Shown: piece by piece, positions 1-64,000 of the stretch | How positions within the stretch are numbered: position 1 is the stretch's first letter | Layout: the number at the start of each line of letters is the position of its first letter | Origin: Serratia marcescens subsp. marcescens ATCC 13880 | GTDB taxonomy: Bacteria; Pseudomonadota; Gammaproteobacteria; Enterobacterales; Enterobacteriaceae | NCBI RefSeq assembly: GCF_017299535.1 | Contig: NZ_CP071238.1 | Location: 3,410,001 to 3,474,000, forward strand | Direction of reading: 5' to 3' | Length of the DNA stretch: 64,000 nt | Translations under genes and position numbers: made by a program | The notes under the pieces: model-generated | What the model was told of the DNA's origin: nothing | What the model saw: only the letters and a program-made list of their open reading frames with translations | Database searches by the model: none

Positions 1-3
1 AAA

Positions 4-2454
4 ATGAGCCGCCGCCGCTTCCTGACCGGCGCCGCCGCGCTGACCGCCGCCCCGCTGCTGGCGGGCTTATGGCCCAAAGCGGCGCTGGCGCAGGCCATCA
101 GCGAAGCGCTGCCGCAGTTCATCGTCTTGCGTCAGGCGCAAAAAGGCATCCTGACCGGCGCCCACTGGGGCGCGTTTGAGGCCATCGTGCAGGACGGCAA
201 GATGGTCGGCGTGCAGCCGGTGCAGGACGATCCGTATCCCAATGAGCTGATCACCATGGCGCCTTATCAGGTGCACGCCGAGAACCGCATCAAATACCCG
301 ATGGTGCGCAAAAGCTGGCTGGAAGGCGGCCCCGGCAGCCGCACCGAGCTGCGCGGCCGCGATGAGTGGGTGCGCGTCAGCTGGGACAAAGCGACCGAGC
401 TGGTGTGCAATGAGATCGTTCGCCTGCAGAAAGATCACGGCCCGCAGTCGATCTACGCCGGTTCCTACGGCTGGAAAAGCGTCGGCATGCTGCACAACAG
501 CCGCACGCTGCTGCAGCGCCTGATGAACCTGACCGGTGGTTTCCTCGGCTACGCCGGCGACTACTCCACCGGCGCGGCGCAGGTGATCATGTCGCACGTG
601 GTCGGTTCGATGGAGGTCTACGAACAGCAGACCGCCTGGCCGAACGTGATCGAGAACAGCGAGTTGGTGATCCTGTGGGGCTGCAACCCGATGGTCACGC
701 TGAAGAACAGCTGGAACGTGCCGGATCACGTCGGCCAGACCGGCTTCGAAGCGCTGAAGAAGAAAGGCACCCGGGTGATCAGCATCGATCCGGTGCACAA
801 TGACAGCGCCAAGTTCGTCAATGCGCAGTGGATCGCCCCGCGCCCTTACACCGACGGCGCCATGCTGATCGGCATCGCCCACACGCTGCTGACCGAGAAG
901 CTGCATAACCCGGACTTCCTGAAAACCTATACCGTCGGCTTCGACAAGTTCCAGGCCTACCTGCTGGGCGAGAACGACGGCGTGGCGAAAACCGCCGAAT
1001 GGGCGGCCGACATCAGCGGCGTCGATGCCGGCACGCTGCGCGCGTTGGCGCGCGAGATGGCGAAGAGCCGCACCATGATCATGGGCGGCTGGGGCATTCA
1101 GCGTCAGCACCACGGCGAACAGCAGCACTGGCTGTTGGTGACGGTGGCGGCGATGCTCGGCCAAATCGGCCTGCCGGGCGGCGGCTTCGGCTTCAGCTAC
1201 CACTATTCGTCCGGCGGCAGCCCGACCGCCAAGGGCGGCATCATCGCCGGCATCTCCGCCGGCAATGCGCCGAAGAACTCGCCGGCGCCGATCCCGGTGG
1301 CGCGCATCGCCGAATGCCTGAGCAATCCGGGCAAAACCATCGACTTCAACGGCGCCAAGGTCACCTACCCCGAGGTGAAAATGGTGTATGTGGCGGGCGG
1401 CAACACTTTCCACCAGCATCAGGACACCAATAACCTGGTCAAAGCCTGGCAGCGGCCGGACACCATCGTGGTCAACGAGCCTTACTGGACCGCCACCGCC
1501 AAGCATGCCGATATCGTGCTGCCGGCCACCACCAGCTACGAGCGCAACGATCTGGAAATGGGCGGCGACTATTCGCAGCTCTACGTGTTCCCGATGCATC
1601 AATGCGTGCCGCCGCAGCACGAATCGCGCAGCGACTTCGACATCTTCTCGGCGATGGCGGCCAGGCTGGGCGTGCAGGAAGCCTTTACCGAAGGCAAGGA
1701 CGAAACCCAGTGGCTGAAAGGCATGTACGACGACATGAAAAACCAGGCGCGCGCCGCGCGGGTGGCGCTGCCGCCGTTCGACATGTTCTGGCAATCCAAC
1801 AACTACGTGCGTTTCCCGGTGCCGGAGGCCAATAAGCAGTGGGTGCGCTTTGCCGACTATCGCGACAACCCGCTGCTGAACCCGCTGGGCACGCCGTCGG
1901 GCAAGATCGAGATCTACTCCGATGCCATCGCCAAAATGCATTATGCGGATTGCCCCGGCATCCCGACCTGGATGCCGCCGCACGAGTGGTATCGCGGGCC
2001 GGAAGCGGCCAAGTATCCGCTGTCGCTCAATACCGCGCACCCGACCAATCGGCTGCATTCCCAGCTCGACAATACGCCGCTGCGCAAGAAATACGCGGTG
2101 GCGGATCGTGAGGCGATCTTGATCCACCCGCAGGACGCGCAGCCGCGCGGCATCACCGGCGGCGATCTGGTGCGGGCGTTTAACGATCGCGGCCAGATCC
2201 TGGTGGGGGCGGTGGTCAGCGAAGACGTGCGGCCCGGCGTGGTGCGCATCAGCGAAGGCGCCTGGTTCGATCCGGCCGATCCGGCGCAGCCCGGCTCGCT
2301 GTGCAAGAACGGCAACGTCAACTGCCTGACCTTCGACATCGGCTCTTCCAGCCTGGCGCAGGGCAACTGCGGGCAGATGGCGCAGCTGCAGATCGAGAAA
2401 TATCAGGGGCCGGCGCTGAAAAATACCGCACACGCGGTGCCGCAAGGCGCCTGA
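4..2454 (+). CDS. torA: Periplasmic trimethylamine-N-oxide reductase TorA (5' end may lie outside the window)
   Basis: Molybdopterin enzyme of the DMSO reductase family that reduces trimethylamine N-oxide to trimethylamine as a terminal electron acceptor in the periplasm. The visible protein has 816 residues and opens with a Tat signal: SRRRFLTG at residues 2-9, a hydrophobic stretch, and AxA near residues 27-29. The GDYSTG motif near residues 185-190 supplies the serine ligand of molybdenum, and SYGWKS is typical of TorA rather than DmsA. Known TorA proteins have several residues before the twin-arginine motif, and the ATG here is at base 4, so the real start may be upstream. The torC cytochrome and torSTR regulators would be expected to the left and cannot be seen. 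A terminator follows. BisC is unlikely because it has no signal peptide. Confidence 0.9.
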   Translation: MSRRRFLTGAAALTAAPLLAGLWPKAALAQAISEALPQFIVLRQAQKGILTGAHWGAFEAIVQDGKMVGVQPVQDDPYPNELITMAPYQVHAENRIKYPMVRKSWLEGGPGSRTELRGRDEWVRVSWDKATELVCNEIVRLQKDHGPQSIYAGSYGWKSVGMLHNSRTLLQRLMNLTGGFLGYAGDYSTGAAQVIMSHVVGSMEVYEQQTAWPNVIENSELVILWGCNPMVTLKNSWNVPDHVGQTGFEALKKKGTRVISIDPVHNDSAKFVNAQWIAPRPYTDGAMLIGIAHTLLTEKLHNPDFLKTYTVGFDKFQAYLLGENDGVAKTAEWAADISGVDAGTLRALAREMAKSRTMIMGGWGIQRQHHGEQQHWLLVTVAAMLGQIGLPGGGFGFSYHYSSGGSPTAKGGIIAGISAGNAPKNSPAPIPVARIAECLSNPGKTIDFNGAKVTYPEVKMVYVAGGNTFHQHQDTNNLVKAWQRPDTIVVNEPYWTATAKHADIVLPATTSYERNDLEMGGDYSQLYVFPMHQCVPPQHESRSDFDIFSAMAARLGVQEAFTEGKDETQWLKGMYDDMKNQARAARVALPPFDMFWQSNNYVRFPVPEANKQWVRFADYRDNPLLNPLGTPSGKIEIYSDAIAKMHYADCPGIPTWMPPHEWYRGPEAAKYPLSLNTAHPTNRLHSQLDNTPLRKKYAVADREAILIHPQDAQPRGITGGDLVRAFNDRGQILVGAVVSEDVRPGVVRISEGAWFDPADPAQPGSLCKNGNVNCLTFDIGSSSLAQGNCGQMAQLQIEKYQGPALKNTAHAVPQGA

Positions 2455-2469
2455 TTTACCGGCAAGCAA

Positions 2470-2493
2470 GGGGGCGCGGCGCGCCCCTGTTTT
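2470..2493 (+). terminator. Intrinsic terminator after torA
   Basis: A GC-rich stem GGGGCGC/GCGCCCC with a three-base loop is followed by TGTTTT, 15 bases after the torA stop codon. It would end the tor transcript before setB. Confidence 0.7.
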
Positions 2494-2608
2494 CTCGTCG
2501 CCGCGCGACAGAGTCGCTTACTCTGCGCCGAGGGATAGCGGTTTGCGTTTCATTTCAACGGGCGTATGATGCGCGCGAGCTCCCTTTTTCGACGAATTAT
2601 CAACCGCC

Positions 2609-3784
2609 ATGCCAACTTCATCCGCAGTAACGCGACGCACGCCCGATCTCACTTCGCTGGCCTTTTTGGCGGTGGCCTTCCTAACCGGTATCGCCGGCGC
2701 GTTGCAAACCCCGACGCTGAGCCTGTTTCTGGAAACCGAAGTCAAGGTGCGGCCGGCGCTGGTCGGGCTATTCTTTACCGGCAGCGCGGTGATCGGCATT
2801 CTGGTCAGCCAGTTTCTCGCCGGCCGTTCGGATAAAAAAGGCGACCGCAAATCACTGATCTTCCTCTGCTGCATGCTGGGCGCGTTGGGATTCACCCTGT
2901 TCGCCTGGAGCCGCAACTATTACCTGCTGCTGCTCGTCGGCGTGCTGCTCACCAGCTTCGGCTCCACCGCTAACCCGCAAATGTTCGCGCTGGCGCGCGA
3001 ACACGCCGATCGTACCGGGCGCGAGGCGGTGATGTTCACCTCTATCATGCGCGCCCAGGTCTCGCTCGCCTGGGTAATCGGCCCGCCGATCGCCTTCGCG
3101 CTGGCGCTGGGATTCGGCTTCAAGACCCTGTATCTGGCGGGCGCGGCGGCCTTTGTGTTGTGCGGCCTGCTGGTGTGGCAGCGGTTGCCTTCGATGCCGA
3201 AAGCCGTCGCGACGGGCGCCCCGCTGGCCGCGCCGCGCCAGCATCGCCGCGATGCGCTGCTGCTGTTCGCCGCCTGCACCCTGATGTGGACCGCCAACAG
3301 CATGTACCTGATCACTATGCCGCTGTATGTGGTGCACGAACTGCGGCTGCCGGAGCGGCTGGCCGGGATATTGATGGGCGCCGCCGCCGGGCTGGAGATC
3401 CCGATCATGCTGCTCGCCGGGCTGGCGGCGAACCGCTGCGGCAAGCGTTTCCTGATGCGCGTGGCGGTGGCCGCCGGCGTGCTGTTCTACGCTGGTCTGC
3501 TGCTTATCACCGGCAGTGGGCAACTCATCGCTCTGCAGCTGCTGAATGCGGCGTTTATCGGCGTGCTGGCGGGGATCGGCATGCTCTATTTCCAGGATTT
3601 GATGCCCGGTCAGGCCGGCACGGCCACCACGCTGTTCACCAATACCATTCGGGTGGGTTGGATCATCGCCGGCGCCCTCGCCGGCGCGGTGGCGGAAATC
3701 TGGAGCTACCATGCGGTGTTTTACGCCGCGCTGGCGATGGCGGCAGGCGCGACGCTGTGTCTGTGGCGGTTGAAAGACGCTTAA
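2609..3784 (+). CDS. setB: Sugar efflux transporter SetB (MFS)
   Basis: A 391-residue, 12-helix major facilitator protein of the SET family, which exports lactose, glucose and other sugars across the inner membrane. The N-terminus ([15 protein letters not shown]), the loop [11 protein letters not shown] and the stretch [20 protein letters not shown] match what I recall of E. coli SetB closely, so SetB is preferred over SetA. The ATG at 2609 has no strong ribosome binding site, but it agrees with the family length. The gene converges with yeiW and the two stop codons overlap by four bases. In E. coli setB also sits next to yeiW and yeiP, which supports the name. Confidence 0.88.
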
Positions 3785-4035
3785 GGCGCGGTGTCCGCTT
3801 CCAGCCTGGCGAGATAAATCAGCGCCTGATCGCGGTGATCGTGGCACATGTCGCGGCTCGGCTGCAGGCTGCCGCACACCTTCGGCCGCAGCGGCGAATG
3901 AAACAGGCCGCAGCGCAGCCGCTCATCCAGATGAATGCAGCGGGTATTGGCGGGCTTGCCGTTTGGCATGCCGGGGATCGGGCTGGATATTGACGGCGCG
4001 ATACAGCAGGCGCCGCAGTCGCTGCGACAGTCCAT
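3781..4035 (-). CDS. yeiW: YeiW, small UPF0153 cysteine-cluster protein
   Basis: An 84-residue protein with an N-terminal CRSDCGACC motif and two further cysteines, the pattern of the YkgJ/UPF0153 family thought to bind a metal or iron-sulfur cluster. Length and sequence ([18 protein letters not shown]) match E. coli YeiW. The function is unknown. It lies tail to tail with setB, overlapping it by four bases, with a 271-base gap to the mtr-like gene on the other side. Confidence 0.85.
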
Positions 4036-4238
4036 CAGCGCTACTCCTGGCGGGCTGGGGAAAAGAAGCGCGACAATAGCAGCCGCGTGCGGCCGCCGCC
4101 AGCAGAATCCCTGCGCCTTGCCGATCTTTACACTCGTCCCGCAACCGTCTTACCCCGGCCGATTCGCCGCATGGCGAATAAACGCCCAAAAAGCCGCAAT
4201 TTAAAGACAAAAACGCGTGAAGCGTGCAATTCCTACGC

Positions 4239-4267
4239 TTTACATGCGCCATACACACATGTACCAT
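4239..4267 (+). promoter_or_regulatory. Promoter of the mtr-like gene
   Basis: TTTACA (4239-4244) and TACCAT (4262-4267) are separated by 17 bases and lie 40 bases upstream of the permease start. The -10 hexamer lies inside the TrpR-like operator. Confidence 0.5.
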
Positions 4268-4278
4268 TGAGCTAGTAC
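4261..4278. promoter_or_regulatory. TrpR-like operator upstream of the tryptophan permease
   Basis: GTACCATTGAGCTAGTAC matches the symmetric Trp repressor operator GTACTAGTTAACTAGTAC at 14 of 18 positions, with perfect GTAC and CTAGTAC outer arms. It overlaps the -10 box of the best promoter. TrpR control of mtr is established in E. coli, so the site supports the Mtr assignment. Confidence 0.65.
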
Positions 4279-4306
4279 AAAAGAACCTCTTCCCTCAGGA
4301 GCACGC

Positions 4307-5551
4307 ATGTCTACGGACACCATCCAGAAGCTGGCCCGCCCTTCCGTCCTCGGCGGCGCGATGATCATTGCCGGAACCGCCGTTGGCGCCGGCATGTTTT
4401 CCATTCCGATCGTCACTTCCGGTGTCTGGTTCAGCGGCTCCGTCGCGCTGCTGGTGTATACCTGGGCCTGCATGCTGCTTTCCGGCCTGATGATCCTCGA
4501 AGCCACGCTGCACTACCCGAGCGGCGCCAGCTTCAACACCATGGTCAAGGATCTGCTGGGCAAAGGCTGGAACGCCGTGAACGGCCTGTCGGTGGCGTTC
4601 GTGCTGTACATCCTGACCTACGCCTATATCTCGGCCGGCGGCTCGATCATCGCGCACACGCTGGAGGGCATCGTCGGCGTCGGCCAGACCACCGCCGGCC
4701 TGGTGTTCGCGCTGGTCGTGGCGTTTATCGTCTGGCTCTCCACCCGCGCGGTCGACCGCCTGAGCACCATTCTGATCGGCGGTATGGTGATCACCTTCGT
4801 GATGTCGGTGGGCGACATGTTTACCCACGTGCAGCCCGCGGTGCTGTTCAACACCGGCGATGACCAGGCCAGCTATCTGCCTTACGCCCTGGCGGCGCTG
4901 CCTTACCTGCTGACCTCATTCGGCTACCACGGCAACATTCCCGGGCTGGTGAAGTACTACCGCAAGGACAGCGGCTCCGTGGTGCGCAGCCTGGTGTACG
5001 GCACCCTGCTGGCATTGGCGATCTACATCCTGTGGCAGTATGTGATCCAGGGCAATATCGCGCGCGACGCCTTTAAGCAGGTGATCGCCGAGGGCGGCAA
5101 CATCGGCAGCCTGCTCAAGCAAATGGGCAACGTCTCCAGCAGCCAAACCGTCAGCCAACTGCTGAACGCCTTCTCCTATATGGCGCTGGCCAGCTCGTTC
5201 CTCGGCGTGTCGCTGGGCCTGTTCGACTACCTGGCGGACTTCTGCAAGTTCAAGGACGACGCCGTCGGGCGCAGCAAGACCGCGCTGGTGACCTTTGTGC
5301 CGCCGACCCTGGCCGCGCTGCTGTTCCCGAACGGTTTCCTGTACGCCATCGGCTTCGCCGGGCTGGCGGCCACCGTCTGGGCGGTGATCGTGCCGGCGCT
5401 GATGGCGCGCGCCAGCCGCCGCCGCTATCCGCAGGCCGGTTACCGCGCGCCGGGCGGCAACGGCGTGATCCTGTTCGTCATCCTGTTCGGGTTGATCAAC
5501 GCCGCCGCGCATATTCTGTCGCTGTTCGGCCTGCTGCCGGTCTTCCGGTAA
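4307..5551 (+). CDS. mtr: High-affinity tryptophan permease (Mtr family)
   Basis: A 414-residue aromatic amino acid:proton symporter of the HAAAP family with about 11 membrane segments. Motifs such as GAGMFSIP, SGLMILEATLHY, DLLGKGWN, FVLYILTYAYISA and ASSFLGVSLGLFDYLADF match Mtr and TnaB over the full length, and E. coli Mtr is also 414 residues. A ribosome binding site (CAGGAG) precedes the ATG. I prefer Mtr over TnaB because no tryptophanase gene is adjacent and because a TrpR-like operator lies upstream. The gene is transcribed alone and ends at a strong hairpin. Confidence 0.85.
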   Translation: MSTDTIQKLARPSVLGGAMIIAGTAVGAGMFSIPIVTSGVWFSGSVALLVYTWACMLLSGLMILEATLHYPSGASFNTMVKDLLGKGWNAVNGLSVAFVLYILTYAYISAGGSIIAHTLEGIVGVGQTTAGLVFALVVAFIVWLSTRAVDRLSTILIGGMVITFVMSVGDMFTHVQPAVLFNTGDDQASYLPYALAALPYLLTSFGYHGNIPGLVKYYRKDSGSVVRSLVYGTLLALAIYILWQYVIQGNIARDAFKQVIAEGGNIGSLLKQMGNVSSSQTVSQLLNAFSYMALASSFLGVSLGLFDYLADFCKFKDDAVGRSKTALVTFVPPTLAALLFPNGFLYAIGFAGLAATVWAVIVPALMARASRRRYPQAGYRAPGGNGVILFVILFGLINAAAHILSLFGLLPVFR

Positions 5552-5557
5552 TCCTCG

Positions 5558-5583
5558 AAGGGAGAGCGCCTGCTCTCCCTTTC
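5558..5583 (+). terminator. Terminator hairpin after the mtr-like gene
   Basis: A ten-base-pair stem AAGGGAGAGC/GCTCTCCCTT with a four-base loop lies just after the stop codon. The T-tract is short. Confidence 0.6.
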
Positions 5584-5677
5584 CCGCACTGTTTTTACGC
5601 CGGGCTATTGCCTGAAATCGGCGGCGCGAGTACCTTGTCGCAACTTCTCTAATACTCTTCATTGCGGATGAATTGAA

Positions 5678-6250
5678 ATGGCAAGAGCTAACGAAATTAA
5701 GCGCGGCATGGCGATCAGCTACAACGGCAAGCTGCTGCTGGTAAAAGATATCGACGTGCAGAGCCCGAGCGCCCGCGGCGCCAGCACCCTGTACAAAATG
5801 CGCTTCTCCGACGTGCGCACCGGCCTGAAAGTGGAAGAACGCTTCAAGGGCGACGATATCCTGGACACCATTTCCCTGTCGCGCCGCAAGGTGAACTTCT
5901 CCTATATCGACGGCGAAGAATACGTGTTCATGGATGACGAAGATTACACGCCGTACATCTTCAAGAAAGACCAGATCGAAGACGAGCTGCTGTTCATTCC
6001 GGAAGGCGGCCTGCCGGGCATGCAGGTGCTGACGCTGGATGGCCAGGTGCTGGCGCTGGAGCTGCCGCAGACCGTGGATATGGAAATCGTCGAGACCGCG
6101 CCGGGCATCAAAGGCGCTTCCGCCAGCGCCCGCAACAAACCGGCCACCATGGCGACCGGTCTGGTGATCCATGTGCCGGAATACCTCAGCGCCGGCGACA
6201 AGATCCGCATTCATATCGCCGAACGCCGCTACATGAGCCGCGCCGACTAG
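5678..6250 (+). CDS. yeiP: Elongation factor P-like protein YeiP (EfpL)
   Basis: A 190-residue paralogue of translation factor EF-P with its three beta domains: an N-terminal KOW-like domain with the tip sequence SPSARGAST, an OB domain, and a C-terminal OB domain with the typical ending [16 protein letters not shown]. EfpL eases ribosome stalling at difficult motifs. The loop that in EF-P carries the modified lysine reads SPSARGAS, the arginine-bearing form of this subfamily. The gene stands alone, with a hairpin terminator shared with the convergent uxuA. In E. coli yeiP is likewise close to setB and yeiW. Confidence 0.93.
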
Positions 6251-6259
6251 TCGCGCCAG

Positions 6260-6289
6260 CGGGGCCGATGCTCGGCCCCGTTTCATTTT
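6260..6289. terminator. Terminator between yeiP and uxuA
   Basis: Stem CGGGGCCGA/TCGGCCCCG with loop TGC, followed by TTTCATTTT on the plus strand. It lies between two convergent genes. Confidence 0.75.
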
Positions 6290-6292
6290 CCG

Positions 6293-7483
6293 CTACGGCA
6301 ATTCCGGGAAAAAGCGCCGCTTGAGCGCCAGCTCGACGCCGCGCAGCTCCGCCAGCCCTTTCAACCGCCCGATGGCCGAATAGCCCGGATTGGTTTTCTT
6401 TTTCAAATCGTCCAGCATCTGATGCCCATGATCGGGGCGCATCGGGATCGGCCGCCGATCGCCCGCCCGCTGCCGACGCAGTTCTTCGGTCAGGATCGCT
6501 TCGATCACCGCCACCATGTCCACATCGCCCTGCAGATGCGCCCCCTCGTGGAAGCTTTTCGGGTTTTCCTCGCGGCAGGTGGCGCGCAGGTGGGTAAAGT
6601 GAATGCGATCGCCGAAGGTTTCAATCATCCGCACCAGATCGTTGTCGGCGCGCACGCCGTAGGAACCGGTGCACAGGGTGAAGCCGTTATGAATGCTGTC
6701 GACGGTCTGCTTCAGCCACTGCATGTCTTCAATCGTGGAGACGATGCGCGGCAGGCCGAGGATCGGCCGCGGCGGATCGTCGGGATGCACCGCCAGCCGG
6801 ATGCCGGCCTCTTCCGCCACCGGCACGATGGCGCGCAGAAAGACCGCCATGTTTTCGCGCAGCTGCGCCTTGTCGATGCCGTCGTATTCCGCCAGACGGC
6901 GGCGGAACTGCTCCAACGTATAACCTTCTTCCGCCCCAGGCAGCCCGGCGATGATATTGCCCGTCAGCGTGGCTTTCTCCTCCTCGCTCATGGCGGCGAA
7001 ATAGGCCGCCGCCTGACTGCGCTCTTGCGGCGTATAGTCGGCCTCGGCGCCGGCGCGCTGCAGGATATGCAGCTCGAACGCAGCGAAGGCGATCTGATCG
7101 AAACGCAGCGCTTTGGCGCCGTTCGGCAGCGGATAGGCCAGATCGGTGCGCGTCCAGTCGAGGATCGGCATGAAGTTGTAGCAGACGGTGTCGATGCCGC
7201 AGGCCGCCAGATTGCGCAGTGACTGCTGGTAATTGGCGATGTACCGCCGCCAGTCGCCGCTGTGAGTTTTGATCGCCTCATGTACCGGCACGCTCTCCAC
7301 CACCGACCACACCAGCCCCTTTTCCGCCAACAGCGCCTGCCGCGCGCGGATCTCGTCGATCGGCCAGACTTCGCCGTTCGCGATATGATGCAGCGCCGTC
7401 ACCACCCCGGTCGCCCCGGCCTGACGCACGTCGTCCAAAGAAACCGGATCGTTCGGGCCATACCAACGCCATGTTTGTTCCAT
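6293..7483 (-). CDS. uxuA: Mannonate dehydratase UxuA
   Basis: Converts D-mannonate to 2-keto-3-deoxygluconate in the hexuronate (glucuronate) pathway in the cytoplasm. The 396-residue length fits the family (E. coli 394). The N-terminus [29 protein letters not shown] and motifs [49 protein letters not shown] and MRPDHGHQM hold the conserved metal and substrate residues. It is divergent from uxuB, with 293 bases between them that carry UxuR/ExuR-like palindromes. This differs from E. coli, where uxuA and uxuB form one operon. Confidence 0.95.
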
Positions 7484-7516
7484 GTATTGTCCTTATGCCT
7501 GTCTCGCACCGCAATG

Positions 7517-7530
7517 TTGTTATACCAGTT
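7517..7530. promoter_or_regulatory. UxuR/ExuR-like operator
   Basis: TTGTTATACCAGTT matches the core of the hexuronate repressor palindrome TTGGTATACCAATT at 12 of 14 positions and lies 34 bases upstream of the uxuA start. A looser copy, TTGGACTGACCAATT with one extra central base, is at 7628-7642 on the uxuB side. Confidence 0.55.
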
Positions 7531-7776
7531 TAATTTAGATGTCAGTTATCTTTAACTTACTCTTTCGCCACGCGCTGTCAAAACCGAACCCCTCATTGGT
7601 TGATCCACTTCACGCTTCTGGCTTATTTTGGACTGACCAATTCCTTTAACCGGCCGACATCCTTACACTGGTCGCAGTTTTTTATCACCGGCGCCACCCT
7701 GTCTATGTGGCAGAAAACTGGTCTGCTAACTTGGCGCAAGTGGCCCGCCAGCTGTCTTACATGCTTTGGAGATGAG

Positions 7777-9249
7777 ATGAAAACGATCGCCAACACCCCG
7801 CTGCCGGGCGCCGTACGGCAGCCGGGCTATGACCGCCGGGCCCTGCGCAGCCGCATCGTGCACCTTGGCTTCGGCGCGTTCCACCGCGCGCATCAGGCGC
7901 TGCTGACCGATCGGGTGCTGAACGCCCACGGCGGCGACTGGGGCATTTGCGAGATCAGTCTTTCCGGCGGCGTGCCGCTGTTTGAGGCGCTGCGGCAACA
8001 GGATCATCTGTACAGCGTGCTGGAGAAAGGCGCGGACGGCCATCAGGCCATCGTGGTCGGCGCGGTGCATGAGAGCCTGCACCGCAAGCTGGAGGGCATC
8101 GCCGCGGTGCTGGAGAAGCTGGCCGAACCGCAGGTGGCGATCGTCTCGATGACCATCACCGAAAAAGGCTACTGCATCGAACCCGGCAGCGGACGGTTGG
8201 ATCGACAGCATTCGGGGATCGTCGCCGATCTGGCGTGGCCGCATCAGCCGCAGACCGCGCCCGGCATTTTGGTGGAAGCGCTGCGGTTGCGGCGCGAACG
8301 CGGCCTGCCCGCCTTCTCCCTGCTTTCCTGCGACAATATTCCGGAGAACGGCCACGTGTTGCGCCGGGCGGTGCTCGATCTGGCGCAGGCGCGGGATCCG
8401 TCGCTCGCCGACTGGATCGCCACCGCCGCCACCTTCCCCTGCACCATGGTGGATCGCATCGTGCCGGCCGCCACGCCGGCCACGCTGGATGAGATCGCCG
8501 CCGCGCTGGGCGGCGTGCGCGACGAATGCGCCATCGCCTGCGAGCCCTTCATTCAATGGGTAGTGGAAGACAACTTCACCGCCGGACGCCCGGCGTGGGA
8601 GTTGGCCGGCGCCCAGTTGGTCAGCGATGTGCTGCCGTTTGAACACATGAAACTGCGCATGCTGAACGGCAGCCACTCGTTCCTGGCTTACTTAGGCTAC
8701 CTGGGCGGCTACCGCTATATCAACGAGTGCATGGCGGATGAGCACTACCGCCGCGCCGCCCTGCGGTTGATGCTGGACGAACAGACGCCGACGCTGAGCG
8801 TCACCGGCATCAGCCTGCCCGACTATGCCGCACGGCTTATCGCGCGCTTCAGCAATCCGGCGCTGCAACACCTCACCTGGCAGATCGCCATGGACGGCAC
8901 GCAGAAACTGCCGCAGCGCCTGCTGGATGCCGTGCGCTGGCATCTGCGGCACGGTGGCGACTATAGCGGGCTGGCGCTGGGCGTGGCGGGCTGGATGCGT
9001 TACGTCGGCGGCGTCGATGACGCCGGTGAGCCGATCGACATTCGCGATCCGCTGGCAGACGTGCTGAAGCAGACGATCGCCGCAACGCCGGACGATCGGC
9101 GGCGCGTAGCGGCGCTGTTGGCGTTGAAATCGGTATTCGGCGAAGCGCTGGCGGCGCATGCGGCATTTACCGAAGCGGTGACGCAAGCCTATTTGTCGCT
9201 GCGCGATCGCGGCGCGCGTGAAACGGTGAAGGAGTGGGTGATGCGGTGA
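7777..9249 (+). CDS. uxuB: Fructuronate reductase UxuB
   Basis: NAD-dependent D-mannonate oxidoreductase that interconverts fructuronate and mannonate, the step before UxuA. From the ATG at 7777, which has GGAG six bases upstream, the protein has 490 residues (E. coli 486). It carries the mannitol dehydrogenase fold: HLGFGAFHRAHQA for dinucleotide binding near residues 30-42, and the catalytic region KLRMLNGSHSFLAYLGYLGGY. The open frame extends further upstream to 7600, but that part lacks family sequence and is AT-rich. A 30-base palindrome follows the gene. Confidence 0.93.
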   Translation: MKTIANTPLPGAVRQPGYDRRALRSRIVHLGFGAFHRAHQALLTDRVLNAHGGDWGICEISLSGGVPLFEALRQQDHLYSVLEKGADGHQAIVVGAVHESLHRKLEGIAAVLEKLAEPQVAIVSMTITEKGYCIEPGSGRLDRQHSGIVADLAWPHQPQTAPGILVEALRLRRERGLPAFSLLSCDNIPENGHVLRRAVLDLAQARDPSLADWIATAATFPCTMVDRIVPAATPATLDEIAAALGGVRDECAIACEPFIQWVVEDNFTAGRPAWELAGAQLVSDVLPFEHMKLRMLNGSHSFLAYLGYLGGYRYINECMADEHYRRAALRLMLDEQTPTLSVTGISLPDYAARLIARFSNPALQHLTWQIAMDGTQKLPQRLLDAVRWHLRHGGDYSGLALGVAGWMRYVGGVDDAGEPIDIRDPLADVLKQTIAATPDDRRRVAALLALKSVFGEALAAHAAFTEAVTQAYLSLRDRGARETVKEWVMR

Positions 9250-9272
9250 GGAGCCTGCAGGGCCGAGAATAA

Positions 9273-9302
9273 CCATGCCGGCGTAACGTTACGCCGGCAT
9301 GG
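9273..9302. terminator. 30-bp perfect palindrome after uxuB
   Basis: Perfect inverted repeat with arms beginning CCATGCCGGCGTAAC. There is no T-tract, so it may act as an RNA-stabilising hairpin or a bidirectional stop between uxuB and the convergent fimbrillin-like gene. Confidence 0.55.
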
Positions 9303-9311
9303 CGGAACGAC

Positions 9312-9620
9312 TTAACGATAAACGACCGTCATAACAGCGAGTTTCTTCTGTTGGTCCACCCACTTCATTTCGGTTGTGCCTAGATTTAGCGGAAGTTCTT
9401 TGCGTGTAGTATCAAAACCTGACAACGCTTGCTGGGCCTGATAACGCTGGCCGTTGCGGTAACATTGCGTATTCGCCTTAGAATCTGCAATATTGACCGT
9501 GCAAGGACTTTCAACGATAGAACCGACGAAGCGAATTACCCCGCCGGCCACTCCTGCATGACTCACTGCCGTCCATGAAAACAACATTCCTACGATCAAA
9601 AATAACCGAAAGGCATTCAT
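9312..9620 (-). CDS. Short fimbrial-subunit-like secreted protein
   Basis: A 102-residue protein with a Sec signal peptide (residues about 1-22, ending SHA). The mature part opens like a type 1 pilin: GVIRFVGSIVESPCTV, with a second cysteine at CYRNGQ, and it ends with an alternating strand KKLAVMTVVYR that resembles a pilin C-terminus. Ordinary pilins are about 170 residues, so the middle of the fold is missing. No usher or chaperone gene is nearby. Base composition is clearly more AT-rich than its neighbours, which suggests acquisition or relaxed selection. The similarity is from motifs only; the function is unknown. Confidence 0.6.
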   Translation of the reverse strand: MNAFRLFLIVGMLFSWTAVSHAGVAGGVIRFVGSIVESPCTVNIADSKANTQCYRNGQRYQAQQALSGFDTTRKELPLNLGTTEMKWVDQQKKLAVMTVVYR

Positions 9621-9939
9621 GGCAACCTCATTTTTAGTTAAGCCAATTTAACCATAGAGGATCTTGTTAGGAATAATCGCAAGGAAAGGGACGAGATTTG
9701 ATCGTTAATCTCGTCATTAACAATGTAAAAACAAGCTACTAACAAAAGTTAACCGCCTCTAATACAGGGTCTTATCTAAGAATTTTCTTGTTATAAACGG
9801 TGGATTTTGTCGGTTGAAAAGCGCATGGTGACGTGCAAAATTTGCGAGATAGAGCACAAATTTAAATCGCGGCCGTTTCACCGATACGGCTGCGTAACTC
9901 ATTTATTAAGCAGGTTAATTTTTGCGCCAGGAATTATTA
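9621..9939. other. AT-rich intergenic region between the fimbrillin-like gene and yeiR
   Basis: Both flanking genes are transcribed away from this gap. It is unusually AT-rich for the window. I found no convincing Zur site, RNA gene or open frame in it. Confidence 0.4.
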
Positions 9940-10914
9940 ATGACCAAAACCAATTTGATTACCGGTTTCCTCGGCAGCGGCAAAACCACCACTATCCGCC
10001 ATTTGCTGGCTCATAAGCCCGAACATGAACGCTGGGCGGTATTGGTCAATGAGTTCGGCGAGATCGGTATTGACGGCGCGCTGCTGGCGGACAGCGGCGC
10101 GGTGCTCAAAGAGATCCCCGGTGGCTGCATGTGCTGCGTCAACGGCCTGCCGATGCAGGTGGGCTTGAATATGCTGTTGCAGCAGGCCAAACCGGATCGG
10201 CTGCTGATCGAGCCGACCGGGCTCGGGCATCCGAAACAAATCCTGTCGCTGCTGACCCAGGAGAGTTATGCCGGCTGGATCGATCTGCAGGCCACCCTGT
10301 GCCTGCTGGATGCCCGCCAGCTCAGCCAGCCCCGCTACCGCGACAACGAAAACTTCCGAGATCAGCTGGCCGCGGCCGATATTATTTTGGCCAGCAAAAG
10401 CGATACCTACCGGCCGGAAGACAAGCTGGCGCTGGAGGCCTGGAAGGCGCAAGACCCGCTGCAACGGCCCTGCTATGCCATCGCGCAAGGCGAAGCGGAT
10501 GTCGCGCTGTTGTCACTTCCGCGCACGAATCGTACAGAATTGCCGGACGCGCAGCATCATCATGGTCAGGCGAAAAAGCAGGGGCTGGCGGCGCTGCGGC
10601 TGCCGGAGCACGCCCGCTGGCGGCGAGCGTTGAATGAAGGGCAAGGCTTCACCAGCTGTGGCTGGATTTTTGACGGCGATACCCGGTTCGACACCGTCGG
10701 TTTCATGGAATGGGTGCGACTCGCGCCGGTCGAACGCGCCAAAGGCGTGGTGCGGATCCCCGAAGGCACATTGCTGATCAATCGTCAGGGGCAGGATCTC
10801 AACATCGAAACCCGCCCGGTCGCGCCGCTCGACAGCCGAATTGAGCTTACCCACAGCGAAAATGCCGATTGGAATGCCCTGCAATCCGCCTTGTTTAAGA
10901 TTCGTTTAAGTTAG
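9940..10914 (+). CDS. yeiR: Zinc-binding GTPase YeiR (COG0523 / CobW-like)
   Basis: A G3E-family P-loop GTPase of 324 residues, thought to act in zinc allocation. The Walker A motif GFLGSGKTT is at residues 8-16, the metal-binding GGCMCC motif is near residues 61-66, the Walker B-like region is LLIEPTGLGHP, and SKSD replaces the usual NKxD base-recognition motif. The C-terminal half holds the CobW-C domain (RWRRALNEGQGFTSCGWIFDGD). The ATG at 9940 has AGGA upstream and is preferred to an in-frame TTG at 9922. As in E. coli it lies just upstream of lpxT. Confidence 0.9.
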   Translation: MTKTNLITGFLGSGKTTTIRHLLAHKPEHERWAVLVNEFGEIGIDGALLADSGAVLKEIPGGCMCCVNGLPMQVGLNMLLQQAKPDRLLIEPTGLGHPKQILSLLTQESYAGWIDLQATLCLLDARQLSQPRYRDNENFRDQLAAADIILASKSDTYRPEDKLALEAWKAQDPLQRPCYAIAQGEADVALLSLPRTNRTELPDAQHHHGQAKKQGLAALRLPEHARWRRALNEGQGFTSCGWIFDGDTRFDTVGFMEWVRLAPVERAKGVVRIPEGTLLINRQGQDLNIETRPVAPLDSRIELTHSENADWNALQSALFKIRLS

Positions 10915-10931
10915 ACCCCGTACCGTTTCCC

Positions 10932-10959
10932 CCCGGTTGCCGCAGGGTAGCCGGGTTTT
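10932..10959 (+). terminator. Terminator after yeiR
   Basis: Stem CCCGGTT/AGCCGGG with one G-T pair, followed by TTTTA. It lies between the yeiR stop and the lpxT start. Confidence 0.6.
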
Positions 10960-10991
10960 ATTTCGTTTTCATTTTTCCAACAGGTTATGTC

Positions 10992-11702
10992 ATGACACGC
11001 CGCAATTTACCCCTCATTCTCTTCTTCAACTTACTGGGCGTTGCGCTGTTTCTGTCCTGGTTCCTGCCGGCCAATCACGGCGGCTGGTTTACCCTGGATT
11101 CGGCGATTTTCTTCTTCTTTAACCGCCATCTGGCCACCGACCCGGCGTTTTTACATCTGGTCGCCATCACCAACAACCGCGCGTTCGACGCGATCTCGCT
11201 GCTCGCCATGGGGCTGCTGTATCTGTACTTTTATCTGAAGCAGGACGCCGCCGGCCGCCGCCGCCTGGTGATCACCGGCGTGGTGATGCTGCTGACCGCC
11301 GTGGTGCTGAACCAGCTTGGCCACCTGCTGCCGGTGAAACATCCAAGCCCCACCCTGACCTTTGACAATATCCATCGCGTCAGCGAGCTGACCGGCATCC
11401 CCACCAAGGACGCTTCCGGCGACAGCTTCCCCGGCGATCACGGCATGATGCTGATTATTTTTTCCTGCTTTATGCTGCGCTATTTCGGCCGCGGCGCCTT
11501 CGCCGTCGCCCTGCTGATTACGGTGGTCTTCTCATTGCCGCGCGTGATGATTGGCGCCCACTGGTTTACCGATATCGCCGTCGGCTCATTGTCCGTAGTG
11601 CTGGTTGGCGCCAGCTGGGTGCTGATAACGCCTTGCAGCGACTGGATCGTCGATCGGTTGAATCGCCTGTTGCCCGGCAAGCACCGCCCCGGCCAACCAT
11701 AA
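10992..11702 (+). CDS. lpxT: Lipid A 1-diphosphate synthase LpxT (PAP2 family)
   Basis: Inner-membrane enzyme that transfers a phosphate from undecaprenyl diphosphate to the 1-position of lipid A. The 236-residue protein has six predicted membrane helices and the PAP2 motifs: KHPSP for part of motif C1, SFPGDHG for C2 and PRVMIGAHWFTD for C3. Its place between yeiR and mepS is the same as in E. coli (yeiU/lpxT). It may affect polymyxin susceptibility by competing with amine modification of lipid A; that is family knowledge. Confidence 0.9.
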   Translation: MTRRNLPLILFFNLLGVALFLSWFLPANHGGWFTLDSAIFFFFNRHLATDPAFLHLVAITNNRAFDAISLLAMGLLYLYFYLKQDAAGRRRLVITGVVMLLTAVVLNQLGHLLPVKHPSPTLTFDNIHRVSELTGIPTKDASGDSFPGDHGMMLIIFSCFMLRYFGRGAFAVALLITVVFSLPRVMIGAHWFTDIAVGSLSVVLVGASWVLITPCSDWIVDRLNRLLPGKHRPGQP

Positions 11703-12112
11703 TTTGTGTCTATGACTCATTCCGGGAGGCGCCCGCCTCCCGTCCTCTCCCCCTCGCCGCGCGCAAAAATTTCCCCGCCGTTCGTTAACGCTTTTGCAAC
11801 CTGATTTCACGCCAGATTCATACATCGGACAATTGGCGTTTTTTATATGAAGATTTACATTATGTTACATCACAAATTCATATAAAAAAGACGGGAAAAA
11901 GGCTCGCAATCCCCTATTGGTTCCGGTAATCTCAGATGCGTTTGTGCCTGGTTTAAGTCGAATCAGTATGAAATCCGATAAAAATGTGCGTTCTCGCACG
12001 TTTTCAACGGTAACTGGTTGTCGATGCAACAGGTGCGGACTAGGCTCGTTTCGTTTGGCATTTTTCAGGTAGCGACTTTCGTCGTTAAGGACTTCAAGGG
12101 AAAACAACAACA
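11703..12112. other. Intergenic region and probable long leader of mepS
   Basis: 410 bases without a credible gene. A possible promoter, TTGGCG (11833-11838) and TACATT (11856-11861) with 17-base spacing, would give a leader of about 245 bases. A hairpin GTGCG-TTCT-CGCAC lies near 11986-11999. An 82-residue minus-strand frame here has no family features and I do not call it. Confidence 0.35.
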
Positions 12113-12688
12113 ATGGTCAAATCTCAACCGTTTCTGAGATATTTTTTGCGGGTAGTCCCTGCAATTGCCGCTGCGGTTATGCTGTCAGCGTGCAGCTCGA
12201 CTCACACTTCGAACTTGAATAACGCACAAACTGAGATGCGTGCAGTTAATGACAAAGACGGTCTTTTACTGCAAGCCTCTCAGGATGAATTCGAAGCGAT
12301 GGTCCGCAACGTTGACGTCAAGTCAAAGATTATGGATCAGTACGCGGACTGGAAAGGCGTTCGCTACCGCTTAGGCGGTGACACCAAGCGCGGCATCGAT
12401 TGCTCGGCGTTTGTACAGCGCACCTTCCGCGAACAGTTCGGCATGGATTTACCGCGTTCAACCTATGAACAGGAAGATCTCGGCAAGAAAATCCAGCGCA
12501 CCAAGCTGCGCGCCGGCGATTTGGTGCTGTTCCGCGCCGGTTCTACCGGGCGCCATGTCGGCATCTATTTAGGCAACGATCAGTTCGTTCACGCCTCCAC
12601 CAGCAGTGGGGTCATGATTTCCAAGCTGACCGATAACTATTGGAATAAACGTTATCGAGAAGCGCGCCGGGTGCTGACCAACGGCTGA
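12113..12688 (+). CDS. mepS: Murein DD-endopeptidase MepS (Spr), outer-membrane lipoprotein
   Basis: NlpC/P60 cysteine peptidase that cuts D-Ala-meso-DAP cross-links so that the peptidoglycan sacculus can expand. The signal peptide ends in a lipobox LSAC near residues 24-27. The catalytic domain shows [12 protein letters not shown] with the catalytic cysteine, [11 protein letters not shown] with the histidine, and [10 protein letters not shown]. At 191 residues it is close to E. coli Spr (188). A strong terminator follows. In E. coli MepS is degraded by Prc-NlpI. Confidence 0.94.
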
Positions 12689-12732
12689 CGGCGCAACGCC
12701 CTGAAGATCCTGAATACCAAACGAGCGATAAG

Positions 12733-12759
12733 CGCCGCCCACGGGCGGCGTTTTTTTTT
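12733..12759 (+). terminator. Terminator after mepS
   Basis: Stem CGCCGCCC/GGGCGGCG followed by nine T residues. Confidence 0.85.
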
Positions 12760-12792
12760 GGGCTGTCGAACGGGTATCATCAAGATTGATCC

Positions 12793-12948
12793 CTGCCTTA
12801 TCGTCACCGTTCCCCACTTAACACTGCCGCACGTCGTTATTTTGATAAACTGTTGGCAGGAAATCGCGCCGTCGAGGAAAAACTCGCCTATTATCGTCAG
12901 ATGACGGCAACGGCGCCCCGGCGTTATTTAAAACGTTTCCGCTGATAT
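12793..12948 (+). pseudogene. Possible decayed small reading frame upstream of pdeN
   Basis: One frame stays open for about 50 codons and reads like protein (for example YFDKLLAGNRAVEEKLAYY), but it has no ATG or binding site at its beginning. It ends in TGA and the same frame goes on after that stop with another protein-like stretch (YYAHDISVGDAAYLNGAAG). This looks like the remains of a gene or an unrecognised short one; I cannot name a family. Confidence 0.25.
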
Positions 12949-13025
12949 TATGCGCATGATATTTCTGTCGGCGACGCCGCATATTTAAACGGCGCCGCCG
13001 GTTGGTACGGGATAAAAAGGCAAAA

Positions 13026-13112
13026 ATGAAAAAAAAGCCGCTGGCACAATCCATTAACTGGCTGCGCGACACGCCTGACGCCCTGTTGCAGAGGGCTCGG
13101 TTATGGGCTTGA
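13026..13112 (+). CDS. 28-residue small ORF overlapping the pdeN start
   Basis: An ATG with a purine-rich stretch (AAAAAGG) upstream opens a 28-codon frame with lysines and a charged C-terminus (MKKKPLAQSINWLRDTPDAL at the start). Its stop codon lies ten bases inside pdeN in another frame, the usual geometry of translational coupling or of a leader peptide. I do not recognise the peptide and cannot exclude chance. Confidence 0.35.
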   Translation: MKKKPLAQSINWLRDTPDALLQRARLWA

Positions 13113-14689
13113 AAAGAGCTTTCGCCCGCAGCGTGTCTCACCGACAACGCAGCCTGGCTAAAAGCGGTGTCGCCGCCCTGGTATTTTTTACGCTATTCAC
13201 CGCGGTCACGCTTTCTTTGATCAATCACCAGCGCACGCAATATCAACATAAGGTCGAAGCGCGCACGCAAAAGTTCACGCTGGGTTATATCTCGCATCTG
13301 ACGGCGGTGATGCGGCAAATGATGCCGCTGCTGGACAAGCCTTGCCTCTCCAGCCAGTCGGACATTACCTACCAGGCGGCCTTTACCAGCGGCGTGCGCA
13401 CCTTCCTGTTGGTGAAGGACGGCTACGCCTATTGCTCCTCCGCCACGGGCGACATGATGTTGCCGATGAAAAATATCTACCAGGATATCGACTGGGATCT
13501 GCCTCTGGATCTCAAGCTGCAGCAGGGTACGCCGATGGTGCCAAACAAACCGGCGGTTGCGATTTGGCTGCGGCATCCCGGCGAAAAGGCCACCGGCATC
13601 CTCGCTACGCTGGACATCGATCTGATGCCCTACCTGCTGTTCACCTCGCACGACGAACAGGCGCCGGGCATCGCCATCGTGATGGGCAACCGCGCGCTGA
13701 CCACTTTCAGCCCGAACCTGATGCCGGTCAATCAGCTGCCGAAGGGCAAGGCGGATACCCTGACGATGCCCAATCTGCCGCTGACCATCCTGTTCTACAA
13801 CGAGAAACTGACCCCCAACGACATTCGCCTGACGCTGCTGGGCAGCTTGGTGCTGTCATTGATGACCGGCGTACTCTGCTACTACATGCTGCTGCTGCGG
13901 CAAAGCCCGGAACGCGCGCTGCTGCGTGGCATCAAGCGCAACGAGTTCTTTATCGAATACCAGCCGGTGTTCCATACCGACAGCAACAGCATCGGCGGGC
14001 TGGAAGCGCTGATCCGCTGGCAGCATCCGATCGAGGGCCGTATCCCGCCCGATGTCTTTATCCCCTACGCCGAAAGCAACGGGCTGATCGTGCCGCTTAC
14101 CCGCCACCTGTTCAGGCTGATCGCCGAAGATGTGCCACAGCTCGCCAAAGCGCTGCCACGGGGAGGTAAAGTTGGCCTCAACATTTCCCCCGCCCACCTC
14201 AGCGCGCCGTCGTTCCACCAGGACGTGTATGAACTGTTGACGCAGCTGCCGGGCGATTACTTTACGCTGGTGTTTGAAATCACCGAACGCGGCATGGTGG
14301 AAGAAGAGAGCGCGCTGGCGGAGTTTGACTGGCTGCACAAACAGGGCATCGAGATCGCAGTGGACGATTTTGGCACCGGGCACAGCGCGTTGATCTATCT
14401 TGAGCGCTTCACCATGGATTATCTGAAGATTGACCGTGGCTTCGTCAACACCATCGGCCAGGATACGGTCACCGCGCCGGTGCTGGATGCGGTGATCTCG
14501 CTGGCGAAAAAGCTGAAAATGCTGACGGTGGCCGAGGGCGTGGAAACCGCCGAGCAGATGCAGTTCCTGCAAGAGCACGGCGTCAATTTCATGCAGGGGT
14601 ACTACTTCAGCAAGCCGCTGAGCATCGATGATTTCGTCGCTTACTGCAATACTCATCAGGTCTTTGATTATCAGGAAAAAAATAGTTAA
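13103..14689 (+). CDS. pdeN: Membrane cyclic-di-GMP phosphodiesterase PdeN (Rtn; CSS-EAL)
   Basis: A 528-residue protein with a membrane segment near residues 20-42, a periplasmic CSS-motif domain (CSS at residues 111-113, second conserved cysteine at 81), a second membrane segment near 243-265, and a C-terminal EAL domain. The EAL signature is intact (EALIRW), as are NISPAHL, FEITERG, DDFGTGHS and the late glutamate (VAEGVE), so it should hydrolyse c-di-GMP to pGpG. The Dsb system controls such proteins through the CSS cysteines in E. coli. It follows mepS as rtn does in E. coli. Confidence 0.9.
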   Translation: MGLKRAFARSVSHRQRSLAKSGVAALVFFTLFTAVTLSLINHQRTQYQHKVEARTQKFTLGYISHLTAVMRQMMPLLDKPCLSSQSDITYQAAFTSGVRTFLLVKDGYAYCSSATGDMMLPMKNIYQDIDWDLPLDLKLQQGTPMVPNKPAVAIWLRHPGEKATGILATLDIDLMPYLLFTSHDEQAPGIAIVMGNRALTTFSPNLMPVNQLPKGKADTLTMPNLPLTILFYNEKLTPNDIRLTLLGSLVLSLMTGVLCYYMLLLRQSPERALLRGIKRNEFFIEYQPVFHTDSNSIGGLEALIRWQHPIEGRIPPDVFIPYAESNGLIVPLTRHLFRLIAEDVPQLAKALPRGGKVGLNISPAHLSAPSFHQDVYELLTQLPGDYFTLVFEITERGMVEEESALAEFDWLHKQGIEIAVDDFGTGHSALIYLERFTMDYLKIDRGFVNTIGQDTVTAPVLDAVISLAKKLKMLTVAEGVETAEQMQFLQEHGVNFMQGYYFSKPLSIDDFVAYCNTHQVFDYQEKNS

Positions 14690-14778
14690 TCTTTAAGCAT
14701 CTTTACCCTGCGCCCGCCCGAAGAATGTTATGCTGGGCGCAGGCTGTACTTTATTCCACAGCAGGAGCTTACCGTCTG

Positions 14779-16587
14779 ATGTCCGTGCGCATTTTCGCTG
14801 CTCTGGTGCTCTCGGCACTGAGCTTCGGTCTGCGGGCCGAAGCCCTCAACGAAAGCTACGCTTTCGCCCTTCTCGGTGAACCGAAATACGCCACCGACTT
14901 CAGCCATTTCGACTACGTCAACCCGGCGGCGCCCAAGGGCGGCGACGTGCGGCTGGCGGCCATCGGCACCTACGACAACTTCAACCGCTTCGCTACCCGC
15001 GGCGTGCCCGGCGAGCGCACGATGGAGCTGTACGATACGCTGTTCACCAACTCCGACGACGAACCCGGCAGCTATTACCCGCTGATTGCCGAATCGGCCC
15101 GTTTCCCGGCCGACATGCGCTGGATGGAATTGGATATCAACGCCCGCGCCCGCTTCCAGGACGGCAGCCCGATCACCGCCGCCGACGTGGCCTTTACCTT
15201 CAATAAATTCATGGCCGAAGGCGTACCGCAGTTTCGCTCCTTTTACAAAGGCGTCACGGTCAAGGCCATTTCCCGGCTGACGGTGCGCATCGAGCTGCCT
15301 AAGGCGAACCGTGAGCAAATCCTCAGCCTGCTCAGCCTGCGCGTATTGCCGGAAAGCTTCTGGAAAAACCATAAGCTCAACGAACCGCTCAGCACCCCGC
15401 CGCTTGCCAGCGGCCCGTATAAAATCGGCGATTACCGCCTCGGCCAGTACATCACCTATCAGCGGGTGCGCGACTACTGGGCCGCCAATCTGCCGGTGAA
15501 CCGCGGCCGCTACAACTTCGACAGCATTCGTTACGATTATTATCTGGACGATAAAGTGGCGCTGGAAGCCTTCAAGGCCGGCGCTTACGATTTCCGCATC
15601 GAGCCGTCGCCCAAAAGCTGGGCCACCCAATATCAGGGCGGCAACTTCGCGCGCAACTACATCATCAAGCAAGACGAGACCAACCAGGCGGCGCAGAATA
15701 CCCGCTGGCTGGCGTTCAATCTGCAAAAACCGCTGTTCGCCGATCGTCGGGTACGGGAAGCGATCGGCCTGGCTTTCGATTTTAACTGGATGAACAAGGC
15801 GCTGTATTACAACGCCTATCAGCGCACCGACAGCTATTTCCAAAACACCGCCTACGCCGCCCGCGGCTACCCGGACGCCGCTGAACTGGCCTTGCTGGCA
15901 CCGCTCAAGGGCCAGATACCGCCGGAGGTATTTACCAGCATCTACCAACCGCCCTCCTCCGACGGTAGCGGCAACGATCGACAAAACCTGCTGAAGGCGA
16001 CCCAACTGCTGAAAGAAGCCGGTTGGGTGGTCAAAAATCAAAAGCTGGTCAACGCCAAAACCGGCCAGCCGTTCACCTTTGAACTGATGTTGCTGAGCGG
16101 CAGCAACTTCCAGTACGTGCTGCCGTTCCGCCACAACCTGCAACGGTTGGGCATCGATATGCAAATCCGCGAGATTGACGCCTCGCAGTACACCCGCCGC
16201 ATGCGCGAGCGCGATTTCGACATGATGTCGACGGTGTATATGGCGATGCCGTTCCCCAGCGCCGATCTGCAAATTCTGTGGGATTCGCAGTACATCGATT
16301 CCAGCTATAACACCCCCGGCGTCAAAGATCCGGCGGTCGACAGCCTGGTCAGGCAAATCGCCGCCCATCAGGGCGACGAAAAAGCCCTCTTGCCGCTCGG
16401 CCGCGCGCTGGACCGGGTGCTGACCTGGAACAACTACATGCTGCCGATGTGGTACTCCAACCACGACCGCTACGCCTATTGGGACAAATTCTCCACGCCG
16501 TCGATTCGCCCGGCCTATGCGATCGGCTTCGACAACTGGTGGTACGACGTCAACAAGGCGGCGCGCTTACCGGCTCAGCGGCAATAA
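14779..16587 (+). CDS. yejA: YejA, periplasmic peptide / microcin C binding protein
   Basis: Solute-binding component (SBP_bac_5 family) of the YejABEF ABC importer, which takes up oligopeptides and, in E. coli, microcin C. The ATG at 14779 follows AGGAG and starts a 602-residue protein with a signal peptide ending near residue 20 (LRAEA). The binding domain is full length, with GGDVRLAAIGTYDNFNRF near its start and YRLGQYITYQRV in the middle. The frame stays open to 14725 upstream without family sequence. It is the first gene of yejABEF. Confidence 0.93.
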   Translation: MSVRIFAALVLSALSFGLRAEALNESYAFALLGEPKYATDFSHFDYVNPAAPKGGDVRLAAIGTYDNFNRFATRGVPGERTMELYDTLFTNSDDEPGSYYPLIAESARFPADMRWMELDINARARFQDGSPITAADVAFTFNKFMAEGVPQFRSFYKGVTVKAISRLTVRIELPKANREQILSLLSLRVLPESFWKNHKLNEPLSTPPLASGPYKIGDYRLGQYITYQRVRDYWAANLPVNRGRYNFDSIRYDYYLDDKVALEAFKAGAYDFRIEPSPKSWATQYQGGNFARNYIIKQDETNQAAQNTRWLAFNLQKPLFADRRVREAIGLAFDFNWMNKALYYNAYQRTDSYFQNTAYAARGYPDAAELALLAPLKGQIPPEVFTSIYQPPSSDGSGNDRQNLLKATQLLKEAGWVVKNQKLVNAKTGQPFTFELMLLSGSNFQYVLPFRHNLQRLGIDMQIREIDASQYTRRMRERDFDMMSTVYMAMPFPSADLQILWDSQYIDSSYNTPGVKDPAVDSLVRQIAAHQGDEKALLPLGRALDRVLTWNNYMLPMWYSNHDRYAYWDKFSTPSIRPAYAIGFDNWWYDVNKAARLPAQRQ

Positions 16588-16596
16588 GGAGTCGGA

Positions 16597-17688
16597 ATGG
16601 CGGCCTATCTGATACGCAGACTGTTATTGGTGATCCCCACGCTGTGGGCGATCATCACCATCAACTTTTTTATCGTGCAAATCGCCCCCGGCGGTCCGGT
16701 CGATCAGGCCATCGCCGCCATCGAGCTCGGGCACGGCAGCGGGTTTGGCAGCGGCGGTGTCGGCGAAGGCCTGGGCCACGCCCGGACGGGCATCGCGGCT
16801 GGCGACGGCCAATATCGCGGTTCGCGCGGCCTGGATCCGGAGGTGATCGCCGAGATCACCCAACGTTACGGCTTCGACAAACCGCTGCACGAGCGCTACT
16901 TCACCATGCTGTGGAACTATATGCGCTTCGACTTCGGCGACAGCCTGTTTCGCGGCGCTTCGGTGATGCAGCTGATCGGCCAGAGCCTGCCGGTCTCCAT
17001 CACGTTGGGCCTCTGGAGCACGCTGATCATCTATCTGGTGTCGATCCCGCTCGGCATCCGCAAGGCCGTCCACAACGGCAGCGCGTTCGATACCTGGAGC
17101 AGCACGCTGATTATCATCGGCTACGCCATTCCGGCTTTTCTGTTCGCCATTCTGATGATCGTGCTGTTCGCCGGCGGCAGCTACCTGGACTGGTTCCCGC
17201 TGCGCGGCCTGGTATCGAGCAACTTCGACACCCTCTCATGGCCGGCGAAGATCGCCGACTATCTGTGGCATATCACCCTACCGGTGCTGGCGACGGTGAT
17301 CGGCGGCTTCGCCACCCTGACCATGCTGACCAAAAACGCGTTCCTCGACGAGATCCGCAAACAGTACGTCACCACCGCCCGCGCCAAAGGGCTGGACGAG
17401 AAAAAAATCTTGTACCGCCACGTGTTCCGCAACGCCATGCTGCTGGTGATCGCCGGTTTTCCGGCCACCTTTATCAGCATGTTCTTCACCGGCTCGCTGC
17501 TGATTGAGGTGATGTTCTCGCTCAACGGCCTGGGGCTGCTGGGCTACGACGCCACGCTGCAGCGCGACTACCCGGTGATGTTCGGCACGCTGTATATCTT
17601 CACCCTGATCGGCCTGCTGTTGAATATCCTCAGCGATATCACCTACACCCTGGTCGATCCGCGCATTGACTTCGAGGCCCGCCAATGA
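16597..17688 (+). CDS. yejB: YejB, ABC importer inner-membrane permease
   Basis: A 363-residue DppB-type permease with six membrane segments. The N-terminal signature [24 protein letters not shown] and the EAA loop near [26 protein letters not shown], which contacts the ATPase, are present. AAGGAG precedes the ATG, nine bases after the yejA stop, and its stop overlaps the yejE start as ATGA. It pairs with YejE to form the channel. Confidence 0.93.
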
Positions 17689-18710
17689 GCCGCCTTAGCC
17701 CGATCAACCAGGCGCGCTGGGCGCGTTTTCGCCGCAACCGCCGCGGCTACTGGTCGCTGTGGACCTTTTTGGTGCTGTTCACCCTGAGCCTGGCAGCCGA
17801 TCTGATCGCCAACGACAAACCGCTGTTGGTGCGTTATGAAGGCCGGTTGTACCTGCCGTTTATGATTAGCTACAGCGAAACCGCCTTCGGCGGCGAACTG
17901 AATACCGAAGCCGACTATCAGGATCCGTTCGTGCAGCGGCAGATCGAACGGCACGGCTGGGCGGTCTGGGCGCCGATCCGCTTCAGTTACGACACCATCA
18001 ACTTCGCCACCGAGGTGCCCTTCCCTTCGCCGCCTTCGCGGCACAACCTGCTGGGCACCGACAGCAACGGCGGCGACGTGCTGGCCCGGGTGCTGTACGG
18101 TTTTCGCATTTCGATGCTTTTCGGCCTGGCGCTAACGCTGTTTTCCAGCCTGATCGGCGTGTGCGTCGGCGCGACGCAGGGGTATTACGGCGGGCGTTTC
18201 GATCTGTGGGGGCAGCGCTTTATCGAAGTGTGGTCGGGCATGCCGACGCTGTTTCTGATCATTCTGCTGTCGAGCATCGTCCAGCCCAATTTCTGGTGGC
18301 TGCTCGGCATCACCATCCTGTTCGGCTGGATGAGCCTGGTGGGCGTGGTGCGCGCCGAATTCCTGCGCACCCGCAATTTTGACTATATCCGCGCCGCGCG
18401 CGCCATGGGCGTGCCGGATCGGGTAATCATGTCCCGCCATATGCTGCCCAACGCCATGGTGGCGACGCTGACCTTCCTGCCGTTTATCCTCTGCGGCTCG
18501 ATCACCACCCTGACGTCGCTCGATTTCCTCGGTTTCGGTCTGCCGATAGGCTCGCCGTCGCTCGGCGAATTGCTGCTGCAAGGCAAAAACAATCTGCAGG
18601 CGCCGTGGCTCGGCATCACCGCCTTCCTGGTATTGGCAGTGCTGCTGTCGTTATTAATCTTTATCGGCGAAGCGGTGCGCGACGCCTTTGACCCCAGCAA
18701 GGCGCATTGA
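17685..18710 (+). CDS. yejE: YejE, ABC importer inner-membrane permease
   Basis: A 341-residue DppC-type permease with a cytoplasmic N-terminus ([18 protein letters not shown]), a long first periplasmic loop typical of YejE, and the EAA loop [28 protein letters not shown]. It overlaps yejB by four bases and ends one base before yejF, so all four genes are one transcription unit. Confidence 0.93.
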
Positions 18711-18711
18711 T

Positions 18712-20322
18712 ATGGCCACTCCTTTGCTCGCTATTCAGGATCTCAGCATCGCCTTCCGCCAGGGCGACACCGTCACGCCGGTGGTCAACGAACTCTCGCT
18801 GCAAATAGCGCCGGCGGAAACGCTGGCGCTGGTAGGGGAATCCGGCTCCGGCAAAAGCGTCACCGCCCTGTCGATACTGCGTCTGCTGCCCGCGCCGCCG
18901 GTGGTTTACCCTGCCGGCGATATTCTGTTCAACGGCGAGTCGTTGTTGCATGCGCCGGAAGCGGCACTGCGCAAGGTGCGCGGCAATCAGATCGCGATGA
19001 TCTTTCAGGAACCGATGGTGTCGCTCAATCCGCTGCACACCATCGAGAAGCAACTGGCGGAGGTGCTGATGCTGCACCGCGGCCTGCGGCGCGAAGCCGC
19101 GCGCGCAGAGATCGTCGAATGCCTGGAGCGCGTCGGCATCCGTCAGGCCAAGAGCCGGCTGCAGGATTACCCGCATCAGCTGTCCGGCGGTGAACGCCAG
19201 CGGGTGATGATCGCCATGGCGGTGTTGACCCGCCCGAAACTGCTGATCGCCGACGAGCCCACCACCGCGCTCGACGTGACTATCCAGGCGCAGATCCTGA
19301 CGCTGCTGCAAGAGCTGAAGCAAGAGATGGGCATGGGGTTGCTGTTTATCACCCATAATCTGAATATCGTGCGCCGCCTGGCGGACAACGTGGCGGTGAT
19401 GCGCCAGGGGCGCTGCGTAGAGCAAAACGGCCGCGCGCAGCTGTTCAGCCGGCCGCAGCATCCCTACACGCAGCAGCTGCTGGCCACCGAAGACGTCGGT
19501 GAGCCGCTGCCGTTGCCTGCCGCGGCCAACGCGCGCTCCGGCGACGAGCGGCCGCTGCTCAAGGTGGAAGATCTGCAGGTGCGCTTCCCCATTCGGCGTG
19601 GCCTGCTGCGCCGCACGGTGGATTATCATTATGCATTGAAATCATTGAGTTTCGAGCTGCGCGCCGGGGAAAGCGTGGGGCTGGTGGGAGAATCCGGCTC
19701 GGGTAAAAGCACCACCGGGCTTGCGCTATTGCGTCTGCTGGCCTCGCAGGGCGCCATCTGGTTCGACGGCGAACCGCTGCACCCGCTCACGATGAAACAG
19801 ATGCTGCCCTACCGCAGCCGAATGCAAATCGTCTTCCAGGATCCTTATTCCGCACTGAATCCGCGCCTGAGCGTGCAGCAGATCATCGCCGAGGGGCTGG
19901 AGGTGCACCAGCGACTTAGCCCCGAGCAGCGGGAACAACGCGTGATCGCGGTGTTGCGGGAAGTCGGCCTGGATCCGCAGCTTCGCCACCGCTATCCCAC
20001 CGAGTTCTCCGGCGGCCAACGCCAGCGTATCGCCATCGCGCGCGCGCTGATCCTGCAGCCGCAGCTGCTGATCCTCGACGAGCCGACCTCTTCACTGGAT
20101 AAATCGGTGCAGGCGCAGATCCTGACGCTGCTGAAATCGCTGCAGCAACGCCATCGGTTGGCATATCTGTTCATCAGCCATGACCTGCAGGTGGTGCGTT
20201 CGCTATGTCACCAGGTCATCGTACTGCGACAGGGGGAAGTGGTTGAACAGGGAGACTGCCGGGCGATTTTCGCGGCGCCCGCGGCCGACTATACCCGTCA
20301 ACTGCTGCAGTTGGCGGATTAG
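18712..20322 (+). CDS. yejF: YejF, double ATPase of the YejABEF importer
   Basis: A 536-residue protein with two fused ABC ATPase domains. Both Walker A motifs (GESGSGKS, twice), both signatures (LSGGERQRV and FSGGQRQRI) and both Walker B motifs (LLIADEPT and LLILDEPT) are intact. The start at 18712 follows the yejE stop directly; an in-frame ATG 24 bases earlier lies inside yejE. Its last gene position and convergent yejG match E. coli. Confidence 0.93.
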
Positions 20323-20330
20323 CGGCGAAT

Positions 20331-20675
20331 TCAGAAGGGGTATTGCGCGCTGAGCGGTTCGGCGATCGCGGCGCCGACGTTTTTCAGGCGGCACATGGTG
20401 GCGCTCTCGTCGCTGCGCTGCACGAACAGGCAAGGTTCCCCTTCCCATTCGACGATCGCACAGTCGACCTGAATCTCCTGCAACGACAGATTGAGCTGTT
20501 GCATGACCTGCCAGGCCTCGGCCCCTTCATGGCTGAGCAACTTCAGCCCAATCAGGTTGTTATCTTCGTCTATTCCGTTAAACGGAATCGGTTCGACCTT
20601 CACGCCGGTGAAACCGGATAGCCAACGATAACTTTGCGGCAAGCGATGCACTACCGAAAGTTGGATACTCTCCAC
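20331..20675 (-). CDS. yejG: YejG family protein
   Basis: A 114-residue cytoplasmic protein, the same length as E. coli YejG and similar throughout ([34 protein letters not shown]). Its function is not established. It converges with yejF, eight bases away, with no clear terminator between them. Confidence 0.87.
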
Positions 20676-21268
20676 ATGAAATCCCTAGATTGAAAAGGTG
20701 AAACACTTTTACCTGACAGGGTTACTAAGTTATAGCCGTTGACTCCCGACTCTGCCGCGCACAAATGTTATTTAAATGTAAATTTTGCCGCAAGCCATTA
20801 ACCTGACCCCGTGCTTGCCGATGCCGTGCCACTTTTTGGCGCGCCGTGCGGTGTTATTTCACGGCATTTTGCGACTCAGCTCGCATTTTTGCGTTATATG
20901 TAACCCTTTCCCGCAGCGATCTCAACTCTTTTTTCTTGCAATGCGACTACTTTTTCGTCGCCATATTTTTACAATGAAGAAACATCTTACCCATCACGTT
21001 AGCGCAGGCACTGTTGCTAATACCTTGATTTACATCAATCCTAATACAAACCCCCGCGCTGCTCAGCCAACAGCGCGCCGCGCTACTCGGGGAATATTGG
21101 GCGGCACGCCGGCGGATTTTTTTAACAAAAAGCACACAGATGGGAAAACGGCCAATTAATTAGCTTGCGTATATTTAGCAACAAATTTTTCATTGCCGGT
21201 TGCCCCCTGAAATGGCAGGGCGCACCCCCGTGACGATGCGGAGCGACACGCCCCGCATCGGGAGAACA
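20676..21268. other. 593-base gap between yejG and bcr
   Basis: No credible gene. It holds a perfect FNR/CRP-type palindrome (21025-21038), then a hairpin GCGCTG...CAGCGC (about 21057-21077) and a run of seven T residues at 21117-21123, an arrangement that could encode a short regulatory RNA. The rest is AT-rich and without visible structure. Confidence 0.4.
21025..21038. promoter_or_regulatory. Perfect FNR box
   Basis: TTGATTTACATCAA equals the FNR consensus TTGAT-N4-ATCAA exactly. The nearest coding start on either strand is about 350 bases away (yejG), so the regulated transcript is not obvious. Confidence 0.5.
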
Positions 21269-22465
21269 TCAGGCTGCGCGATCGCGCGGCCGGCTGGCGT
21301 AAACATAGAACAGCACCGCCACGATGCTGCACAGCGCCATCGAGGTGACCATTGGCCAAGCGCTTTTGCCCGGCGCCATCGACAGCACCGCCCCCACCAA
21401 CGCACCGATGCTGAAGCGCAACGTGCCGGCCAGGGAAGAAGCGGTGCCCGCCATATGCGGAAAATCATCCAGGATCACCGCCATGGCGTTGGAGGAGATC
21501 ATCGCGATGCACCCCAGATAGACCGCAACGCCGATCACCAGCGCCCAGAATCCCAGGCCCACGGTGCTCACCGCCATCAGCCACAGCCCCATCGCCAGCT
21601 GTACCAGCAGCCCCAGCTTGAACATCTTGACCGCGCCGAAGCGCCGCACGTTGCGGCTGTTGATCAGCGTCGTCAGGAACAAGAAGACGATGTTCAGCGC
21701 AAAATAGTAACCGAAATGCTGCGGCGAAACGTGGTTCAGTTCGATGTAGACGAACGGCCCGGCGCTGAGGAACGAGAACATGCCCGCAAACGAGAAGGCG
21801 CTGGCCAACATATAACTCAGCACCCGCTTATGGCGGAACAGCGAACCGAAGTTGCCCAGCGTGGTGCGCAGGTGGAACCGTTGTCGCCGCTCTTTCGGCA
21901 ACGTCTCCTTGATGAACAAGGCTACCAGCAGCGAACCGATCAGCGCCGCGGCGCCCATGGTCCAGAAGATGGCGTGCCAGCTGAACCACAGCAACAGCGC
22001 GCCGCCGATCATCGGCGCCAGCAGCGGCGCAATGGTCATCACCAGAATGACGAACGACATCATGCGCGAGAACTCATCCTTGGTGAACATATCGCGCATC
22101 AGGGCGTTGATCACCACGCTGGCGGCCGCCGCCGCCAAACCATGCAGGAAACGCAGCCCGATCAACTGATCGATAGACTGCGCCATGGCACAGGCGCAGC
22201 CGGCGATGGCGAAGATCAGCGTTCCCCACAGGATCACCGGCTTGCGGCCGATGCTGTCCGACATCGGCCCATAGAACAGCTGCCCGAAGGCGAAGCCGAG
22301 CATATAGGCGCTGAGCGTCATCTGCACGCTGCCGGACTCGACGCCAAACTGGGCGGCGATCACCGGCATGCTGGGCAGGTACATGTCGATGGCCAACGGC
22401 ATCAACATGGACAACAGGCCCAGAATGAAAATCAAACCGAGATGAGAGGTTCGGTTCTGTTGCAC
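21269..22465 (-). CDS. bcr: Bcr/CflA family multidrug efflux MFS transporter
   Basis: A 12-helix drug:proton antiporter of the DHA1 family; in E. coli Bcr exports bicyclomycin and sulfonamides. I place the start at the GTG at 22465, which has AAGGAG nine bases upstream and gives 398 residues (E. coli 396); a TTG upstream lacks a binding site. Motifs [34 protein letters not shown] (motif A) and [10 protein letters not shown] (motif C) are present. It sits beside rsuA as in E. coli. Confidence 0.9.
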
Positions 22466-22506
22466 GTTCCACGACTCCTTAATCGGCCGCAATCAATGAT
22501 CGGTTA

Positions 22507-23220
22507 TCAGTCCTGCAGGTGCGGCGCGCCCACGCTGGCGATCTCTTCTTCCGTCAATGGGCGGTATTCGCCCGGCGCCAGATCGTCATCCAGCACGATG
22601 GCGCCGATGCGCTCGCGGTGCAACGCGATCACCCGGTTGCCGACGGCGGCGAACATCCGCTTCACCTGGTGGTAGCGCCCTTCGCTGATGGTCAGGCGCA
22701 CCACGTGCTCGTCGACCTGCTCCAGCGTCGCCGGCCGCGTCAGATCTTTCTCGTTGTGCAGTTGCACCCCTTCAGCGAAACGCTGCGCGGTGTCTTCCGC
22801 CAACGGGTGCTCCAGCGTGACCAAATAGGTTTTCTCGCAGTGGTGGCGCGGCGACGTGACGCGGTGCGACCATTGACCGTCGTCGGTCATCAGCACCAGC
22901 CCGGTGGTGTCGATATCCAGCCGCCCGGCGGCGTGCAGCTTGTACGCGACCGGCTCATCGAGGAAATACAGCACCGTCGGATGATCGGGATCGTCGGTAG
23001 AGCAGACGTAGCCCTGCGGTTTGTTGAGCATGAAATAGCGCGGGCCGTTCTGCTGCTGCAGCGGATTGCCGTCGAACGCCACTTCTTGCTCCGGGGTCAG
23101 TTTAATCGCCCCGCTCTTCACCACCTCACCGTCCACGGTGACGCGTTTAGCCCGAAGTTCGCGCGCGACCAGCGCACGGCTGATGCCTAACTGCTGAGAT
23201 AAAAACTTGTCCAATCGCAT
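22507..23220 (-). CDS. rsuA: 16S rRNA pseudouridine(516) synthase RsuA
   Basis: Makes pseudouridine 516 in 16S rRNA. From the ATG at 23220 the protein has 237 residues: an S4-like RNA-binding domain ([22 protein letters not shown]) and the synthase domain with the catalytic aspartate in [17 protein letters not shown]. The frame is open for 27 more codons upstream, but E. coli RsuA begins at MRLDKF. Confidence 0.94.
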
Positions 23221-23538
23221 GGGATCTGCTTTGCCTGTCGTTGTTATGATCGCATTGATCGTATTGCCAAAATATGACGCCCACCGTTGCACCGGGTGCA
23301 AATAGCAGGTTCAGGGGGGAAATCGCGTGGGGGAACAGCGATTGCTGTCACACAAGTATAGCGACACTACGCGTTGCCCGACAGAGGTAATTTTCACGCT
23401 TCTCGCACCGCGCGCGCGCAGAAGGCATAATAGTAGAAATTTTTCGGCCGCCCGGGGCGTAAAATGTCGCTGTTTCTGTGGGAACGGAGGCGACAAGATC
23501 TGTACCCGGCGGCCCATTCCACTCTACGGCGTTCATTT

Positions 23539-25296
23539 ATGGCCTTTACCCTACGCCCCTACCAACTGGAAGCGGTCGAAGCCACCATCAACCATTTCCG
23601 GCGGCGTCCCGAACCGGCGCTGATCGTGCTGCCGACCGGCGCCGGCAAAAGCCTGGTGATCGCCGAACTGGCGAAGCGCGCCCGTGGGCGGGTGCTGGTG
23701 TTGGCGCACGTCAAGGAACTGGTGGCGCAAAACCACGCCAAATACTGCGCCTACGGCCTGGAGGCGGACATCTTCGCCGCCGGCCTGCAACAAAAAGAAA
23801 GCGCCGGCAAGGTGGTGTTCGGCAGCGTGCAGTCGGTGGCGCGCAACCTGCCGCTGTTCGACGGCGCCTTTTCGCTGCTGATCGTCGATGAATGCCACCG
23901 CATCAGCGATGACGACGACAGCCAGTACCAACAAATCATCCAGCATTTGCAGAAAACCAACCCGCAGCTGCGGCTGCTGGGGTTGACCGCCACGCCCTAT
24001 CGTCTGGGCAAGGGCTGGATTTACCAGTATCACTACCACGGTTTCACCCGTGGCGACGGCGCCAGCCTGTTTCGCGACTGCATCTATGAGCTGCCGCTGC
24101 GCTATATGATTAAGAACGGCTTCCTGGTGCCGCCTGAGCGGCTGGACATGCCGATTGTGCAGTACGATTTCAGCCGGCTGGAGGCCAGAAGCAACGGCCT
24201 GTTCAGCGAAGCGGATCTGAACCGCGAGCTGAAGCGGCAAAACCGCGTCACGCCGCACATCATCAGCCAGATTGTGGAATACGCTGAGGATCGCAAAGGC
24301 GTGATGATCTTCGCCGCCACCGTCGAACACGCCCGCGAGATCCACGGCCTGCTGCCGAACGGCGAAGCCGCGCTGGTCAGCGCCGAAACGCCACCCGCCG
24401 AGCGCGATGCGCTGATCGAGGCGTTCAAACAGCAGCGGCTGCGCTATCTGGTCAACGTCGCGGTATTGACCACCGGTTTCGACGCGCCGCACGTCGATCT
24501 GATCGCGATCCTGCGCCCGACCGAGTCCGTCAGCCTGTATCAGCAGATCGTCGGCCGCGGGCTGCGGCTGGCGCCTGGCAAGGAAGATTGTCTGATCCTC
24601 GATTACGCCGGCAACCCGCACGATCTGTTCACGCCGGAGGTCGGCGTCAGCAAGCCGCACGGCGACAGCCAGCCGGTGCAGGTGTTCTGCCCGGCCTGCG
24701 GCTTCGCCAATCTGTTCTGGGGCAAGTGCACCGAGAACGGCGACATTATCGAGCACTACGGCCGCCGCTGCCAGGGGTGGCTGGAAGACGACGACTGCCA
24801 CCGCGAACAGTGCGATTACCGCTTCCGGTTCAAGAGCTGCCCGCACTGCGGCGCGGAGAACGACATCGCCGCACGCCGCTGCCATCAGTGTCAGGAGGTG
24901 CTGGTCGATCCCGACGACATGCTGAAGGCGGCGCTGAAGCTGAAAGACGCGCTGGTGCTGCGCTGCGGCGGCATGGAGCTGCAAAGCGGCCGCGATGACA
25001 AGGGCGAATGGCTGAAGGCCACCTATTACGACGAGGACGGCACCAGCACCAGCGAGCGTTTCCGCCTGCAGACGCCGGCGCAGCGCAAAGCGTTCGAGAT
25101 GCTGTTCCTGCGCCCGCACCAGCGCGCACCGGGCGTGCCGTTCGCCTGGCACACCGCCGCCGACGTGCTGGCGCAACAGCAGGCGCTGCGCCATCCGGAT
25201 TTCGTGGTGGCGCGCAAACGCGGCCAGTTTTGGCAAGTGCGCGAGAAAGTGTTCGATTATCAAGGCCGTTTCCGCCGCGCCAATCAATTGACCTGA
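23539..25296 (+). CDS. radD: RadD (YejH), superfamily 2 DNA repair ATPase
   Basis: A 585-residue SF2 helicase-like ATPase (E. coli 586) involved in double-strand break repair with SSB and RecA. Visible motifs are LPTGAGKS (Walker A, near residue 36), VDECHR (Walker B), GLTATPYR, and QIVGRGLR (motif VI). A zinc-binding cysteine set (CPACGF, CxxCG pairs) follows the helicase core. The ATG at 23539 has only a weak binding site; an upstream start at 23464 is possible but lacks family sequence. Confidence 0.92.
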
Positions 25297-25327
25297 GCGA
25301 ACGGTCCTCAATCTGGACAGGTTTTCG

Positions 25328-25356
25328 TTGCCCTGCGGGCGGCTTTCCGTTAAAAT
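25328..25356 (+). promoter_or_regulatory. Promoter of rplY
   Basis: TTGCCC and TAAAAT (25351-25356) with 17-base spacing lie about 100 bases upstream of the rplY start. Confidence 0.55.
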
Positions 25357-25458
25357 GCCGCGCGCTTTACCTGGGCCTGCTCGGCGTTAAAGCGGATTTC
25401 CGAACTTGCTACTTGGGTCGCCTGTAGCAGGGTAAATTTTCTTTTAAGAGAAAAAACA

Positions 25459-25743
25459 ATGTTCACTATCAATGCAGAAGTACGTAAAGACCAGGGTAAA
25501 GGTGCGAGCCGCCGCCTGCGTGCAGCAAACAAATTCCCAGCTATCGTTTACGGTGGCAAAGAAGCTGCAGTTTCCATCGAATTGGACCATGATTCTGTTA
25601 AGAACATGGAAGCTAAACCAGAATTCTACAGCGAAGCAGTAACTCTGGTTATCGACGGTAAAGAAACCAAAGTTAAGGTTCAGGCTGTACAGCGTCACCC
25701 GTTCAAGCCAAAACTGGCTCACATCGACTTCGTTCGCGTTTAA
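25459..25743 (+). CDS. rplY: 50S ribosomal protein L25
   Basis: The 94-residue single-domain L25 that binds 5S rRNA. The sequence [20 protein letters not shown] through [15 protein letters not shown] is typical. Codon use is strongly biased towards frequent codons (CGT, GGT, AAA), unlike the GC-rich genes around it, as expected of a highly expressed gene. It has its own promoter and terminator. Confidence 0.97.
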
Positions 25744-25784
25744 TCGCTACGTTTTCGAACCTTTCGGGACGCCGAAATAAAGAA

Positions 25785-25806
25785 CGCCGCAATTGCGGCG
25801 TTTTTT
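25785..25806. terminator. Terminator between rplY and yejK
   Basis: Stem CGCCGC/GCGGCG with loop AATT and six T residues, between convergent genes. Confidence 0.85.
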
Positions 25807-25827
25807 ATTGTCTGCGATTCGGCGCGC

Positions 25828-26835
25828 TTACTTGCCGCTGCCGGTCCGGCGTTGCAGCTGATCGCGCAGGTTCGGCGGCGTGCCTCTGATGGTCAGCGTG
25901 TCGGTGGCCGCATCCCAGAAAATGCGCTCGCCCAGCAGCATGGCGTCGAAATTCAGGCTGATGCCGCCGCCGCTGCCGGCAAATTTGGTCAGCTGGCGCA
26001 GCGTGCCGCGATCCGCCGGGAAGCTTTCCTCCAACTCATACCCTTGCTCGCTGGAGAACTGCATGAAGTCTTTCTCGCCGACCGGCGACAGCTCCTGCGA
26101 CAGGGCCTGCAGTTCAATCTCTTCGCCCGCCTGCAGCTGTTCGTTGCAGTAGCTGTACACCTGTTGGCGCACCGACTGGCGCTCGTTCTTGTCCAACTGC
26201 GCATCGGCGCAGTAGTCGTCCACCGCCTGCAGCAGCCCGCGGTTTTGCGCCTTGGTGTCCAACCCTTCGGACGCCGCCAGGAAATCCATGAAGAAGTCGG
26301 CGACCTTGCGGCCTACGCGCCCGCGCAGGAAGGTCAAATAGCGGGTCGATTCCGGGTTGGTTTCCCATTCGGTCAGATCGATGCGCGCGACGATATCGGC
26401 GTTGTTGATGTCCAGATAGTGCGTGGTGTTGATATCCAGTTCTTCGTTGACGCGCATGCTGTTACGGCTGTTCAGCACCGCGATCAGCAAGTACTCCACC
26501 GCCAGATAACGGTATTGGCCGAACAGCACCACGCCGCCTTCGGCAAACGGATACTTCGCCAGTTCGTCGCGCAGGCGGCCGGTCGCCGCGCGGCTGAAGG
26601 CCAGAAAGTCCTTATCGTCCTTGCGGCAAGTGCGCAGCGCTTCCGCCAGCTCGCTGCCTTCGTTGAACAGGCCCAAGGCCTTGCTCTTGGCGCTGTAGAC
26701 GCGATGCAGTTCCGTCATCATTTCTTCCACCGCCGCGTTGGTGGGAAGCAAGGTATCGCGCAACACCACGTCCAGCGTTTGCTCGTCGCGTTTCACCAAT
26801 TGGTGCAGAGCGATCTGGTCGATATCCAGACTCAT
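25828..26835 (-). CDS. yejK: Nucleoid-associated protein YejK (NdpA)
   Basis: A 335-residue DNA-binding nucleoid protein; the E. coli homologue interacts with topoisomerase IV and gyrase. The start has a perfect AGGAGG. The family N-terminus ([20 protein letters not shown]) and the conserved [17 protein letters not shown] are visible. It is divergent from yejL, as in E. coli. Confidence 0.93.
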
Positions 26836-27046
26836 GATAAATCCTCCTGTTCTTTAGGCGCGTATTCAAACACTGAAGACCCCGCCCTGCAATACTAAAA
26901 AGCCGCGGCAAACCGGAAAGGCGCTGCGAGGAGCAGCCCCGCCACGGGCGCCCCCTTCCCCAAATGACAGGAAGTGATAAAAGAGCGGAAAATCACTGCC
27001 CTATACGGTAAGATAGGGCACTTTGCAGATTACTAAGCGCAATTTT

Positions 27047-27274
27047 ATGCCACAATCATCCCGTTACAGTGACGAACACGTTGAACAACTGCTCTCAGAG
27101 CTGGTCAATGTTCTGGAAAAACACCATACCCCCACCGATCTTTCCCTGATGGTGCTGGGCAACATGGTCACTAATTTGATCAACACCAGCGTTGCCCCCG
27201 CGCAGCGGAAAACCCTGGCAAGATCGTTCGCGGAAGCCCTGCAGGCTTCTGTCCGTGAAGATAAAGCACATTAA
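27047..27274 (+). CDS. yejL: YejL, UPF0352 family protein
   Basis: A 75-residue protein nearly identical in pattern to E. coli YejL (PQxSRYSDExVEQLL, [25 protein letters not shown] ending). The function is unknown. The start at 27047 gives exactly the family length. It lies nine bases upstream of lapC and is probably cotranscribed with it. Confidence 0.9.
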
Positions 27275-27283
27275 TATTGACTT

Positions 27284-29065
27284 ATGGTGACAAACCGTCA
27301 GCGTTATCGTGAAAAAGTCTCCCAGATGATCAGCTGGGGGCACTGGTTCGCCTTATTCAACATCCTGCTCGCCCTTGGGCTGGGCAGCCGCTACCTGTTT
27401 GTCACCGACTGGCCCGCATCCCTGCTGGGCCGGGTCTATGCCTTTGTCAGCGTGCTGGGGCATTTCAGCTTTATCGTGTTCGCCGGCTATTTGCTGGTGA
27501 TCTTCCCGCTCACCTTCGTGGTGATGTCGCAGCGGCTGCTGCGATTTATTTCCGCCGCGCTGGCCACCATCGGGCTCACGCTGTTGCTGGTCGACAGCGA
27601 AGTGTTCTCCCATTTCCACCTGCACCTCAATCCGGTGGTGTGGGATCTGGTGGTCAACCCGGATCAAAGCGAACTGTCGCGTGACTGGCAGCTGATGTTT
27701 ATCTGCGTGCCGGTGATCTTCCTGGTGGAGATGCTGTTCGGCACCTGGAGCTGGCAGAAGCTGCGCAGCCTGAACCGCCGCCGCTTCGGCAAACCGCTGG
27801 CGGCGCTGTTTATCAGCGCCTTTTTCGCGTCGCACCTGATTTACATTTGGGCTGACGCCAACTTCTATCGCCCGATCACCATGCAGCGGGCCAACCTGCC
27901 GCTCTCGTACCCGATGACCGCGCGCAAGTTCCTCGAAAAACACGGCCTGCTCGACCAGCAAGAGTATGAGCGCCGTCTGGTGCAACAGGGCAACCCGGAA
28001 GCGGTGTCGGTGGAGTATCCGCTCAGCGATCTCAGCTACGGCGATCAAGGCAGCGGCTATAACCTGCTGATGATCGTAGTGGACGGCATTCGCGCCAAAG
28101 ACGTGGCGCAGGACATGCCAACCCTGACCCGCTTCGCCCAGGAAAACGTGCGTTTCAGCGATCATTACAGTTCGGGCAACCATGCCGATACCGGGCTGTT
28201 CGGCCTGTTCTACGGCATTTCCCCGACCTATCTGGACAGCGTGCTCGCCGGCCGCAAGCCGTCGGCACTGATCAATGCGCTCGGCGATCGGGGCTACCAG
28301 CTGGGGCTGTTCTCCTCCGATGGCTTCAATGCCAGCCTGTACCGCCAGGCCCTGTTGACCGACTTCTCGCTGCCGACGCCGGCGCCGCAAAGCGACGCCC
28401 AGACCACCCAGCAATGGCAGCGTTGGCTGGCAGAGCAGGGTAGCAAAGAGCCGTGGTTCTCCTATATCAACTTCAGCGGCGCCGAGCCGACCGAAGGCGA
28501 CAAAAAACCGGTCCCGGCCGACTTTATTCGGCGCTATCGCGCCGGCGCGCAAGATGTGGATACCCAGATAGCCCAGGTGCTGGACACGCTGAAACAGCGC
28601 GGCCTGCTGGATAAAACCGTGGTGGTAATCACCGCCGAGCACGGCGTCGAGTTCAACGACAGCGGCAAAGGCCAATGGGGCGCCGGCACCGCCTTCAACC
28701 AGGCGCAGCTACAGGTGCCGTTGGTGATCCACTGGCCGGGCACCCCGGCGCAGACCATCAGCAAGCTGACCGGCCATAACGACGTCATGCGCACCTTGAT
28801 GCAACGCCTGTTGCACGTGAAAACCGCGCCGAAAGACTATTCGCAAGGCGAGGATCTGTTCACCGCCCAGCGCCGCAACAACTGGATCGCCACCGGCGAT
28901 GGCAACCAGCTGGTGATAACCACGCCGACACAAACGCTGATGCTGGACAACAGCGGTAACTATCGCGTCTACGATCAGAACGGCGAAGAGATAAAGGACG
29001 AGAAACCGCAGCTTGCTCTGCTGTTGCAGGTGTTGACCGATGTAAAACGCTTTATCGCCAACTAA
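27284..29065 (+). CDS. lapC: LapC (YejM/PbgA), lipopolysaccharide synthesis regulator
   Basis: Inner-membrane protein of 593 residues with five N-terminal membrane helices (about residues 20-190) and a periplasmic domain of the alkaline phosphatase/sulfatase fold. It senses periplasmic LPS and controls LpxC proteolysis through LapB. The domain begins with NLLMIVVDGIRAKDV and has ITAEHGVEFNDSGKGQWGAGTAFNQAQLQVPLVIHWPG. The conserved sequence around the membrane-domain interface (residues about 190-220) is intact, so the protein looks functional. Confidence 0.94.
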   Translation: MVTNRQRYREKVSQMISWGHWFALFNILLALGLGSRYLFVTDWPASLLGRVYAFVSVLGHFSFIVFAGYLLVIFPLTFVVMSQRLLRFISAALATIGLTLLLVDSEVFSHFHLHLNPVVWDLVVNPDQSELSRDWQLMFICVPVIFLVEMLFGTWSWQKLRSLNRRRFGKPLAALFISAFFASHLIYIWADANFYRPITMQRANLPLSYPMTARKFLEKHGLLDQQEYERRLVQQGNPEAVSVEYPLSDLSYGDQGSGYNLLMIVVDGIRAKDVAQDMPTLTRFAQENVRFSDHYSSGNHADTGLFGLFYGISPTYLDSVLAGRKPSALINALGDRGYQLGLFSSDGFNASLYRQALLTDFSLPTPAPQSDAQTTQQWQRWLAEQGSKEPWFSYINFSGAEPTEGDKKPVPADFIRRYRAGAQDVDTQIAQVLDTLKQRGLLDKTVVVITAEHGVEFNDSGKGQWGAGTAFNQAQLQVPLVIHWPGTPAQTISKLTGHNDVMRTLMQRLLHVKTAPKDYSQGEDLFTAQRRNNWIATGDGNQLVITTPTQTLMLDNSGNYRVYDQNGEEIKDEKPQLALLLQVLTDVKRFIAN

Positions 29066-29100
29066 CTGCTTAAAACTAAAGCAATCAAGTGGCGAGGCGC

Positions 29101-29131
29101 TTGCATTAACATCGGGAATCGGTAGTATGAT
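29101..29131 (+). promoter_or_regulatory. Promoter of tRNA-Pro
   Basis: TTGCAT (29101-29106) with TAGTAT (29123-29128) at 16-base spacing lies just upstream of the tRNA. Confidence 0.4.
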
Positions 29132-29143
29132 TTTTCATAGCGT

Positions 29144-29220
29144 CGGCATGTAGCGCAGCCTGGTAGCGCACCGTCATGGGGTGTCGGGGGTCGGAGGTTC
29201 GAATCCTCTCATGCCGACCA
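29144..29220 (+). tRNA. proL: tRNA-Pro(GGG)
   Basis: A 77-base cloverleaf beginning CGGCATG and ending CATGCCGACCA. The anticodon loop TCATGGGGT contains GGG, the T arm is GGAGGTTCGAATCCTC, and CCA is encoded. It is nearly identical to E. coli proL, which also follows yejM. Confidence 0.97.
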
Positions 29221-29230
29221 AATTTAAGAA

Positions 29231-29257
29231 AACCTGCTGTTACAGCAGGTTTTTTTT
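29231..29257 (+). terminator. tRNA-Pro terminator, copy 1
   Basis: Stem AACCTGCTG/CAGCAGGTT with loop TTA and a run of T residues. Confidence 0.9.
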
Positions 29258-29394
29258 CGTCTGCGCGTCGAGAGGATGAGAATCTCCGAAGGAGGTTTGA
29301 GCCGAACGAAGTGAGACCACGTTGCTTTAGCAACGGCCCGCAGGGCAAGCATCGAAGACGCGCATAATCCTCTCATGCCGACCAAATTCAAGAA

Positions 29395-29421
29395 AACCTG
29401 CTGTTACAGCAGGTTTTTTTT
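29395..29421 (+). terminator. tRNA-Pro terminator, copy 2
   Basis: Identical to copy 1, in the second repeat, 164 bases downstream. Confidence 0.85.
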
Positions 29422-29523
29422 CGTCTGCACGTCGAGAGGATGAGAGCGCAGCCGCTGCGCCACTGTCTCCCCCAACGATCATTGCGCGCCTCGCGTTAGC
29501 GATGGCCTTTCTCCTTACCAGGC

Positions 29524-30171
29524 TCAGGCTGAAATTTTGTCTTGTTGGTTTTCGGGCGCCGCGGCGATGAACGCCGGGAGCTGAGTACAGGCGTCGTAAA
29601 CCGCCTTACAGCGCGGATACCCGCTCAGATCGCACCCCATCCGCAGGGCATTCGCCCACTGAGGGATCAAGCAGCAATCCGCCAACGTCGGGGTATCGCC
29701 AACGCAGAAGGGGCCTGGCGGCCTCTGGAGCAACAGCTGTTCTACGGCGCTCAGCCCTTGGCGGATCCAGTGCGCATACCAGCGTTTTTTCTCTTCCTCA
29801 CTCACCTTCAGCTCTTCACTCAGGTAGCGTAACACCCGTAGGTTATTGACCGGGTGAATATCACAGGCAATGACATAGACGATTTCCAGTACCCGGCTGC
29901 GCGCCGGATCGGCCGCCGGCAACAGCGGCGACTGAGGGAAATGGCGATCCAGCCAGTCGGTAATCGCCAGCGACTGGCTGAGAGACTCGCCGTCGTCCGT
30001 GAGCAGCGTCGGCACCAGCCCGACCGGGTTCATGCGCCGATAAGCCAGCTCATTCTGCTGCCCGATGCGAATATTGACCCCCACCGTCTGGTAATGGAGG
30101 CCTTTCAGCGCCAGCGCAATGCGCACGCGGTAGGAGGCTGAGCTATTAAAAAAACTGTACAGCTTCATCAT
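29524..30171 (-). CDS. mhbI: Maleylpyruvate isomerase (zeta-class GST)
   Basis: A 215-residue zeta glutathione transferase with the catalytic SSASYRVRIALALKG motif at residues 10-24. In this operon it should isomerise maleylpyruvate to fumarylpyruvate with glutathione as cofactor, the second step of gentisate breakdown. By sequence alone maleylacetoacetate isomerase (maiA) would be equally possible; the neighbouring gentisate dioxygenase decides. The start could be either of two adjacent ATG codons. It is the last gene of the operon. Confidence 0.82.
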   Translation of the reverse strand: MMKLYSFFNSSASYRVRIALALKGLHYQTVGVNIRIGQQNELAYRRMNPVGLVPTLLTDDGESLSQSLAITDWLDRHFPQSPLLPAADPARSRVLEIVYVIACDIHPVNNLRVLRYLSEELKVSEEEKKRWYAHWIRQGLSAVEQLLLQRPPGPFCVGDTPTLADCCLIPQWANALRMGCDLSGYPRCKAVYDACTQLPAFIAAAPENQQDKISA

Positions 30172-30188
30172 TCACCTCTGAATCGGCC

Positions 30189-30890
30189 TCAGACAATCTT
30201 CACGGCGATAGGGGTTAGCCCCTCGACATTGCCGGTAATCACATCGCCTTTCACCACCGCGCCCACCCCTTCCGGCGTGCCGGTAAAAATCAGATCGCCG
30301 GGCTGCAGCTCAAAAAAGCCGGACAGATAGCTGATGGTTTCATTCACCGACCAGATCAGATGGCGGATATCGCTGCGCTGGCGATCGCTGCCGTTGACCT
30401 GCAGCCAGATAGGCGCGTTGTTCACGTCTGCGCTGTCGCCGGCTTTATGCAATGGCGCGATGGGCGCAGAAAGATCGAACGACTTGCCGATTTCCCATGG
30501 GCGCCCCATCTGACGCATGTCCATCTGCCGATCGCGGCGGGTCATGTCCAGGCCTGTGGCATATCCCCAAATGTATTCATGCGCCTTTTCCAGCGGAATA
30601 TCGCTCCCCCGTTTACCAATCGCCACCACCAGTTCGATTTCGTAGTGATAGTTGTCGGTTTGCGACGGATACGGCAACGCCAGCGTTTCGCCGGCCGCCA
30701 CCGGCACCACCGCATCGGCAGGCTTGCAGAAGAAAAACGGCGGCTCACGATCCGGGTCAAAGCCCATTTCGCGGGCATGCGCGGCATAGTTGCGCCCGAC
30801 GCAGTAGACACGGCGCACGGGAAACTGTTTATCACTCCCCACGACAGGAACCGTCACGGGGGCTTGCGGTGCAAATACGTATTGCGTCAT
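30189..30890 (-). CDS. mhbH: Fumarylpyruvate hydrolase (FAH family)
   Basis: A 233-residue member of the fumarylacetoacetase family that splits fumarylpyruvate to fumarate and pyruvate. Family signatures include [46 protein letters not shown] with metal-binding glutamates, [14 protein letters not shown] and the ending [11 protein letters not shown]. It lies between the dioxygenase and isomerase genes with short gaps (15 and 17 bases). Confidence 0.86.
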
Positions 30891-30905
30891 TTTGTCTCTC
30901 CCAAA

Positions 30906-31943
30906 TTAATAACGTGCTTCACGGAACAGTCCCAGGGCTTCCTGAACCGGCCGGTCCGAAAAACTGAATAACACGGTGTCTTCGTCCGCCTGGAACGACA
31001 CGTCGAACCAGGTCGGCGCCACGAAGATATCTTTTGCCGAAAAGTGAAGGGTTTCGTTGCCGATGCTGACCTGACCGCGCCCTTCCACCACGTGATAAAT
31101 GGTGCTGTCCGTGGTTCGCGCTTTCCGTGAGGAAAAGCCTTTCGGCAGCAGCTGCAGGAAGGCGCCCATCGAGGGCATGGGGTAACCGCCGGTCACCGGG
31201 TTGGCGTAGCGCATCTTGTACCCTTCCCATTCGTCGGCGTCCCCCATGCGGGTGAGGTCATGCAGCGCTTCCCGGCTGCGATCGTAGCGGTAGTTGAAAA
31301 TGGGCGATGAGTTGCCTTTCTGGTGGCGCAGCGGCAGCATATTGGCCGCATAGCGCGGTAAATAATCCCCCTCCTGGCGCGTCACGGGCTGCTGCTCTTG
31401 CGGATAGTCTTCCGCGAAACCGCAACCCAGCAGGTTCACCAGCGGCAAATCCAGCCCGTCCAGCCATACCACCGGCTCCTCGCCGGGATTACCGTGATCG
31501 TGCCAGCGCCACTGCGGCGTCAAAATGAAGTCGCCTTCATGCATTTGCGTACGTTCACCGTCAACAGCGGTAAATGCCCCTTTCCCTTCGACGATAAACC
31601 GCAATGCCGACTGATTATGGCGATGGCTCGGCGCGACTTCGCCCGGCATGATCAACTGCAATCCGGCATACAGCGTCGGGGTGATGGAGGACTGTCCGCG
31701 CAGCATCGGGTTTTCCAGCACCAGCACGCGGCGAACCGCCTCTTTGGCGCCAATCAACTCGCCGCTGGCCAGCAGATGCGGGCGAATCGCCTGATAGTTC
31801 CAGTAAGCCGGGGCGCAGTTTGCATTCGGCGTCGGCGGCACCAAATGGTGCAGCGACTCCCACAATGGGGTCAGGTTCTGCCCTGAAATATGCCGGTAGA
31901 ACTGCTGGCGGCTGGGATTAACATCCTGATTGCGTTCAGGCAT
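30906..31943 (-). CDS. mhbD: Gentisate 1,2-dioxygenase
   Basis: An Fe(II) bicupin that opens the ring of gentisate to maleylpyruvate. From the ATG at 31943, with AGGAG seven bases upstream, it has 345 residues; an ATG 18 bases earlier has no binding site. The first cupin shows the metal-binding [12 protein letters not shown] and [16 protein letters not shown]; the second cupin region holds [13 protein letters not shown] and [14 protein letters not shown]. It is translated just after the transporter gene. Confidence 0.9.
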
Positions 31944-31961
31944 AGGGATTCTCCTTTTCAT

Positions 31962-33311
31962 TCACGACGCTGCGCGAGGCAACGTATCAGGGGCTGGGGC
32001 AGACTGGCGAACGACAGCCGTCAGCAGCATTAACATCACCGTACTGATCGCCGCCGGCACGGCAATAATGAAAAATAGCGTATCGAATGAGAAATTCATC
32101 GCCATCATCACGCCGCCGGCAAGCGAGCCGACAATCGCGCCGCAGCGGCCAATGGCATTGGACCAGCTGACGCCGGTCGCCCGGCTTTGCGTCGGATAGA
32201 GCGTGGCGGTCAAGGCATTCAGCCCAACCTGCGAACCGCTGATGCCGATGCCGGTGCCGAAGATCGCCAGCGCCATCGGCCATAGGCCGTTCTCGCTCAG
32301 GCCAATCATGGCGATACAGACGGCGCCTAAGGCGTAGCTCACCGCCAAGACCCGGAAGGGATTGTATTTGTCCATCAACGCGCCCAGCCCCAGCGCCCCC
32401 ACCGTGCCCCCCATCTGGAAAGCGGCGGTCACCCAGGAGGCATGCTGCAGATCAATACCGCGGTGGTTAAGCAGCGTCGGCAACCAACTGGAGAGCAGGT
32501 AGATGATCAGCATGCTCATAAAAAAAACCGCCCAGAGCATGAGGGTGATACGCAACTGGCGGCCGGCAAACAGCGGGCTGATGCTGCCTTTGGCCGCCGT
32601 GGCGGCTTCGCTCAGATAAAAATGGGTTTCTTCATCGCACTCTCGGGTGATGGCGCTGACCGTTTTGGCAATCACCTTGTGCGGCAGTTGGCGGCGAACC
32701 TGCCAGCGCGGGGATTCCGGCAGGGCAAACAGCAGCACCACAAAGAGCATCAGCGGCAAAACGCCACCGAGCACCAAAATGCCGTGCCACCCCATCACCG
32801 GCACCAGTTGGGCGCTGACGATCCCGCCCAGGGCTGAACCGAGCGTGAAACCGCAGAACATCAGCGTGACCAGCGCGCCACGGCGGCGAGCGGGCAGATA
32901 TTCAGAGGTCATCGTGATGGTGTTCGGCATCGCGCCCCCCAATCCCAGGCCGGTGAGAAAACGCAAAACGACCAGCGTTGACAGATCGGGTGAGAAGGCC
33001 GAAATCAGGCTCAGCGCGCCAAACAGCGCCACGCAAAGCTCGATGACACGCTTGCGGCCAAAGCGATCAGCAAGCGGGCCGCAAAGCAGTGCACCCGCTG
33101 TCAATCCCAGCAGCCCCGCGCCAAACAGCGGCGCCAGTTCACCGGCGGTCAGTTGCCACTGGGCGCGGATGTCGGGTGCGATGAAACCAATGGCGGCGGT
33201 GTCAAAACCATCCAGCATCACCACCAAAAAGCAGCAGATGATAACGCGCCACTGTGTCTTACCGATGGGAGCAGCATCGATCAGAGCTTGTAAATCACGC
33301 CATTGAGTCAT
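31962..33311 (-). CDS. mhbT: MFS aromatic acid:proton symporter
   Basis: A 449-residue, 12-helix transporter of the AAHS family. The first helix has the diagnostic aspartate-rich motif [15 protein letters not shown], followed by [12 protein letters not shown] (motif A) and PESPRW after helix 6. By position it should import gentisate or 3-hydroxybenzoate. It is the first gene of the operon and is divergent from the LysR regulator. Confidence 0.83.
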
Positions 33312-33436
33312 AGTGAGCGCCTCGGTGCGGGTAGGAAGATGTCTGTCTTGTTTTAGGTATGTTACGAATTTGTATCCTTAGCGATAAAATGTACAATGGC
33401 TTTTCAGGCGGAGACATAACCGGAGGGTTATAGCAA

Positions 33437-34345
33437 ATGGCGAACTGGGCGCAGAAAATGAAACTTCACCATCTGCAAATGTTGGTGGCGTTGGGCGAGC
33501 AGGGAAATCTGACCCACGTTGCCCGGATGATGAACATCTCCCAACCCGCTCTGTCAAAATGGTTGTCACAGCTCGAAGATGAGATTGGGATCACGCTGTT
33601 TGAGCGGCATAGCAAAGGGCTGCGCCCCTCCGAGGGGGGGAAATTGCTGCTTCAGCATGCGCAGCGTTTGATCAATGATCTGGAGCGTTCGCAGTCTGAA
33701 ATCGCCCGCTTTAAGCAAGGCGGGCTGGTGGGAAGCCTGAAAATCGGCTGTTCGCCGGTCGCCACCGACTGCGTTTCGCAGGCCATATTGAGCCTGCTGC
33801 AAGAAATGCCAACGCTGCATCTCAATATTGAGGAAAAGGTGATGACCCCGCTGCTGCACGATCTGCTCGCGGGCGCGGTGGACGTCGTCGTGGGCCGCGT
33901 TGGCGGGCGGGCGCTGCAACTGCCGCTTAACTATCAAGTGCTCTACACCGAACCGGTATGCTTTGTTGCCCGCCCTCACCATCCGCTGGCAAAATCCGCC
34001 TCCCTCACCTGGCACGATCTCACCCACTGGCGCTGGATTGTCTGGCCGACCGGCACGCCCATCCGCCTCAGCATTGATAATGCGCTGGCGGATAACGGCG
34101 TGATGCTGCCCGAAAACACGGTTGAATCGGCATCCATGAACGTCAGTACCAACCTGCTGCAAAGCAGCGATATGATCTCCATTCTTTCCCTACGGCTGGC
34201 GCAGCGTTATGCCAGCCAGGGGCAGTTGGCGATCCTGAATCTGCCGAAGATAGAGCAGAAAGGCAGCGTGGGCGTCTTCTGGCGCAACAGTGAACCGCCT
34301 TTTGCCGCGCTGAGCCGCTTTTTGCAGCTGCTGACGCAGGCTTAA
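33437..34345 (+). CDS. mhbR: LysR-type regulator of the gentisate operon
   Basis: A 302-residue LysR protein with an N-terminal winged helix (HHLQMLVALGEQGNLTHVARMMNISQPALSKWLSQLE) and a periplasmic-binding-like effector domain. It is divergent from the transporter gene across 125 bases, the usual layout for activation of the neighbouring operon by a pathway compound. The effector is probably 3-hydroxybenzoate or gentisate; that is inference from context. No convincing T-N11-A operator could be fixed by eye. Confidence 0.8.
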   Translation: MANWAQKMKLHHLQMLVALGEQGNLTHVARMMNISQPALSKWLSQLEDEIGITLFERHSKGLRPSEGGKLLLQHAQRLINDLERSQSEIARFKQGGLVGSLKIGCSPVATDCVSQAILSLLQEMPTLHLNIEEKVMTPLLHDLLAGAVDVVVGRVGGRALQLPLNYQVLYTEPVCFVARPHHPLAKSASLTWHDLTHWRWIVWPTGTPIRLSIDNALADNGVMLPENTVESASMNVSTNLLQSSDMISILSLRLAQRYASQGQLAILNLPKIEQKGSVGVFWRNSEPPFAALSRFLQLLTQA

Positions 34346-34384
34346 CACCCCTCACCTGCAGCCACAGCAGATTTACGGCTGCGC

Positions 34385-37300
34385 CTACGCGGAAAGCTTG
34401 ACGATGGTCGCAGGGATCCCCTGACGCACCGCCGCACCGGTCACCCAATCCAGCCAGGTATTCGGCACTTCGCGCGTCGGATCGGCAAACCCCAGATCGT
34501 TGAGGTTGATGCCGGCGGCGATGCGCTCATCCATCGCCAGCGGTTCACCGTCCAGGTAGTGCTGGCTGGCCCCCATCTCCCGGTGGCCGTAGCCGTGTTC
34601 CACCGCGATCACGCCGGGCATCACGCCCGCCAGTAAACTGATCTGCGCCTCTCGACTGCCGCCCGGCGTGCTGATGCGCACCCGGTCGCCGTGTTGAATG
34701 CCGAAACGCGCCCCGTCCGCCGGATTCAGCGCCACCAGGTTCACCGGCTTCACGTCGTGCAGGCGCCGGATCACCGCGGTAGAGCTGCTCATCACGTTGG
34801 ATTTGAAGGACATCAGGCGCAGTGGCCACTGCCGCTCAGGGTAGAGCGCTTCCACCGCGCGGCCGTCCGACAAACGCGCCGGATAGCAGGTGGGGCAGCC
34901 GCTGAAACGCTCGCCGGTGATCGCATGCCGGTGCTTCGCCACTTCCGCATTCCAGATCTGCAGCGGTTTCTCCCAGCGGTTGCCCACGCTGCCGTCGCGG
35001 CGGCCGCTGTCATGATCCGCGAATCGGCCGCCGCGGCTGTAAATAAACGCCACGCGGTCGATTTCATCGGCGCGCAGCGTCTGCGCAAGCTGCGGCAACA
35101 AGCGATCGACGCCGCTCAGCGTCAGTTCGTCCGCCCTCGCGGCCGGCACCGGCGCCTTGCCGGCAAACGCCACGTTGGCGGCGGCGCGCAGATAATAATC
35201 CTCGGCGCGGTTGAGCGGCAGCAGCCCGCCCTGACCGTCGCCGATAGCGCGATCGCCGAACCCCGGCAGCGCCAGGCGTTTAGCGACGGCGATGCAAAAC
35301 GCCTCCATGGAAATCGGCTGCCCTTGCGCCGTTTTCGCGGTCGCCGGCGTCACTATCGGCCAGCGCGCGGTAGTGGCCTTGCTGGCGACGCCGCCCCAGG
35401 GGGCGCTGAACCCCCAGCTCTCAAAATTATGGGTGTCCGGGACGATATAGTCGGCCAGCGCCGTCGTTTCGTTGATAAACGCATCGATGGCGATAAACAG
35501 CGGCAAACGCGCCGGATCTTTCAATCGTTCCTCCGCCACGCTACGCAACCCGGCGATACCGTACAAGGGGTTGGTCATGTTCGAGATCCAGGCTTTCAGC
35601 CCGTACGGATACCCCGCCAACGCCGATGTCAGCAGCTCGGTCAGTTGCCCGGCGACGAACGGATACCAGGGCGCCCTGGCCGGCCAGGGGGAAACGCCCG
35701 CCGCCACTTTTTCGCGGTACTCGTCGGAGGTTTCATAGGCGGCCTTGCTGCGCGCGATATTCAGGCCCTTCGGTTTTACCAGGCCGGGAAACTCGACCAG
35801 GTTATAGCGCGGCCCCTCGGCGAAGCCGTTGAATTTTCCGCCGCCGACGAACACGCCTCCCGCCAGGCTCAGGTTGCCGATCAGCACGTTAAGCATCATC
35901 ACCGACCAGGTATTGTAAAACCCGTTTGCCGCCATCATCCCGCCATGGGCGATCACCGCCGCCTTGCGCCCGTGGGCGGTAAAAGCCTCGGCCAGCGCCG
36001 CGATGCGCGCCACCGGCACGCCGCATTGCCGGCTGTACGCCTCCGGCGACAGCTTGTCGGCGGCCTCTTTCAAACACTGGAAGCCGCTTTTCACCCCCAC
36101 CTGCGCGCCATCGTGCAGCGTCACCGTACGGCTTACCCACAGCTCGGCGCTGTCGCACGTCTCGGCCGCCACCAGCTCACCCGCGCCGTTGACCACCAGC
36201 GGCGACGCCGACCCGGCGCCGTTCAGATCGGCCAGCGTCAAATGCTGCCCCGCGCGCGGATGCTCGTTCTCGGCGATCACCAGATGCGTGGCGTTGGTCC
36301 AGCTCTTCTCGCCGGCGCGTTGCATGGCGGCCTCCGACGGGATGGCGAGATAAGCGGCCTGATAACGCCGGTGGTCGAGGATCCAACGGATCATCGCCAT
36401 CGCCAGCGCCGAGTCGGTGCCCGGCAATATCGGGATCCAATGGCCATGATCGTCCGCCAATGTGGTGGTCAGCGGCAGCGCCGGCGCCACTACCGCATAA
36501 CGGAACTCGCTGCGCAATCTGGCGCTGGCCAGTTGCCGAGCCTGGCGCTTGAACGGGTTACCGGACTGTGCCGGCGAGGTCCCCATAAACAGCGCGAATT
36601 CGACCTGTTCCCAGTCGGGTTTTACGTGCGGATTTTTGTCCAGATCGTTCATCAACGCGCCGGAACCGGCACGGTAGGCCAGCCCGCAGTAAGCGCCGTG
36701 CGCGCCGAAGTTTTTGCTGCCGAAACTGTTCTGGGCGAAACGTCGCAGGAAGCCGTCGCGCCCATCGTCACCGGCGTTGGTCACCAGCAGCTGATTGGCT
36801 TTCGGCCCCAGCCCCGGCTGTCGGGCATCGATCGGCGTCTCCAGATCGCGGATCGCCCGCAGGCCCTCCACATGCCCCTCGCCGAACAGATCGCCGCCTT
36901 CCACCACTTCAGCGATCAACTGCTCAAAGCTGATGCGCTGCCACTTGCCCTCGCCGCGTTTGCCGACGCGCTTCATCGGCTCCAGCACGCGCAGCGGGCT
37001 GTAAAGCCCCTCCAGCAACGTGGCACCGCGCGCGCAGGCGGTGGAACGGGCGTCGAGGCCGCTTTCGCCGCCCAGCTGCGCCAACGCGTCCTGCAGCGGC
37101 AAGGCCGAGTCGACGTGCCGTTCCTGAGACAGCGGATGATACGGGTTGCCGGCAATGCGCAATACCCGGTCGGTCTGCCTGTCCACCCGCACCCGCACGC
37201 CGCATTGCGTCCAGCAGCCGAAACACTGGGTCATCGAGATGGCCTGCTGCGGATTGCCTTGCCACTCCGGCATTGCCCGTCCTTCGGGCGGCAGGGAGTT

Positions 37301-37456
37301 GCCGTTGATACGATCCAGAGTCACCCGCCCTGAAGTGCCGTGAATCAAGCCGTCGATCGCCCGTTTGGCGACCTCGCGATAGCTCAGGCCAAAAGCGGAC
37401 AGCCCGCCGAAGGCCAGGCCCACTTTCAACCACTGACGCCGGGTGAGTTTAGCCAT
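34385..37456 (-). CDS. ttrA: Tetrathionate reductase catalytic subunit TtrA
   Basis: A 1023-residue molybdopterin enzyme that reduces tetrathionate to thiosulfate in the periplasm. The start at 37456 gives a Tat signal with TRRQWLKVG; the frame is open 12 codons further upstream, inside ttrC. Near residue 75 CFGCWTQCG and a later cysteine (STACARG) bind a [4Fe-4S] cluster. The cofactor domain and C-terminal molydopterin-binding domain are intact. It overlaps ttrC by eight bases and is the last gene of ttrBCA. Confidence 0.93.
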   Translation of the reverse strand: MAKLTRRQWLKVGLAFGGLSAFGLSYREVAKRAIDGLIHGTSGRVTLDRINGNSLPPEGRAMPEWQGNPQQAISMTQCFGCWTQCGVRVRVDRQTDRVLRIAGNPYHPLSQERHVDSALPLQDALAQLGGESGLDARSTACARGATLLEGLYSPLRVLEPMKRVGKRGEGKWQRISFEQLIAEVVEGGDLFGEGHVEGLRAIRDLETPIDARQPGLGPKANQLLVTNAGDDGRDGFLRRFAQNSFGSKNFGAHGAYCGLAYRAGSGALMNDLDKNPHVKPDWEQVEFALFMGTSPAQSGNPFKRQARQLASARLRSEFRYAVVAPALPLTTTLADDHGHWIPILPGTDSALAMAMIRWILDHRRYQAAYLAIPSEAAMQRAGEKSWTNATHLVIAENEHPRAGQHLTLADLNGAGSASPLVVNGAGELVAAETCDSAELWVSRTVTLHDGAQVGVKSGFQCLKEAADKLSPEAYSRQCGVPVARIAALAEAFTAHGRKAAVIAHGGMMAANGFYNTWSVMMLNVLIGNLSLAGGVFVGGGKFNGFAEGPRYNLVEFPGLVKPKGLNIARSKAAYETSDEYREKVAAGVSPWPARAPWYPFVAGQLTELLTSALAGYPYGLKAWISNMTNPLYGIAGLRSVAEERLKDPARLPLFIAIDAFINETTALADYIVPDTHNFESWGFSAPWGGVASKATTARWPIVTPATAKTAQGQPISMEAFCIAVAKRLALPGFGDRAIGDGQGGLLPLNRAEDYYLRAAANVAFAGKAPVPAARADELTLSGVDRLLPQLAQTLRADEIDRVAFIYSRGGRFADHDSGRRDGSVGNRWEKPLQIWNAEVAKHRHAITGERFSGCPTCYPARLSDGRAVEALYPERQWPLRLMSFKSNVMSSSTAVIRRLHDVKPVNLVALNPADGARFGIQHGDRVRISTPGGSREAQISLLAGVMPGVIAVEHGYGHREMGASQHYLDGEPLAMDERIAAGINLNDLGFADPTREVPNTWLDWVTGAAVRQGIPATIVKLSA

Positions 37457-38474
37457 GTTGTTTTCTCCGCAGTAAAAACGCCTGTGCTTCACGCACCATG
37501 ATCATTAACGCCAGCCACAACCCGAAGGTGCCGACGATCGCCAGCAAACCGTCGGTGCCGAGCGGCAGGCTATAAGGGGAGTTAGACGCGTTGTATTTCG
37601 GGATGGTTTGTACCTCGATCAACAGCGTCCAGCGCATCAGCCAGCTCAGCCCCAGTGCGCCGGCCACCAGCAGCGGCGCGCCGCCGCGCGGCAAGCGCCG
37701 ATAGCCGATCCAGGCGGCGCAGGCCAGCGTCAGCCCCCACAGCGCAATCCATCCCGCGGCATACCGGCGCGCCATCGCCTGCGTCTGCAGCCAGTGGCGT
37801 ACCGCCGCGCCGGATAACGTATCGCCGCATCCCCACAGCAGGATCGCCCCGCCAAGCAGCAGCAACGTCAGCAGCATCCCGCGCGCCAGCGGCGCTTGCA
37901 GATCGGGCCGTTCGCGTAATGTCAGCAGCAGCAAAGCCAAGAGCGCCTGCAGCGCGCTGAGGAACATCACGATCGGAAATCCGTAGCTGAACCAGATTGG
38001 GCGGGCGCGCACGATGGAAACCTCTCGCCCGGTGTACAACAGCAGGCCGATAGCCACCAGCGCGCAGGCGGGCGCTATCCCACGCAGCAGCGCAACCGGT
38101 CTGCCCGTCAGCCGCGTAAATTCAATCGCGATAAACCACAGGCCGATCAGCAGGGTAAACAGCGGCAAGAACAGCGCGCCCCACGGCATCCACGACCAGG
38201 GCGTCGGGTAGGCGTAGAAATGCCAAAAGCGAGCGGTTTGATGCAGGTCGGCGGTCAACGCCAGCGGCGCGGTGATGGCGCACGTCAGCCCGATAAACAG
38301 CGCCGCACGCTCCAGGCGTGCGGCGTTGTCCCCACCGCGCCAGCGCCACACGCAGGCCAGCAGCGCGGCGCAGGCGGCGATGCCGATAAAGAAGAAATAT
38401 TGCACGGCCCACGGCAGCCAGCTCACCGCCTGCGGCTGGCTCAGCACTTCTGCGATCATCAGTTGGCGGCTCAT
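37449..38474 (-). CDS. ttrC: Tetrathionate reductase membrane subunit TtrC (NrfD family)
   Basis: A 341-residue inner-membrane quinol dehydrogenase subunit with about nine helices that passes electrons to TtrB. The ATG at 38474 has GGAGGGACG upstream, so I prefer it to a start 15 bases earlier. It overlaps the ttrB stop by four bases. Confidence 0.9.
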   Translation of the reverse strand: MSRQLMIAEVLSQPQAVSWLPWAVQYFFFIGIAACAALLACVWRWRGGDNAARLERAALFIGLTCAITAPLALTADLHQTARFWHFYAYPTPWSWMPWGALFLPLFTLLIGLWFIAIEFTRLTGRPVALLRGIAPACALVAIGLLLYTGREVSIVRARPIWFSYGFPIVMFLSALQALLALLLLTLRERPDLQAPLARGMLLTLLLLGGAILLWGCGDTLSGAAVRHWLQTQAMARRYAAGWIALWGLTLACAAWIGYRRLPRGGAPLLVAGALGLSWLMRWTLLIEVQTIPKYNASNSPYSLPLGTDGLLAIVGTFGLWLALMIMVREAQAFLLRRKQHG

Positions 38475-39208
38475 CGTCCCTCCCCCCATAAGGCGACCTG
38501 CGCCCGCCCCGGCAGCGGCGTGACAAAGGCGTCATCCAGCCCCAGATAAAACACGTGGGGCGCGGTTTGGTTCTCCGGCTTGAGGACGTTGATCTCGGCC
38601 TCGTGGCGCCGCAGCAGCTTGCTCAGCGTGCTGTGCGGATCGCGCATATCGCCGATGATCCGCGCCCCACCCACGCACGACTCCACGCACGCCGGCAGCA
38701 ATCCCGCTTCCAGCCGGTGCGCGCAGAAGGTGCATTTGTCCGCCGTTTGGGTGGCGTGATTGATAAAACGGGCATCGTACGGGCAGGCCTGCACGCAATA
38801 GGCGCAACCCACGCAGCGTTTGTTGTCGACCACCACGATCCCGTCCTCGCGCTGGAAGGTGGCCTGTACCGGGCATACCGGCACGCAGGGCGGGGTGTCG
38901 CAGTGGTTGCACAGCCTGGGCAGCAGCACGTTGGTCGCGACGGATTCGCCTTCGAGGCTGACCTGGTACTGGTTTACCGTGGTGCGGAACTCACCGTGCG
39001 GCGTCTGGTTTTCAATGGCGCAGCTCACGGTACAAGCCTGGCACCCTACGCAGCGCCGCAGATCGATCAGCATCGCGTAACGGCGGCTCGCATCCCCCTC
39101 GCGCCGCGTCGGCGCTAACGTCAGCCCGGCCTCCGCCACGGGGATCAGCGAAGCCCCCGCCGTCAACACGCCCAGCCTCTGTAAAAACTGCCGTTTACCG
39201 AAATCCAT
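38471..39208 (-). CDS. ttrB: Tetrathionate reductase iron-sulfur subunit TtrB
   Basis: A 245-residue electron-transfer subunit with four [4Fe-4S] clusters: CVGCQACTVSC, CNHCDTPPCVPVC, CVGCAYCVQACPYD and CTFC/CVESC. The ATG at 39208 has GAGAGG upstream. Its signal peptide reads GKRQFLQRLG, that is Lys-Arg rather than Arg-Arg; the Salmonella TtrB signal is a known natural Tat peptide with this exception. First gene of ttrBCA, divergent from ttrSR. Confidence 0.93.
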   Translation of the reverse strand: MDFGKRQFLQRLGVLTAGASLIPVAEAGLTLAPTRREGDASRRYAMLIDLRRCVGCQACTVSCAIENQTPHGEFRTTVNQYQVSLEGESVATNVLLPRLCNHCDTPPCVPVCPVQATFQREDGIVVVDNKRCVGCAYCVQACPYDARFINHATQTADKCTFCAHRLEAGLLPACVESCVGGARIIGDMRDPHSTLSKLLRRHEAEINVLKPENQTAPHVFYLGLDDAFVTPLPGRAQVALWGEGR

Positions 39209-39283
39209 GCGCCTCTCCCACGTCCTGGGCATCACCCCGATCACGCTATTGATGCCCGTTAGATGAATAAACAATGTCGATGA

Positions 39284-39361
39284 TTTACAGTGTAAAAATG
39301 ACATTGGGCTCAGCTCTATTGTGGTTAACCACATACCGAACCTAACGTTGATCTAAAACAA
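39284..39361. promoter_or_regulatory. ttrBCA/ttrSR divergent control region
   Basis: TTGATCTAAAACAA (39348-39361) matches the FNR consensus at nine of ten defined positions. TGTGGTTAACCACA (39320-39333) is a perfect palindrome, and TTTACAGTGTAAA (39284-39296) is another. FNR and TtrR dependence of ttrBCA is established in Salmonella; which palindrome TtrR uses here is open. Confidence 0.5.
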
Positions 39362-39395
39362 GTGACGGCAGGCAGATTGCCCATCAGGAGGGGCT

Positions 39396-41156
39396 GTGAG
39401 GGTCGTGTTATTACTGCTGTTCAGTCTCGGCTGGGGTATGGCGGCACAGGCGGGAGAGTGGTCGGTCGGCGTGCTGGCGATGCGCGGCGATGCGGCGACC
39501 GCGCGTGACTGGCAGCCGCTGATCGACAGTCTCAACGGCAGCGTCGGCGGTGAACGCTTCCGCCTGCAGCCGCTCGATCTGGCGCAGATGCGCGAAGCGG
39601 TCAATCGGGGCAGCGTGCAGTTCGTGGTCACTAATCCGGCGCAGTTCGTGCAGTTGAACAGCCACTATCATCTGCGCTGGCTGGCGTCGTTGCGCGCCGC
39701 CAACGGCGATCGGGCAACGGGCAACATCATCGGCAGCGTGATTTTGGTGCGGCGCGACAGCGGCATTACGACGCCGCAGGCGCTGATGGGCAAAACGGTG
39801 GGCGCCATCGATCCGCAGGCCTTCGGCGGCTATCTGACCGGTTATAAGGCGCTCAGCGACGCCGGCATACGGCCCGAGCGCGATTTTCACCTGCGCTTTA
39901 CCGGTTTCCCTGCCGATGCCCTGCTCTATCTGCTGCGCGAGCGCGCCATTCAGGCCGCCATCGTTCCCGTCTGTCTGCTGGAGAAAATGGATCGGGAAGG
40001 CCTGATCAACCCGGCGGATTTTCGCCCGCTGTTGCAACGGCCCATATCGGTTCCCTGCGTCACCAGCACGCCGCTTTACCCCAACTGGTCGTTCGCCGCC
40101 CTGCCCGGTCTGGATAACTCTCTGGTGGATGCGGTGGCAAAAGCCTTGCTGACCGCCCCACCGCAATCTCCCTTCCTGTGGGGCGCCCCGGCCTCGACCA
40201 GCGAGGTGGAAGCCTTGCTGCGCGCCGTCAACCAACACCCGGAACAGCGGCGGCTGTGGCTGGATATCAAGAGCTGGCTGATCCAGCATCAGACGGCCGT
40301 CGGCCTGTCGCTGGCGATGCTGGCGCTGTTGATCGTCAACCATATCTGGATCGCGCTGCTGGTACGCCGGCGCGGGCGGCAGTTGCTTCATGCCGGAGAG
40401 CAACTGCGGCGACAGGAGCAGGCGCTGGAGAATGCCAGACAGCTGAACGTATTGGGGGAAATGGCCTCCGGCTTCGCACACGAGCTCAATCAACCGCTGG
40501 CGGCTATTCGCCACTATGCGCAGGGGTGCCTGATCCAACTGCGCAAAACGGACGCCAGGCACCCGCTGCTGACGCCGCTGGAAAATATCGACCGGCAGGC
40601 GCAGCGCGGCGGCGAGACGATTCATAACCTGCGCCAGTGGGTCCAGTCCCCCAGCGAGAAGGGAGACAGAGCGAGCTGGCGCCCCATCGCGGTGAGCGAA
40701 ACCGCCGAGCGGGTGTGGACACTGCTGCGCCTGACGCAGCGCTATCCCGACCTGACGTTGTTCAACAATGTGCCACCTTCGCTGACGCTAACCCTGCCGC
40801 CGGCGCTGCTGGAACAGCTGCTGGCGAACCTGCTGCTGAATGCGGCGCAGGCCGGGGCCAACGCCGTCTGGCTTTCCGCCGACGAGCGCGAACGGGCGAT
40901 CGAGTTGCATCTGCAGGACAACGCGGGTGGGATGAGTGCGGCCGGGCTGGAACAGGCTTTTCGTCCCTTCAACACCACCAAAGCCGGCGGCATGGGGCTG
41001 GGGTTGGCCATTTGCCGGCGCCTGGCCCGCTATGGCGGCGGCGAGATCCTGCTGGCTAACCGCCTCGCCCCCGACAGCCGCAAGGGGCTGTGCGTAACCC
41101 TGCATTTCATATTGAATGATGAGGAAAACCATGTCGCTAATTCATCTGGTGGATGA
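39396..41156 (+). CDS. ttrS: Tetrathionate sensor histidine kinase TtrS
   Basis: A 586-residue kinase. A signal-like N-terminus leads into a phosphonate-binding-like periplasmic domain (residues about 20-290) that senses tetrathionate. One membrane helix follows (about 305-325), then a HisKA domain with the phospho-accepting histidine in GFAHELNQPLAAIRHYAQG, and an ATPase domain with NLLLNAAQAG and GGMGLGLAICRR. It overlaps ttrR by 26 bases. Confidence 0.92.
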   Translation: MRVVLLLLFSLGWGMAAQAGEWSVGVLAMRGDAATARDWQPLIDSLNGSVGGERFRLQPLDLAQMREAVNRGSVQFVVTNPAQFVQLNSHYHLRWLASLRAANGDRATGNIIGSVILVRRDSGITTPQALMGKTVGAIDPQAFGGYLTGYKALSDAGIRPERDFHLRFTGFPADALLYLLRERAIQAAIVPVCLLEKMDREGLINPADFRPLLQRPISVPCVTSTPLYPNWSFAALPGLDNSLVDAVAKALLTAPPQSPFLWGAPASTSEVEALLRAVNQHPEQRRLWLDIKSWLIQHQTAVGLSLAMLALLIVNHIWIALLVRRRGRQLLHAGEQLRRQEQALENARQLNVLGEMASGFAHELNQPLAAIRHYAQGCLIQLRKTDARHPLLTPLENIDRQAQRGGETIHNLRQWVQSPSEKGDRASWRPIAVSETAERVWTLLRLTQRYPDLTLFNNVPPSLTLTLPPALLEQLLANLLLNAAQAGANAVWLSADERERAIELHLQDNAGGMSAAGLEQAFRPFNTTKAGGMGLGLAICRRLARYGGGEILLANRLAPDSRKGLCVTLHFILNDEENHVANSSGG

Positions 41157-41730
41157 TGACGTCGCCGTCACCGACGCCTGCCATTTTTTGCTGACCAGCC
41201 TCGGCCACGACGTGCAATGCTGGAATGACAGCGCCGGCTTTTTGGCGCAGGCCGATCTGTTTCAGACCGGGATCGTCTTGCTGGACATGCGGATGCCGAT
41301 ACTCGATGGGCATCAGGCCTACGCTGAGCTGCGCCGCCGTGGCAGCACGCTGGCGGTGGTGTTCCTGTCCGGCCATGGCGACGTGCCGATGGCGGTGGAG
41401 CAGATGAAGTACGGCGCGGTGGATTTCCTGCAAAAACCGATCGCCGCTGAACCGCTGATCGCCGCCCTCGAACGGGCGCAGCAAGTCTCGGCCAAAGCCT
41501 GGCGACGCCATGAAACTTGCGGCCGTTACCGCACGCTCACGCCGAAAGAACGCGACATCGCGCAGTTGGTGGTGCGAGGCATGATGAACAGAGAAATGGC
41601 GGAACGGTTGAATATCGCCCTGCGCACCGTAGAGGTTCACCGGGCGAAAGTGATGGAGAAAATGCAGGCCGCCAGCCTGGCGGAATTGGTGATTCAGCTG
41701 CAGGTTTTACCGCACGCCGCGCAAGAATGA
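41131..41730 (+). CDS. ttrR: Tetrathionate response regulator TtrR
   Basis: A 199-residue FixJ-type regulator. The receiver domain has LVDDD, the phosphorylation site VLLDMRMP and the lysine in FLQKPI. The C-terminal LuxR helix-turn-helix reads LTPKERDIAQLVVRGMMNREM. The ATG at 41131 has GAGGAAA upstream and lies inside the end of ttrS. It activates ttrBCA in Salmonella. Confidence 0.92.
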   Translation: MSLIHLVDDDVAVTDACHFLLTSLGHDVQCWNDSAGFLAQADLFQTGIVLLDMRMPILDGHQAYAELRRRGSTLAVVFLSGHGDVPMAVEQMKYGAVDFLQKPIAAEPLIAALERAQQVSAKAWRRHETCGRYRTLTPKERDIAQLVVRGMMNREMAERLNIALRTVEVHRAKVMEKMQAASLAELVIQLQVLPHAAQE

Positions 41731-41787
41731 TCGCATCAGGCAAAATTCCGCGCGCCCTCTTGCCAACCGGTCTTCCTCAGGCCAGAA

Positions 41788-41807
41788 TACTGTACATTAA
41801 ATCAGTA
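41788..41807. promoter_or_regulatory. LexA box upstream of the dinI-like gene
   Basis: TACTGTACATTAAATCAGTA matches the LexA consensus at 15 of 20 positions with intact CTG and CAG cores. It lies 15 bases upstream of the dinI-like start. Confidence 0.65.
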
Positions 41808-41821
41808 TTTACAGGTGAGTC

Positions 41822-42064
41822 ATGTTTGTAGAATTGGTGTACGACAAACGCAACGTCGCTGGGCTGCCCAACGCCGCCGAGATTATTCGCAACGAGCTGG
41901 AAAAACGCGTGCATGCGCTGTTTCCGGAAGCTGACGTGCGCGTAAAACCGATGCAGGCCAACGGCCTGAACTCCGACGCCAGCAAAAGCGATCGTGAGAA
42001 GCTGAACCGAATGTTGGAAGAGATGTTCGAAGAAGCGGATCAGTGGCTGGTCACTGATATTTGA
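41822..42064 (+). CDS. DinI-like SOS modulator
   Basis: An 80-residue DinI-family protein. DinI binds RecA filaments and tunes the SOS response. The family pattern is clear: FVELVYDKRN at the start, ELEKRVHALFPEADVRVKPM in the middle, and an acidic C-terminal helix (EKLNRMLEEMFEEAD). AGGTGA precedes the start and a LexA box overlaps the promoter. Genes of this type often mark the tail-fibre end of lambdoid prophages, so it may belong to the element on its right. Confidence 0.8.
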   Translation: MFVELVYDKRNVAGLPNAAEIIRNELEKRVHALFPEADVRVKPMQANGLNSDASKSDREKLNRMLEEMFEEADQWLVTDI

Positions 42065-42148
42065 CGGGCAGCAACGCTATTGACTCCCACTCAGCGGGAA
42101 CCTTGCCGGGCAGAACGGGCAGCGTGTTTGCCCGAGCCTCTCGGTGAT

Positions 42149-42198
42149 AATGCCGGCGCCGATGCAATAGGCGGCCAATAACCTACTGCACCGGCATT
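42149..42198. repeat. Inverted repeat between the dinI-like gene and the tail fibre
   Basis: AATGCCGG and CCGGCATT flank a 34-base loop, with TTTTA on the plus side. It could serve as a weak terminator for the two convergent transcripts. Confidence 0.35.
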
Positions 42199-42218
42199 TT
42201 ACCTGGCATCCACTTTAT

Positions 42219-43721
42219 TTATGAAACCGCGTTGGTTTCCGATGACACGTCATCGTTTGATACCAGCGCGTCCGGCGGCAACACTTCCACCTCTTCACGC
42301 GCCGGCATGGCGAGGCGCAGATCGATCCAGCGCCCTTCAGGAATATCCATCGCTTCGCCGGCCACGACCGTCGCGGTATCGATGTCAAAACGGCGTTTGC
42401 TGATTTTCACCGTAATAACGCCGTCGCTGTCGGTGGCGGTTTCTACAAAGCACAGGCGGTTGCCGTTCACGTCCTGCGGTACTTCGATGGTCCAGCCCTC
42501 CTTTGCCAACCCCAACGAACCACTCAACTGATAAACGCCGGTGGAGATTCGCTCTGCGCTCACCCCTGTCGCCTCACCGTTAACGGCGACACAGCCGGCC
42601 AGCGCAAAGCAGCCGTCCAGATAGTCAGCCTGCATATGCTCGGGCGCCGCGGACAATCTCGCGATCGGCGAGGCTTTCTTGATAAAACCGTTGCCGTCAA
42701 CCGTGGTGTTGGCTTCCGACCACATCCAAACCCAGGGGGTAAACGCGGTGCCATTCCAGCTGCGCACGGCAATTTTTCCCGTCTGCGTAGCACTCACGCC
42801 ATAGCCGTAACAGGTTTGCACCGTTCGATAGCTGTCGTCGGTTCCCGCCTGCGTCACCGCCCATGAGCGCGTATCGAGGAAATATGTGCCAACGTCTTTG
42901 AAGGGGTTGCCAATGGGATCCGTGCTCACATAACCACGCCGGCTTTGCATTTGCGCATTGAAGTTTCCTTTGGAAGCTGCTGACACGCCTTTCGTTAATC
43001 CCCAATATTTCAAGTCTGAAATGTCGGCCACCCCTGGGAGATCTGTCGTGCTGAATAATCGAGACCAAGAAATGGTTGAAGCGGCTGCGGGGGTTGAACT
43101 ACCGACCCAAGCTTTCCGTTCAACCGATGTTGCAAAATACGCACTCGACGGCCCACCATCAACGGGTAAAACCATTACGCCGCCTGCCGCGCCGCCAGGC
43201 CTGTTGGCTGTAGCAGTGGTATAGCGGCGAAGGCTTGACTTATTATCTGTAGAAAAAATATCAGCCGTATGAACTGGGCCAGATGCAAAACCTGCGGCGA
43301 TAACGACTTTGCTATTTTCGGCTGCATTCTGCTCGCTGACTTTTGCCGCTGCTGCTGATGCTGCTGATTTGTCAGCGGACAAAGCAGCCTCTGCACGCAG
43401 TCGATCGACAGTTTGCACAATCTCCGGCGTGATATTGCTTTCCCCTGGCCGACGCAGGAAATCATTGAGCGTGCCGGGCAGCGAATCGTTATAAACCTCA
43501 ATAGCCCCCACCCGCTCCGGTTGCGCGCCATACACCGAAATGATGACCTCGTAAGCGCCCGGCTCCACGGGTAGGGAATATTTACCGCTATCATCCGTCA
43601 CTGATTGTGATTTAGCCAAGCTCAGAACCGTTGACGAGGTTCTGACTGCGCGCAGGGTAATGGTTACGCCGGAGCGAGGATCGCCGTAAGGGCCTTTTAA
43701 TACGCCGCTGATTAATGTCAT
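42219..43721 (-). CDS. Tail fibre protein (lambda Stf-type N-terminus)
   Basis: A 500-residue fibre. Residues 1-75 form the prophage tail-fibre N-terminal domain with a carboxypeptidase-like fold (SGVLKGPYGDPRSGVTITLRAV), which docks to the tail. A short alanine-rich coiled coil follows (about 108-140), then a receptor-binding region with aromatic-rich repeats (SRRGYVSTDPIGNPFKDVGT) and a C-terminal domain of about 100 residues. It overlaps the S74 gene by four bases. No separate fibre assembly gene (tfa) is visible. Confidence 0.8.
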   Translation of the reverse strand: MTLISGVLKGPYGDPRSGVTITLRAVRTSSTVLSLAKSQSVTDDSGKYSLPVEPGAYEVIISVYGAQPERVGAIEVYNDSLPGTLNDFLRRPGESNITPEIVQTVDRLRAEAALSADKSAASAAAAKVSEQNAAENSKVVIAAGFASGPVHTADIFSTDNKSSLRRYTTATANRPGGAAGGVMVLPVDGGPSSAYFATSVERKAWVGSSTPAAASTISWSRLFSTTDLPGVADISDLKYWGLTKGVSAASKGNFNAQMQSRRGYVSTDPIGNPFKDVGTYFLDTRSWAVTQAGTDDSYRTVQTCYGYGVSATQTGKIAVRSWNGTAFTPWVWMWSEANTTVDGNGFIKKASPIARLSAAPEHMQADYLDGCFALAGCVAVNGEATGVSAERISTGVYQLSGSLGLAKEGWTIEVPQDVNGNRLCFVETATDSDGVITVKISKRRFDIDTATVVAGEAMDIPEGRWIDLRLAMPAREEVEVLPPDALVSNDDVSSETNAVS

Positions 43722-44875
43722 TGTACTTTCTCCATAAGTTCTTTGATTAATTCATCCTGGCGATCGATTCTATCCAGAGCCTGATTCAATGCGGCCAGGG
43801 CCACATATCCCAGCGTTGAATAATCGACGGATTTTACTTTTTCGATATTTCTACCATCTTTTAATGTGATAGATCCGCCATCACTAATTAATAACGGCAT
43901 CGTCTTTTCAATTTCCTGAGCAATTCCACCTATCTGTGGCTTGCCATCACGATTGAAAGAATAAAGCTTCAAGCCTCGAACAAGGGAAATAGGATCATTA
44001 ATAACTTCAATGTCAGTTTTGATTCGACGATCGGACCCGGTCACCCAACTTCCTGTCATGTTATTAATGTTCCCGCTAGCCAACCAGCGAGCCTCATGCC
44101 AATTCCCGGCATAGTCCTGATATGAAATATACCCATAGTCTTCAATGCCAATCTCGCGACGTAACGCCATGACCATCGCGGTTTTCAAACCGTTTTGCTT
44201 CAGCGTTGATAGAAAAGTCCCTCCTGTGACTTGCCCAGCCATGGCAGTCGATGTGCGATGACAGATGACTGAGGGGGATTCATTATTTCCCCCATCAGCA
44301 ATGAGTCCTTTAGGAGAAAAAATTGTATCATCAAATGTCGTTGACTTACGGAAGCGTGAATATCCCCCCACGTCAAGGTTTGCCGTTTGCCCTGTCACCA
44401 AAGAACCCTGTAAAGACAGTGAACCTTTAATTTCCTGGGCAGCGCTAATCGTCTTGTCTAACTTATTATTGAGTGAAGCTGAAATATTATTCCAAGCCTG
44501 GCCGCTATAGATGCTGCCATCCGGCAACTTAACGGTAATATTTCCGGTATTGCTGAAGACCTGCTGCCAGTTCTCTTTATCGAGGTTCAGCCCACGCAGG
44601 GCTTTGGCCGTCTCAGCGGCCAGTTGGGCGGTGATAGCATTCATCGCATCGCGCGGTACGGCATACCATGCCGCGCCCGACTGTGTTGGGCCGTCATAGG
44701 CTTTAATCAAAGTCGCCTGAGTGGCGCTATCAACGGTTTTCACCGGTAGCGTATAGGTAACGCCGCCGACCACGCTCACGATGAGATCACCGGCTTTCAG
44801 CTCGGTATTAAAGGCCGTTCCGGTACCTTTTACTATTGTGGAATTATTTGTTAGGGTGAGAGTGCCTGCTGGCAT
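43718..44875 (-). CDS. Tail fibre/spike with C-terminal S74 chaperone
   Basis: A 385-residue protein. The N-terminus (TLTLTNNSTIVKGTGTAF) is a tail-attachment domain found in siphophage fibres. Residues about 280-385 form the intramolecular chaperone of peptidase family S74: GSDRRIKTDIE carries the cleaving Ser281 and Lys286, and a coiled coil ends the protein. The chaperone is expected to trimerise the fibre and then cut itself off. Base composition is markedly AT-richer than the tail operon upstream, a sign of recent exchange. Confidence 0.83.
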   Translation of the reverse strand: MPAGTLTLTNNSTIVKGTGTAFNTELKAGDLIVSVVGGVTYTLPVKTVDSATQATLIKAYDGPTQSGAAWYAVPRDAMNAITAQLAAETAKALRGLNLDKENWQQVFSNTGNITVKLPDGSIYSGQAWNNISASLNNKLDKTISAAQEIKGSLSLQGSLVTGQTANLDVGGYSRFRKSTTFDDTIFSPKGLIADGGNNESPSVICHRTSTAMAGQVTGGTFLSTLKQNGLKTAMVMALRREIGIEDYGYISYQDYAGNWHEARWLASGNINNMTGSWVTGSDRRIKTDIEVINDPISLVRGLKLYSFNRDGKPQIGGIAQEIEKTMPLLISDGGSITLKDGRNIEKVKSVDYSTLGYVALAALNQALDRIDRQDELIKELMEKVQ

Positions 44876-44925
44876 AAATATCCTCCTGAATTAGCCTGAT
44901 AAAAACCTCGTTACGGAGATGATGG

Positions 44926-47900
44926 TTACTCCAGCCCAAAGGCTGTATATTGCGGAGTGGCAAAGATGTTCACAATAAAAGTCGTTGAGTGCGATTGTCC
45001 TTGGTCAAGCTCTCCTGAGGCAAGCTGCCAAAAGGCAGTCGAAGACTTTCCAATTAATGTATCGATATAAACGATGGATACTGAAGGTTGCCCGCTACCA
45101 GAACTGGAACTAACGGAAACCTCTGGCATATAGCCTCCGCCGGTTGTGTTTTGCCTAACCCCGCCATAACCGTGAGGATAGCCTCGTCCACTTCTTTTAA
45201 TTTGAATCTGTCCAAAGACACGAACGGGAATAACATTATTACCACCAAAGCGTAATAACCGACTCGCATTAGTATTATGACCCGTCCAGCTTAACATCGA
45301 GCCATCCATGATCGCGCCCTCGATATTAGCAGCGGAAAGTTTTCCCTCAATGGAGCAACTCTCAAGGATCCGGCAATTGCCAATCACGCCATTTTTAAAC
45401 TCACCAGTGTCGGCATATATCGCTCCACGGGCGCTAATGTTATTGAATTGTGCCCCGCCATCTTTATTTATCGCCCAGCCACGCTGCCCACTTACCCAAT
45501 TAGAAGACTGGATATGCTGTGCGATCTTTGCGCTATCGATGGTGCCATTGCGAATAAACGCATCGCTAATAAACACCTGCCCATCCACCACGGCAAACGG
45601 CGAATACTGATTACTGTTGTTGCCGCTCATCAGCACGAACTGGTTGGCGTTAAAGCCGACGCGGGTGGTGACCGGCCTGCCGTTTTCCGCCAATACCGCG
45701 ATCGACATGCCGGCGTTATAGAAGGTGCCGTTCACCCGCACGCCCGCTTTCAGCGTATGGATGGCCGTGGCGCCGTCGGCGTCTACCGTCGCCGTCAGTT
45801 TGTCTTCAAGCACCGCCGCGACGTCGTCAATCTGCGCCTGCACCTGGGTTTTCATCTCGGCCAGCCCGCGATCGACCTCCGCGATGGTGGTTTTCACCAC
45901 CATGATATCGGCGCGCACCGTGCCATACTGCGCCCACTGGTGATCCACCGTCGCATTGTTGGCCAGCGCATTCTGCAAGATGGCGTCGATGTTGGTGTCG
46001 ATATCGCCCACCAGCCGATCGCCATCTTTCGCGGTGAGGAGATCGTCGCCGATGTTCTCGAGATAATCGCCGGCGTCCGCGTTCGCCTGCCCGGCGGTCC
46101 AGCCTGTCCAGTCGCCCTGATTGCCGGTGCGGTCTTGCAGCCGCGCGCGGAACCAAAACTCTTGCCCCGCCTTCAACCCGGTCATGGCGTGGGTGTGCAG
46201 CGGGTACGGGATATCGGCCAGCAGCATCGCATTATTCCCGGCCGCGTTGTCCGCATACTGAATTTCGGTTTTCAGCGTATCTTCAGCGCCGCCAGGGAAC
46301 GCCCAGTCGAGCTGGATGCCCCACAGCAAAGGCGATGTCTTGAAGCCGACCGGCATCGGTGGCTTGCCCTCTTTGCCCTTGAGGTAAGTTTCCATCGACG
46401 TCGCCCAGATAGACGATACGTCACTGGCGTTGATGGCCCGCACCCGCACCCGATAACGACCGGCGTAAATCCCCGGCACTTCAAAGCCGAGCGCCGAGGT
46501 GCGCGGCACCGACACCCAGTTGCCGTTATCTTTGCGCCATTCCGCCTCATAGGCGATGGCATTTTCAACCGCGCCCCAGGCGGCGCGCAGGGTGGTAATG
46601 GCGATGCCCTGGCTCACCGAGGAGTAGCTGTCGATGGTGATGTTTTTCGGCGGCGCCTGCACGCCGGGCGGAATGATGGAGATCGGACGATCGTCGATAC
46701 GCGCGCCGGTATCGATACGGGCGTACTTGTTCGGATCGTGTTCCGCCGCGTTGACGGTATAGGTGTTGTCGCCGTTATCGGCGATACCCACCACGCGGTA
46801 AAGCTGCACCGCCAGATCGTCCGCGTCGATGGACCAGGCCGCTTCCGGCGCCGGCGTCTCGCTGTAGGCCGTGGTGACGGTCACTACGCGATCATTCACC
46901 GCCTGCACGGTGCGCGCCTGCGCTTTACCTGAAGGCAGGTTAACGATAAGACGATCGCCGGCTTTGGCGCCCGGCTTCCTGTCCAGCGTCAGTTTACGTC
47001 CGGCCACGCCGCTGAGGCGCCCGCCAATCACTCGTCCGGCCAGCATCTGGTCCGCCACGCCGACGATATGCCCCGGCATGGGGATCATGCCGTCCAGCCC
47101 CACGGAGAAGCTGACCGTACGATCCTTGCTGTTGGTCAATAGCGCCCAGCGGCCGCGGCGGTTCGCTTCGCTCGGCGTGGTGCAGCCGATGGCCGTCAGT
47201 TCGGTCTGGTTCACGTCGTAGCGGCGCACCAGATCGCTGTCGAATACCGCCTCTATCGCATCAGCGTAATGGTTGCCCGGATCGGACCAGCTGACCATCG
47301 CGGTGCTGTAGCGGGTGCGTTCGCTGGCGGACGAGTAGGTAAACTTGCCGTCGATCACGTTGGCGCGGGTGTAGGTGAAGTCCATATCGCGCGGCATGTC
47401 CGCCAGGGCGACCATTTGGTTTTGCCCCCAATAGGTCATGCCGCGGAAGATGCCGGCCAAATCGCTCAGCACCGTCCAGGCCTCTTCCCGCGACTGCAAA
47501 TAAACGTTGCAGGTGAAGCGCGGCTCCATGCCCTCGCCGCCGCGCCCGTCCGGCACCAGCTGATCGCAATACTGCGCGATGCGGTACAGTTCGGACTCGG
47601 AGACCTGGGAGGCGTCGATGCGATCGCCCAGGCCAAAGCGCTCGGCCAAAATAATGTCGTAAAACACCCACGCCGGGTTATCGCTGTAGGCCCACTTAAA
47701 GCCGCCGCTCCAGATGCCGGTATAGCTGCGCGTTTGCGGATCGTAATTGTCCGGCACGCGGATCAGGCGGCCGCGCGGTTTGCAGCTGATCTTCGGGATG
47801 TTGGGGAACTGCTTCGAGTCGAACTCCACGTAAAGCAGCGCAGTGTTGGGATAGCGCAGCTTGGCGTCGATGATTTCGGTCAGCGCCTCGATGTTCATCC

Positions 47901-48513
47901 GGTCGGCGATCCGGGCGCTGTTGGCGTTAGGCGTCAACCGGCGCACGCGCAGTTGCCATCCCGTGGTGGCCTTCGGCAAATTGATGCGGTGCGAGCGTTC
48001 ATACAGCGAGGTGGTTTTATCGTCAATCGCCGCCGTTAACACCTCCTGGTAACTGCCGCCGTCGGTCGCCACGTCGATGGCGTACTCGATGCGATAGCCG
48101 TTGACGTCACCGTTGTCCGCCTGCTTTTGCAGCATGGGCCACCCCAGGCGCAGTCGAACAGCGGAAAGTTGCAGGTTAGAGACGGAGCGCACCCACGGCG
48201 CACCGCTTTTCAGTTCGCTGCCGACCGAGATCTCATTTTCAACGGCGGGAATGCCCTGGATATATTCCTGCGCCTGCGAACCAGGGCGGAACTCCCAGCG
48301 GAAACCGGGAAAGTTTTCCGTGCCGTCGCTGCTCAGCACCGGCGTACCGTCAACAAAAATGTTTGTGCCATCCAGCCCGCCGGCAAATTCTCCTTCGCCT
48401 AATGCGAACAGCATCTTCGCTCTGGCGATCGACTGAATGCTGTCCGGCGATTCTACCGGCGTGTGGCCGCCACCGCCGCCGCCTTTTCGCCCACGGATCA
48501 TGTTCTGTGCCAT
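44926..48513 (-). CDS. Tail tip attachment protein J (host specificity)
   Basis: A 1195-residue central tip protein similar to lambda J (1132 residues). The N-terminal two thirds are GC-rich and conserved: GGGGGGHTPVESPDSIQS, the hub domains, and fibronectin type III repeats (about 690-870). The last 250 residues, which in lambda bind the receptor, are AT-rich and look exchanged. It is followed after 50 bases by the S74 fibre gene. Together with the fibres it should set the target range. Confidence 0.9.
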   Translation of the reverse strand: MAQNMIRGRKGGGGGGHTPVESPDSIQSIARAKMLFALGEGEFAGGLDGTNIFVDGTPVLSSDGTENFPGFRWEFRPGSQAQEYIQGIPAVENEISVGSELKSGAPWVRSVSNLQLSAVRLRLGWPMLQKQADNGDVNGYRIEYAIDVATDGGSYQEVLTAAIDDKTTSLYERSHRINLPKATTGWQLRVRRLTPNANSARIADRMNIEALTEIIDAKLRYPNTALLYVEFDSKQFPNIPKISCKPRGRLIRVPDNYDPQTRSYTGIWSGGFKWAYSDNPAWVFYDIILAERFGLGDRIDASQVSESELYRIAQYCDQLVPDGRGGEGMEPRFTCNVYLQSREEAWTVLSDLAGIFRGMTYWGQNQMVALADMPRDMDFTYTRANVIDGKFTYSSASERTRYSTAMVSWSDPGNHYADAIEAVFDSDLVRRYDVNQTELTAIGCTTPSEANRRGRWALLTNSKDRTVSFSVGLDGMIPMPGHIVGVADQMLAGRVIGGRLSGVAGRKLTLDRKPGAKAGDRLIVNLPSGKAQARTVQAVNDRVVTVTTAYSETPAPEAAWSIDADDLAVQLYRVVGIADNGDNTYTVNAAEHDPNKYARIDTGARIDDRPISIIPPGVQAPPKNITIDSYSSVSQGIAITTLRAAWGAVENAIAYEAEWRKDNGNWVSVPRTSALGFEVPGIYAGRYRVRVRAINASDVSSIWATSMETYLKGKEGKPPMPVGFKTSPLLWGIQLDWAFPGGAEDTLKTEIQYADNAAGNNAMLLADIPYPLHTHAMTGLKAGQEFWFRARLQDRTGNQGDWTGWTAGQANADAGDYLENIGDDLLTAKDGDRLVGDIDTNIDAILQNALANNATVDHQWAQYGTVRADIMVVKTTIAEVDRGLAEMKTQVQAQIDDVAAVLEDKLTATVDADGATAIHTLKAGVRVNGTFYNAGMSIAVLAENGRPVTTRVGFNANQFVLMSGNNSNQYSPFAVVDGQVFISDAFIRNGTIDSAKIAQHIQSSNWVSGQRGWAINKDGGAQFNNISARGAIYADTGEFKNGVIGNCRILESCSIEGKLSAANIEGAIMDGSMLSWTGHNTNASRLLRFGGNNVIPVRVFGQIQIKRSGRGYPHGYGGVRQNTTGGGYMPEVSVSSSSGSGQPSVSIVYIDTLIGKSSTAFWQLASGELDQGQSHSTTFIVNIFATPQYTAFGLE

Positions 48514-48566
48514 ATTTCGCCCATAAAAAAAGCCGCTATTGCGGCTGTCTGTTCAAATGGATGTCG

Positions 48567-49184
48567 TTATTGCTGGTCTTCGGTATAAATACCTGCGGAG
48601 ATAATCGCCCCGCCAATTTCACGCGTGCCGTACAGCACGCCGACGGGGTTGCCCTGCGCCGTGGTGTTGACCGGCCCGCCAAAGGCATAGCTCGGTTTAT
48701 TTTCCGGGCCTTGCCGCATGCGCAGCCCGCCCATTTGCGGGGAGAGCATTTGGAGGATGCCGCCGAGGGCCATTGCGGCACCAGTTAATGCAACCCCACC
48801 TGTCAACCCACCAGCACTAAATACTCCCATGCCTACTGGTCCACCAATAAGCATTGCAGCTCCAATTAATGCTACCCCAAGAATAGTTTGAAATAGCCCA
48901 GCACGCTTGCTCCCAATAATAACGGGTACAAGATGAATATCGTCTGTTCCTTTGGTTAGCTCAAGCTCAGACTGCCCTATATTTCGCTTTCCGACAAAGA
49001 TGGCGAAGGTTAATCCTCTTTTATGAGCCTCAAGCATATACCGTTCAAATCCATCTAATAGATTTTTCATAGCATCAATTGCTTTTGGTACATTGTGAGC
49101 GCGATAGTCAAATTTAGGCCCAAAGATTTTAACCATAGGGCCGTGAAACCTTACAGTTCTTAGTGGTGCTTCAGAGAAGGACAT
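48567..49184 (-). CDS. Tail assembly protein I
   Basis: A 205-residue protein like lambda gpI: an N-terminal ubiquitin-like region, a glycine/alanine-rich hydrophobic middle (LGVALIGAAMLIGGPVG) and a C-terminal part NPVGVLYGTREIGGAIISAGI. It acts in tail tip assembly with K and J. The N-terminal half is AT-rich, the end GC-rich, so a recombination joint probably lies near 48790. Confidence 0.85.
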   Translation of the reverse strand: MSFSEAPLRTVRFHGPMVKIFGPKFDYRAHNVPKAIDAMKNLLDGFERYMLEAHKRGLTFAIFVGKRNIGQSELELTKGTDDIHLVPVIIGSKRAGLFQTILGVALIGAAMLIGGPVGMGVFSAGGLTGGVALTGAAMALGGILQMLSPQMGGLRMRQGPENKPSYAFGGPVNTTAQGNPVGVLYGTREIGGAIISAGIYTEDQQ

Positions 49185-49193
49185 ACAGAGACC

Positions 49194-49221
49194 CTATAAA
49201 AAACCCACCTTCAGGTGGGTT
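49194..49221 (-). terminator. Intrinsic terminator inside the tail operon, after the lipoprotein gene
   Basis: On the minus strand, stem AACCCACC/GGTGGGTT with a four-base loop is followed by seven T residues, three bases after the lipoprotein stop and ten bases before gene I starts. Confidence 0.8.
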
Positions 49222-49224
49222 ATG

Positions 49225-49563
49225 TTAAAGACAGTGTTTTATTTTATTCAGCCTATTATTTATGCGATGGCTCATCATCATCCCTTGATATCTATATTCG
49301 ATTTTTGACTCCCCATTCACATTGAAAACATCCGTAATCTCAATATTAGACGGGGATAATATTGTGTATCCATTACTATATGGCTGAATATAAACATCAC
49401 CGTATCTAAAGCTACTCTCTTGATATCCAAATAAAATGCATTCAGAAATAGATTTAGCATCCTTTTTTGAGACAAATGATTCTGCCGGAGGTGAGCTGCG
49501 CATTTCACTCATTGAAGAGCACCCAGACACAAGGATTGCCGTGATTAATAAAACCTTTTTCAT
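49225..49563 (-). CDS. Small lipoprotein inserted in the tail operon (moron)
   Basis: A 112-residue protein with a lipobox (ILVSGC, cysteine 15) after a short signal sequence. No conserved domain is recognised; the mature part is rich in serine and tyrosine and has two further cysteines. It splits genes K and I, which are adjacent in lambda. It is AT-rich, has its own extended -10 promoter upstream and its own terminator, and so could be expressed when the operon is silent. Phage lipoproteins at such places often block superinfection or protect the host; here that is inference. Confidence 0.7.
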   Translation of the reverse strand: MKKVLLITAILVSGCSSMSEMRSSPPAESFVSKKDAKSISECILFGYQESSFRYGDVYIQPYSNGYTILSPSNIEITDVFNVNGESKIEYRYQGMMMSHRINNRLNKIKHCL

Positions 49564-49591
49564 TACCCTTTTCCTTAAGCTGAAAAGTGGA

Positions 49592-49600
49592 ATGATAGCA
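49592..49600 (-). promoter_or_regulatory. Extended -10 promoter of the lipoprotein gene
   Basis: Minus strand TGCTATCAT: a TGn-extended TATCAT 28 bases upstream of the start codon, in the end of gene K. The -35 region is poor (GCCACA). Confidence 0.45.
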
Positions 49601-50305
49601 TCACATCAGGGCTTTGTGGCGCAACACCTTCACCGTTCGCTCCTTCCAATAACCGCCGTAAGGCACCCGCTGGCTGAGCATGCCGTACATATGGTGCAGC
49701 AACAGGCCATCTGCCAGCAGAATGCCGGCGTGGTTGGCCACCGGCGCCGAAACCTGCATGATCGCCATGTCGCCTGGGTGCGGCGGGCCATCGAACTCGC
49801 GAAAGCCGCAGGCATGCCAGTTTTCCAGATAGCGGTTTTCACCCCGCTCCCACCACGGGTAATCAACGCGGTAATCCTGGAGCGTTATGCCGTGCTCCTG
49901 GCGGAAATAGCTCATGACCAGCCCCCAACAGTCGGTATGCCCCAACACGAACTGGCGACCCACCAGCGGCAGTTCGCCGCGCGGCAAAATGGTGCGCAAA
50001 TCCCCCTCCGGCCAGCTGGCTATCGCCCAGGGCAACTCCATCGCGTCGCACTGCGCCTTGTCCAGCTCACTCGGCTGCGTGGTGGCGTCCGGGTGGCTGT
50101 GCACAATGAGGGTGATGGTGCCCCATTCGGCGGCGGCCACGTAGTCTTCCGGCGCCAGATGAAACTGCTCGGTGGGGTTGTCCGCCAGGTTGCGACACGG
50201 GAAATAGCGCTCCACGCGGGATTTTTGCGCCACCACGCCGCAGCATTCGCGCGGGTACTCGGCCTTGGCGTGCGCCATAATGGCCGCCGCGGTTTTTTCT
50301 TTCAT
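49601..50305 (-). CDS. Tail tip peptidase K (JAMM plus NlpC/P60)
   Basis: A 234-residue protein like lambda gpK with two peptidase domains. The N-terminal Mov34/JAMM domain has the zinc motif VHSHPDATTQPSELD; the C-terminal NlpC/P60 domain has the catalytic cysteine in GHTDCWGLV and histidine in NHAGIL. It probably cuts peptidoglycan locally or matures the tail tip. Nine bases separate it from gene L. Confidence 0.88.
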   Translation of the reverse strand: MKEKTAAAIMAHAKAEYPRECCGVVAQKSRVERYFPCRNLADNPTEQFHLAPEDYVAAAEWGTITLIVHSHPDATTQPSELDKAQCDAMELPWAIASWPEGDLRTILPRGELPLVGRQFVLGHTDCWGLVMSYFRQEHGITLQDYRVDYPWWERGENRYLENWHACGFREFDGPPHPGDMAIMQVSAPVANHAGILLADGLLLHHMYGMLSQRVPYGGYWKERTVKVLRHKALM

Positions 50306-50314
50306 ACTCGCCCC

Positions 50315-51064
50315 CTACTGCCGGATTAACGCCGCGCCCGGGAAGCCGCCAAACGGCAGCGGTTCGTGCTCGCCAAAGCGTTTCTGGCAGTCGCTCAACA
50401 GCCCGCCGCAGCGATCCTGGCTCGGGTCATCCACCGGGTTGCCCTTGTCGTCAAAGTAACGGCTACCGGCGTAATCGCAGCCCTTGCCGGTGCGATAGCC
50501 GCCGCGCGAGCACCAGGTGCACAGGCTGTGGATTTGCCGGGTCGGGATGCGCAATCCCCGCAGGTCAGCCGGACTCGAGAGTTCGAACTCCACCGCTTCG
50601 TCGCTTTCTGTCGCCTTGCGATCGATGTAGAACACCTGCAGCTTTTCCTGCAGCGGATCGGCCGAAGAGTTCCCTTGCGGGAAGTTGCGGGCGTCAAGGT
50701 AGTGCACCAGCGTGTCGTGGATCCGCACCTTGGCCTGCGCCATGTCCTCAAACTGCAGGCAGAGCGCGCTGATCAGGCCGTTGATATTTGCGACCGACAG
50801 CTTGGGCGCGTTGCCCTGGCTGTCGGCGGAAATCTCCAGCCCTTCAACGCTAAACGGCCACGGGCCGTACTCCAGCCCCTGCCACCAGACCGATTTCGCC
50901 GGCAGTTTGCTTTCATCACCGCCGGCGGCGGCCAGCTCTTGCGGCGTAAACGGCAGGGTATCGCAATGAAAGCGCAGAATATCGGCGCCAAACCGGGTGC
51001 CATCCACCTCAATCAGGCGGATGCGGTTGCCCGGCTCCAGCTTTTGCAAATCTGAATTCAGCAT
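50315..51064 (-). CDS. Minor tail protein L
   Basis: A tail tip protein of about 249 residues like lambda gpL. Four cysteines in the C-terminal part (CTWC, GCDY, RCGGLLSDC region) match the [4Fe-4S]-binding set described for lambda L. Two adjacent ATG codons follow GGGGGAG; I use the second for spacing. Confidence 0.86.
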   Translation of the reverse strand: MLNSDLQKLEPGNRIRLIEVDGTRFGADILRFHCDTLPFTPQELAAAGGDESKLPAKSVWWQGLEYGPWPFSVEGLEISADSQGNAPKLSVANINGLISALCLQFEDMAQAKVRIHDTLVHYLDARNFPQGNSSADPLQEKLQVFYIDRKATESDEAVEFELSSPADLRGLRIPTRQIHSLCTWCSRGGYRTGKGCDYAGSRYFDDKGNPVDDPSQDRCGGLLSDCQKRFGEHEPLPFGGFPGAALIRQ

Positions 51065-51076
51065 CATCTCCCCCGG

Positions 51077-51415
51077 TTAAACGTGAAAGGCCTCGGTAAA
51101 CGTGGCCGTCAATGAATAGTTATCCCCGCCCATGGCGACCGGCTTATAGCCCTCGCAGCGGTAAAGGCCGGGAACCTGCGTCGGTGGCGTCCATTGAAAG
51201 GACTTCACCCCGTGATGGTTTTCCAGAAAGACGATGATCGGCGTGATGTAGTCATACTTGCCGACAAAGGTCAGATCCCAGGAGCGCACGATCGGGTTAA
51301 TGCCGTCGCCGGAGACCTGCGCATAGCCGTCGCCGAACTGCGCCTTTCTGACGCGAAAGCGCGTATCGCCGGCGGCGTTGACGCGCGCCGGAAATTCAAA
51401 TGTCTGAATGCCCAT
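51077..51415 (-). CDS. Minor tail protein M
   Basis: A 112-residue tip protein like lambda gpM (FEFPARVNAAGDTRFRVRKAQFGDGYAQ, typical of the family). Its ATG overlaps the stop of the tape measure gene as TAATG, and AAGGGG lies upstream. The frame is open eight codons further, inside gene H. Confidence 0.87.
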   Translation of the reverse strand: MGIQTFEFPARVNAAGDTRFRVRKAQFGDGYAQVSGDGINPIVRSWDLTFVGKYDYITPIIVFLENHHGVKSFQWTPPTQVPGLYRCEGYKPVAMGGDNYSLTATFTEAFHV

Positions 51416-53706
51416 TACATCCCCTTGATTGCTTTCCAAATCGGCTGGCCCGGCATCAGGTTACGGTTGATCACCTTCTGGCTTTCCTGCGCGGCGATAT
51501 TGCCCATCCGTTTACCGAACTCGCCCCATCCCGGATCGGCCTGCGAACTGACGTTGCCGCCGTTCTCGATGGTGATGTAGACAGTCGGCGCCGCCGAAGG
51601 CTGCGGGCCGCCGCCGATCGCCCGCACGCCGAGCGAACCGTCCGCGCCGCGTTTGAGCGGCATGATGGCCTCCGGCCCGGCTTCGCCCATCAAGCCGGCG
51701 CCTCTGGCGAACGCGAACAACGTGGGATTGCTGACGATCTGGCCGCTGAATGCGCTCAGCGAAGGCGAGGCGTATACGCCGCCCTTGGCGTTGGGGACAT
51801 AGCCTTGCCAACCGGTCGGCATGCCCATCGCGCCTGAACCGGCCGCGCCCGCGCCGGCGCTTGCCGCCCCGCCCAGCAAACCGCCGCCGATGTTCATAAA
51901 GGTAGAGAGAAAGGTTCTGGTTAACAGCGCCTGCATCGCCAGATCGATCAGTTGCTGAATGATGGACTGCGTCATGGAGGTCATCAAACCGAGCATGCTT
52001 TGCTTAAAGTTTTGCGTCCCGGTCAGCAGATCGAACATCATGCCGGAGGTCCGTTCCCGCGTCATGTCCACCAGCCCCAGCGCCATCTTGTGCACGCGGC
52101 TCTGCCCGCCGAACAGACTCAGCGCCTGCTGATACTGAGCGTCCGACGATTCTTGCGTCGACGCCTGCATCAGCTGTTCATAGCGCTGTTTATCCAGCAA
52201 GCCTTGCTGGTAGTAGGCCTGGTATTGCGCCTGCTGCTGCACCAATTGGTTGTTAAGCCGAGCGACAGGGTCCACATCACCGGCAATGTTCATACCCGGC
52301 GCGGCGAGCGCGTCGGTTTCGGCCTTCAGCCGCTGGCGCGTCATTTCTTGCTGCTGCATCCGGCTGGCGGTGTGGTACTCGCGCTCGGTCAACAGCCGCC
52401 CGTCATACAACGCCTTCAGCGCCTTGCCGACCTCTTGCTCTTTACGCACCGCCGCCTGCCCTGGCGCGTATTGTTCAGCGAGCTGTTGCCGCTGCCGCTG
52501 GTACTTCTCGGCGTTCAGCGCCATCGCACGCTGCACATCGGCCTGCCCGGCACCGGCCGCCTTGGCCGCTGACGCCAGCTTGGCCTGTGCGCTTTGTTCA
52601 TCCTGGGTGATTTTGTCGAGGCTGCTCAGATGCGCCTGCTCGATTTCCTGACGCAGCTGTTGGTACTGATCAAGAGCCTGCTGCTTACCGTTATCGTTTA
52701 AAATACGACCGACAGGAGGAGCGCTAGTTTGATGGCTCTTAGGCTTAACAGGTTTGGTCTCAACATGGCTATCATTGCCATTCTGTGCATTAACGGCATT
52801 GCTTCGCCTAAGCCGGATCGCTTTCTCGCCCTTAATGACATCTTCCAACTGCGCTTGCAAGGCGTTGCGTTCTTTCTTCACCTCTTTGGGATCAGAATAG
52901 AGGAATCCCAACAACCCTTTGCTTCGCCGCTCTAAGCCAGCAATTCGGATATCGCTCCTGCGCGCCAGTTGGTTTTCGATCTTGGCTTTTTCCTCACTGA
53001 GCGTCTTTAGCTGATCGTCGAAGGTATCAATTTTGACGGCGAGCTTTGCCTTGGAGAGCTTGCTGAGATCTTCGGCCGTCTCGACCGCCGCATCTTTCAA
53101 TGCCAAAGCCGATTGACGGGCCAATTGGTTTTGCTCATGGAAGTACAGCATCGCCAATCCCGCCTGGATGGCGACACCGATCGGGCCGCCAAGCACACCC
53201 AGCGCGACGTTGGCGACGCGAGACGCCGCGCCGACGCCCGATGTCGCCTGAGCCGCCCCGCGCGCCGCCGCCGCCTGATCGCGCCAGGCCGCCGCGCTGT
53301 CATTCAGGCCACCGGCCAGTTTCAGCATCTCCTCCGCCCGGCTGCCACCTTCGCCGGAAGCGCTGCTCGCCTGGCGGGCCGCGTCGTCCAACTGTTTCAT
53401 CTGCGCCGTCGCGGCGACGGTGATGGACGCGAGTTCGGTGAGCGCCTGTCCATACTGGCGCGAGGTGGCGGCGAGGCCCTGCAGCGACAATTCAACGCCG
53501 GCCAGCCCCGCCAGTTTCCCCGCCAGGCCGCCAAGCGTGCCACCGATGCGTTGATACGACTCGTCGGTCTTCTTCGCGTCCTGCTGAGCCTGGCGGTTAA
53601 ATTTGGCGGATTGTTCCCCGGCGGTACGGTAAGCCGCCGTCAGTTTGTTTTTAAAGTTGGTGTCATTCAGTTGCAACCCGACGACCAACTGTGCGGTATC
53701 AGCCAT
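51415..53706 (-). CDS. Tail tape measure protein H
   Basis: A 763-residue tape measure from the ATG at 53706 (MADTAQLVVGLQLND), where it overlaps the end of the T frame. It is largely helical and coiled coil, with a hydrophobic stretch near residues 170-195 and glycine-rich segments near the C-terminus. Tape length sets tail length; by the lambda ratio (853 residues, about 135 nm) a tail of roughly 115-120 nm is expected, which is inference. The region 52700-52940 is AT-richer than the rest. Confidence 0.88.
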   Translation of the reverse strand: MADTAQLVVGLQLNDTNFKNKLTAAYRTAGEQSAKFNRQAQQDAKKTDESYQRIGGTLGGLAGKLAGLAGVELSLQGLAATSRQYGQALTELASITVAATAQMKQLDDAARQASSASGEGGSRAEEMLKLAGGLNDSAAAWRDQAAAARGAAQATSGVGAASRVANVALGVLGGPIGVAIQAGLAMLYFHEQNQLARQSALALKDAAVETAEDLSKLSKAKLAVKIDTFDDQLKTLSEEKAKIENQLARRSDIRIAGLERRSKGLLGFLYSDPKEVKKERNALQAQLEDVIKGEKAIRLRRSNAVNAQNGNDSHVETKPVKPKSHQTSAPPVGRILNDNGKQQALDQYQQLRQEIEQAHLSSLDKITQDEQSAQAKLASAAKAAGAGQADVQRAMALNAEKYQRQRQQLAEQYAPGQAAVRKEQEVGKALKALYDGRLLTEREYHTASRMQQQEMTRQRLKAETDALAAPGMNIAGDVDPVARLNNQLVQQQAQYQAYYQQGLLDKQRYEQLMQASTQESSDAQYQQALSLFGGQSRVHKMALGLVDMTRERTSGMMFDLLTGTQNFKQSMLGLMTSMTQSIIQQLIDLAMQALLTRTFLSTFMNIGGGLLGGAASAGAGAAGSGAMGMPTGWQGYVPNAKGGVYASPSLSAFSGQIVSNPTLFAFARGAGLMGEAGPEAIMPLKRGADGSLGVRAIGGGPQPSAAPTVYITIENGGNVSSQADPGWGEFGKRMGNIAAQESQKVINRNLMPGQPIWKAIKGM

Positions 53707-54303
53707 TTCCCAGCACTCGCATAACGTCAGCACACTGCATATCAATACTGCTTTGCGCGGGCTGACCGGATTGATGAACGGGGGCACTTTCCGCCGCATC
53801 GGCCGTCATGCCTTGCAGTTTGAAATATGCCCGCCAGTGATTCAGGATGTGCGCCGGCATCGCGGCGATCTTGCGAGGATCCGACTCACCCCAGCGATCG
53901 GCCAGTTGGAACACCAACATCAGCCAGGGCGAGTCAGTCAGTTTTTTTCCGCTTCCTCCAGGCTGCCGACCGCATGCCGCTTGACGGCGCCGATGGCTTC
54001 GACCAGCGTCGGGTTGTCGTGCGCCGCCAGCAGATCGTCTACGCTCGGCAAGGCGCCGGCCGGGATGCGTTTGCCGTCCGGCGTCATCAGGCAAGACAGC
54101 AGAAGCTGCACGTTGAGCTGCGCGGCTTTGTTCATGTCACCGCTGTCGATGGCGGCCTTCATGCCGTCTTCGTTTTCCTGCAGTTCCGCGGCTTTCAGGC
54201 GACGGATAAAGGCTTTGGCGCCAAAGATCTGCGTTTCAATCACGTGATCGTCGGATTTCAGCAGCGCCGCTTTCAGCGCTTTCAGATCGTATTTCTCACT
54301 CAT
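53699..54303 (-). CDS. Tail assembly chaperone GT, -1 frameshift product
   Basis: Ribosomes that slip back one base at the heptamer AAAAAAC (plus-strand 53941-53947), at the last codons of G, continue as LTDSPWLMLVFQLADRWGES and end at 53699. The T part of about 80 residues has the typical W-x-Y-F pattern (NHWRAYFKLQ). In lambda the G:GT ratio is needed for tail assembly. Listed as the fusion product; G itself is listed separately. Confidence 0.82.
53938..54303 (-). CDS. Tail assembly chaperone G
   Basis: A 121-residue acidic chaperone (SEKYDLKALKAALLKSDD...) of the tail assembly chaperone family, which coats the tape measure during tail growth. The start at 54303 is preferred to an ATG six codons upstream by the family pattern. 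Its last codons GAA AAA AAC TGA carry the slippery site for the GT product. Confidence 0.83.
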   Translation of the reverse strand: MSEKYDLKALKAALLKSDDHVIETQIFGAKAFIRRLKAAELQENEDGMKAAIDSGDMNKAAQLNVQLLLSCLMTPDGKRIPAGALPSVDDLLAAHDNPTLVEAIGAVKRHAVGSLEEAEKN

Positions 54304-54419
54304 CGGTTTTTCCTTGTTCAATTCGGTTTACTCTGTAATAAGCAGGTTGCCGCAGGCCACATGGCCCGCGGCGGAAGCGTTCGCCTTCAGGCGTTAACCC
54401 GCGGCGAACCGCCAATGGG

Positions 54420-54875
54420 TCACACTTTCGGGGTGACCGAGCCCCAGGTGTTACTGTTTTGCTTGCCCTGGACGGTAATCTGAATGACTTCGCTCGCCGG
54501 GGCGGTGATCTCATTCATTTTCCAGCCGGACAGCGACAGGATGGAGGTGGAGGTGCGGCCATTTGGCAGCTCGACGTAGAACTGCACCGTTTCGCGCTTG
54601 TCCGCCGCATTCAGCAGCGCCGCGAAATCGGCGTTGGACGGATCGTCGATGAAACCGATGGACTTCTCCGCGCCTTCCGGCAGGTCGGAAATAAACTGCT
54701 TGGCGGTATCCAGCAGCGTGGTGCAATCGACAAAACCGCCGGTTTGCCCCATTTCACCTACCGCTTTACAGTTGGTCAGCGCCTTCATGGCCGTCGGCGC
54801 AGCCCCAACGGTGCCCCATTTGACGATAGTGCCGGCAGGCAGCATGGCGTATTCTGGCGAGGTTTTATCAGCCAT
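54420..54875 (-). CDS. Major tail tube protein V
   Basis: A 151-residue tube subunit like the N-terminal domain of lambda gpV, without the extra C-terminal Ig-like domain. The pattern CTTLLDTAKQFISDLPEGAEKSIGFIDDPSN and VQFYVELPNGRTSTS fits the family. Confidence 0.88.
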   Translation of the reverse strand: MADKTSPEYAMLPAGTIVKWGTVGAAPTAMKALTNCKAVGEMGQTGGFVDCTTLLDTAKQFISDLPEGAEKSIGFIDDPSNADFAALLNAADKRETVQFYVELPNGRTSTSILSLSGWKMNEITAPASEVIQITVQGKQNSNTWGSVTPKV

Positions 54876-54916
54876 AGTTTTTCTCTCTCTTTTTTGATGA
54901 AGGATGGTAGCGGTCG

Positions 54917-55309
54917 CTACCGGTTTTCGATGCCATAGCGGACCTTAGCCGCCAGGATGCGTAACACTTGGTGCTTATGGTGATCCAGCGCAGGGCGAAT
55001 AAACGGGGCGGCGGCTTGCGTTGCCGTGCCGTACTCCTGCGCCAGAGCTCTGTGGTAATGCTGTTTACTGGGGCCGACACGCAACGTCACCGCGTTCCAT
55101 CCGGTAACGGCCGGGCGTATCGCGATGCCGGCGCTCAGCGAGGGTTCGCTGTTTGACGCCCCCCGCTCGGCACACTGCCGCATCGTGCTAAGTAGCGGCG
55201 CCAGCGCGGCGTGGCCGGCCTCCGGCAGAATGTGACTGGCGACCTCGCGCCGAATCGCTTCCAAGCGGCGAGTCAATTCCGCCATGCCGGAAACGTTTAT
55301 GGCGATCAC
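54917..55309 (-). CDS. HK97 gp10-like / minor tail protein Z-like
   Basis: A 130-residue protein of the HK97 gp10 family, with the usual start (AELTRRLEAIRREV) and the motif QEYGTATQAAAPFIRPALD. In phages it belongs to the head-tail or tail completion zone. It overlaps the upstream gene by four bases (ATGA). Confidence 0.82.
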   Translation of the reverse strand: MIAINVSGMAELTRRLEAIRREVASHILPEAGHAALAPLLSTMRQCAERGASNSEPSLSAGIAIRPAVTGWNAVTLRVGPSKQHYHRALAQEYGTATQAAAPFIRPALDHHKHQVLRILAAKVRYGIENR

Positions 55310-55695
55310 GCCGCCACCTCGGAATGGGTAATGAGGTAATCACGCGCCATCCGATACTGAACGCGGTTATCCGCCAAGGGCGTGGCGCTCTGCAAAAGGG
55401 TGCTGCGCGTAACCGCCTGTACCGGCCATTCGCCGATATGGCCATGCCGCCCCCCCTCCCAGGCGTTCAAAACCGCCTTATCCAGAGCGATCAGCCGGGA
55501 GTAATCGTCGATCACGTACAGCACGATCTGAAAACGGCTCTGCACCAGCGAACTGTCAACCAGACCGGTGTTCACTTTCAGATCGCTGATCTTCTGATAG
55601 GTCACGCCTTCTTGCTGAGGATCCGGCAAGATCAGCGGATGAACCGCCAGATGGGTTAGCGCGGCCAGCGAGCGTTGGATTTCATCTTCAATCAT
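55306..55695 (-). CDS. Tail completion / terminator protein (DUF3168-like)
   Basis: A 129-residue protein resembling the DUF3168 tail terminator family (MIEDEIQRSLAALTHLAVHPLILPDPQQE... V-x-Y-x-K-I-S). Such rings cap the tail tube, which a headless tail would still need. An upstream ATG at 55752 overlaps the endolysin stop as TGATG and would add 19 residues; the binding site is weak for both. Confidence 0.68.
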   Translation of the reverse strand: MIEDEIQRSLAALTHLAVHPLILPDPQQEGVTYQKISDLKVNTGLVDSSLVQSRFQIVLYVIDDYSRLIALDKAVLNAWEGGRHGHIGEWPVQAVTRSTLLQSATPLADNRVQYRMARDYLITHSEVAA

Positions 55696-55751
55696 TTGGG
55701 CAAGGTCTCCGTCGTTTTGAGGGGGAATCGTTTTACAGACGCATTCAGGCA

Positions 55752-56192
55752 TCAGGTAAGGAACAGCGCGCGTTCCGCCGCACGCCGGGCAACCAGCCCA
55801 TCGAGCCGCACACCGCCCGCATTCACCCATCGGCCGAACTGGTCGGCCGCCCCCTGCCGATCGCCGGCGTTCAGCCGGCGCAGCAGCGTCGAGTTCTCCA
55901 GCGCGCGCAGGCCCAGGTTATAGGCGAAGCTCACCAGCGCATCGAACTGCCCCTGCGTGATCGTCACCGCCACCAGCCGTTCGACGCCCCGTTCGAATTG
56001 GGCGACACCGCACACCAGCAAACGCTCGGCCGTTGCGACATCGATCGCCATGCCGGCCCCAACTTTTCGTCCCGCTACCGGTTGAGTCCACCCGTAGCCG
56101 ATGGTCCAAACGCCGACCGAGTCCTGATAAGCCTGCAAACGCAGGCCTTCGAAACGCTTAATCAGCGCCATGCCATCGTCACTTATCTTCAT
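55752..56192 (-). CDS. Endolysin (GH24 lysozyme)
   Basis: A 146-residue T4-type lysozyme. The catalytic Glu15, Asp24 and Thr30 show the Glu-x8-Asp-x5-Thr spacing of the family (RFEGLRLQAYQDSVGVWTIGYG). There is no signal or anchor sequence, so release needs the holin. It overlaps the holin gene by four bases (ATGA). Confidence 0.92.
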   Translation of the reverse strand: MKISDDGMALIKRFEGLRLQAYQDSVGVWTIGYGWTQPVAGRKVGAGMAIDVATAERLLVCGVAQFERGVERLVAVTITQGQFDALVSFAYNLGLRALENSTLLRRLNAGDRQGAADQFGRWVNAGGVRLDGLVARRAAERALFLT

Positions 56193-56494
56193 TGGTTTCC
56201 TCCTGACGCTTTATTGAGAAATCGGCGTTCCAATGCCTTGATCAGCGATGCTCCCGACCACCCCGCCATGCCGCATACGCCGCCCATCACCTCCGAAGGC
56301 CAGTCGTAATGCAGCGCAATCATCACCATGGTCAAGCCGGCGAAAATAGAGACAAACAGCTGCAAAAACAGCGTCCTCCAGCTAAAGGTTTCGCCGTTCA
56401 AAACCTTGAAGGAATAGCTGGCGATCGCCCCCAGCAGCGTCATGCCGAAAGCAAGCAGCATTGAAAGGATGTTTGGTTCATTTTTCCAAGGCAT
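56189..56494 (-). CDS. Holin
   Basis: A protein of about 101 residues with three predicted membrane helices (about 11-30, 40-62, 70-88) and a basic C-terminus (ALERRFLNKASGGNQ), located directly before the endolysin. The reading frame begins MMIMPWK after AGGGGAGG; the third ATG (56494) has the best spacing, and the earlier ones could make a slightly longer form. Confidence 0.82.
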   Translation of the reverse strand: MPWKNEPNILSMLLAFGMTLLGAIASYSFKVLNGETFSWRTLFLQLFVSIFAGLTMVMIALHYDWPSEVMGGVCGMAGWSGASLIKALERRFLNKASGGNQ

Positions 56495-56603
56495 AATCAT
56501 CATCCTCCCCTTACCGGGGCATAGCCCGATCGTCGGGAGTCATGGAAAAGAGCGGCTAAATGCGGCGCCCCTCTCCGTCATTCCTGTTCCATTTAAATAA
56601 GCG

Positions 56604-56653
56604 GCCATTTACACTGTCGAAAATGGCTTATCCGTTCTGCTCAACCTGAGCAG
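56604..56653. repeat. Two inverted repeats in the late leader
   Basis: GCCATTT-N10-AAATGGC (56604-56627) and CTGCTCA-ACC-TGAGCAG (56637-56653). Neither has a T-tract. They lie in the untranslated leader between the repeat array and the holin gene. Confidence 0.4.
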
Positions 56654-56766
56654 ATAAATAAGGATTACGCCGTTTTATAAAGGAGAAGGATTAGCCTCCC
56701 GCCGTGATCATTCAACGACAGTCATTATTCAGTGAGTGATTGACCGTTTTGACAAGGAGGCTAAAA

Positions 56767-56862
56767 ATGAAAAAACCCGCCGGAGCGAGGTTTGGCTATC
56801 GTGCGGCAGCGCCGGTAACGACTCAGTTTTATCAGATTACGCGTTTATTTGCGTACGCGTGA
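56767..56862 (+). CDS. 31-residue ORF with a perfect Shine-Dalgarno site, opposite the late leader
   Basis: AAGGAGG at 56754-56760 stands six bases before an ATG that opens a 31-codon frame running through most of repeat copy 1 (it starts MKKPAGARFGYRAAAPVTTQ and ends FYQITRLFAYA). The same residues can be read in copies 2-4 in one frame or another, but without the start signal. It runs against the lysis operon. I cannot assign a family with certainty. Confidence 0.4.
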   Translation: MKKPAGARFGYRAAAPVTTQFYQITRLFAYA

Positions 56863-57207
56863 GTCTTTTATTATAAAAAAACAAAACCCCGCCGGAGCGA
56901 GGTTTGGCTATCGTGCGGCAGCGCCGGCAACGACTCAGTTTTATCAGATTACGCGTTTATTTGCGTACGCGTGAGTCTTTTATTATAAAAAAACAAAACC
57001 CCGCCGGAGCGAGGTTTGGCTATCGTGCGGCGGCGCCGGCAACGACTCAGTTTTATCAGATTACGCGTTTATTTGCGTACGCGTGAGTCTTTTATTATAA
57101 AAAAAACAAAACCCCGCCGGAGCGAGGTTTGGCTATCGTGCGGCGGCGCCGGCAACGACTCAGTTTTATCAGATTACTCGCTTATTTGCGTACGCGTGAG
57201 TCTTTTT
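56776..57207. repeat. Four tandem 112-113 bp repeats between Q and the lysis genes
   Basis: Units begin at 56776, 56888, 57000 and 57113 and differ at only a few positions. On the minus strand each unit holds nested inverted repeats (GACTCA...TGAGTC around CGCGT...ACGCG), a CGGCGCCG palindrome, and an imperfect stem AAACCTCGC/GCGGGGTTT followed by a T-rich tract, that is a leftward terminator. TATAAT follows each tract. Confidence 0.85.
56884..56905 (-). terminator. Repeat-unit terminator (copy 2; equivalents in copies 1, 3 and 4)
   Basis: Nine-pair stem with one mismatch and loop TCCG, then TGTTTTTTT on the minus strand. Equivalent hairpins lie near 56772-56793, 56996-57017 and 57109-57130. 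Confidence 0.65.
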
Positions 57208-57298
57208 TTAAATTCTTGCAACGCGCATACGCTATTATTATTCCTGATGTCACAGTGAAACGAGAAATAAACCCTCATCAACTTCAACGGCAGCAGTT

Positions 57299-57661
57299 TC
57301 AGCGATCCATAGTCAACTTTATATCCAACATCGCCAGGCACCCACCGATAAATCCCTCCGCCGTTTGCATCTCTTTACGTATCGTACCGTCTGAACACTT
57401 TCTTTTCAGGGCAATCTTGCGCAAGGATATGCCATAAACATGGTGGGCAATAATGAGATCGAACTCTTCGGGTTTGTATTTCTTCAATCTGCCCACACAA
57501 CCGTCGATCACCAGGCCATCATCATCGCAACAGGAACGCTCGCCTTTCGATTTATAGGACAACAGCCCTCTGAACCCGGCAGCAATGGGGGAATAATCGA
57601 TGCCGCTATTATCCCTGGCCCATACGCCCCACCGCTCCAACACTTCATTCATATCTCTCAT
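57299..57661 (-). CDS. Late-gene antiterminator Q (phage 21 / PF06530 type)
   Basis: A 120-residue antiterminator. From the ATG at 57661, with GGAGG eight bases upstream, it reads MRDMNEVLERWGVWARDNSG and keeps the family hallmarks DYSPIAAGF, CCDDDGLVIDGCV, LKKYKPEEFDLI and the helix-turn-helix-like KRKCSDGTIRKEMQTAEGFI. Q proteins of this type load on RNA polymerase paused near the late promoter and let it pass terminators. Downstream are the repeat array and the lysis and tail genes. Confidence 0.85.
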   Translation of the reverse strand: MRDMNEVLERWGVWARDNSGIDYSPIAAGFRGLLSYKSKGERSCCDDDGLVIDGCVGRLKKYKPEEFDLIIAHHVYGISLRKIALKRKCSDGTIRKEMQTAEGFIGGCLAMLDIKLTMDR

Positions 57662-57804
57662 GCTTCCACCTCCTTTGGGCGTTTGCCACATCGCCAAGGC
57701 TCCATGTCGTTGACCGGCGTCGGTCGAGCCGCTCTTCTGCTCGGCGTGCGCCAACACGCAACAACCTCTCCGCCCGGCGTGCTCGCCGAGGGTATTACAT
57801 CAAA

Positions 57805-57824
57805 TACTGTATAAATAACCAGTA
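57805..57824. promoter_or_regulatory. LexA box in front of Q
   Basis: TACTGTATAAATAACCAGTA matches the LexA consensus TACTGTATATATATACAGTA at 17 of 20 positions. It lies just downstream of the Q promoter -10 box, where LexA binding would block initiation. Confidence 0.75.
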
Positions 57825-57827
57825 TCA

Positions 57828-57855
57828 AGTATACCCAGAGGTATCTTTTTTTCAA
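57828..57855 (-). promoter_or_regulatory. Promoter of Q
   Basis: On the minus strand TTGAAA (57855-57850) and TATACT (57833-57828) with 16-base spacing, each five of six to consensus. Confidence 0.65.
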
Positions 57856-57883
57856 TAGCGAAAATCCATTTACCTGCAGGTAA
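57831..57883. promoter_or_regulatory. Two candidate repressor operators
   Basis: ATACCCAGAGGTAT (57831-57844) and TTACCTGCAGGTAA (57870-57883) share the form TACC-N4-GGTA, with centres 39 bases apart. The first overlaps the Q promoter -10 and spacer; the second lies upstream of its -35, next to the repressor gene, and extends to an 18-base perfect palindrome (57868-57885). Confidence 0.6.
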
Positions 57884-57902
57884 ATTTAGGTACGATGGCC
57901 TT

Positions 57903-58580
57903 ATGAAAAACGAGCAAAAAATGCACCTGCAGGAGATGCGGCGAGAGCGCCTGATCATCCTCATTGACAACCTCGGCGTCGGGGGCCAAAAGCGCCTTGC
58001 CGAGGCGCTCGACATTGCCGCAGACTATGTCTCTCGCCTGCTCTACCCGCCGGGCAAGAAAGGAAAAAAGGGCATCAGTGGCGATATGGCGCGAAGGATA
58101 GAACAGTATTTCGCCGTGCAAATCGGTTGGCTGGACGGCCTGGAGCAAACCGGGCAACGCCCCGTCAGGCAGAAGACTTCGCAGGCCTTGGGTAAAACGC
58201 TGCCGCTGCTGACGTGGACATTGCCGTTGTCTCATGAACAGCTGCGCAAAGGAACGACCGTCCATTACCCGGCGATGGTGCAATGCAGCGCTCATGCCTA
58301 CTGGTTGCCGGTGCGGGATAACACGATGAACGGCTCTGCCGGCGCCAATTACCCAAAAGGCGCCTTGATACTTGTCGAACCCGTTACTGCCGGCATAACC
58401 GAGCTCGCGTCCGGCGATAAGGTGATAGCGAAACGCTGTGACAGCGCGGAGCTCATCTTTAGAAGGTATGTCGAGGAAGCCGGGCATCGATGGCTTAAGG
58501 GAAGCATGCCGGGTTGCCCGGCGCAGAATGCTGATGAGTACGCGATTATCGGGGTGGTGCTTGGCGCCTGGCTGCCCTAG
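57903..58580 (+). CDS. CI-like repressor with degenerate S24 domain
   Basis: A 225-residue repressor. Residues about 28-50 form the helix-turn-helix (KRLAEALDIAADYVSRLL). The C-terminal LexA/CI fold is recognisable (PKGALILVEP, SGDKVIAKR, YAIIGVVLGAW), but Thr141 stands for the catalytic serine, Arg187 for the catalytic lysine, and the hinge reads LTWTLPLSH where an Ala-Gly cleavage site is expected. It should dimerise and repress but not cleave itself. It faces away from Q across the operator region. Confidence 0.82.
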   Translation: MKNEQKMHLQEMRRERLIILIDNLGVGGQKRLAEALDIAADYVSRLLYPPGKKGKKGISGDMARRIEQYFAVQIGWLDGLEQTGQRPVRQKTSQALGKTLPLLTWTLPLSHEQLRKGTTVHYPAMVQCSAHAYWLPVRDNTMNGSAGANYPKGALILVEPVTAGITELASGDKVIAKRCDSAELIFRRYVEEAGHRWLKGSMPGCPAQNADEYAIIGVVLGAWLP

Positions 58581-58613
58581 TCCCTGCGCGCCGCGTTGAG
58601 AACCGCATAAAGC

Positions 58614-58647
58614 AAAAAACCGCCAACCTTGCGGCTGGCGGTTTTTT
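58614..58647. terminator. Bidirectional terminator between the repressor gene and the tRNAs
   Basis: Stem AAAAAACCGCCA/TGGCGGTTTTTT around a ten-base loop. Confidence 0.8.
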
Positions 58648-58655
58648 GGCACTCA

Positions 58656-58731
<76 letters not shown>

Positions 58732-58737
58732 TGAATT

Positions 58738-58825
58738 TGGCGGAAGGACAGAGATTCGAACTCTGGGAGCTGTTACACTCGACGGTTTTCAAGACCGTTG
58801 CCTTAAACCACTCGGCCATCCTTCC
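58738..58825 (-). tRNA. tRNA-Ser(TGA)
   Basis: An 88-base type II tRNA on the minus strand, from GGAAGGATGGCCGAGTGG to GTCCTTCCGCCA, with the long variable arm typical of serine tRNAs and anticodon loop CTTGAAA. It is six bases from tRNA-Thr and probably cotranscribed. Confidence 0.96.
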
Positions 58826-58928
58826 AATGGGCGCTGATATTAGCGATACCGTTATGAAATGTCTATCATTTTGATGCAAAAAAATGGCATGGGCGGTGCG
58901 GTTGCCTAAACTTCAAGCCTTAAACGCT

Positions 58929-58963
58929 TAAAAAATGAAAAGCCCCGCGAAAGCGAGGCTTTT
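58929..58963 (-). terminator. Terminator after osmE
   Basis: On the minus strand, stem AAAAGCC(T)CGC/GCG(G)GGCTTTT with loop TTTC, followed by a T-rich tract. Confidence 0.7.
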
Positions 58964-58982
58964 ATGTTCGGCTGAAATACGT

Positions 58983-59312
58983 TTACTTCGGCTGCGAATC
59001 GTAGTCGGAACAGGTTTGATAGCCCTTGTTCATGACATGGCCCGTGTCGTTGTAGCTGACAAAGTACGTTTGCACTTTGCCATCGCGCGGCGCGACCGCA
59101 TAAGTATCGCAAGTGCCTTGCGCATGAATCAGCGTGGCGGACGTCGACGGCGGACCGGCAATCGCCCGCACCTGCTGCTTGGTCATCCCTACTTTGACAT
59201 CGCTGACCACCGGCTCATTGACATAACTGGTTGCACGGTCATAGGCGGTGCAGCCGGCAAGAATGGAAAATACCGCCGCAGTACCGACGGCCAAAACCAA
59301 CTTCTTCGTCAT
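58983..59312 (-). CDS. osmE: Osmotically inducible lipoprotein OsmE
   Basis: A 109-residue lipoprotein of the SmpA/OmlA (BamE-like) fold. The signal peptide ends in the lipobox ILAGC (cysteine 20), and the mature part has VGMTKQQVRAIAGPPSTSATLIH and the conserved CDTYAV. The ATG at 59312 is chosen because the 39 codons upstream contain no signal sequence. In E. coli osmE is induced by osmotic stress and stationary phase. Confidence 0.88.
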   Translation of the reverse strand: MTKKLVLAVGTAAVFSILAGCTAYDRATSYVNEPVVSDVKVGMTKQQVRAIAGPPSTSATLIHAQGTCDTYAVAPRDGKVQTYFVSYNDTGHVMNKGYQTCSDYDSQPK

Positions 59313-59439
59313 AGCTTGTCCTCTTGGAGTACGTTTGTTGTCCCCTAAGTCTAGAAGCGGAAAGGCTTTTCTACAAATTCCCGTTTGTCGATCGGTGCGC
59401 TTTTTCTCGCGATCGGCCGGCGCGGGCACGACATCGGAT

Positions 59440-59907
59440 TCAAAAGCCGAAATCGCTCAGCGACGGGACATCGTCCGGGCGCCGACCGAGTGGCCAATGA
59501 AAACGCCGATCCTGTTCGCGAATCGGCATGTCGTTGATACAGGCATGGCGGTTAATCATCAGCCCCTCCTGATTGAACTCCCAGTTTTCATTGCCGAAGC
59601 TGCGATACCAGTTGCCGGAATCGTCGCGCCACTCATAGGCGAAACGCACCGCGATGCGCGCGCCGTCAAACGCCCACAGTTCCTTAATCAGCCGATACTC
59701 CAGCTCTTTCGCCCACTTGCGTTGCAAAAATGCGACCACCGCCGCGCGGCCGTCGACAAATTCCGCGCGGTTACGCCAGTGGGTATCGAGGGAATACACC
59801 TGCGACACCCGCTCAGGATCGCGGCTGTTCCAGGCATCCTCCGCCAGCCGCACCTTCTCGATAGCGGATTCGCGGGTAAAAGGCGGCAATGGGGGTTTAA
59901 TGCTCAT
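59440..59907 (-). CDS. DUF1348 (NTF2/SnoaL-like) protein
   Basis: A 155-residue cytoplasmic protein of the DUF1348 family (REFxDGRxxVxxFLxxKW, [33 protein letters not shown]). The cone-shaped NTF2 fold usually binds a small hydrophobic ligand; the function is unknown. It is divergent from the TetR gene, and two palindromic operators lie between them, so it is probably the regulated target. Confidence 0.82.
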
Positions 59908-59929
59908 GCTTATCTCCTGAGTGAAGGTA

Positions 59930-59949
59930 TGTAGACAATTCTGTCTACA
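59930..59949. promoter_or_regulatory. TetR operator 1
   Basis: TGTAGACAATTCTGTCTACA: perfect eight-base arms with a four-base spacer, next to the DUF1348 start. Confidence 0.8.
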
Positions 59950-59965
59950 TCATTACGCTAGCGCA

Positions 59966-59985
59966 TGTAGACAGAGTTGTCTACA
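59966..59985. promoter_or_regulatory. TetR operator 2
   Basis: TGTAGACAGAGTTGTCTACA: the same arms as operator 1, 36 bases away centre to centre, on the tetR side. Confidence 0.8.
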
Positions 59986-60013
59986 ATCACTCGAAAATAG
60001 CTTGGAGAAAATG

Positions 60014-60592
60014 ATGACCGTCGATCGCAATACCTTACCCGCCCGCCAGCGCATCCTGCTGACGGCTCACGATCTGTTTTATCAGGAAGGGATCCGCGCC
60101 ACCGGCATCGATCGCATCATCAAAGAATCAGGCGTCACTAAGGTGACGTTTTACCGCCACTTTCCCAGCAAGAACGATTTGATTACGGCGTTTTTGGCCT
60201 ATCGCCACCAGCAGTGGCTCACCTGGTTCAGCACAGCGCTGGATCGCCATGTGGCACAAACCGGCGGGTTGCTGCCGGCGCTGGCGCCCTGCCTGGCGGA
60301 ATGGTTCGACGATCCGCGCTTTCGCGGCTGCGCGTTTATCAATACGGCGGTAGAAATCGCCGACCTGCTGCCGGAAAGCCTGCAAATCGCCGGCCGGCAT
60401 AAGCGGCAAATGGCGGATGAACTGGCGCGTCACCTGCCCGCCGGCCCACAGCGGGAACAGCGGGCGGCAATGCTGGCGATGCTGATCGACGGCGCCATCG
60501 TCAGAGTGCAGATAGAGCGGCAACCGCAGGCCGCGCTGCAGGTGCTGAATGCCGCGTTGAACATGTTGGCGCAAGGCGGGTTCGATCAGTAA
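60014..60592 (+). CDS. TetR/AcrR family regulator
   Basis: A 192-residue repressor. The N-terminal domain has the TetR helix-turn-helix (ATGIDRIIKESGVTKVTFYRHFPSKNDLI). The C-terminal ligand domain begins RGCAFINTAVEIAD. Two ATG codons (60011 and 60014) follow GGAG; the second has better spacing. It overlaps the end of the convergent VOC gene by seven bases. It most likely represses itself and the DUF1348 gene. Confidence 0.85.
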   Translation: MTVDRNTLPARQRILLTAHDLFYQEGIRATGIDRIIKESGVTKVTFYRHFPSKNDLITAFLAYRHQQWLTWFSTALDRHVAQTGGLLPALAPCLAEWFDDPRFRGCAFINTAVEIADLLPESLQIAGRHKRQMADELARHLPAGPQREQRAAMLAMLIDGAIVRVQIERQPQAALQVLNAALNMLAQGGFDQ

Positions 60593-61002
60593 TTGGCCCA
60601 AATGCCCGGCGTCACCAGTTCCAACAGGTGGGCGTCGGGATCGCGAAAATAAATGCTCTCCCCGCCGTGTTCCCAGTGCATCCGCCCCTCAATCTCCACG
60701 CCGTTGTCCACCAGATGCCGTTCCCAATGCGGCAGTTGCTCTTTCGTCACCGCCAGCCCGATATGCGCCGGCCCCACGCCATCGTGCGCAGGAATAAACC
60801 CGGTCGGATAGTGCGCCCCGCGCAGCGAATCACCTTCGAGAAACAGCAACAGTACGCTCCGATCGCCGACGTTGTAGGCGCGAAACCGTTCGTTGGCGGC
60901 CATCGTCGGCAGCTTCAGCACCTCCCGGTAAAAAGCGTCCGCGCGTTCAATATCGCTGACGTACAGCACCGTTTCGATCACCTTGTCGATCTTGAGTTCC
61001 AT
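60586..61002 (-). CDS. VOC (glyoxalase/bleomycin resistance) family protein
   Basis: A 138-residue vicinal oxygen chelate protein with two beta-alpha-beta-beta-beta units (ETVLYVSDIERADAFYREVL and HIGLAVTKEQLPHWERHL). Possible metal ligands are His in GPAHIG and Glu in LLELVTPG. The substrate cannot be told from sequence; it is not a clear GloA or FosA. Confidence 0.78.
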   Translation of the reverse strand: MELKIDKVIETVLYVSDIERADAFYREVLKLPTMAANERFRAYNVGDRSVLLLFLEGDSLRGAHYPTGFIPAHDGVGPAHIGLAVTKEQLPHWERHLVDNGVEIEGRMHWEHGGESIYFRDPDAHLLELVTPGIWANY

Positions 61003-61104
61003 ATCACCTCCGCTCTGTTTTCCGTTCTGACAGCGTAGGTCGAACAGAGGCTATCCGAAGCGCTTCCCGAGCCGATAACGGATCAATCCGTGCTTTTTAC
61101 CAGC

Positions 61105-61133
61105 AAAAAAAAACGCGGCCCAAAGGCCGCGTT
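61105..61133 (-). terminator. Terminator after the porin gene
   Basis: On the minus strand, stem AACGCGGCC/GGCCGCGTT with loop TTTG and a run of T residues. Confidence 0.85.
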
Positions 61134-61154
61134 GTGTCATTCACACGCTGATGC

Positions 61155-62285
61155 TTAGAACTGGTAAACCAGGCCCACGGCAACCACGTTGTCGGTGTTG
61201 ATGCCGGCAGCGTCGGTGAAATCGTTGTTGTCCACCAGGTTGATTTTGTAATCAACATAGGTGGACATGTTTTTGTTGAAGAAGTAGGTCGCACCCAGGT
61301 CGACGAATTTGACCAGATCTTGATCGCCGTAGTCCTTGCCGTTGCCGGCGCGGCCCAGGTCTTTACCTTTGGTTTGGTTATAGCCGACGAACGGACGCAG
61401 ACCGAAGTCGAACTGGTAGTGCGCATAGGCTTCGAAGCTCTGCGCCTTGTTGGCGTAGCCGTAAACGCTGCTGTCGGAGCTACCGAAACGCGCCGCGTTG
61501 TAGGACTGGGTGAACATCACCGCCAGGTAGACGTCGTTGGCGTCATATTTCAGACCGCCGGAGTAGCCTTCGGCCTTGTCGCCGCGGCCCATAATATTGC
61601 GGTACGCGCCGGCGCCGTTCTGCTCGCTGGTGCGGCGAGAGTTAAAGAAGGCGCCCGCCGCGCTGATGCCGTAGCCCATGTCATAGCTCATGGACATGCC
61701 GTAGCCTTCGCCGTTTTGACCCAGAACGTCACGACCGTTGTTGGTCTCTTCGCCGTTGCCGTTTTTACCCTGGTACTGCAGGGCGAAGTTCAGGCCGTCA
61801 ACCAGACCAAAGAAGTCGTTGTTACGGTAGGTCGCCAGGCCGCTGGAACGCTGGAACATGAACTGGTCGGCGCCGTAGGTCATACCGTCGAACTCAGGCT
61901 GCAAGTCGGTATACGCCGCGACGTCGTACAGCACGCCGGTGTTACGGCCGTAGTCGAAGGAGCCGTAGTCGCCGAATTTCAGACCGGCGAAGCCGTAACG
62001 GGTGAAGTTCTTGTTGTCCTGGCTTTCAGCGTGGTTCAGGTTCGCCTGATATTCCCACTGGCCGTAACCGGTCAGCTGATCGCTGATTTGCGTTTCGCCG
62101 CGCAGGCCAAAACGCATATAAGACTGATCGCCGTCCACGCCGTTGTTGCTGGAGAAATAGTGAAGCCCGTTTACTTTACCGTACAAATCCAGTTTATTAC
62201 CGTCTTTGTTGTAGATTTCCGCCGCGCCTGCTGTGCCTGCAACCAGCAGTGCGGGTACCATCAGAGAGAGTACTCGAAGTTTCAT
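61155..62285 (-). CDS. ompC: OmpC/OmpF-type general porin
   Basis: A 376-residue outer-membrane trimeric porin of 16 strands. The signal peptide (1-21) ends AGA; the mature start [24 protein letters not shown], the constriction loop with [26 protein letters not shown] and the terminal phenylalanine (LVYQF) are typical. It is called OmpC because micF lies divergently upstream, as in E. coli, and because an OmpR-like box precedes it; Serratia OmpC and OmpF are hard to tell apart by sequence alone. Confidence 0.88.
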
Positions 62286-62647
62286 CGTTATTATCCTCGT
62301 TAATTATGTCGAGCTACGGCCACTGCCCTTTTCGAGCATTATTAGCACGACTGTGCATTACCATTCTGGTAACAAGGGTTATATTAATCCAGAAAGAAAA
62401 TGATACCAAGTATCCGATAGTGTTTCATTGTAATTAATAAAGGTTTCAAAATGTAAATACGCGCGAACTTTCACAAAACATTACAGACAAACAAAATAAA
62501 GCACTTAAAGACAAAGAATAGATTAATTGATAAAAAATCATGTAGTTATACATATCTTTAAGAAAAAAAAGCCAACCATACAATTGAGCCAGACAATAAG
62601 CACATTGTGCCAAAACGCGAACCACGCGCAGCCGCTATAATCACCTC
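62286..62647. other. AT-rich ompC-micF control region
   Basis: About 360 bases with no gene, containing the ompC leader, an OmpR-like box (62441-62458) and the micF promoter. The AT content is far above the rest of the window, as usual for porin promoters. Confidence 0.6.
62441..62458 (-). promoter_or_regulatory. OmpR-like box of the porin gene
   Basis: On the minus strand ATTTACATTTTGAAACCT closely resembles the E. coli ompC C1 site (TTTACATTTTGAAACAT). It lies about 155 bases upstream of the start codon. Confidence 0.6.
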
Positions 62648-62730
62648 GCTATCATCATTATTTTCATTATTACCTTCATTATCCGAAGATAATTTCTGCA
62701 TTCCTTTAACCGGCTTCTGGCCGGTTTTTT
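62648..62730 (+). ncRNA. micF: MicF antisense RNA
   Basis: Starts GCTATCATCATTATTTTCAT, matching the conserved 5' end of MicF that pairs with ompF mRNA, and ends in a terminator (ACCGG...CCGGT with TTTTTT). It is divergent from the ompC-type gene. MicF represses OmpF translation with Hfq and also acts on lrp in E. coli. Confidence 0.85.
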
Positions 62731-62980
62731 ATTTTCCTCCATACTCTCCTCACAATTTCAGCCCGTACAAATAGCACGCAAATAAATAACCTAATGATAT
62801 AGTTTCATTAATTTACTTTCGCACTAATTGCTAATCTTTTCCCTTATTTTAGTCTACAAATTGAACTTGCTTTTCATTTCGTGCTTTATCGCATCAATTA
62901 TTTCCCGCCGCAGGCACCATTAGCCGCAGAGTTTCAGTTCTGGTAATCTGAAAAAAGCCCACCTTCAGCGAGTAAAATTC
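62731..62980. other. AT-rich gap upstream of the DUF4186 gene
   Basis: 250 bases with no open frame of note and no recognised structure. Confidence 0.4.
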
Positions 62981-63388
62981 ATGATGCCCTTTCAACCCGA
63001 CGTGCTGTGGCGGCGGCTGCAAAGTTCCCCCTTCCGCGCTCGCTTCCGTTTAAATGCCAAAGACCAGACTTATCTCGAGGGCAAGGGACTGCCGCTGATC
63101 CTCAGCCATGCCCGCGATTTTATCGACCGCCGCCTGGCCGCCGCCCATCCTAAAAACGACGGCAAGCAAACCCCGATGCGTGGCCACCCGGTGTTCGTCG
63201 CCCAGCATGCCACTGCCACCTGCTGCCGCGGCTGTCTGGAAAAGTGGCACGACATAGCGCAGGGCGTCGCGCTGGACGAGCAGCAAAAGGACTATATTGT
63301 CCAGGTTATCGCGCTGTGGCTGGTACGCAGAGGCGGTGCCGGGGATGTGTCAGGCACGAATATTTTCGACCCGGATCGCGGATTGTGA
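62981..63388 (+). CDS. DUF4186 family protein
   Basis: A 135-residue cytoplasmic protein of the DUF4186 family (FRARFRLNAKDQTYLEGKGLP, TPMRGHPVFVAQHATATCCRGCLEKWH, YIVQVIALWL). The CCRGC cluster and two histidines suggest a metal site. The function is unknown. GTAAAATTC precedes the ATG with little binding-site character; a second ATG follows directly. Confidence 0.75.
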   Translation: MMPFQPDVLWRRLQSSPFRARFRLNAKDQTYLEGKGLPLILSHARDFIDRRLAAAHPKNDGKQTPMRGHPVFVAQHATATCCRGCLEKWHDIAQGVALDEQQKDYIVQVIALWLVRRGGAGDVSGTNIFDPDRGL

Positions 63389-63442
63389 TAAAAACTGTCA
63401 GTAACTTTCACCATTCTTTTGACCCAAGATCCTGACGCTTAC

Positions 63443-64000
63443 ATGACAGCCACCTTGTGCAATGAACAGCAAACGCCCGGCGTTCCTCAACAGATCGCCA
63501 CCCGTCTGGCCTTTTTCGTCGCCGGTCTCGGCATGGCCGCCTGGGCGCCGCTGGTCCCCTTCGCCAAAGCGCGCATCGGTATCGATGACGGCTCGCTCGG
63601 CCTGTTGCTGCTCTGTATCGGCGCCGGCTCCATGCTGGCGATGCCGCTGACCGGTTTCCTGACCGGCAAACTGGGTTGCCGTGCGGTGATCCTGATGGCC
63701 GGGCTGGGGTTGTGCATCGATCTGCCGCTGTTGGCGCTAATGGATTCCCTCGGCGGCATGGCCGCGGCGCTGCTGCTGTTCGGTGCGGCGATCGGCATGA
63801 TCGACGTAGCGATGAACGTGCAGGCGGTGATCGTCGAACGCGCCAGCGGCAAGGCGATGATGTCCGGGTTTCACGGTTTCTTCAGCATCGGCGGCATTGC
63901 CGGCGCCGGCGGCGTCAGCGCGCTGCTGTGGCTGGGGCTGACGCCGCTGCAATCCACCCTGCTCACCGTGCTGGCGGTAATCGCGCTGCTGACGCTGGCC
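63443..64000 (+). CDS. MFS transporter, YbjJ-like (3' end outside the window)
   Basis: The first 186 residues of a major facilitator protein; it runs off the right edge. Helices appear from residue 20 onward (LAFFVAGLGMAAWAPLVPFAKARI), with LTGFLTGKLGCRAVIL as motif A-like loop and IDVAMNVQAVIVERASGKAMMSGFHGFFSIGG typical of the YbjJ group. The substrate is unknown. The start has no strong binding site; an ATG ten codons later is in another frame. Confidence 0.75.
   Translation, partial: MTATLCNEQQTPGVPQQIATRLAFFVAGLGMAAWAPLVPFAKARIGIDDGSLGLLLLCIGAGSMLAMPLTGFLTGKLGCRAVILMAGLGLCIDLPLLALMDSLGGMAAALLLFGAAIGMIDVAMNVQAVIVERASGKAMMSGFHGFFSIGGIAGAGGVSALLWLGLTPLQSTLLTVLAVIALLTLA

Follow-up and report, generated by a model that had tools for sequence, protein, structure and literature searches.

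Positions 42219 to 58580 of the window, the 64,000-nucleotide stretch of Serratia marcescens subsp. marcescens ATCC 13880 DNA that was analysed, encode a complete lambda/phiKO2-type flexible tail together with a holin, a lysozyme, a Q antiterminator and a repressor. The locus is very likely an F-type (flexible, non-contractile) tailocin, derived from a phiKO2-like siphophage by loss of the head and packaging block; in the proposed reading it is wired to host LexA and amplified through tandem Q-dependent late promoters. Judged from its sequence, it is probably a domesticated headless phage tail for killing rival bacteria after DNA damage. On present evidence the origin from a phiKO2-like siphophage was a single event, and the best reading of the sequences is that the Serratia F-type tailocin evolved independently. 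No description of the locus was listed in searches of an open-licence literature library.

Gene content and organization

Family scans (PHROGs and Pfam) identified a complete siphophage-type tail gene set, in the order fibres, J, I, K, L, M, tape measure, frameshifted chaperone pair, tube, completion protein, terminator, lysozyme, holin, Q and repressor; holin and lysozyme provide the locus with lysis genes of its own. The initial annotation had claimed a complete lambda-type tail gene set, an own holin and endolysin, and a Q/repressor switch, and all of these were recovered, Q as a PF06530 protein and the repressor as a member of the S24 family. The features are listed below.

41822 to 42064, plus strand: dinI-type gene (Pfam DinI), bordering the element and also found at tailocin-free sites
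42219 to 43721, minus strand: tail fibre 2, C-terminus variable (PF08400 phage_tail_N, PF25670 Phage_tail_C_2)
43718 to 44875, minus strand: tail fibre 1 with Peptidase_S74 chaperone domain (phrog_1980, PF13884)
44926 to 48513, minus strand: J, central tip protein (phrog_31/2589; 67% to Cronobacter phage ENT39118)
48567 to 49184, minus strand: I, tail tip assembly protein (phrog_32)
49225 to 49563, minus strand: small lipoprotein between K and I, allele variable (phrog_914)
49601 to 50305, minus strand: K, JAB and NlpC/P60 tip peptidase (phrog_30, PF14464, PF00877)
50315 to 51067, minus strand: L, minor tail protein (phrog_18, PF05100)
51077 to 51439, minus strand: M, minor tail protein (phrog_14, PF05939)
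51415 to 53706, minus strand: tape measure protein, predicted start at Met32 of the ORF, giving 763 aa (phrog_339)
53699 to 54094, minus strand: chaperone T frame, presumably reached by a -1 frameshift (phrog_25875 match spans both frames)
53938 to 54321, minus strand: tail assembly chaperone G, slippery AAAAAAC just before the stop (PF16462)
54420 to 54875, minus strand: tail tube protein (PF16463; 74% to phiKO2, 77% to other Klebsiella phages)
54917 to 55309, minus strand: tail completion/neck protein, HK97 gp10 family (phrog_5, TIGR01725)
55306 to 55695, minus strand: tail terminator, 129 aa, start predicted by comparison (phrog_347)
55752 to 56192, minus strand: lysozyme (PF00959)
56189 to 56503, minus strand: holin (phrog_6384, PF16083)
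56776 to 57200, minus strand: four tandem units of about 112 bp, each a late-promoter-like Q-linked element followed by a terminator-like hairpin
57299 to 57661, minus strand: Q antiterminator, 120 aa from Met33 of the ORF (PF06530, E 2e-49)
57805 to 57824: LexA-type box TACTGTATAAATAACCAGTA, near the predicted Q start site
57828 to 57855, minus strand: predicted Q promoter (-35 TTGAAA, 16-bp spacer, -10 TATACT)
57832 to 57843: candidate repressor operator O1, TACCN4GGTA, within the predicted Q promoter
57871 to 57882: candidate repressor operator O2, upstream of the repressor gene
57903 to 58580, plus strand: repressor, S24 family, catalytic Ser replaced by Thr (PF00717 and alignment)

Three starts correct the initial annotation, each predicted by comparison: that of the terminator at Met46 of a long ORF because the frames of four of six relatives are 129 to 132 aa in length, that of Q at Met33 because the Q Pfam domain begins there, and that of the tape measure at Met32. 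The Q-start pattern was unmatched in genomes G004 and G002, for which the tblastn matches (81% and 88%) were used instead.

Four points are additional to what the initial annotation recorded: the lipoprotein gene that separates K from I, the 112-bp unit repeated four times, the LexA-type box, and the absence of a recognisable spanin gene. In the lipoprotein, the lipobox Cys15 and also Cys42 and Cys111 are invariant among 11 aligned sequences, and a profile search of solved structures found nothing stronger than E 0.034, with four of its five weak matches at the signal-peptide end; the protein is possibly a superinfection-exclusion or self-protection moron. No recognisable Rz/spanin gene is present in the window, and tailocin release may therefore be incomplete.

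Head, packaging and integration genes

At E 1e-5, no tblastn match in the window was obtained with the small or large terminase, portal, protease, capsid or gp7-9 of phiKO2, nor with seven proteins encoded in a Serratia prophage's head/packaging region. Head-gene queries were also blank in five relatives, while prophage controls scored: in two such controls all seven prophage queries and the phiKO2 large terminase, portal and gp9 were detected, and the phiKO2 capsid and protease were not. Family scans of the listed window frames revealed no integrase, excisionase or replication genes. Both absences had been claimed initially and both hold, the first with the qualification that the phiKO2 capsid and protease queries also miss the controls, the second as far as the family scans of those frames reach. 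The locus does not fit a functional lambdoid prophage, as head, packaging and integration genes were not found by family scans or tblastn. Loss of the head and packaging block would have left the lysozyme gene directly adjoining the tail terminator. When phages were searched for near-identical DNA with the complete locus as query, the 20 records listed out of 45 matched at tRNA genes only, covering about 1% of the query or less.

Clade, conservation and selection

The tailocin set consisted of six Serratia genomes and 20 IMG/VR contigs, the latter classed partly by absent head matches and so not independent evidence of headlessness. Among head-bearing phages, these tailocins group in a single clade of 24 distinct rows (support 100/100). 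Tube identity is 91-100% among the six Serratia tailocins; among tailocins, fibre 1 identity is 38-95% and fibre 2 identity 18-95%, with two fibre 2 sequences cut by the end of the fetched stretch. dN/dS ranges from 0 to 0.42 in all usable comparisons, which exclude Q between G000 and G024 (0.76), where a stop precedes the predicted start of Q and Q is intact from Met33. Open frames and a kept G/GT slippery site, as first described for the window, were confirmed across six species, the chaperone heptamer AAAAAAC being intact in all six genomes checked. The tape measure is 718-778 aa long in all 23 complete tailocins and 980-1125 aa in 39 of 41 phages, the two exceptions being split frames, and alignment with phiKO2 and two Serratia prophages located two internal blocks that are absent from the window protein.

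Regulatory region

This shortened tape measure, the LexA-type box at the Q promoter, the Ser to Thr replacement in the repressor and the repeated element downstream of Q all go beyond the initial reading. The LexA-type box differs from the tailocin 20-mer at 0-2 positions in all 21 tailocins and at seven or more in all 73 phages. The looser LexA pattern CTGN10CAG is also matched by 30 of the 73 phages, and the stricter CTGTN8ACAG fits only 18 of the 21 tailocins; the box in the window, CTGTN8CCAG, is one base off the latter. The predicted Q promoter comes from a consensus scan only, with an equal number of promoter-like sites expected by chance in the region. The operator pattern TACCN4GGTA, which was drawn from O1 and O2 themselves, has two matches in the window, both at these sites, against 0.12 expected. 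Candidate operator O1 is kept in 21/21 tailocins and O2, under the strict pattern, in 12/21. Since a candidate operator lies inside the Q promoter, loss of LexA alone may not suffice.

The catalytic Ser of the repressor is Thr in 21/21 tailocins, the Lys has become Arg in 17 and is retained in the other four, and the Ala-Gly pair is absent from its usual place in 6/6 aligned tailocin repressors and present in 6/8 relatives. The loss of the catalytic Ser suggests that self-cleavage has probably been lost, although Thr at this position might retain some activity.

The element GCGTACGC occurs in the window at 56851, 56963, 57075 and 57188. Downstream of Q it is conserved in three to six copies in every one of 21 tailocins, mostly with a terminator-like hairpin, and it is single-copy in 110 of 120 pattern-matched IMG/VR loci, a count that includes two tailocins (L314, and L203, which is cut by the contig end). 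Boxes of the -10/-35 type were sought inside the repeated element and none could be assigned. It is a speculative and rather doubtful proposal that the array is a new control part, in which late promoter and terminator were amplified after domestication, lysis is tighter before and stronger after LexA loss, and the three to six copies tune the number of cells sacrificed, and that the variable lipoprotein is a self-protection gene. Tailocins are not known to carry such genes.

Chromosomal site

The tailocin locus lies beside dinI in six of 30 Serratia species genomes, that of the window included, and 20 of the 26 genomes having the site are without it. The tailocin reading of the initial annotation, with one place across Serratia, a conserved core, variable fibres and no head genes, agrees with this species-level comparison and is supported by the sequences.

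S. marcescens MSU97 has a 65-bp copy of the dinI 3' end at the far end of the element (direct repeat 95.4%, E 7e-26); the two element ends in the window have no common direct repeat longer than 8 bp. Tailocin-free homology begins near the tRNA-Thr 3' end, at 58653 or 58655 in most of 20 loci and earlier in two. The tRNA-Thr 3' end was rejected as the integration site because MSU97 has the dinI duplication instead, so that dinI is more likely to have been the former attachment site, and the tRNA border would have arisen later as the edge of a deletion. The dinI gene was also considered as a possible part of the tailocin. At 10 of the 20 tailocin-free sites fetched, dinI was found; the Serratia genus paper (PMC9440931) describes it as always present at the site in S. 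marcescens. In G002, the dS of dinI (0.44) is in line with the values for tape measure, tube and holin (0.41-0.52) and not with those for the flanking bamE, tetR and DUF1348 genes (0.83-1.7); J (1.26) and the repressor (0.93) depart from it.

Proposed mechanism and alternative explanations

Host LexA and the phage-type repressor would both occupy the Q promoter, and with the catalytic serine of the repressor lost, the DNA-damage signal would probably enter through LexA. Q would load RNA polymerase at the three to six tandem late-promoter-like elements, and the Q-carried polymerase would pass the hairpins into the holin, lysozyme and tail operon. The cell would make headless tails of about 115 nm and then lyse; the tails would bind related bacteria through the variable fibres and J, and would probably kill them by opening the inner membrane.

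That the locus is a decaying prophage remnant, its tail operon left over from a deletion and without own function, is unlikely. In favour of decay, the 65-bp dinI repeat flanking the element in MSU97 suggests a former integration, most Serratia genomes having the site are without the locus, and metagenome contig L318 carries a broken copy deleted from mid-lysozyme to mid-tape-measure; against decay stand the low dN/dS, the open frames and intact frameshift heptamer across six species, the single clade with shared derived changes, and the retention of LexA-type box, operator O1 and repeats in all 21 loci covering them.

A tail donor or satellite-like element, whose tails would join the heads of co-resident phages or which would act as a recombination reservoir for phage tips, is less probable still. 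In G002, the M-J tip module has 79-88% identity to its counterpart in a head-bearing prophage of G006 and 50-73% to those of other tailocins, so tip modules have been exchanged; yet identity to two Serratia prophages is only 46-71% for tape measure, terminator and neck, against 88-91% for the tube, and the locus has its own lysis genes and its own switch. We consider it just as improbable that the tail particle mainly serves some other purpose, such as lysis to release DNA or vesicles, and kills only secondarily: an own holin and lysozyme beside an SOS-type box would suit it, but selection on tip and tube and the diversification of the fibres would be left unexplained.

Comparison with known systems

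Pseudomonas F-type pyocins and, in P. fluorescens Pf-5, the F-pyocin-like prophage 01 occupy a fixed chromosomal site with genes for tail, holin, lysozyme and repressor but none for integrase or head (PMC2647930), and the Serratia locus is alike in each of these respects. The likeness is one of gene content; the Serratia locus differs in its PF06530 Q, tandem elements, LexA-type box and phiKO2-lineage tail. F-pyocins are controlled by PrtR/PrtN; no PrtN-type protein is among the window genes named by family scans, and a Q antiterminator is present instead. The monocins of Listeria are likewise headless flexible tails used as bacteriocins, but are of Gram-positive origin. In the CTX prophage, host LexA acts directly beside the non-cleaved phage repressor RstR, which resembles the proposed Serratia switch, but CTX is a filamentous phage with no Q and no lysis.

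The gene order from terminator to J is common to phiKO2 gp10-gp21 and the Serratia locus. Compared with phiKO2 and related Serratia-type siphophages, the locus is without the head block, has a shorter tape measure and an amplified late element, and has gained a LexA-type box. It appears to be an independent domestication of a flexible phage tail in Enterobacterales, and because its phage relatives are available, the route from phage to weapon can be traced step by step: loss of the head, a shorter tape measure, LexA rewiring, a repressor that is probably non-cleavable, and an amplified late promoter.

Gene content

The locus is very probably an F-type tailocin derived from a phiKO2-like siphophage. 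Its main features and setting in the window are:
29144-58825, plasticity zone
41822..42064, + strand, dinI
42219..58580, tailocin locus
49225-49563, lipoprotein gene between K and I
56776..57200, late element, tandem units of ~112 bp
57299..57661, - strand, Q (PF06530 antiterminator)
57805-57824, LexA-type box
57903..58580, + strand, S24-family repressor

The genes encode fibre 2, fibre 1, J, I, a lipoprotein, K, L, M, tape measure, chaperones G/T, tube, completion protein, terminator, lysozyme, holin, Q and repressor. The full long-tail set with holin, lysozyme, Q and repressor described in the initial annotation was named throughout by family scans of the window. The order from terminator to J is that of gp10 to gp21 in the head-bearing siphophage phiKO2, the lipoprotein gene occupying the position of the moron gp19. 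The claimed lack of terminase, portal and capsid genes was borne out in the window and five relatives, where neither phiKO2 gp1, gp2 and gp4-gp9 nor seven head/packaging-region proteins of the prophage in Serratia genome G006 had a match; in the two prophages, used as controls, all seven G006 proteins and phiKO2 gp2, gp4 and gp9 scored. No Rz/spanin gene was recognised near holin and lysozyme (55306-56503), which is not the usual arrangement for release in Gram-negative bacteria.

A lipobox ORF occupies the K-I gap in 13 of 23 loci (strict pattern). Five K-I gap proteins belong to three families (phrog_914, 13007 and 890); one of the five has a signal peptide and lacks a lipobox. The lipoprotein is small and allelically variable, with the lipobox cysteine and two further cysteines invariant in 11 aligned sequences, and is common to tailocins and head-bearing phages, related alleles also occurring in loci with head genes. 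Receptor blocking is a possible role; self-protection would be a guess.

Distribution and phylogeny

A tape measure of at least 83 % identity, in a frame of 796-810 codons, was found in six of 30 Serratia species genomes (the window's own counted), and any tape measure match in 13. Among 198 genomes from the family, strong matches beyond the window's own were ~1100-codon, broken or partial frames. The sample comprised 80 IMG/VR tube loci (the best of 140) plus the six genome loci, and some of the contigs may derive from strains already represented among the genomes. With tailocin-like defined as lysozyme >70 % ahead of the tube and no head match, 26 loci were tailocin-like, 54 had head genes and six were unresolved. 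In the 26, lysozyme and terminator matches lie no more than 172 bp apart, which leaves no space there for head genes or the usual spanin gene. A midpoint-rooted tree from terminator, completion protein, tube and chaperone (81 of 87 loci, 73 distinct rows including phiKO2) separated the 24 tailocin rows from all others by a single branch (support 100/100), with head-bearing phages adjoining. One contig (L318) carries a broken tailocin, deleted from mid-lysozyme to mid-tape-measure, with switch and fibres retained.

The tape measures of the six genomes lack two blocks (~265 and ~77 residues) present in phiKO2 and two Serratia prophages. Complete tape measures have 718-778 aa in 23/23 tailocins versus 980-1125 in 39/41 phages, the two exceptions (L388, L418) having split frames. 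Tails measure ~0.15 nm per tape measure residue, at which the 763-aa protein would give one of ~115 nm.

Chromosomal site

The source genome comprises 5.16 Mb in two contigs. The locus lies between tRNA-Pro(ggg) and tRNA-Ser/Thr, a stretch termed a plasticity zone of S. marcescens in the genus paper (PMC9440931), whose text on the zone has dinI always there and prophages in part of the genomes, and names no tailocin at this site. All three bordering tRNAs were found in the window, which holds the entire zone, with NrfD and 4Fe-4S protein genes inside and a response regulator gene adjoining dinI. A constant place across Serratia, as anticipated earlier, was found in 6/6 tailocin genomes, with dinI at one end and, at the opposite end, repressor, tRNAs and bamE (present in 26/30 genomes). 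The site lacks tail genes in 20 tailocin-free genomes (stretches of 1.8-4.6 kb), except for a 28-residue fibre match in G006.

In strain MSU97 (G009, locus L025), repressor and tRNA are separated by a fragment of dinI and an acyltransferase region. The fragment duplicates 65 bp of the dinI 3' end (95.4 % identical) and continues into the acyltransferase region, which is common to tailocin-free G013, G011 and G022 and is named here after the genus paper (PMC9440931). Judged from sequence, this copy is the mark expected from a former prophage once integrated at dinI.

Regulatory switch

A Q promoter is predicted by a scan that found two promoter-like sites against two expected, and the LexA-type box TACTGTATAAATAACCAGTA directly follows its -10 box. 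With a pattern derived from the tailocins themselves, the LexA-type box was the sole window match at ≤3 mismatches, and 100 shuffles gave none. The switch region is covered by 21 of the 26 tailocin loci (five start after Q); 73 phage loci had 320 bp before Q, 11 further ones being too short. Within those 320 bp, mismatches to the tailocin 20-mer numbered 0-2 in 21/21 tailocins and 7-10 in the 73 phages. CTGN10CAG occurred before Q in 21/21 tailocins and 30/73 phages, and CTGTN8ACAG in 18/21 and 0/73. TACCN4GGTA has two window matches, both in the switch region (0.12 expected); the copy inside the predicted Q promoter is kept in 21/21 tailocins and the second in 12/21 by strict pattern.

At the repressor positions that we take as catalytic from LexA and lambda CI, serine is replaced by threonine in 21/21 tailocins and lysine by arginine in 17/21. 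Eight of 12 weaker relatives in Serratia genomes were aligned; the serine position holds serine in seven and alanine in one, and the Ala-Gly pair is present in 6/8 versus 0/6 tailocin repressors. These changes point to LexA as the probable damage sensor: DNA damage would be sensed by LexA and not by the phage-type repressor.

The contrast in LexA-type boxes varies with the pattern chosen, which slightly weakens the case for a tailocin and adds slightly to that for a decaying prophage remnant, a reading that we still consider very unlikely. Window versus five relatives, dN/dS is 0-0.42, leaving out one invalid value and saturated ones. The conserved core and variable fibres proposed for a tailocin were recovered, identity being 91-100 % for the tube versus 38-95 % for fibre 1 and 18-95 % for fibre 2 (two fibre 2 sequences cut). 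In genome G002 (L027) the backbone is that of a tailocin and M-L-K-I-J are of the type found in the head-bearing G006 prophage (79-88 %), which suggests that phage and tailocin exchange entire tip modules.

Late element

Downstream of Q, the coding strand of each of the four window repeats contains ACGCGTACGCAAA-N8-TARTCTG. Across 30 Serratia genomes, matches to this pattern were confined to the six tailocins, with 2-6 exact copies each, and a single copy in the G006 prophage; a reversed control pattern had no match there. Among the IMG/VR matches listed were at least 120 element loci, at least 110 single-copy and at least 10 with two to five copies; 94 carried a Q homologue. In 85/85 listed single-copy Q loci the element lies downstream of Q on the same strand (median 1601 bp), and in the listed phage elements conservation extends ~30 bp beyond the pattern. 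Two listed single-copy loci belong to tailocins: L314 has three core copies besides its exact one, and L203 is cut by the contig end. All ten listed multi-copy loci carry tailocin genes, including the broken copy and the short L267 (repressor, Q and holin only). The GCGTACGC core recurs as 3-6 units per locus in 21 tailocin loci (82 units), 67 with the expected hairpin (loose pattern). The Q protein of phage 21 recognises a direct-repeat site within the late promoter and renders polymerase resistant to terminators (PMC6606751). ACGC-GT-ACGC is likewise a direct repeat, and by this analogy we take the repeated element as a putative Q-dependent late promoter.

Comparison with known systems

Searches of the open-licence PMC literature brought up no flexible tailocin of Serratia. 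Older Serratia work, under the names marcescin and serracin, lies mostly outside that set, so the particle may have been sighted earlier without sequence. Nothing resembling an amplified phage late promoter came up in a text search of the same literature, and we know of no phage with one. For LexA control of the kind proposed here, CTX phage is a parallel.
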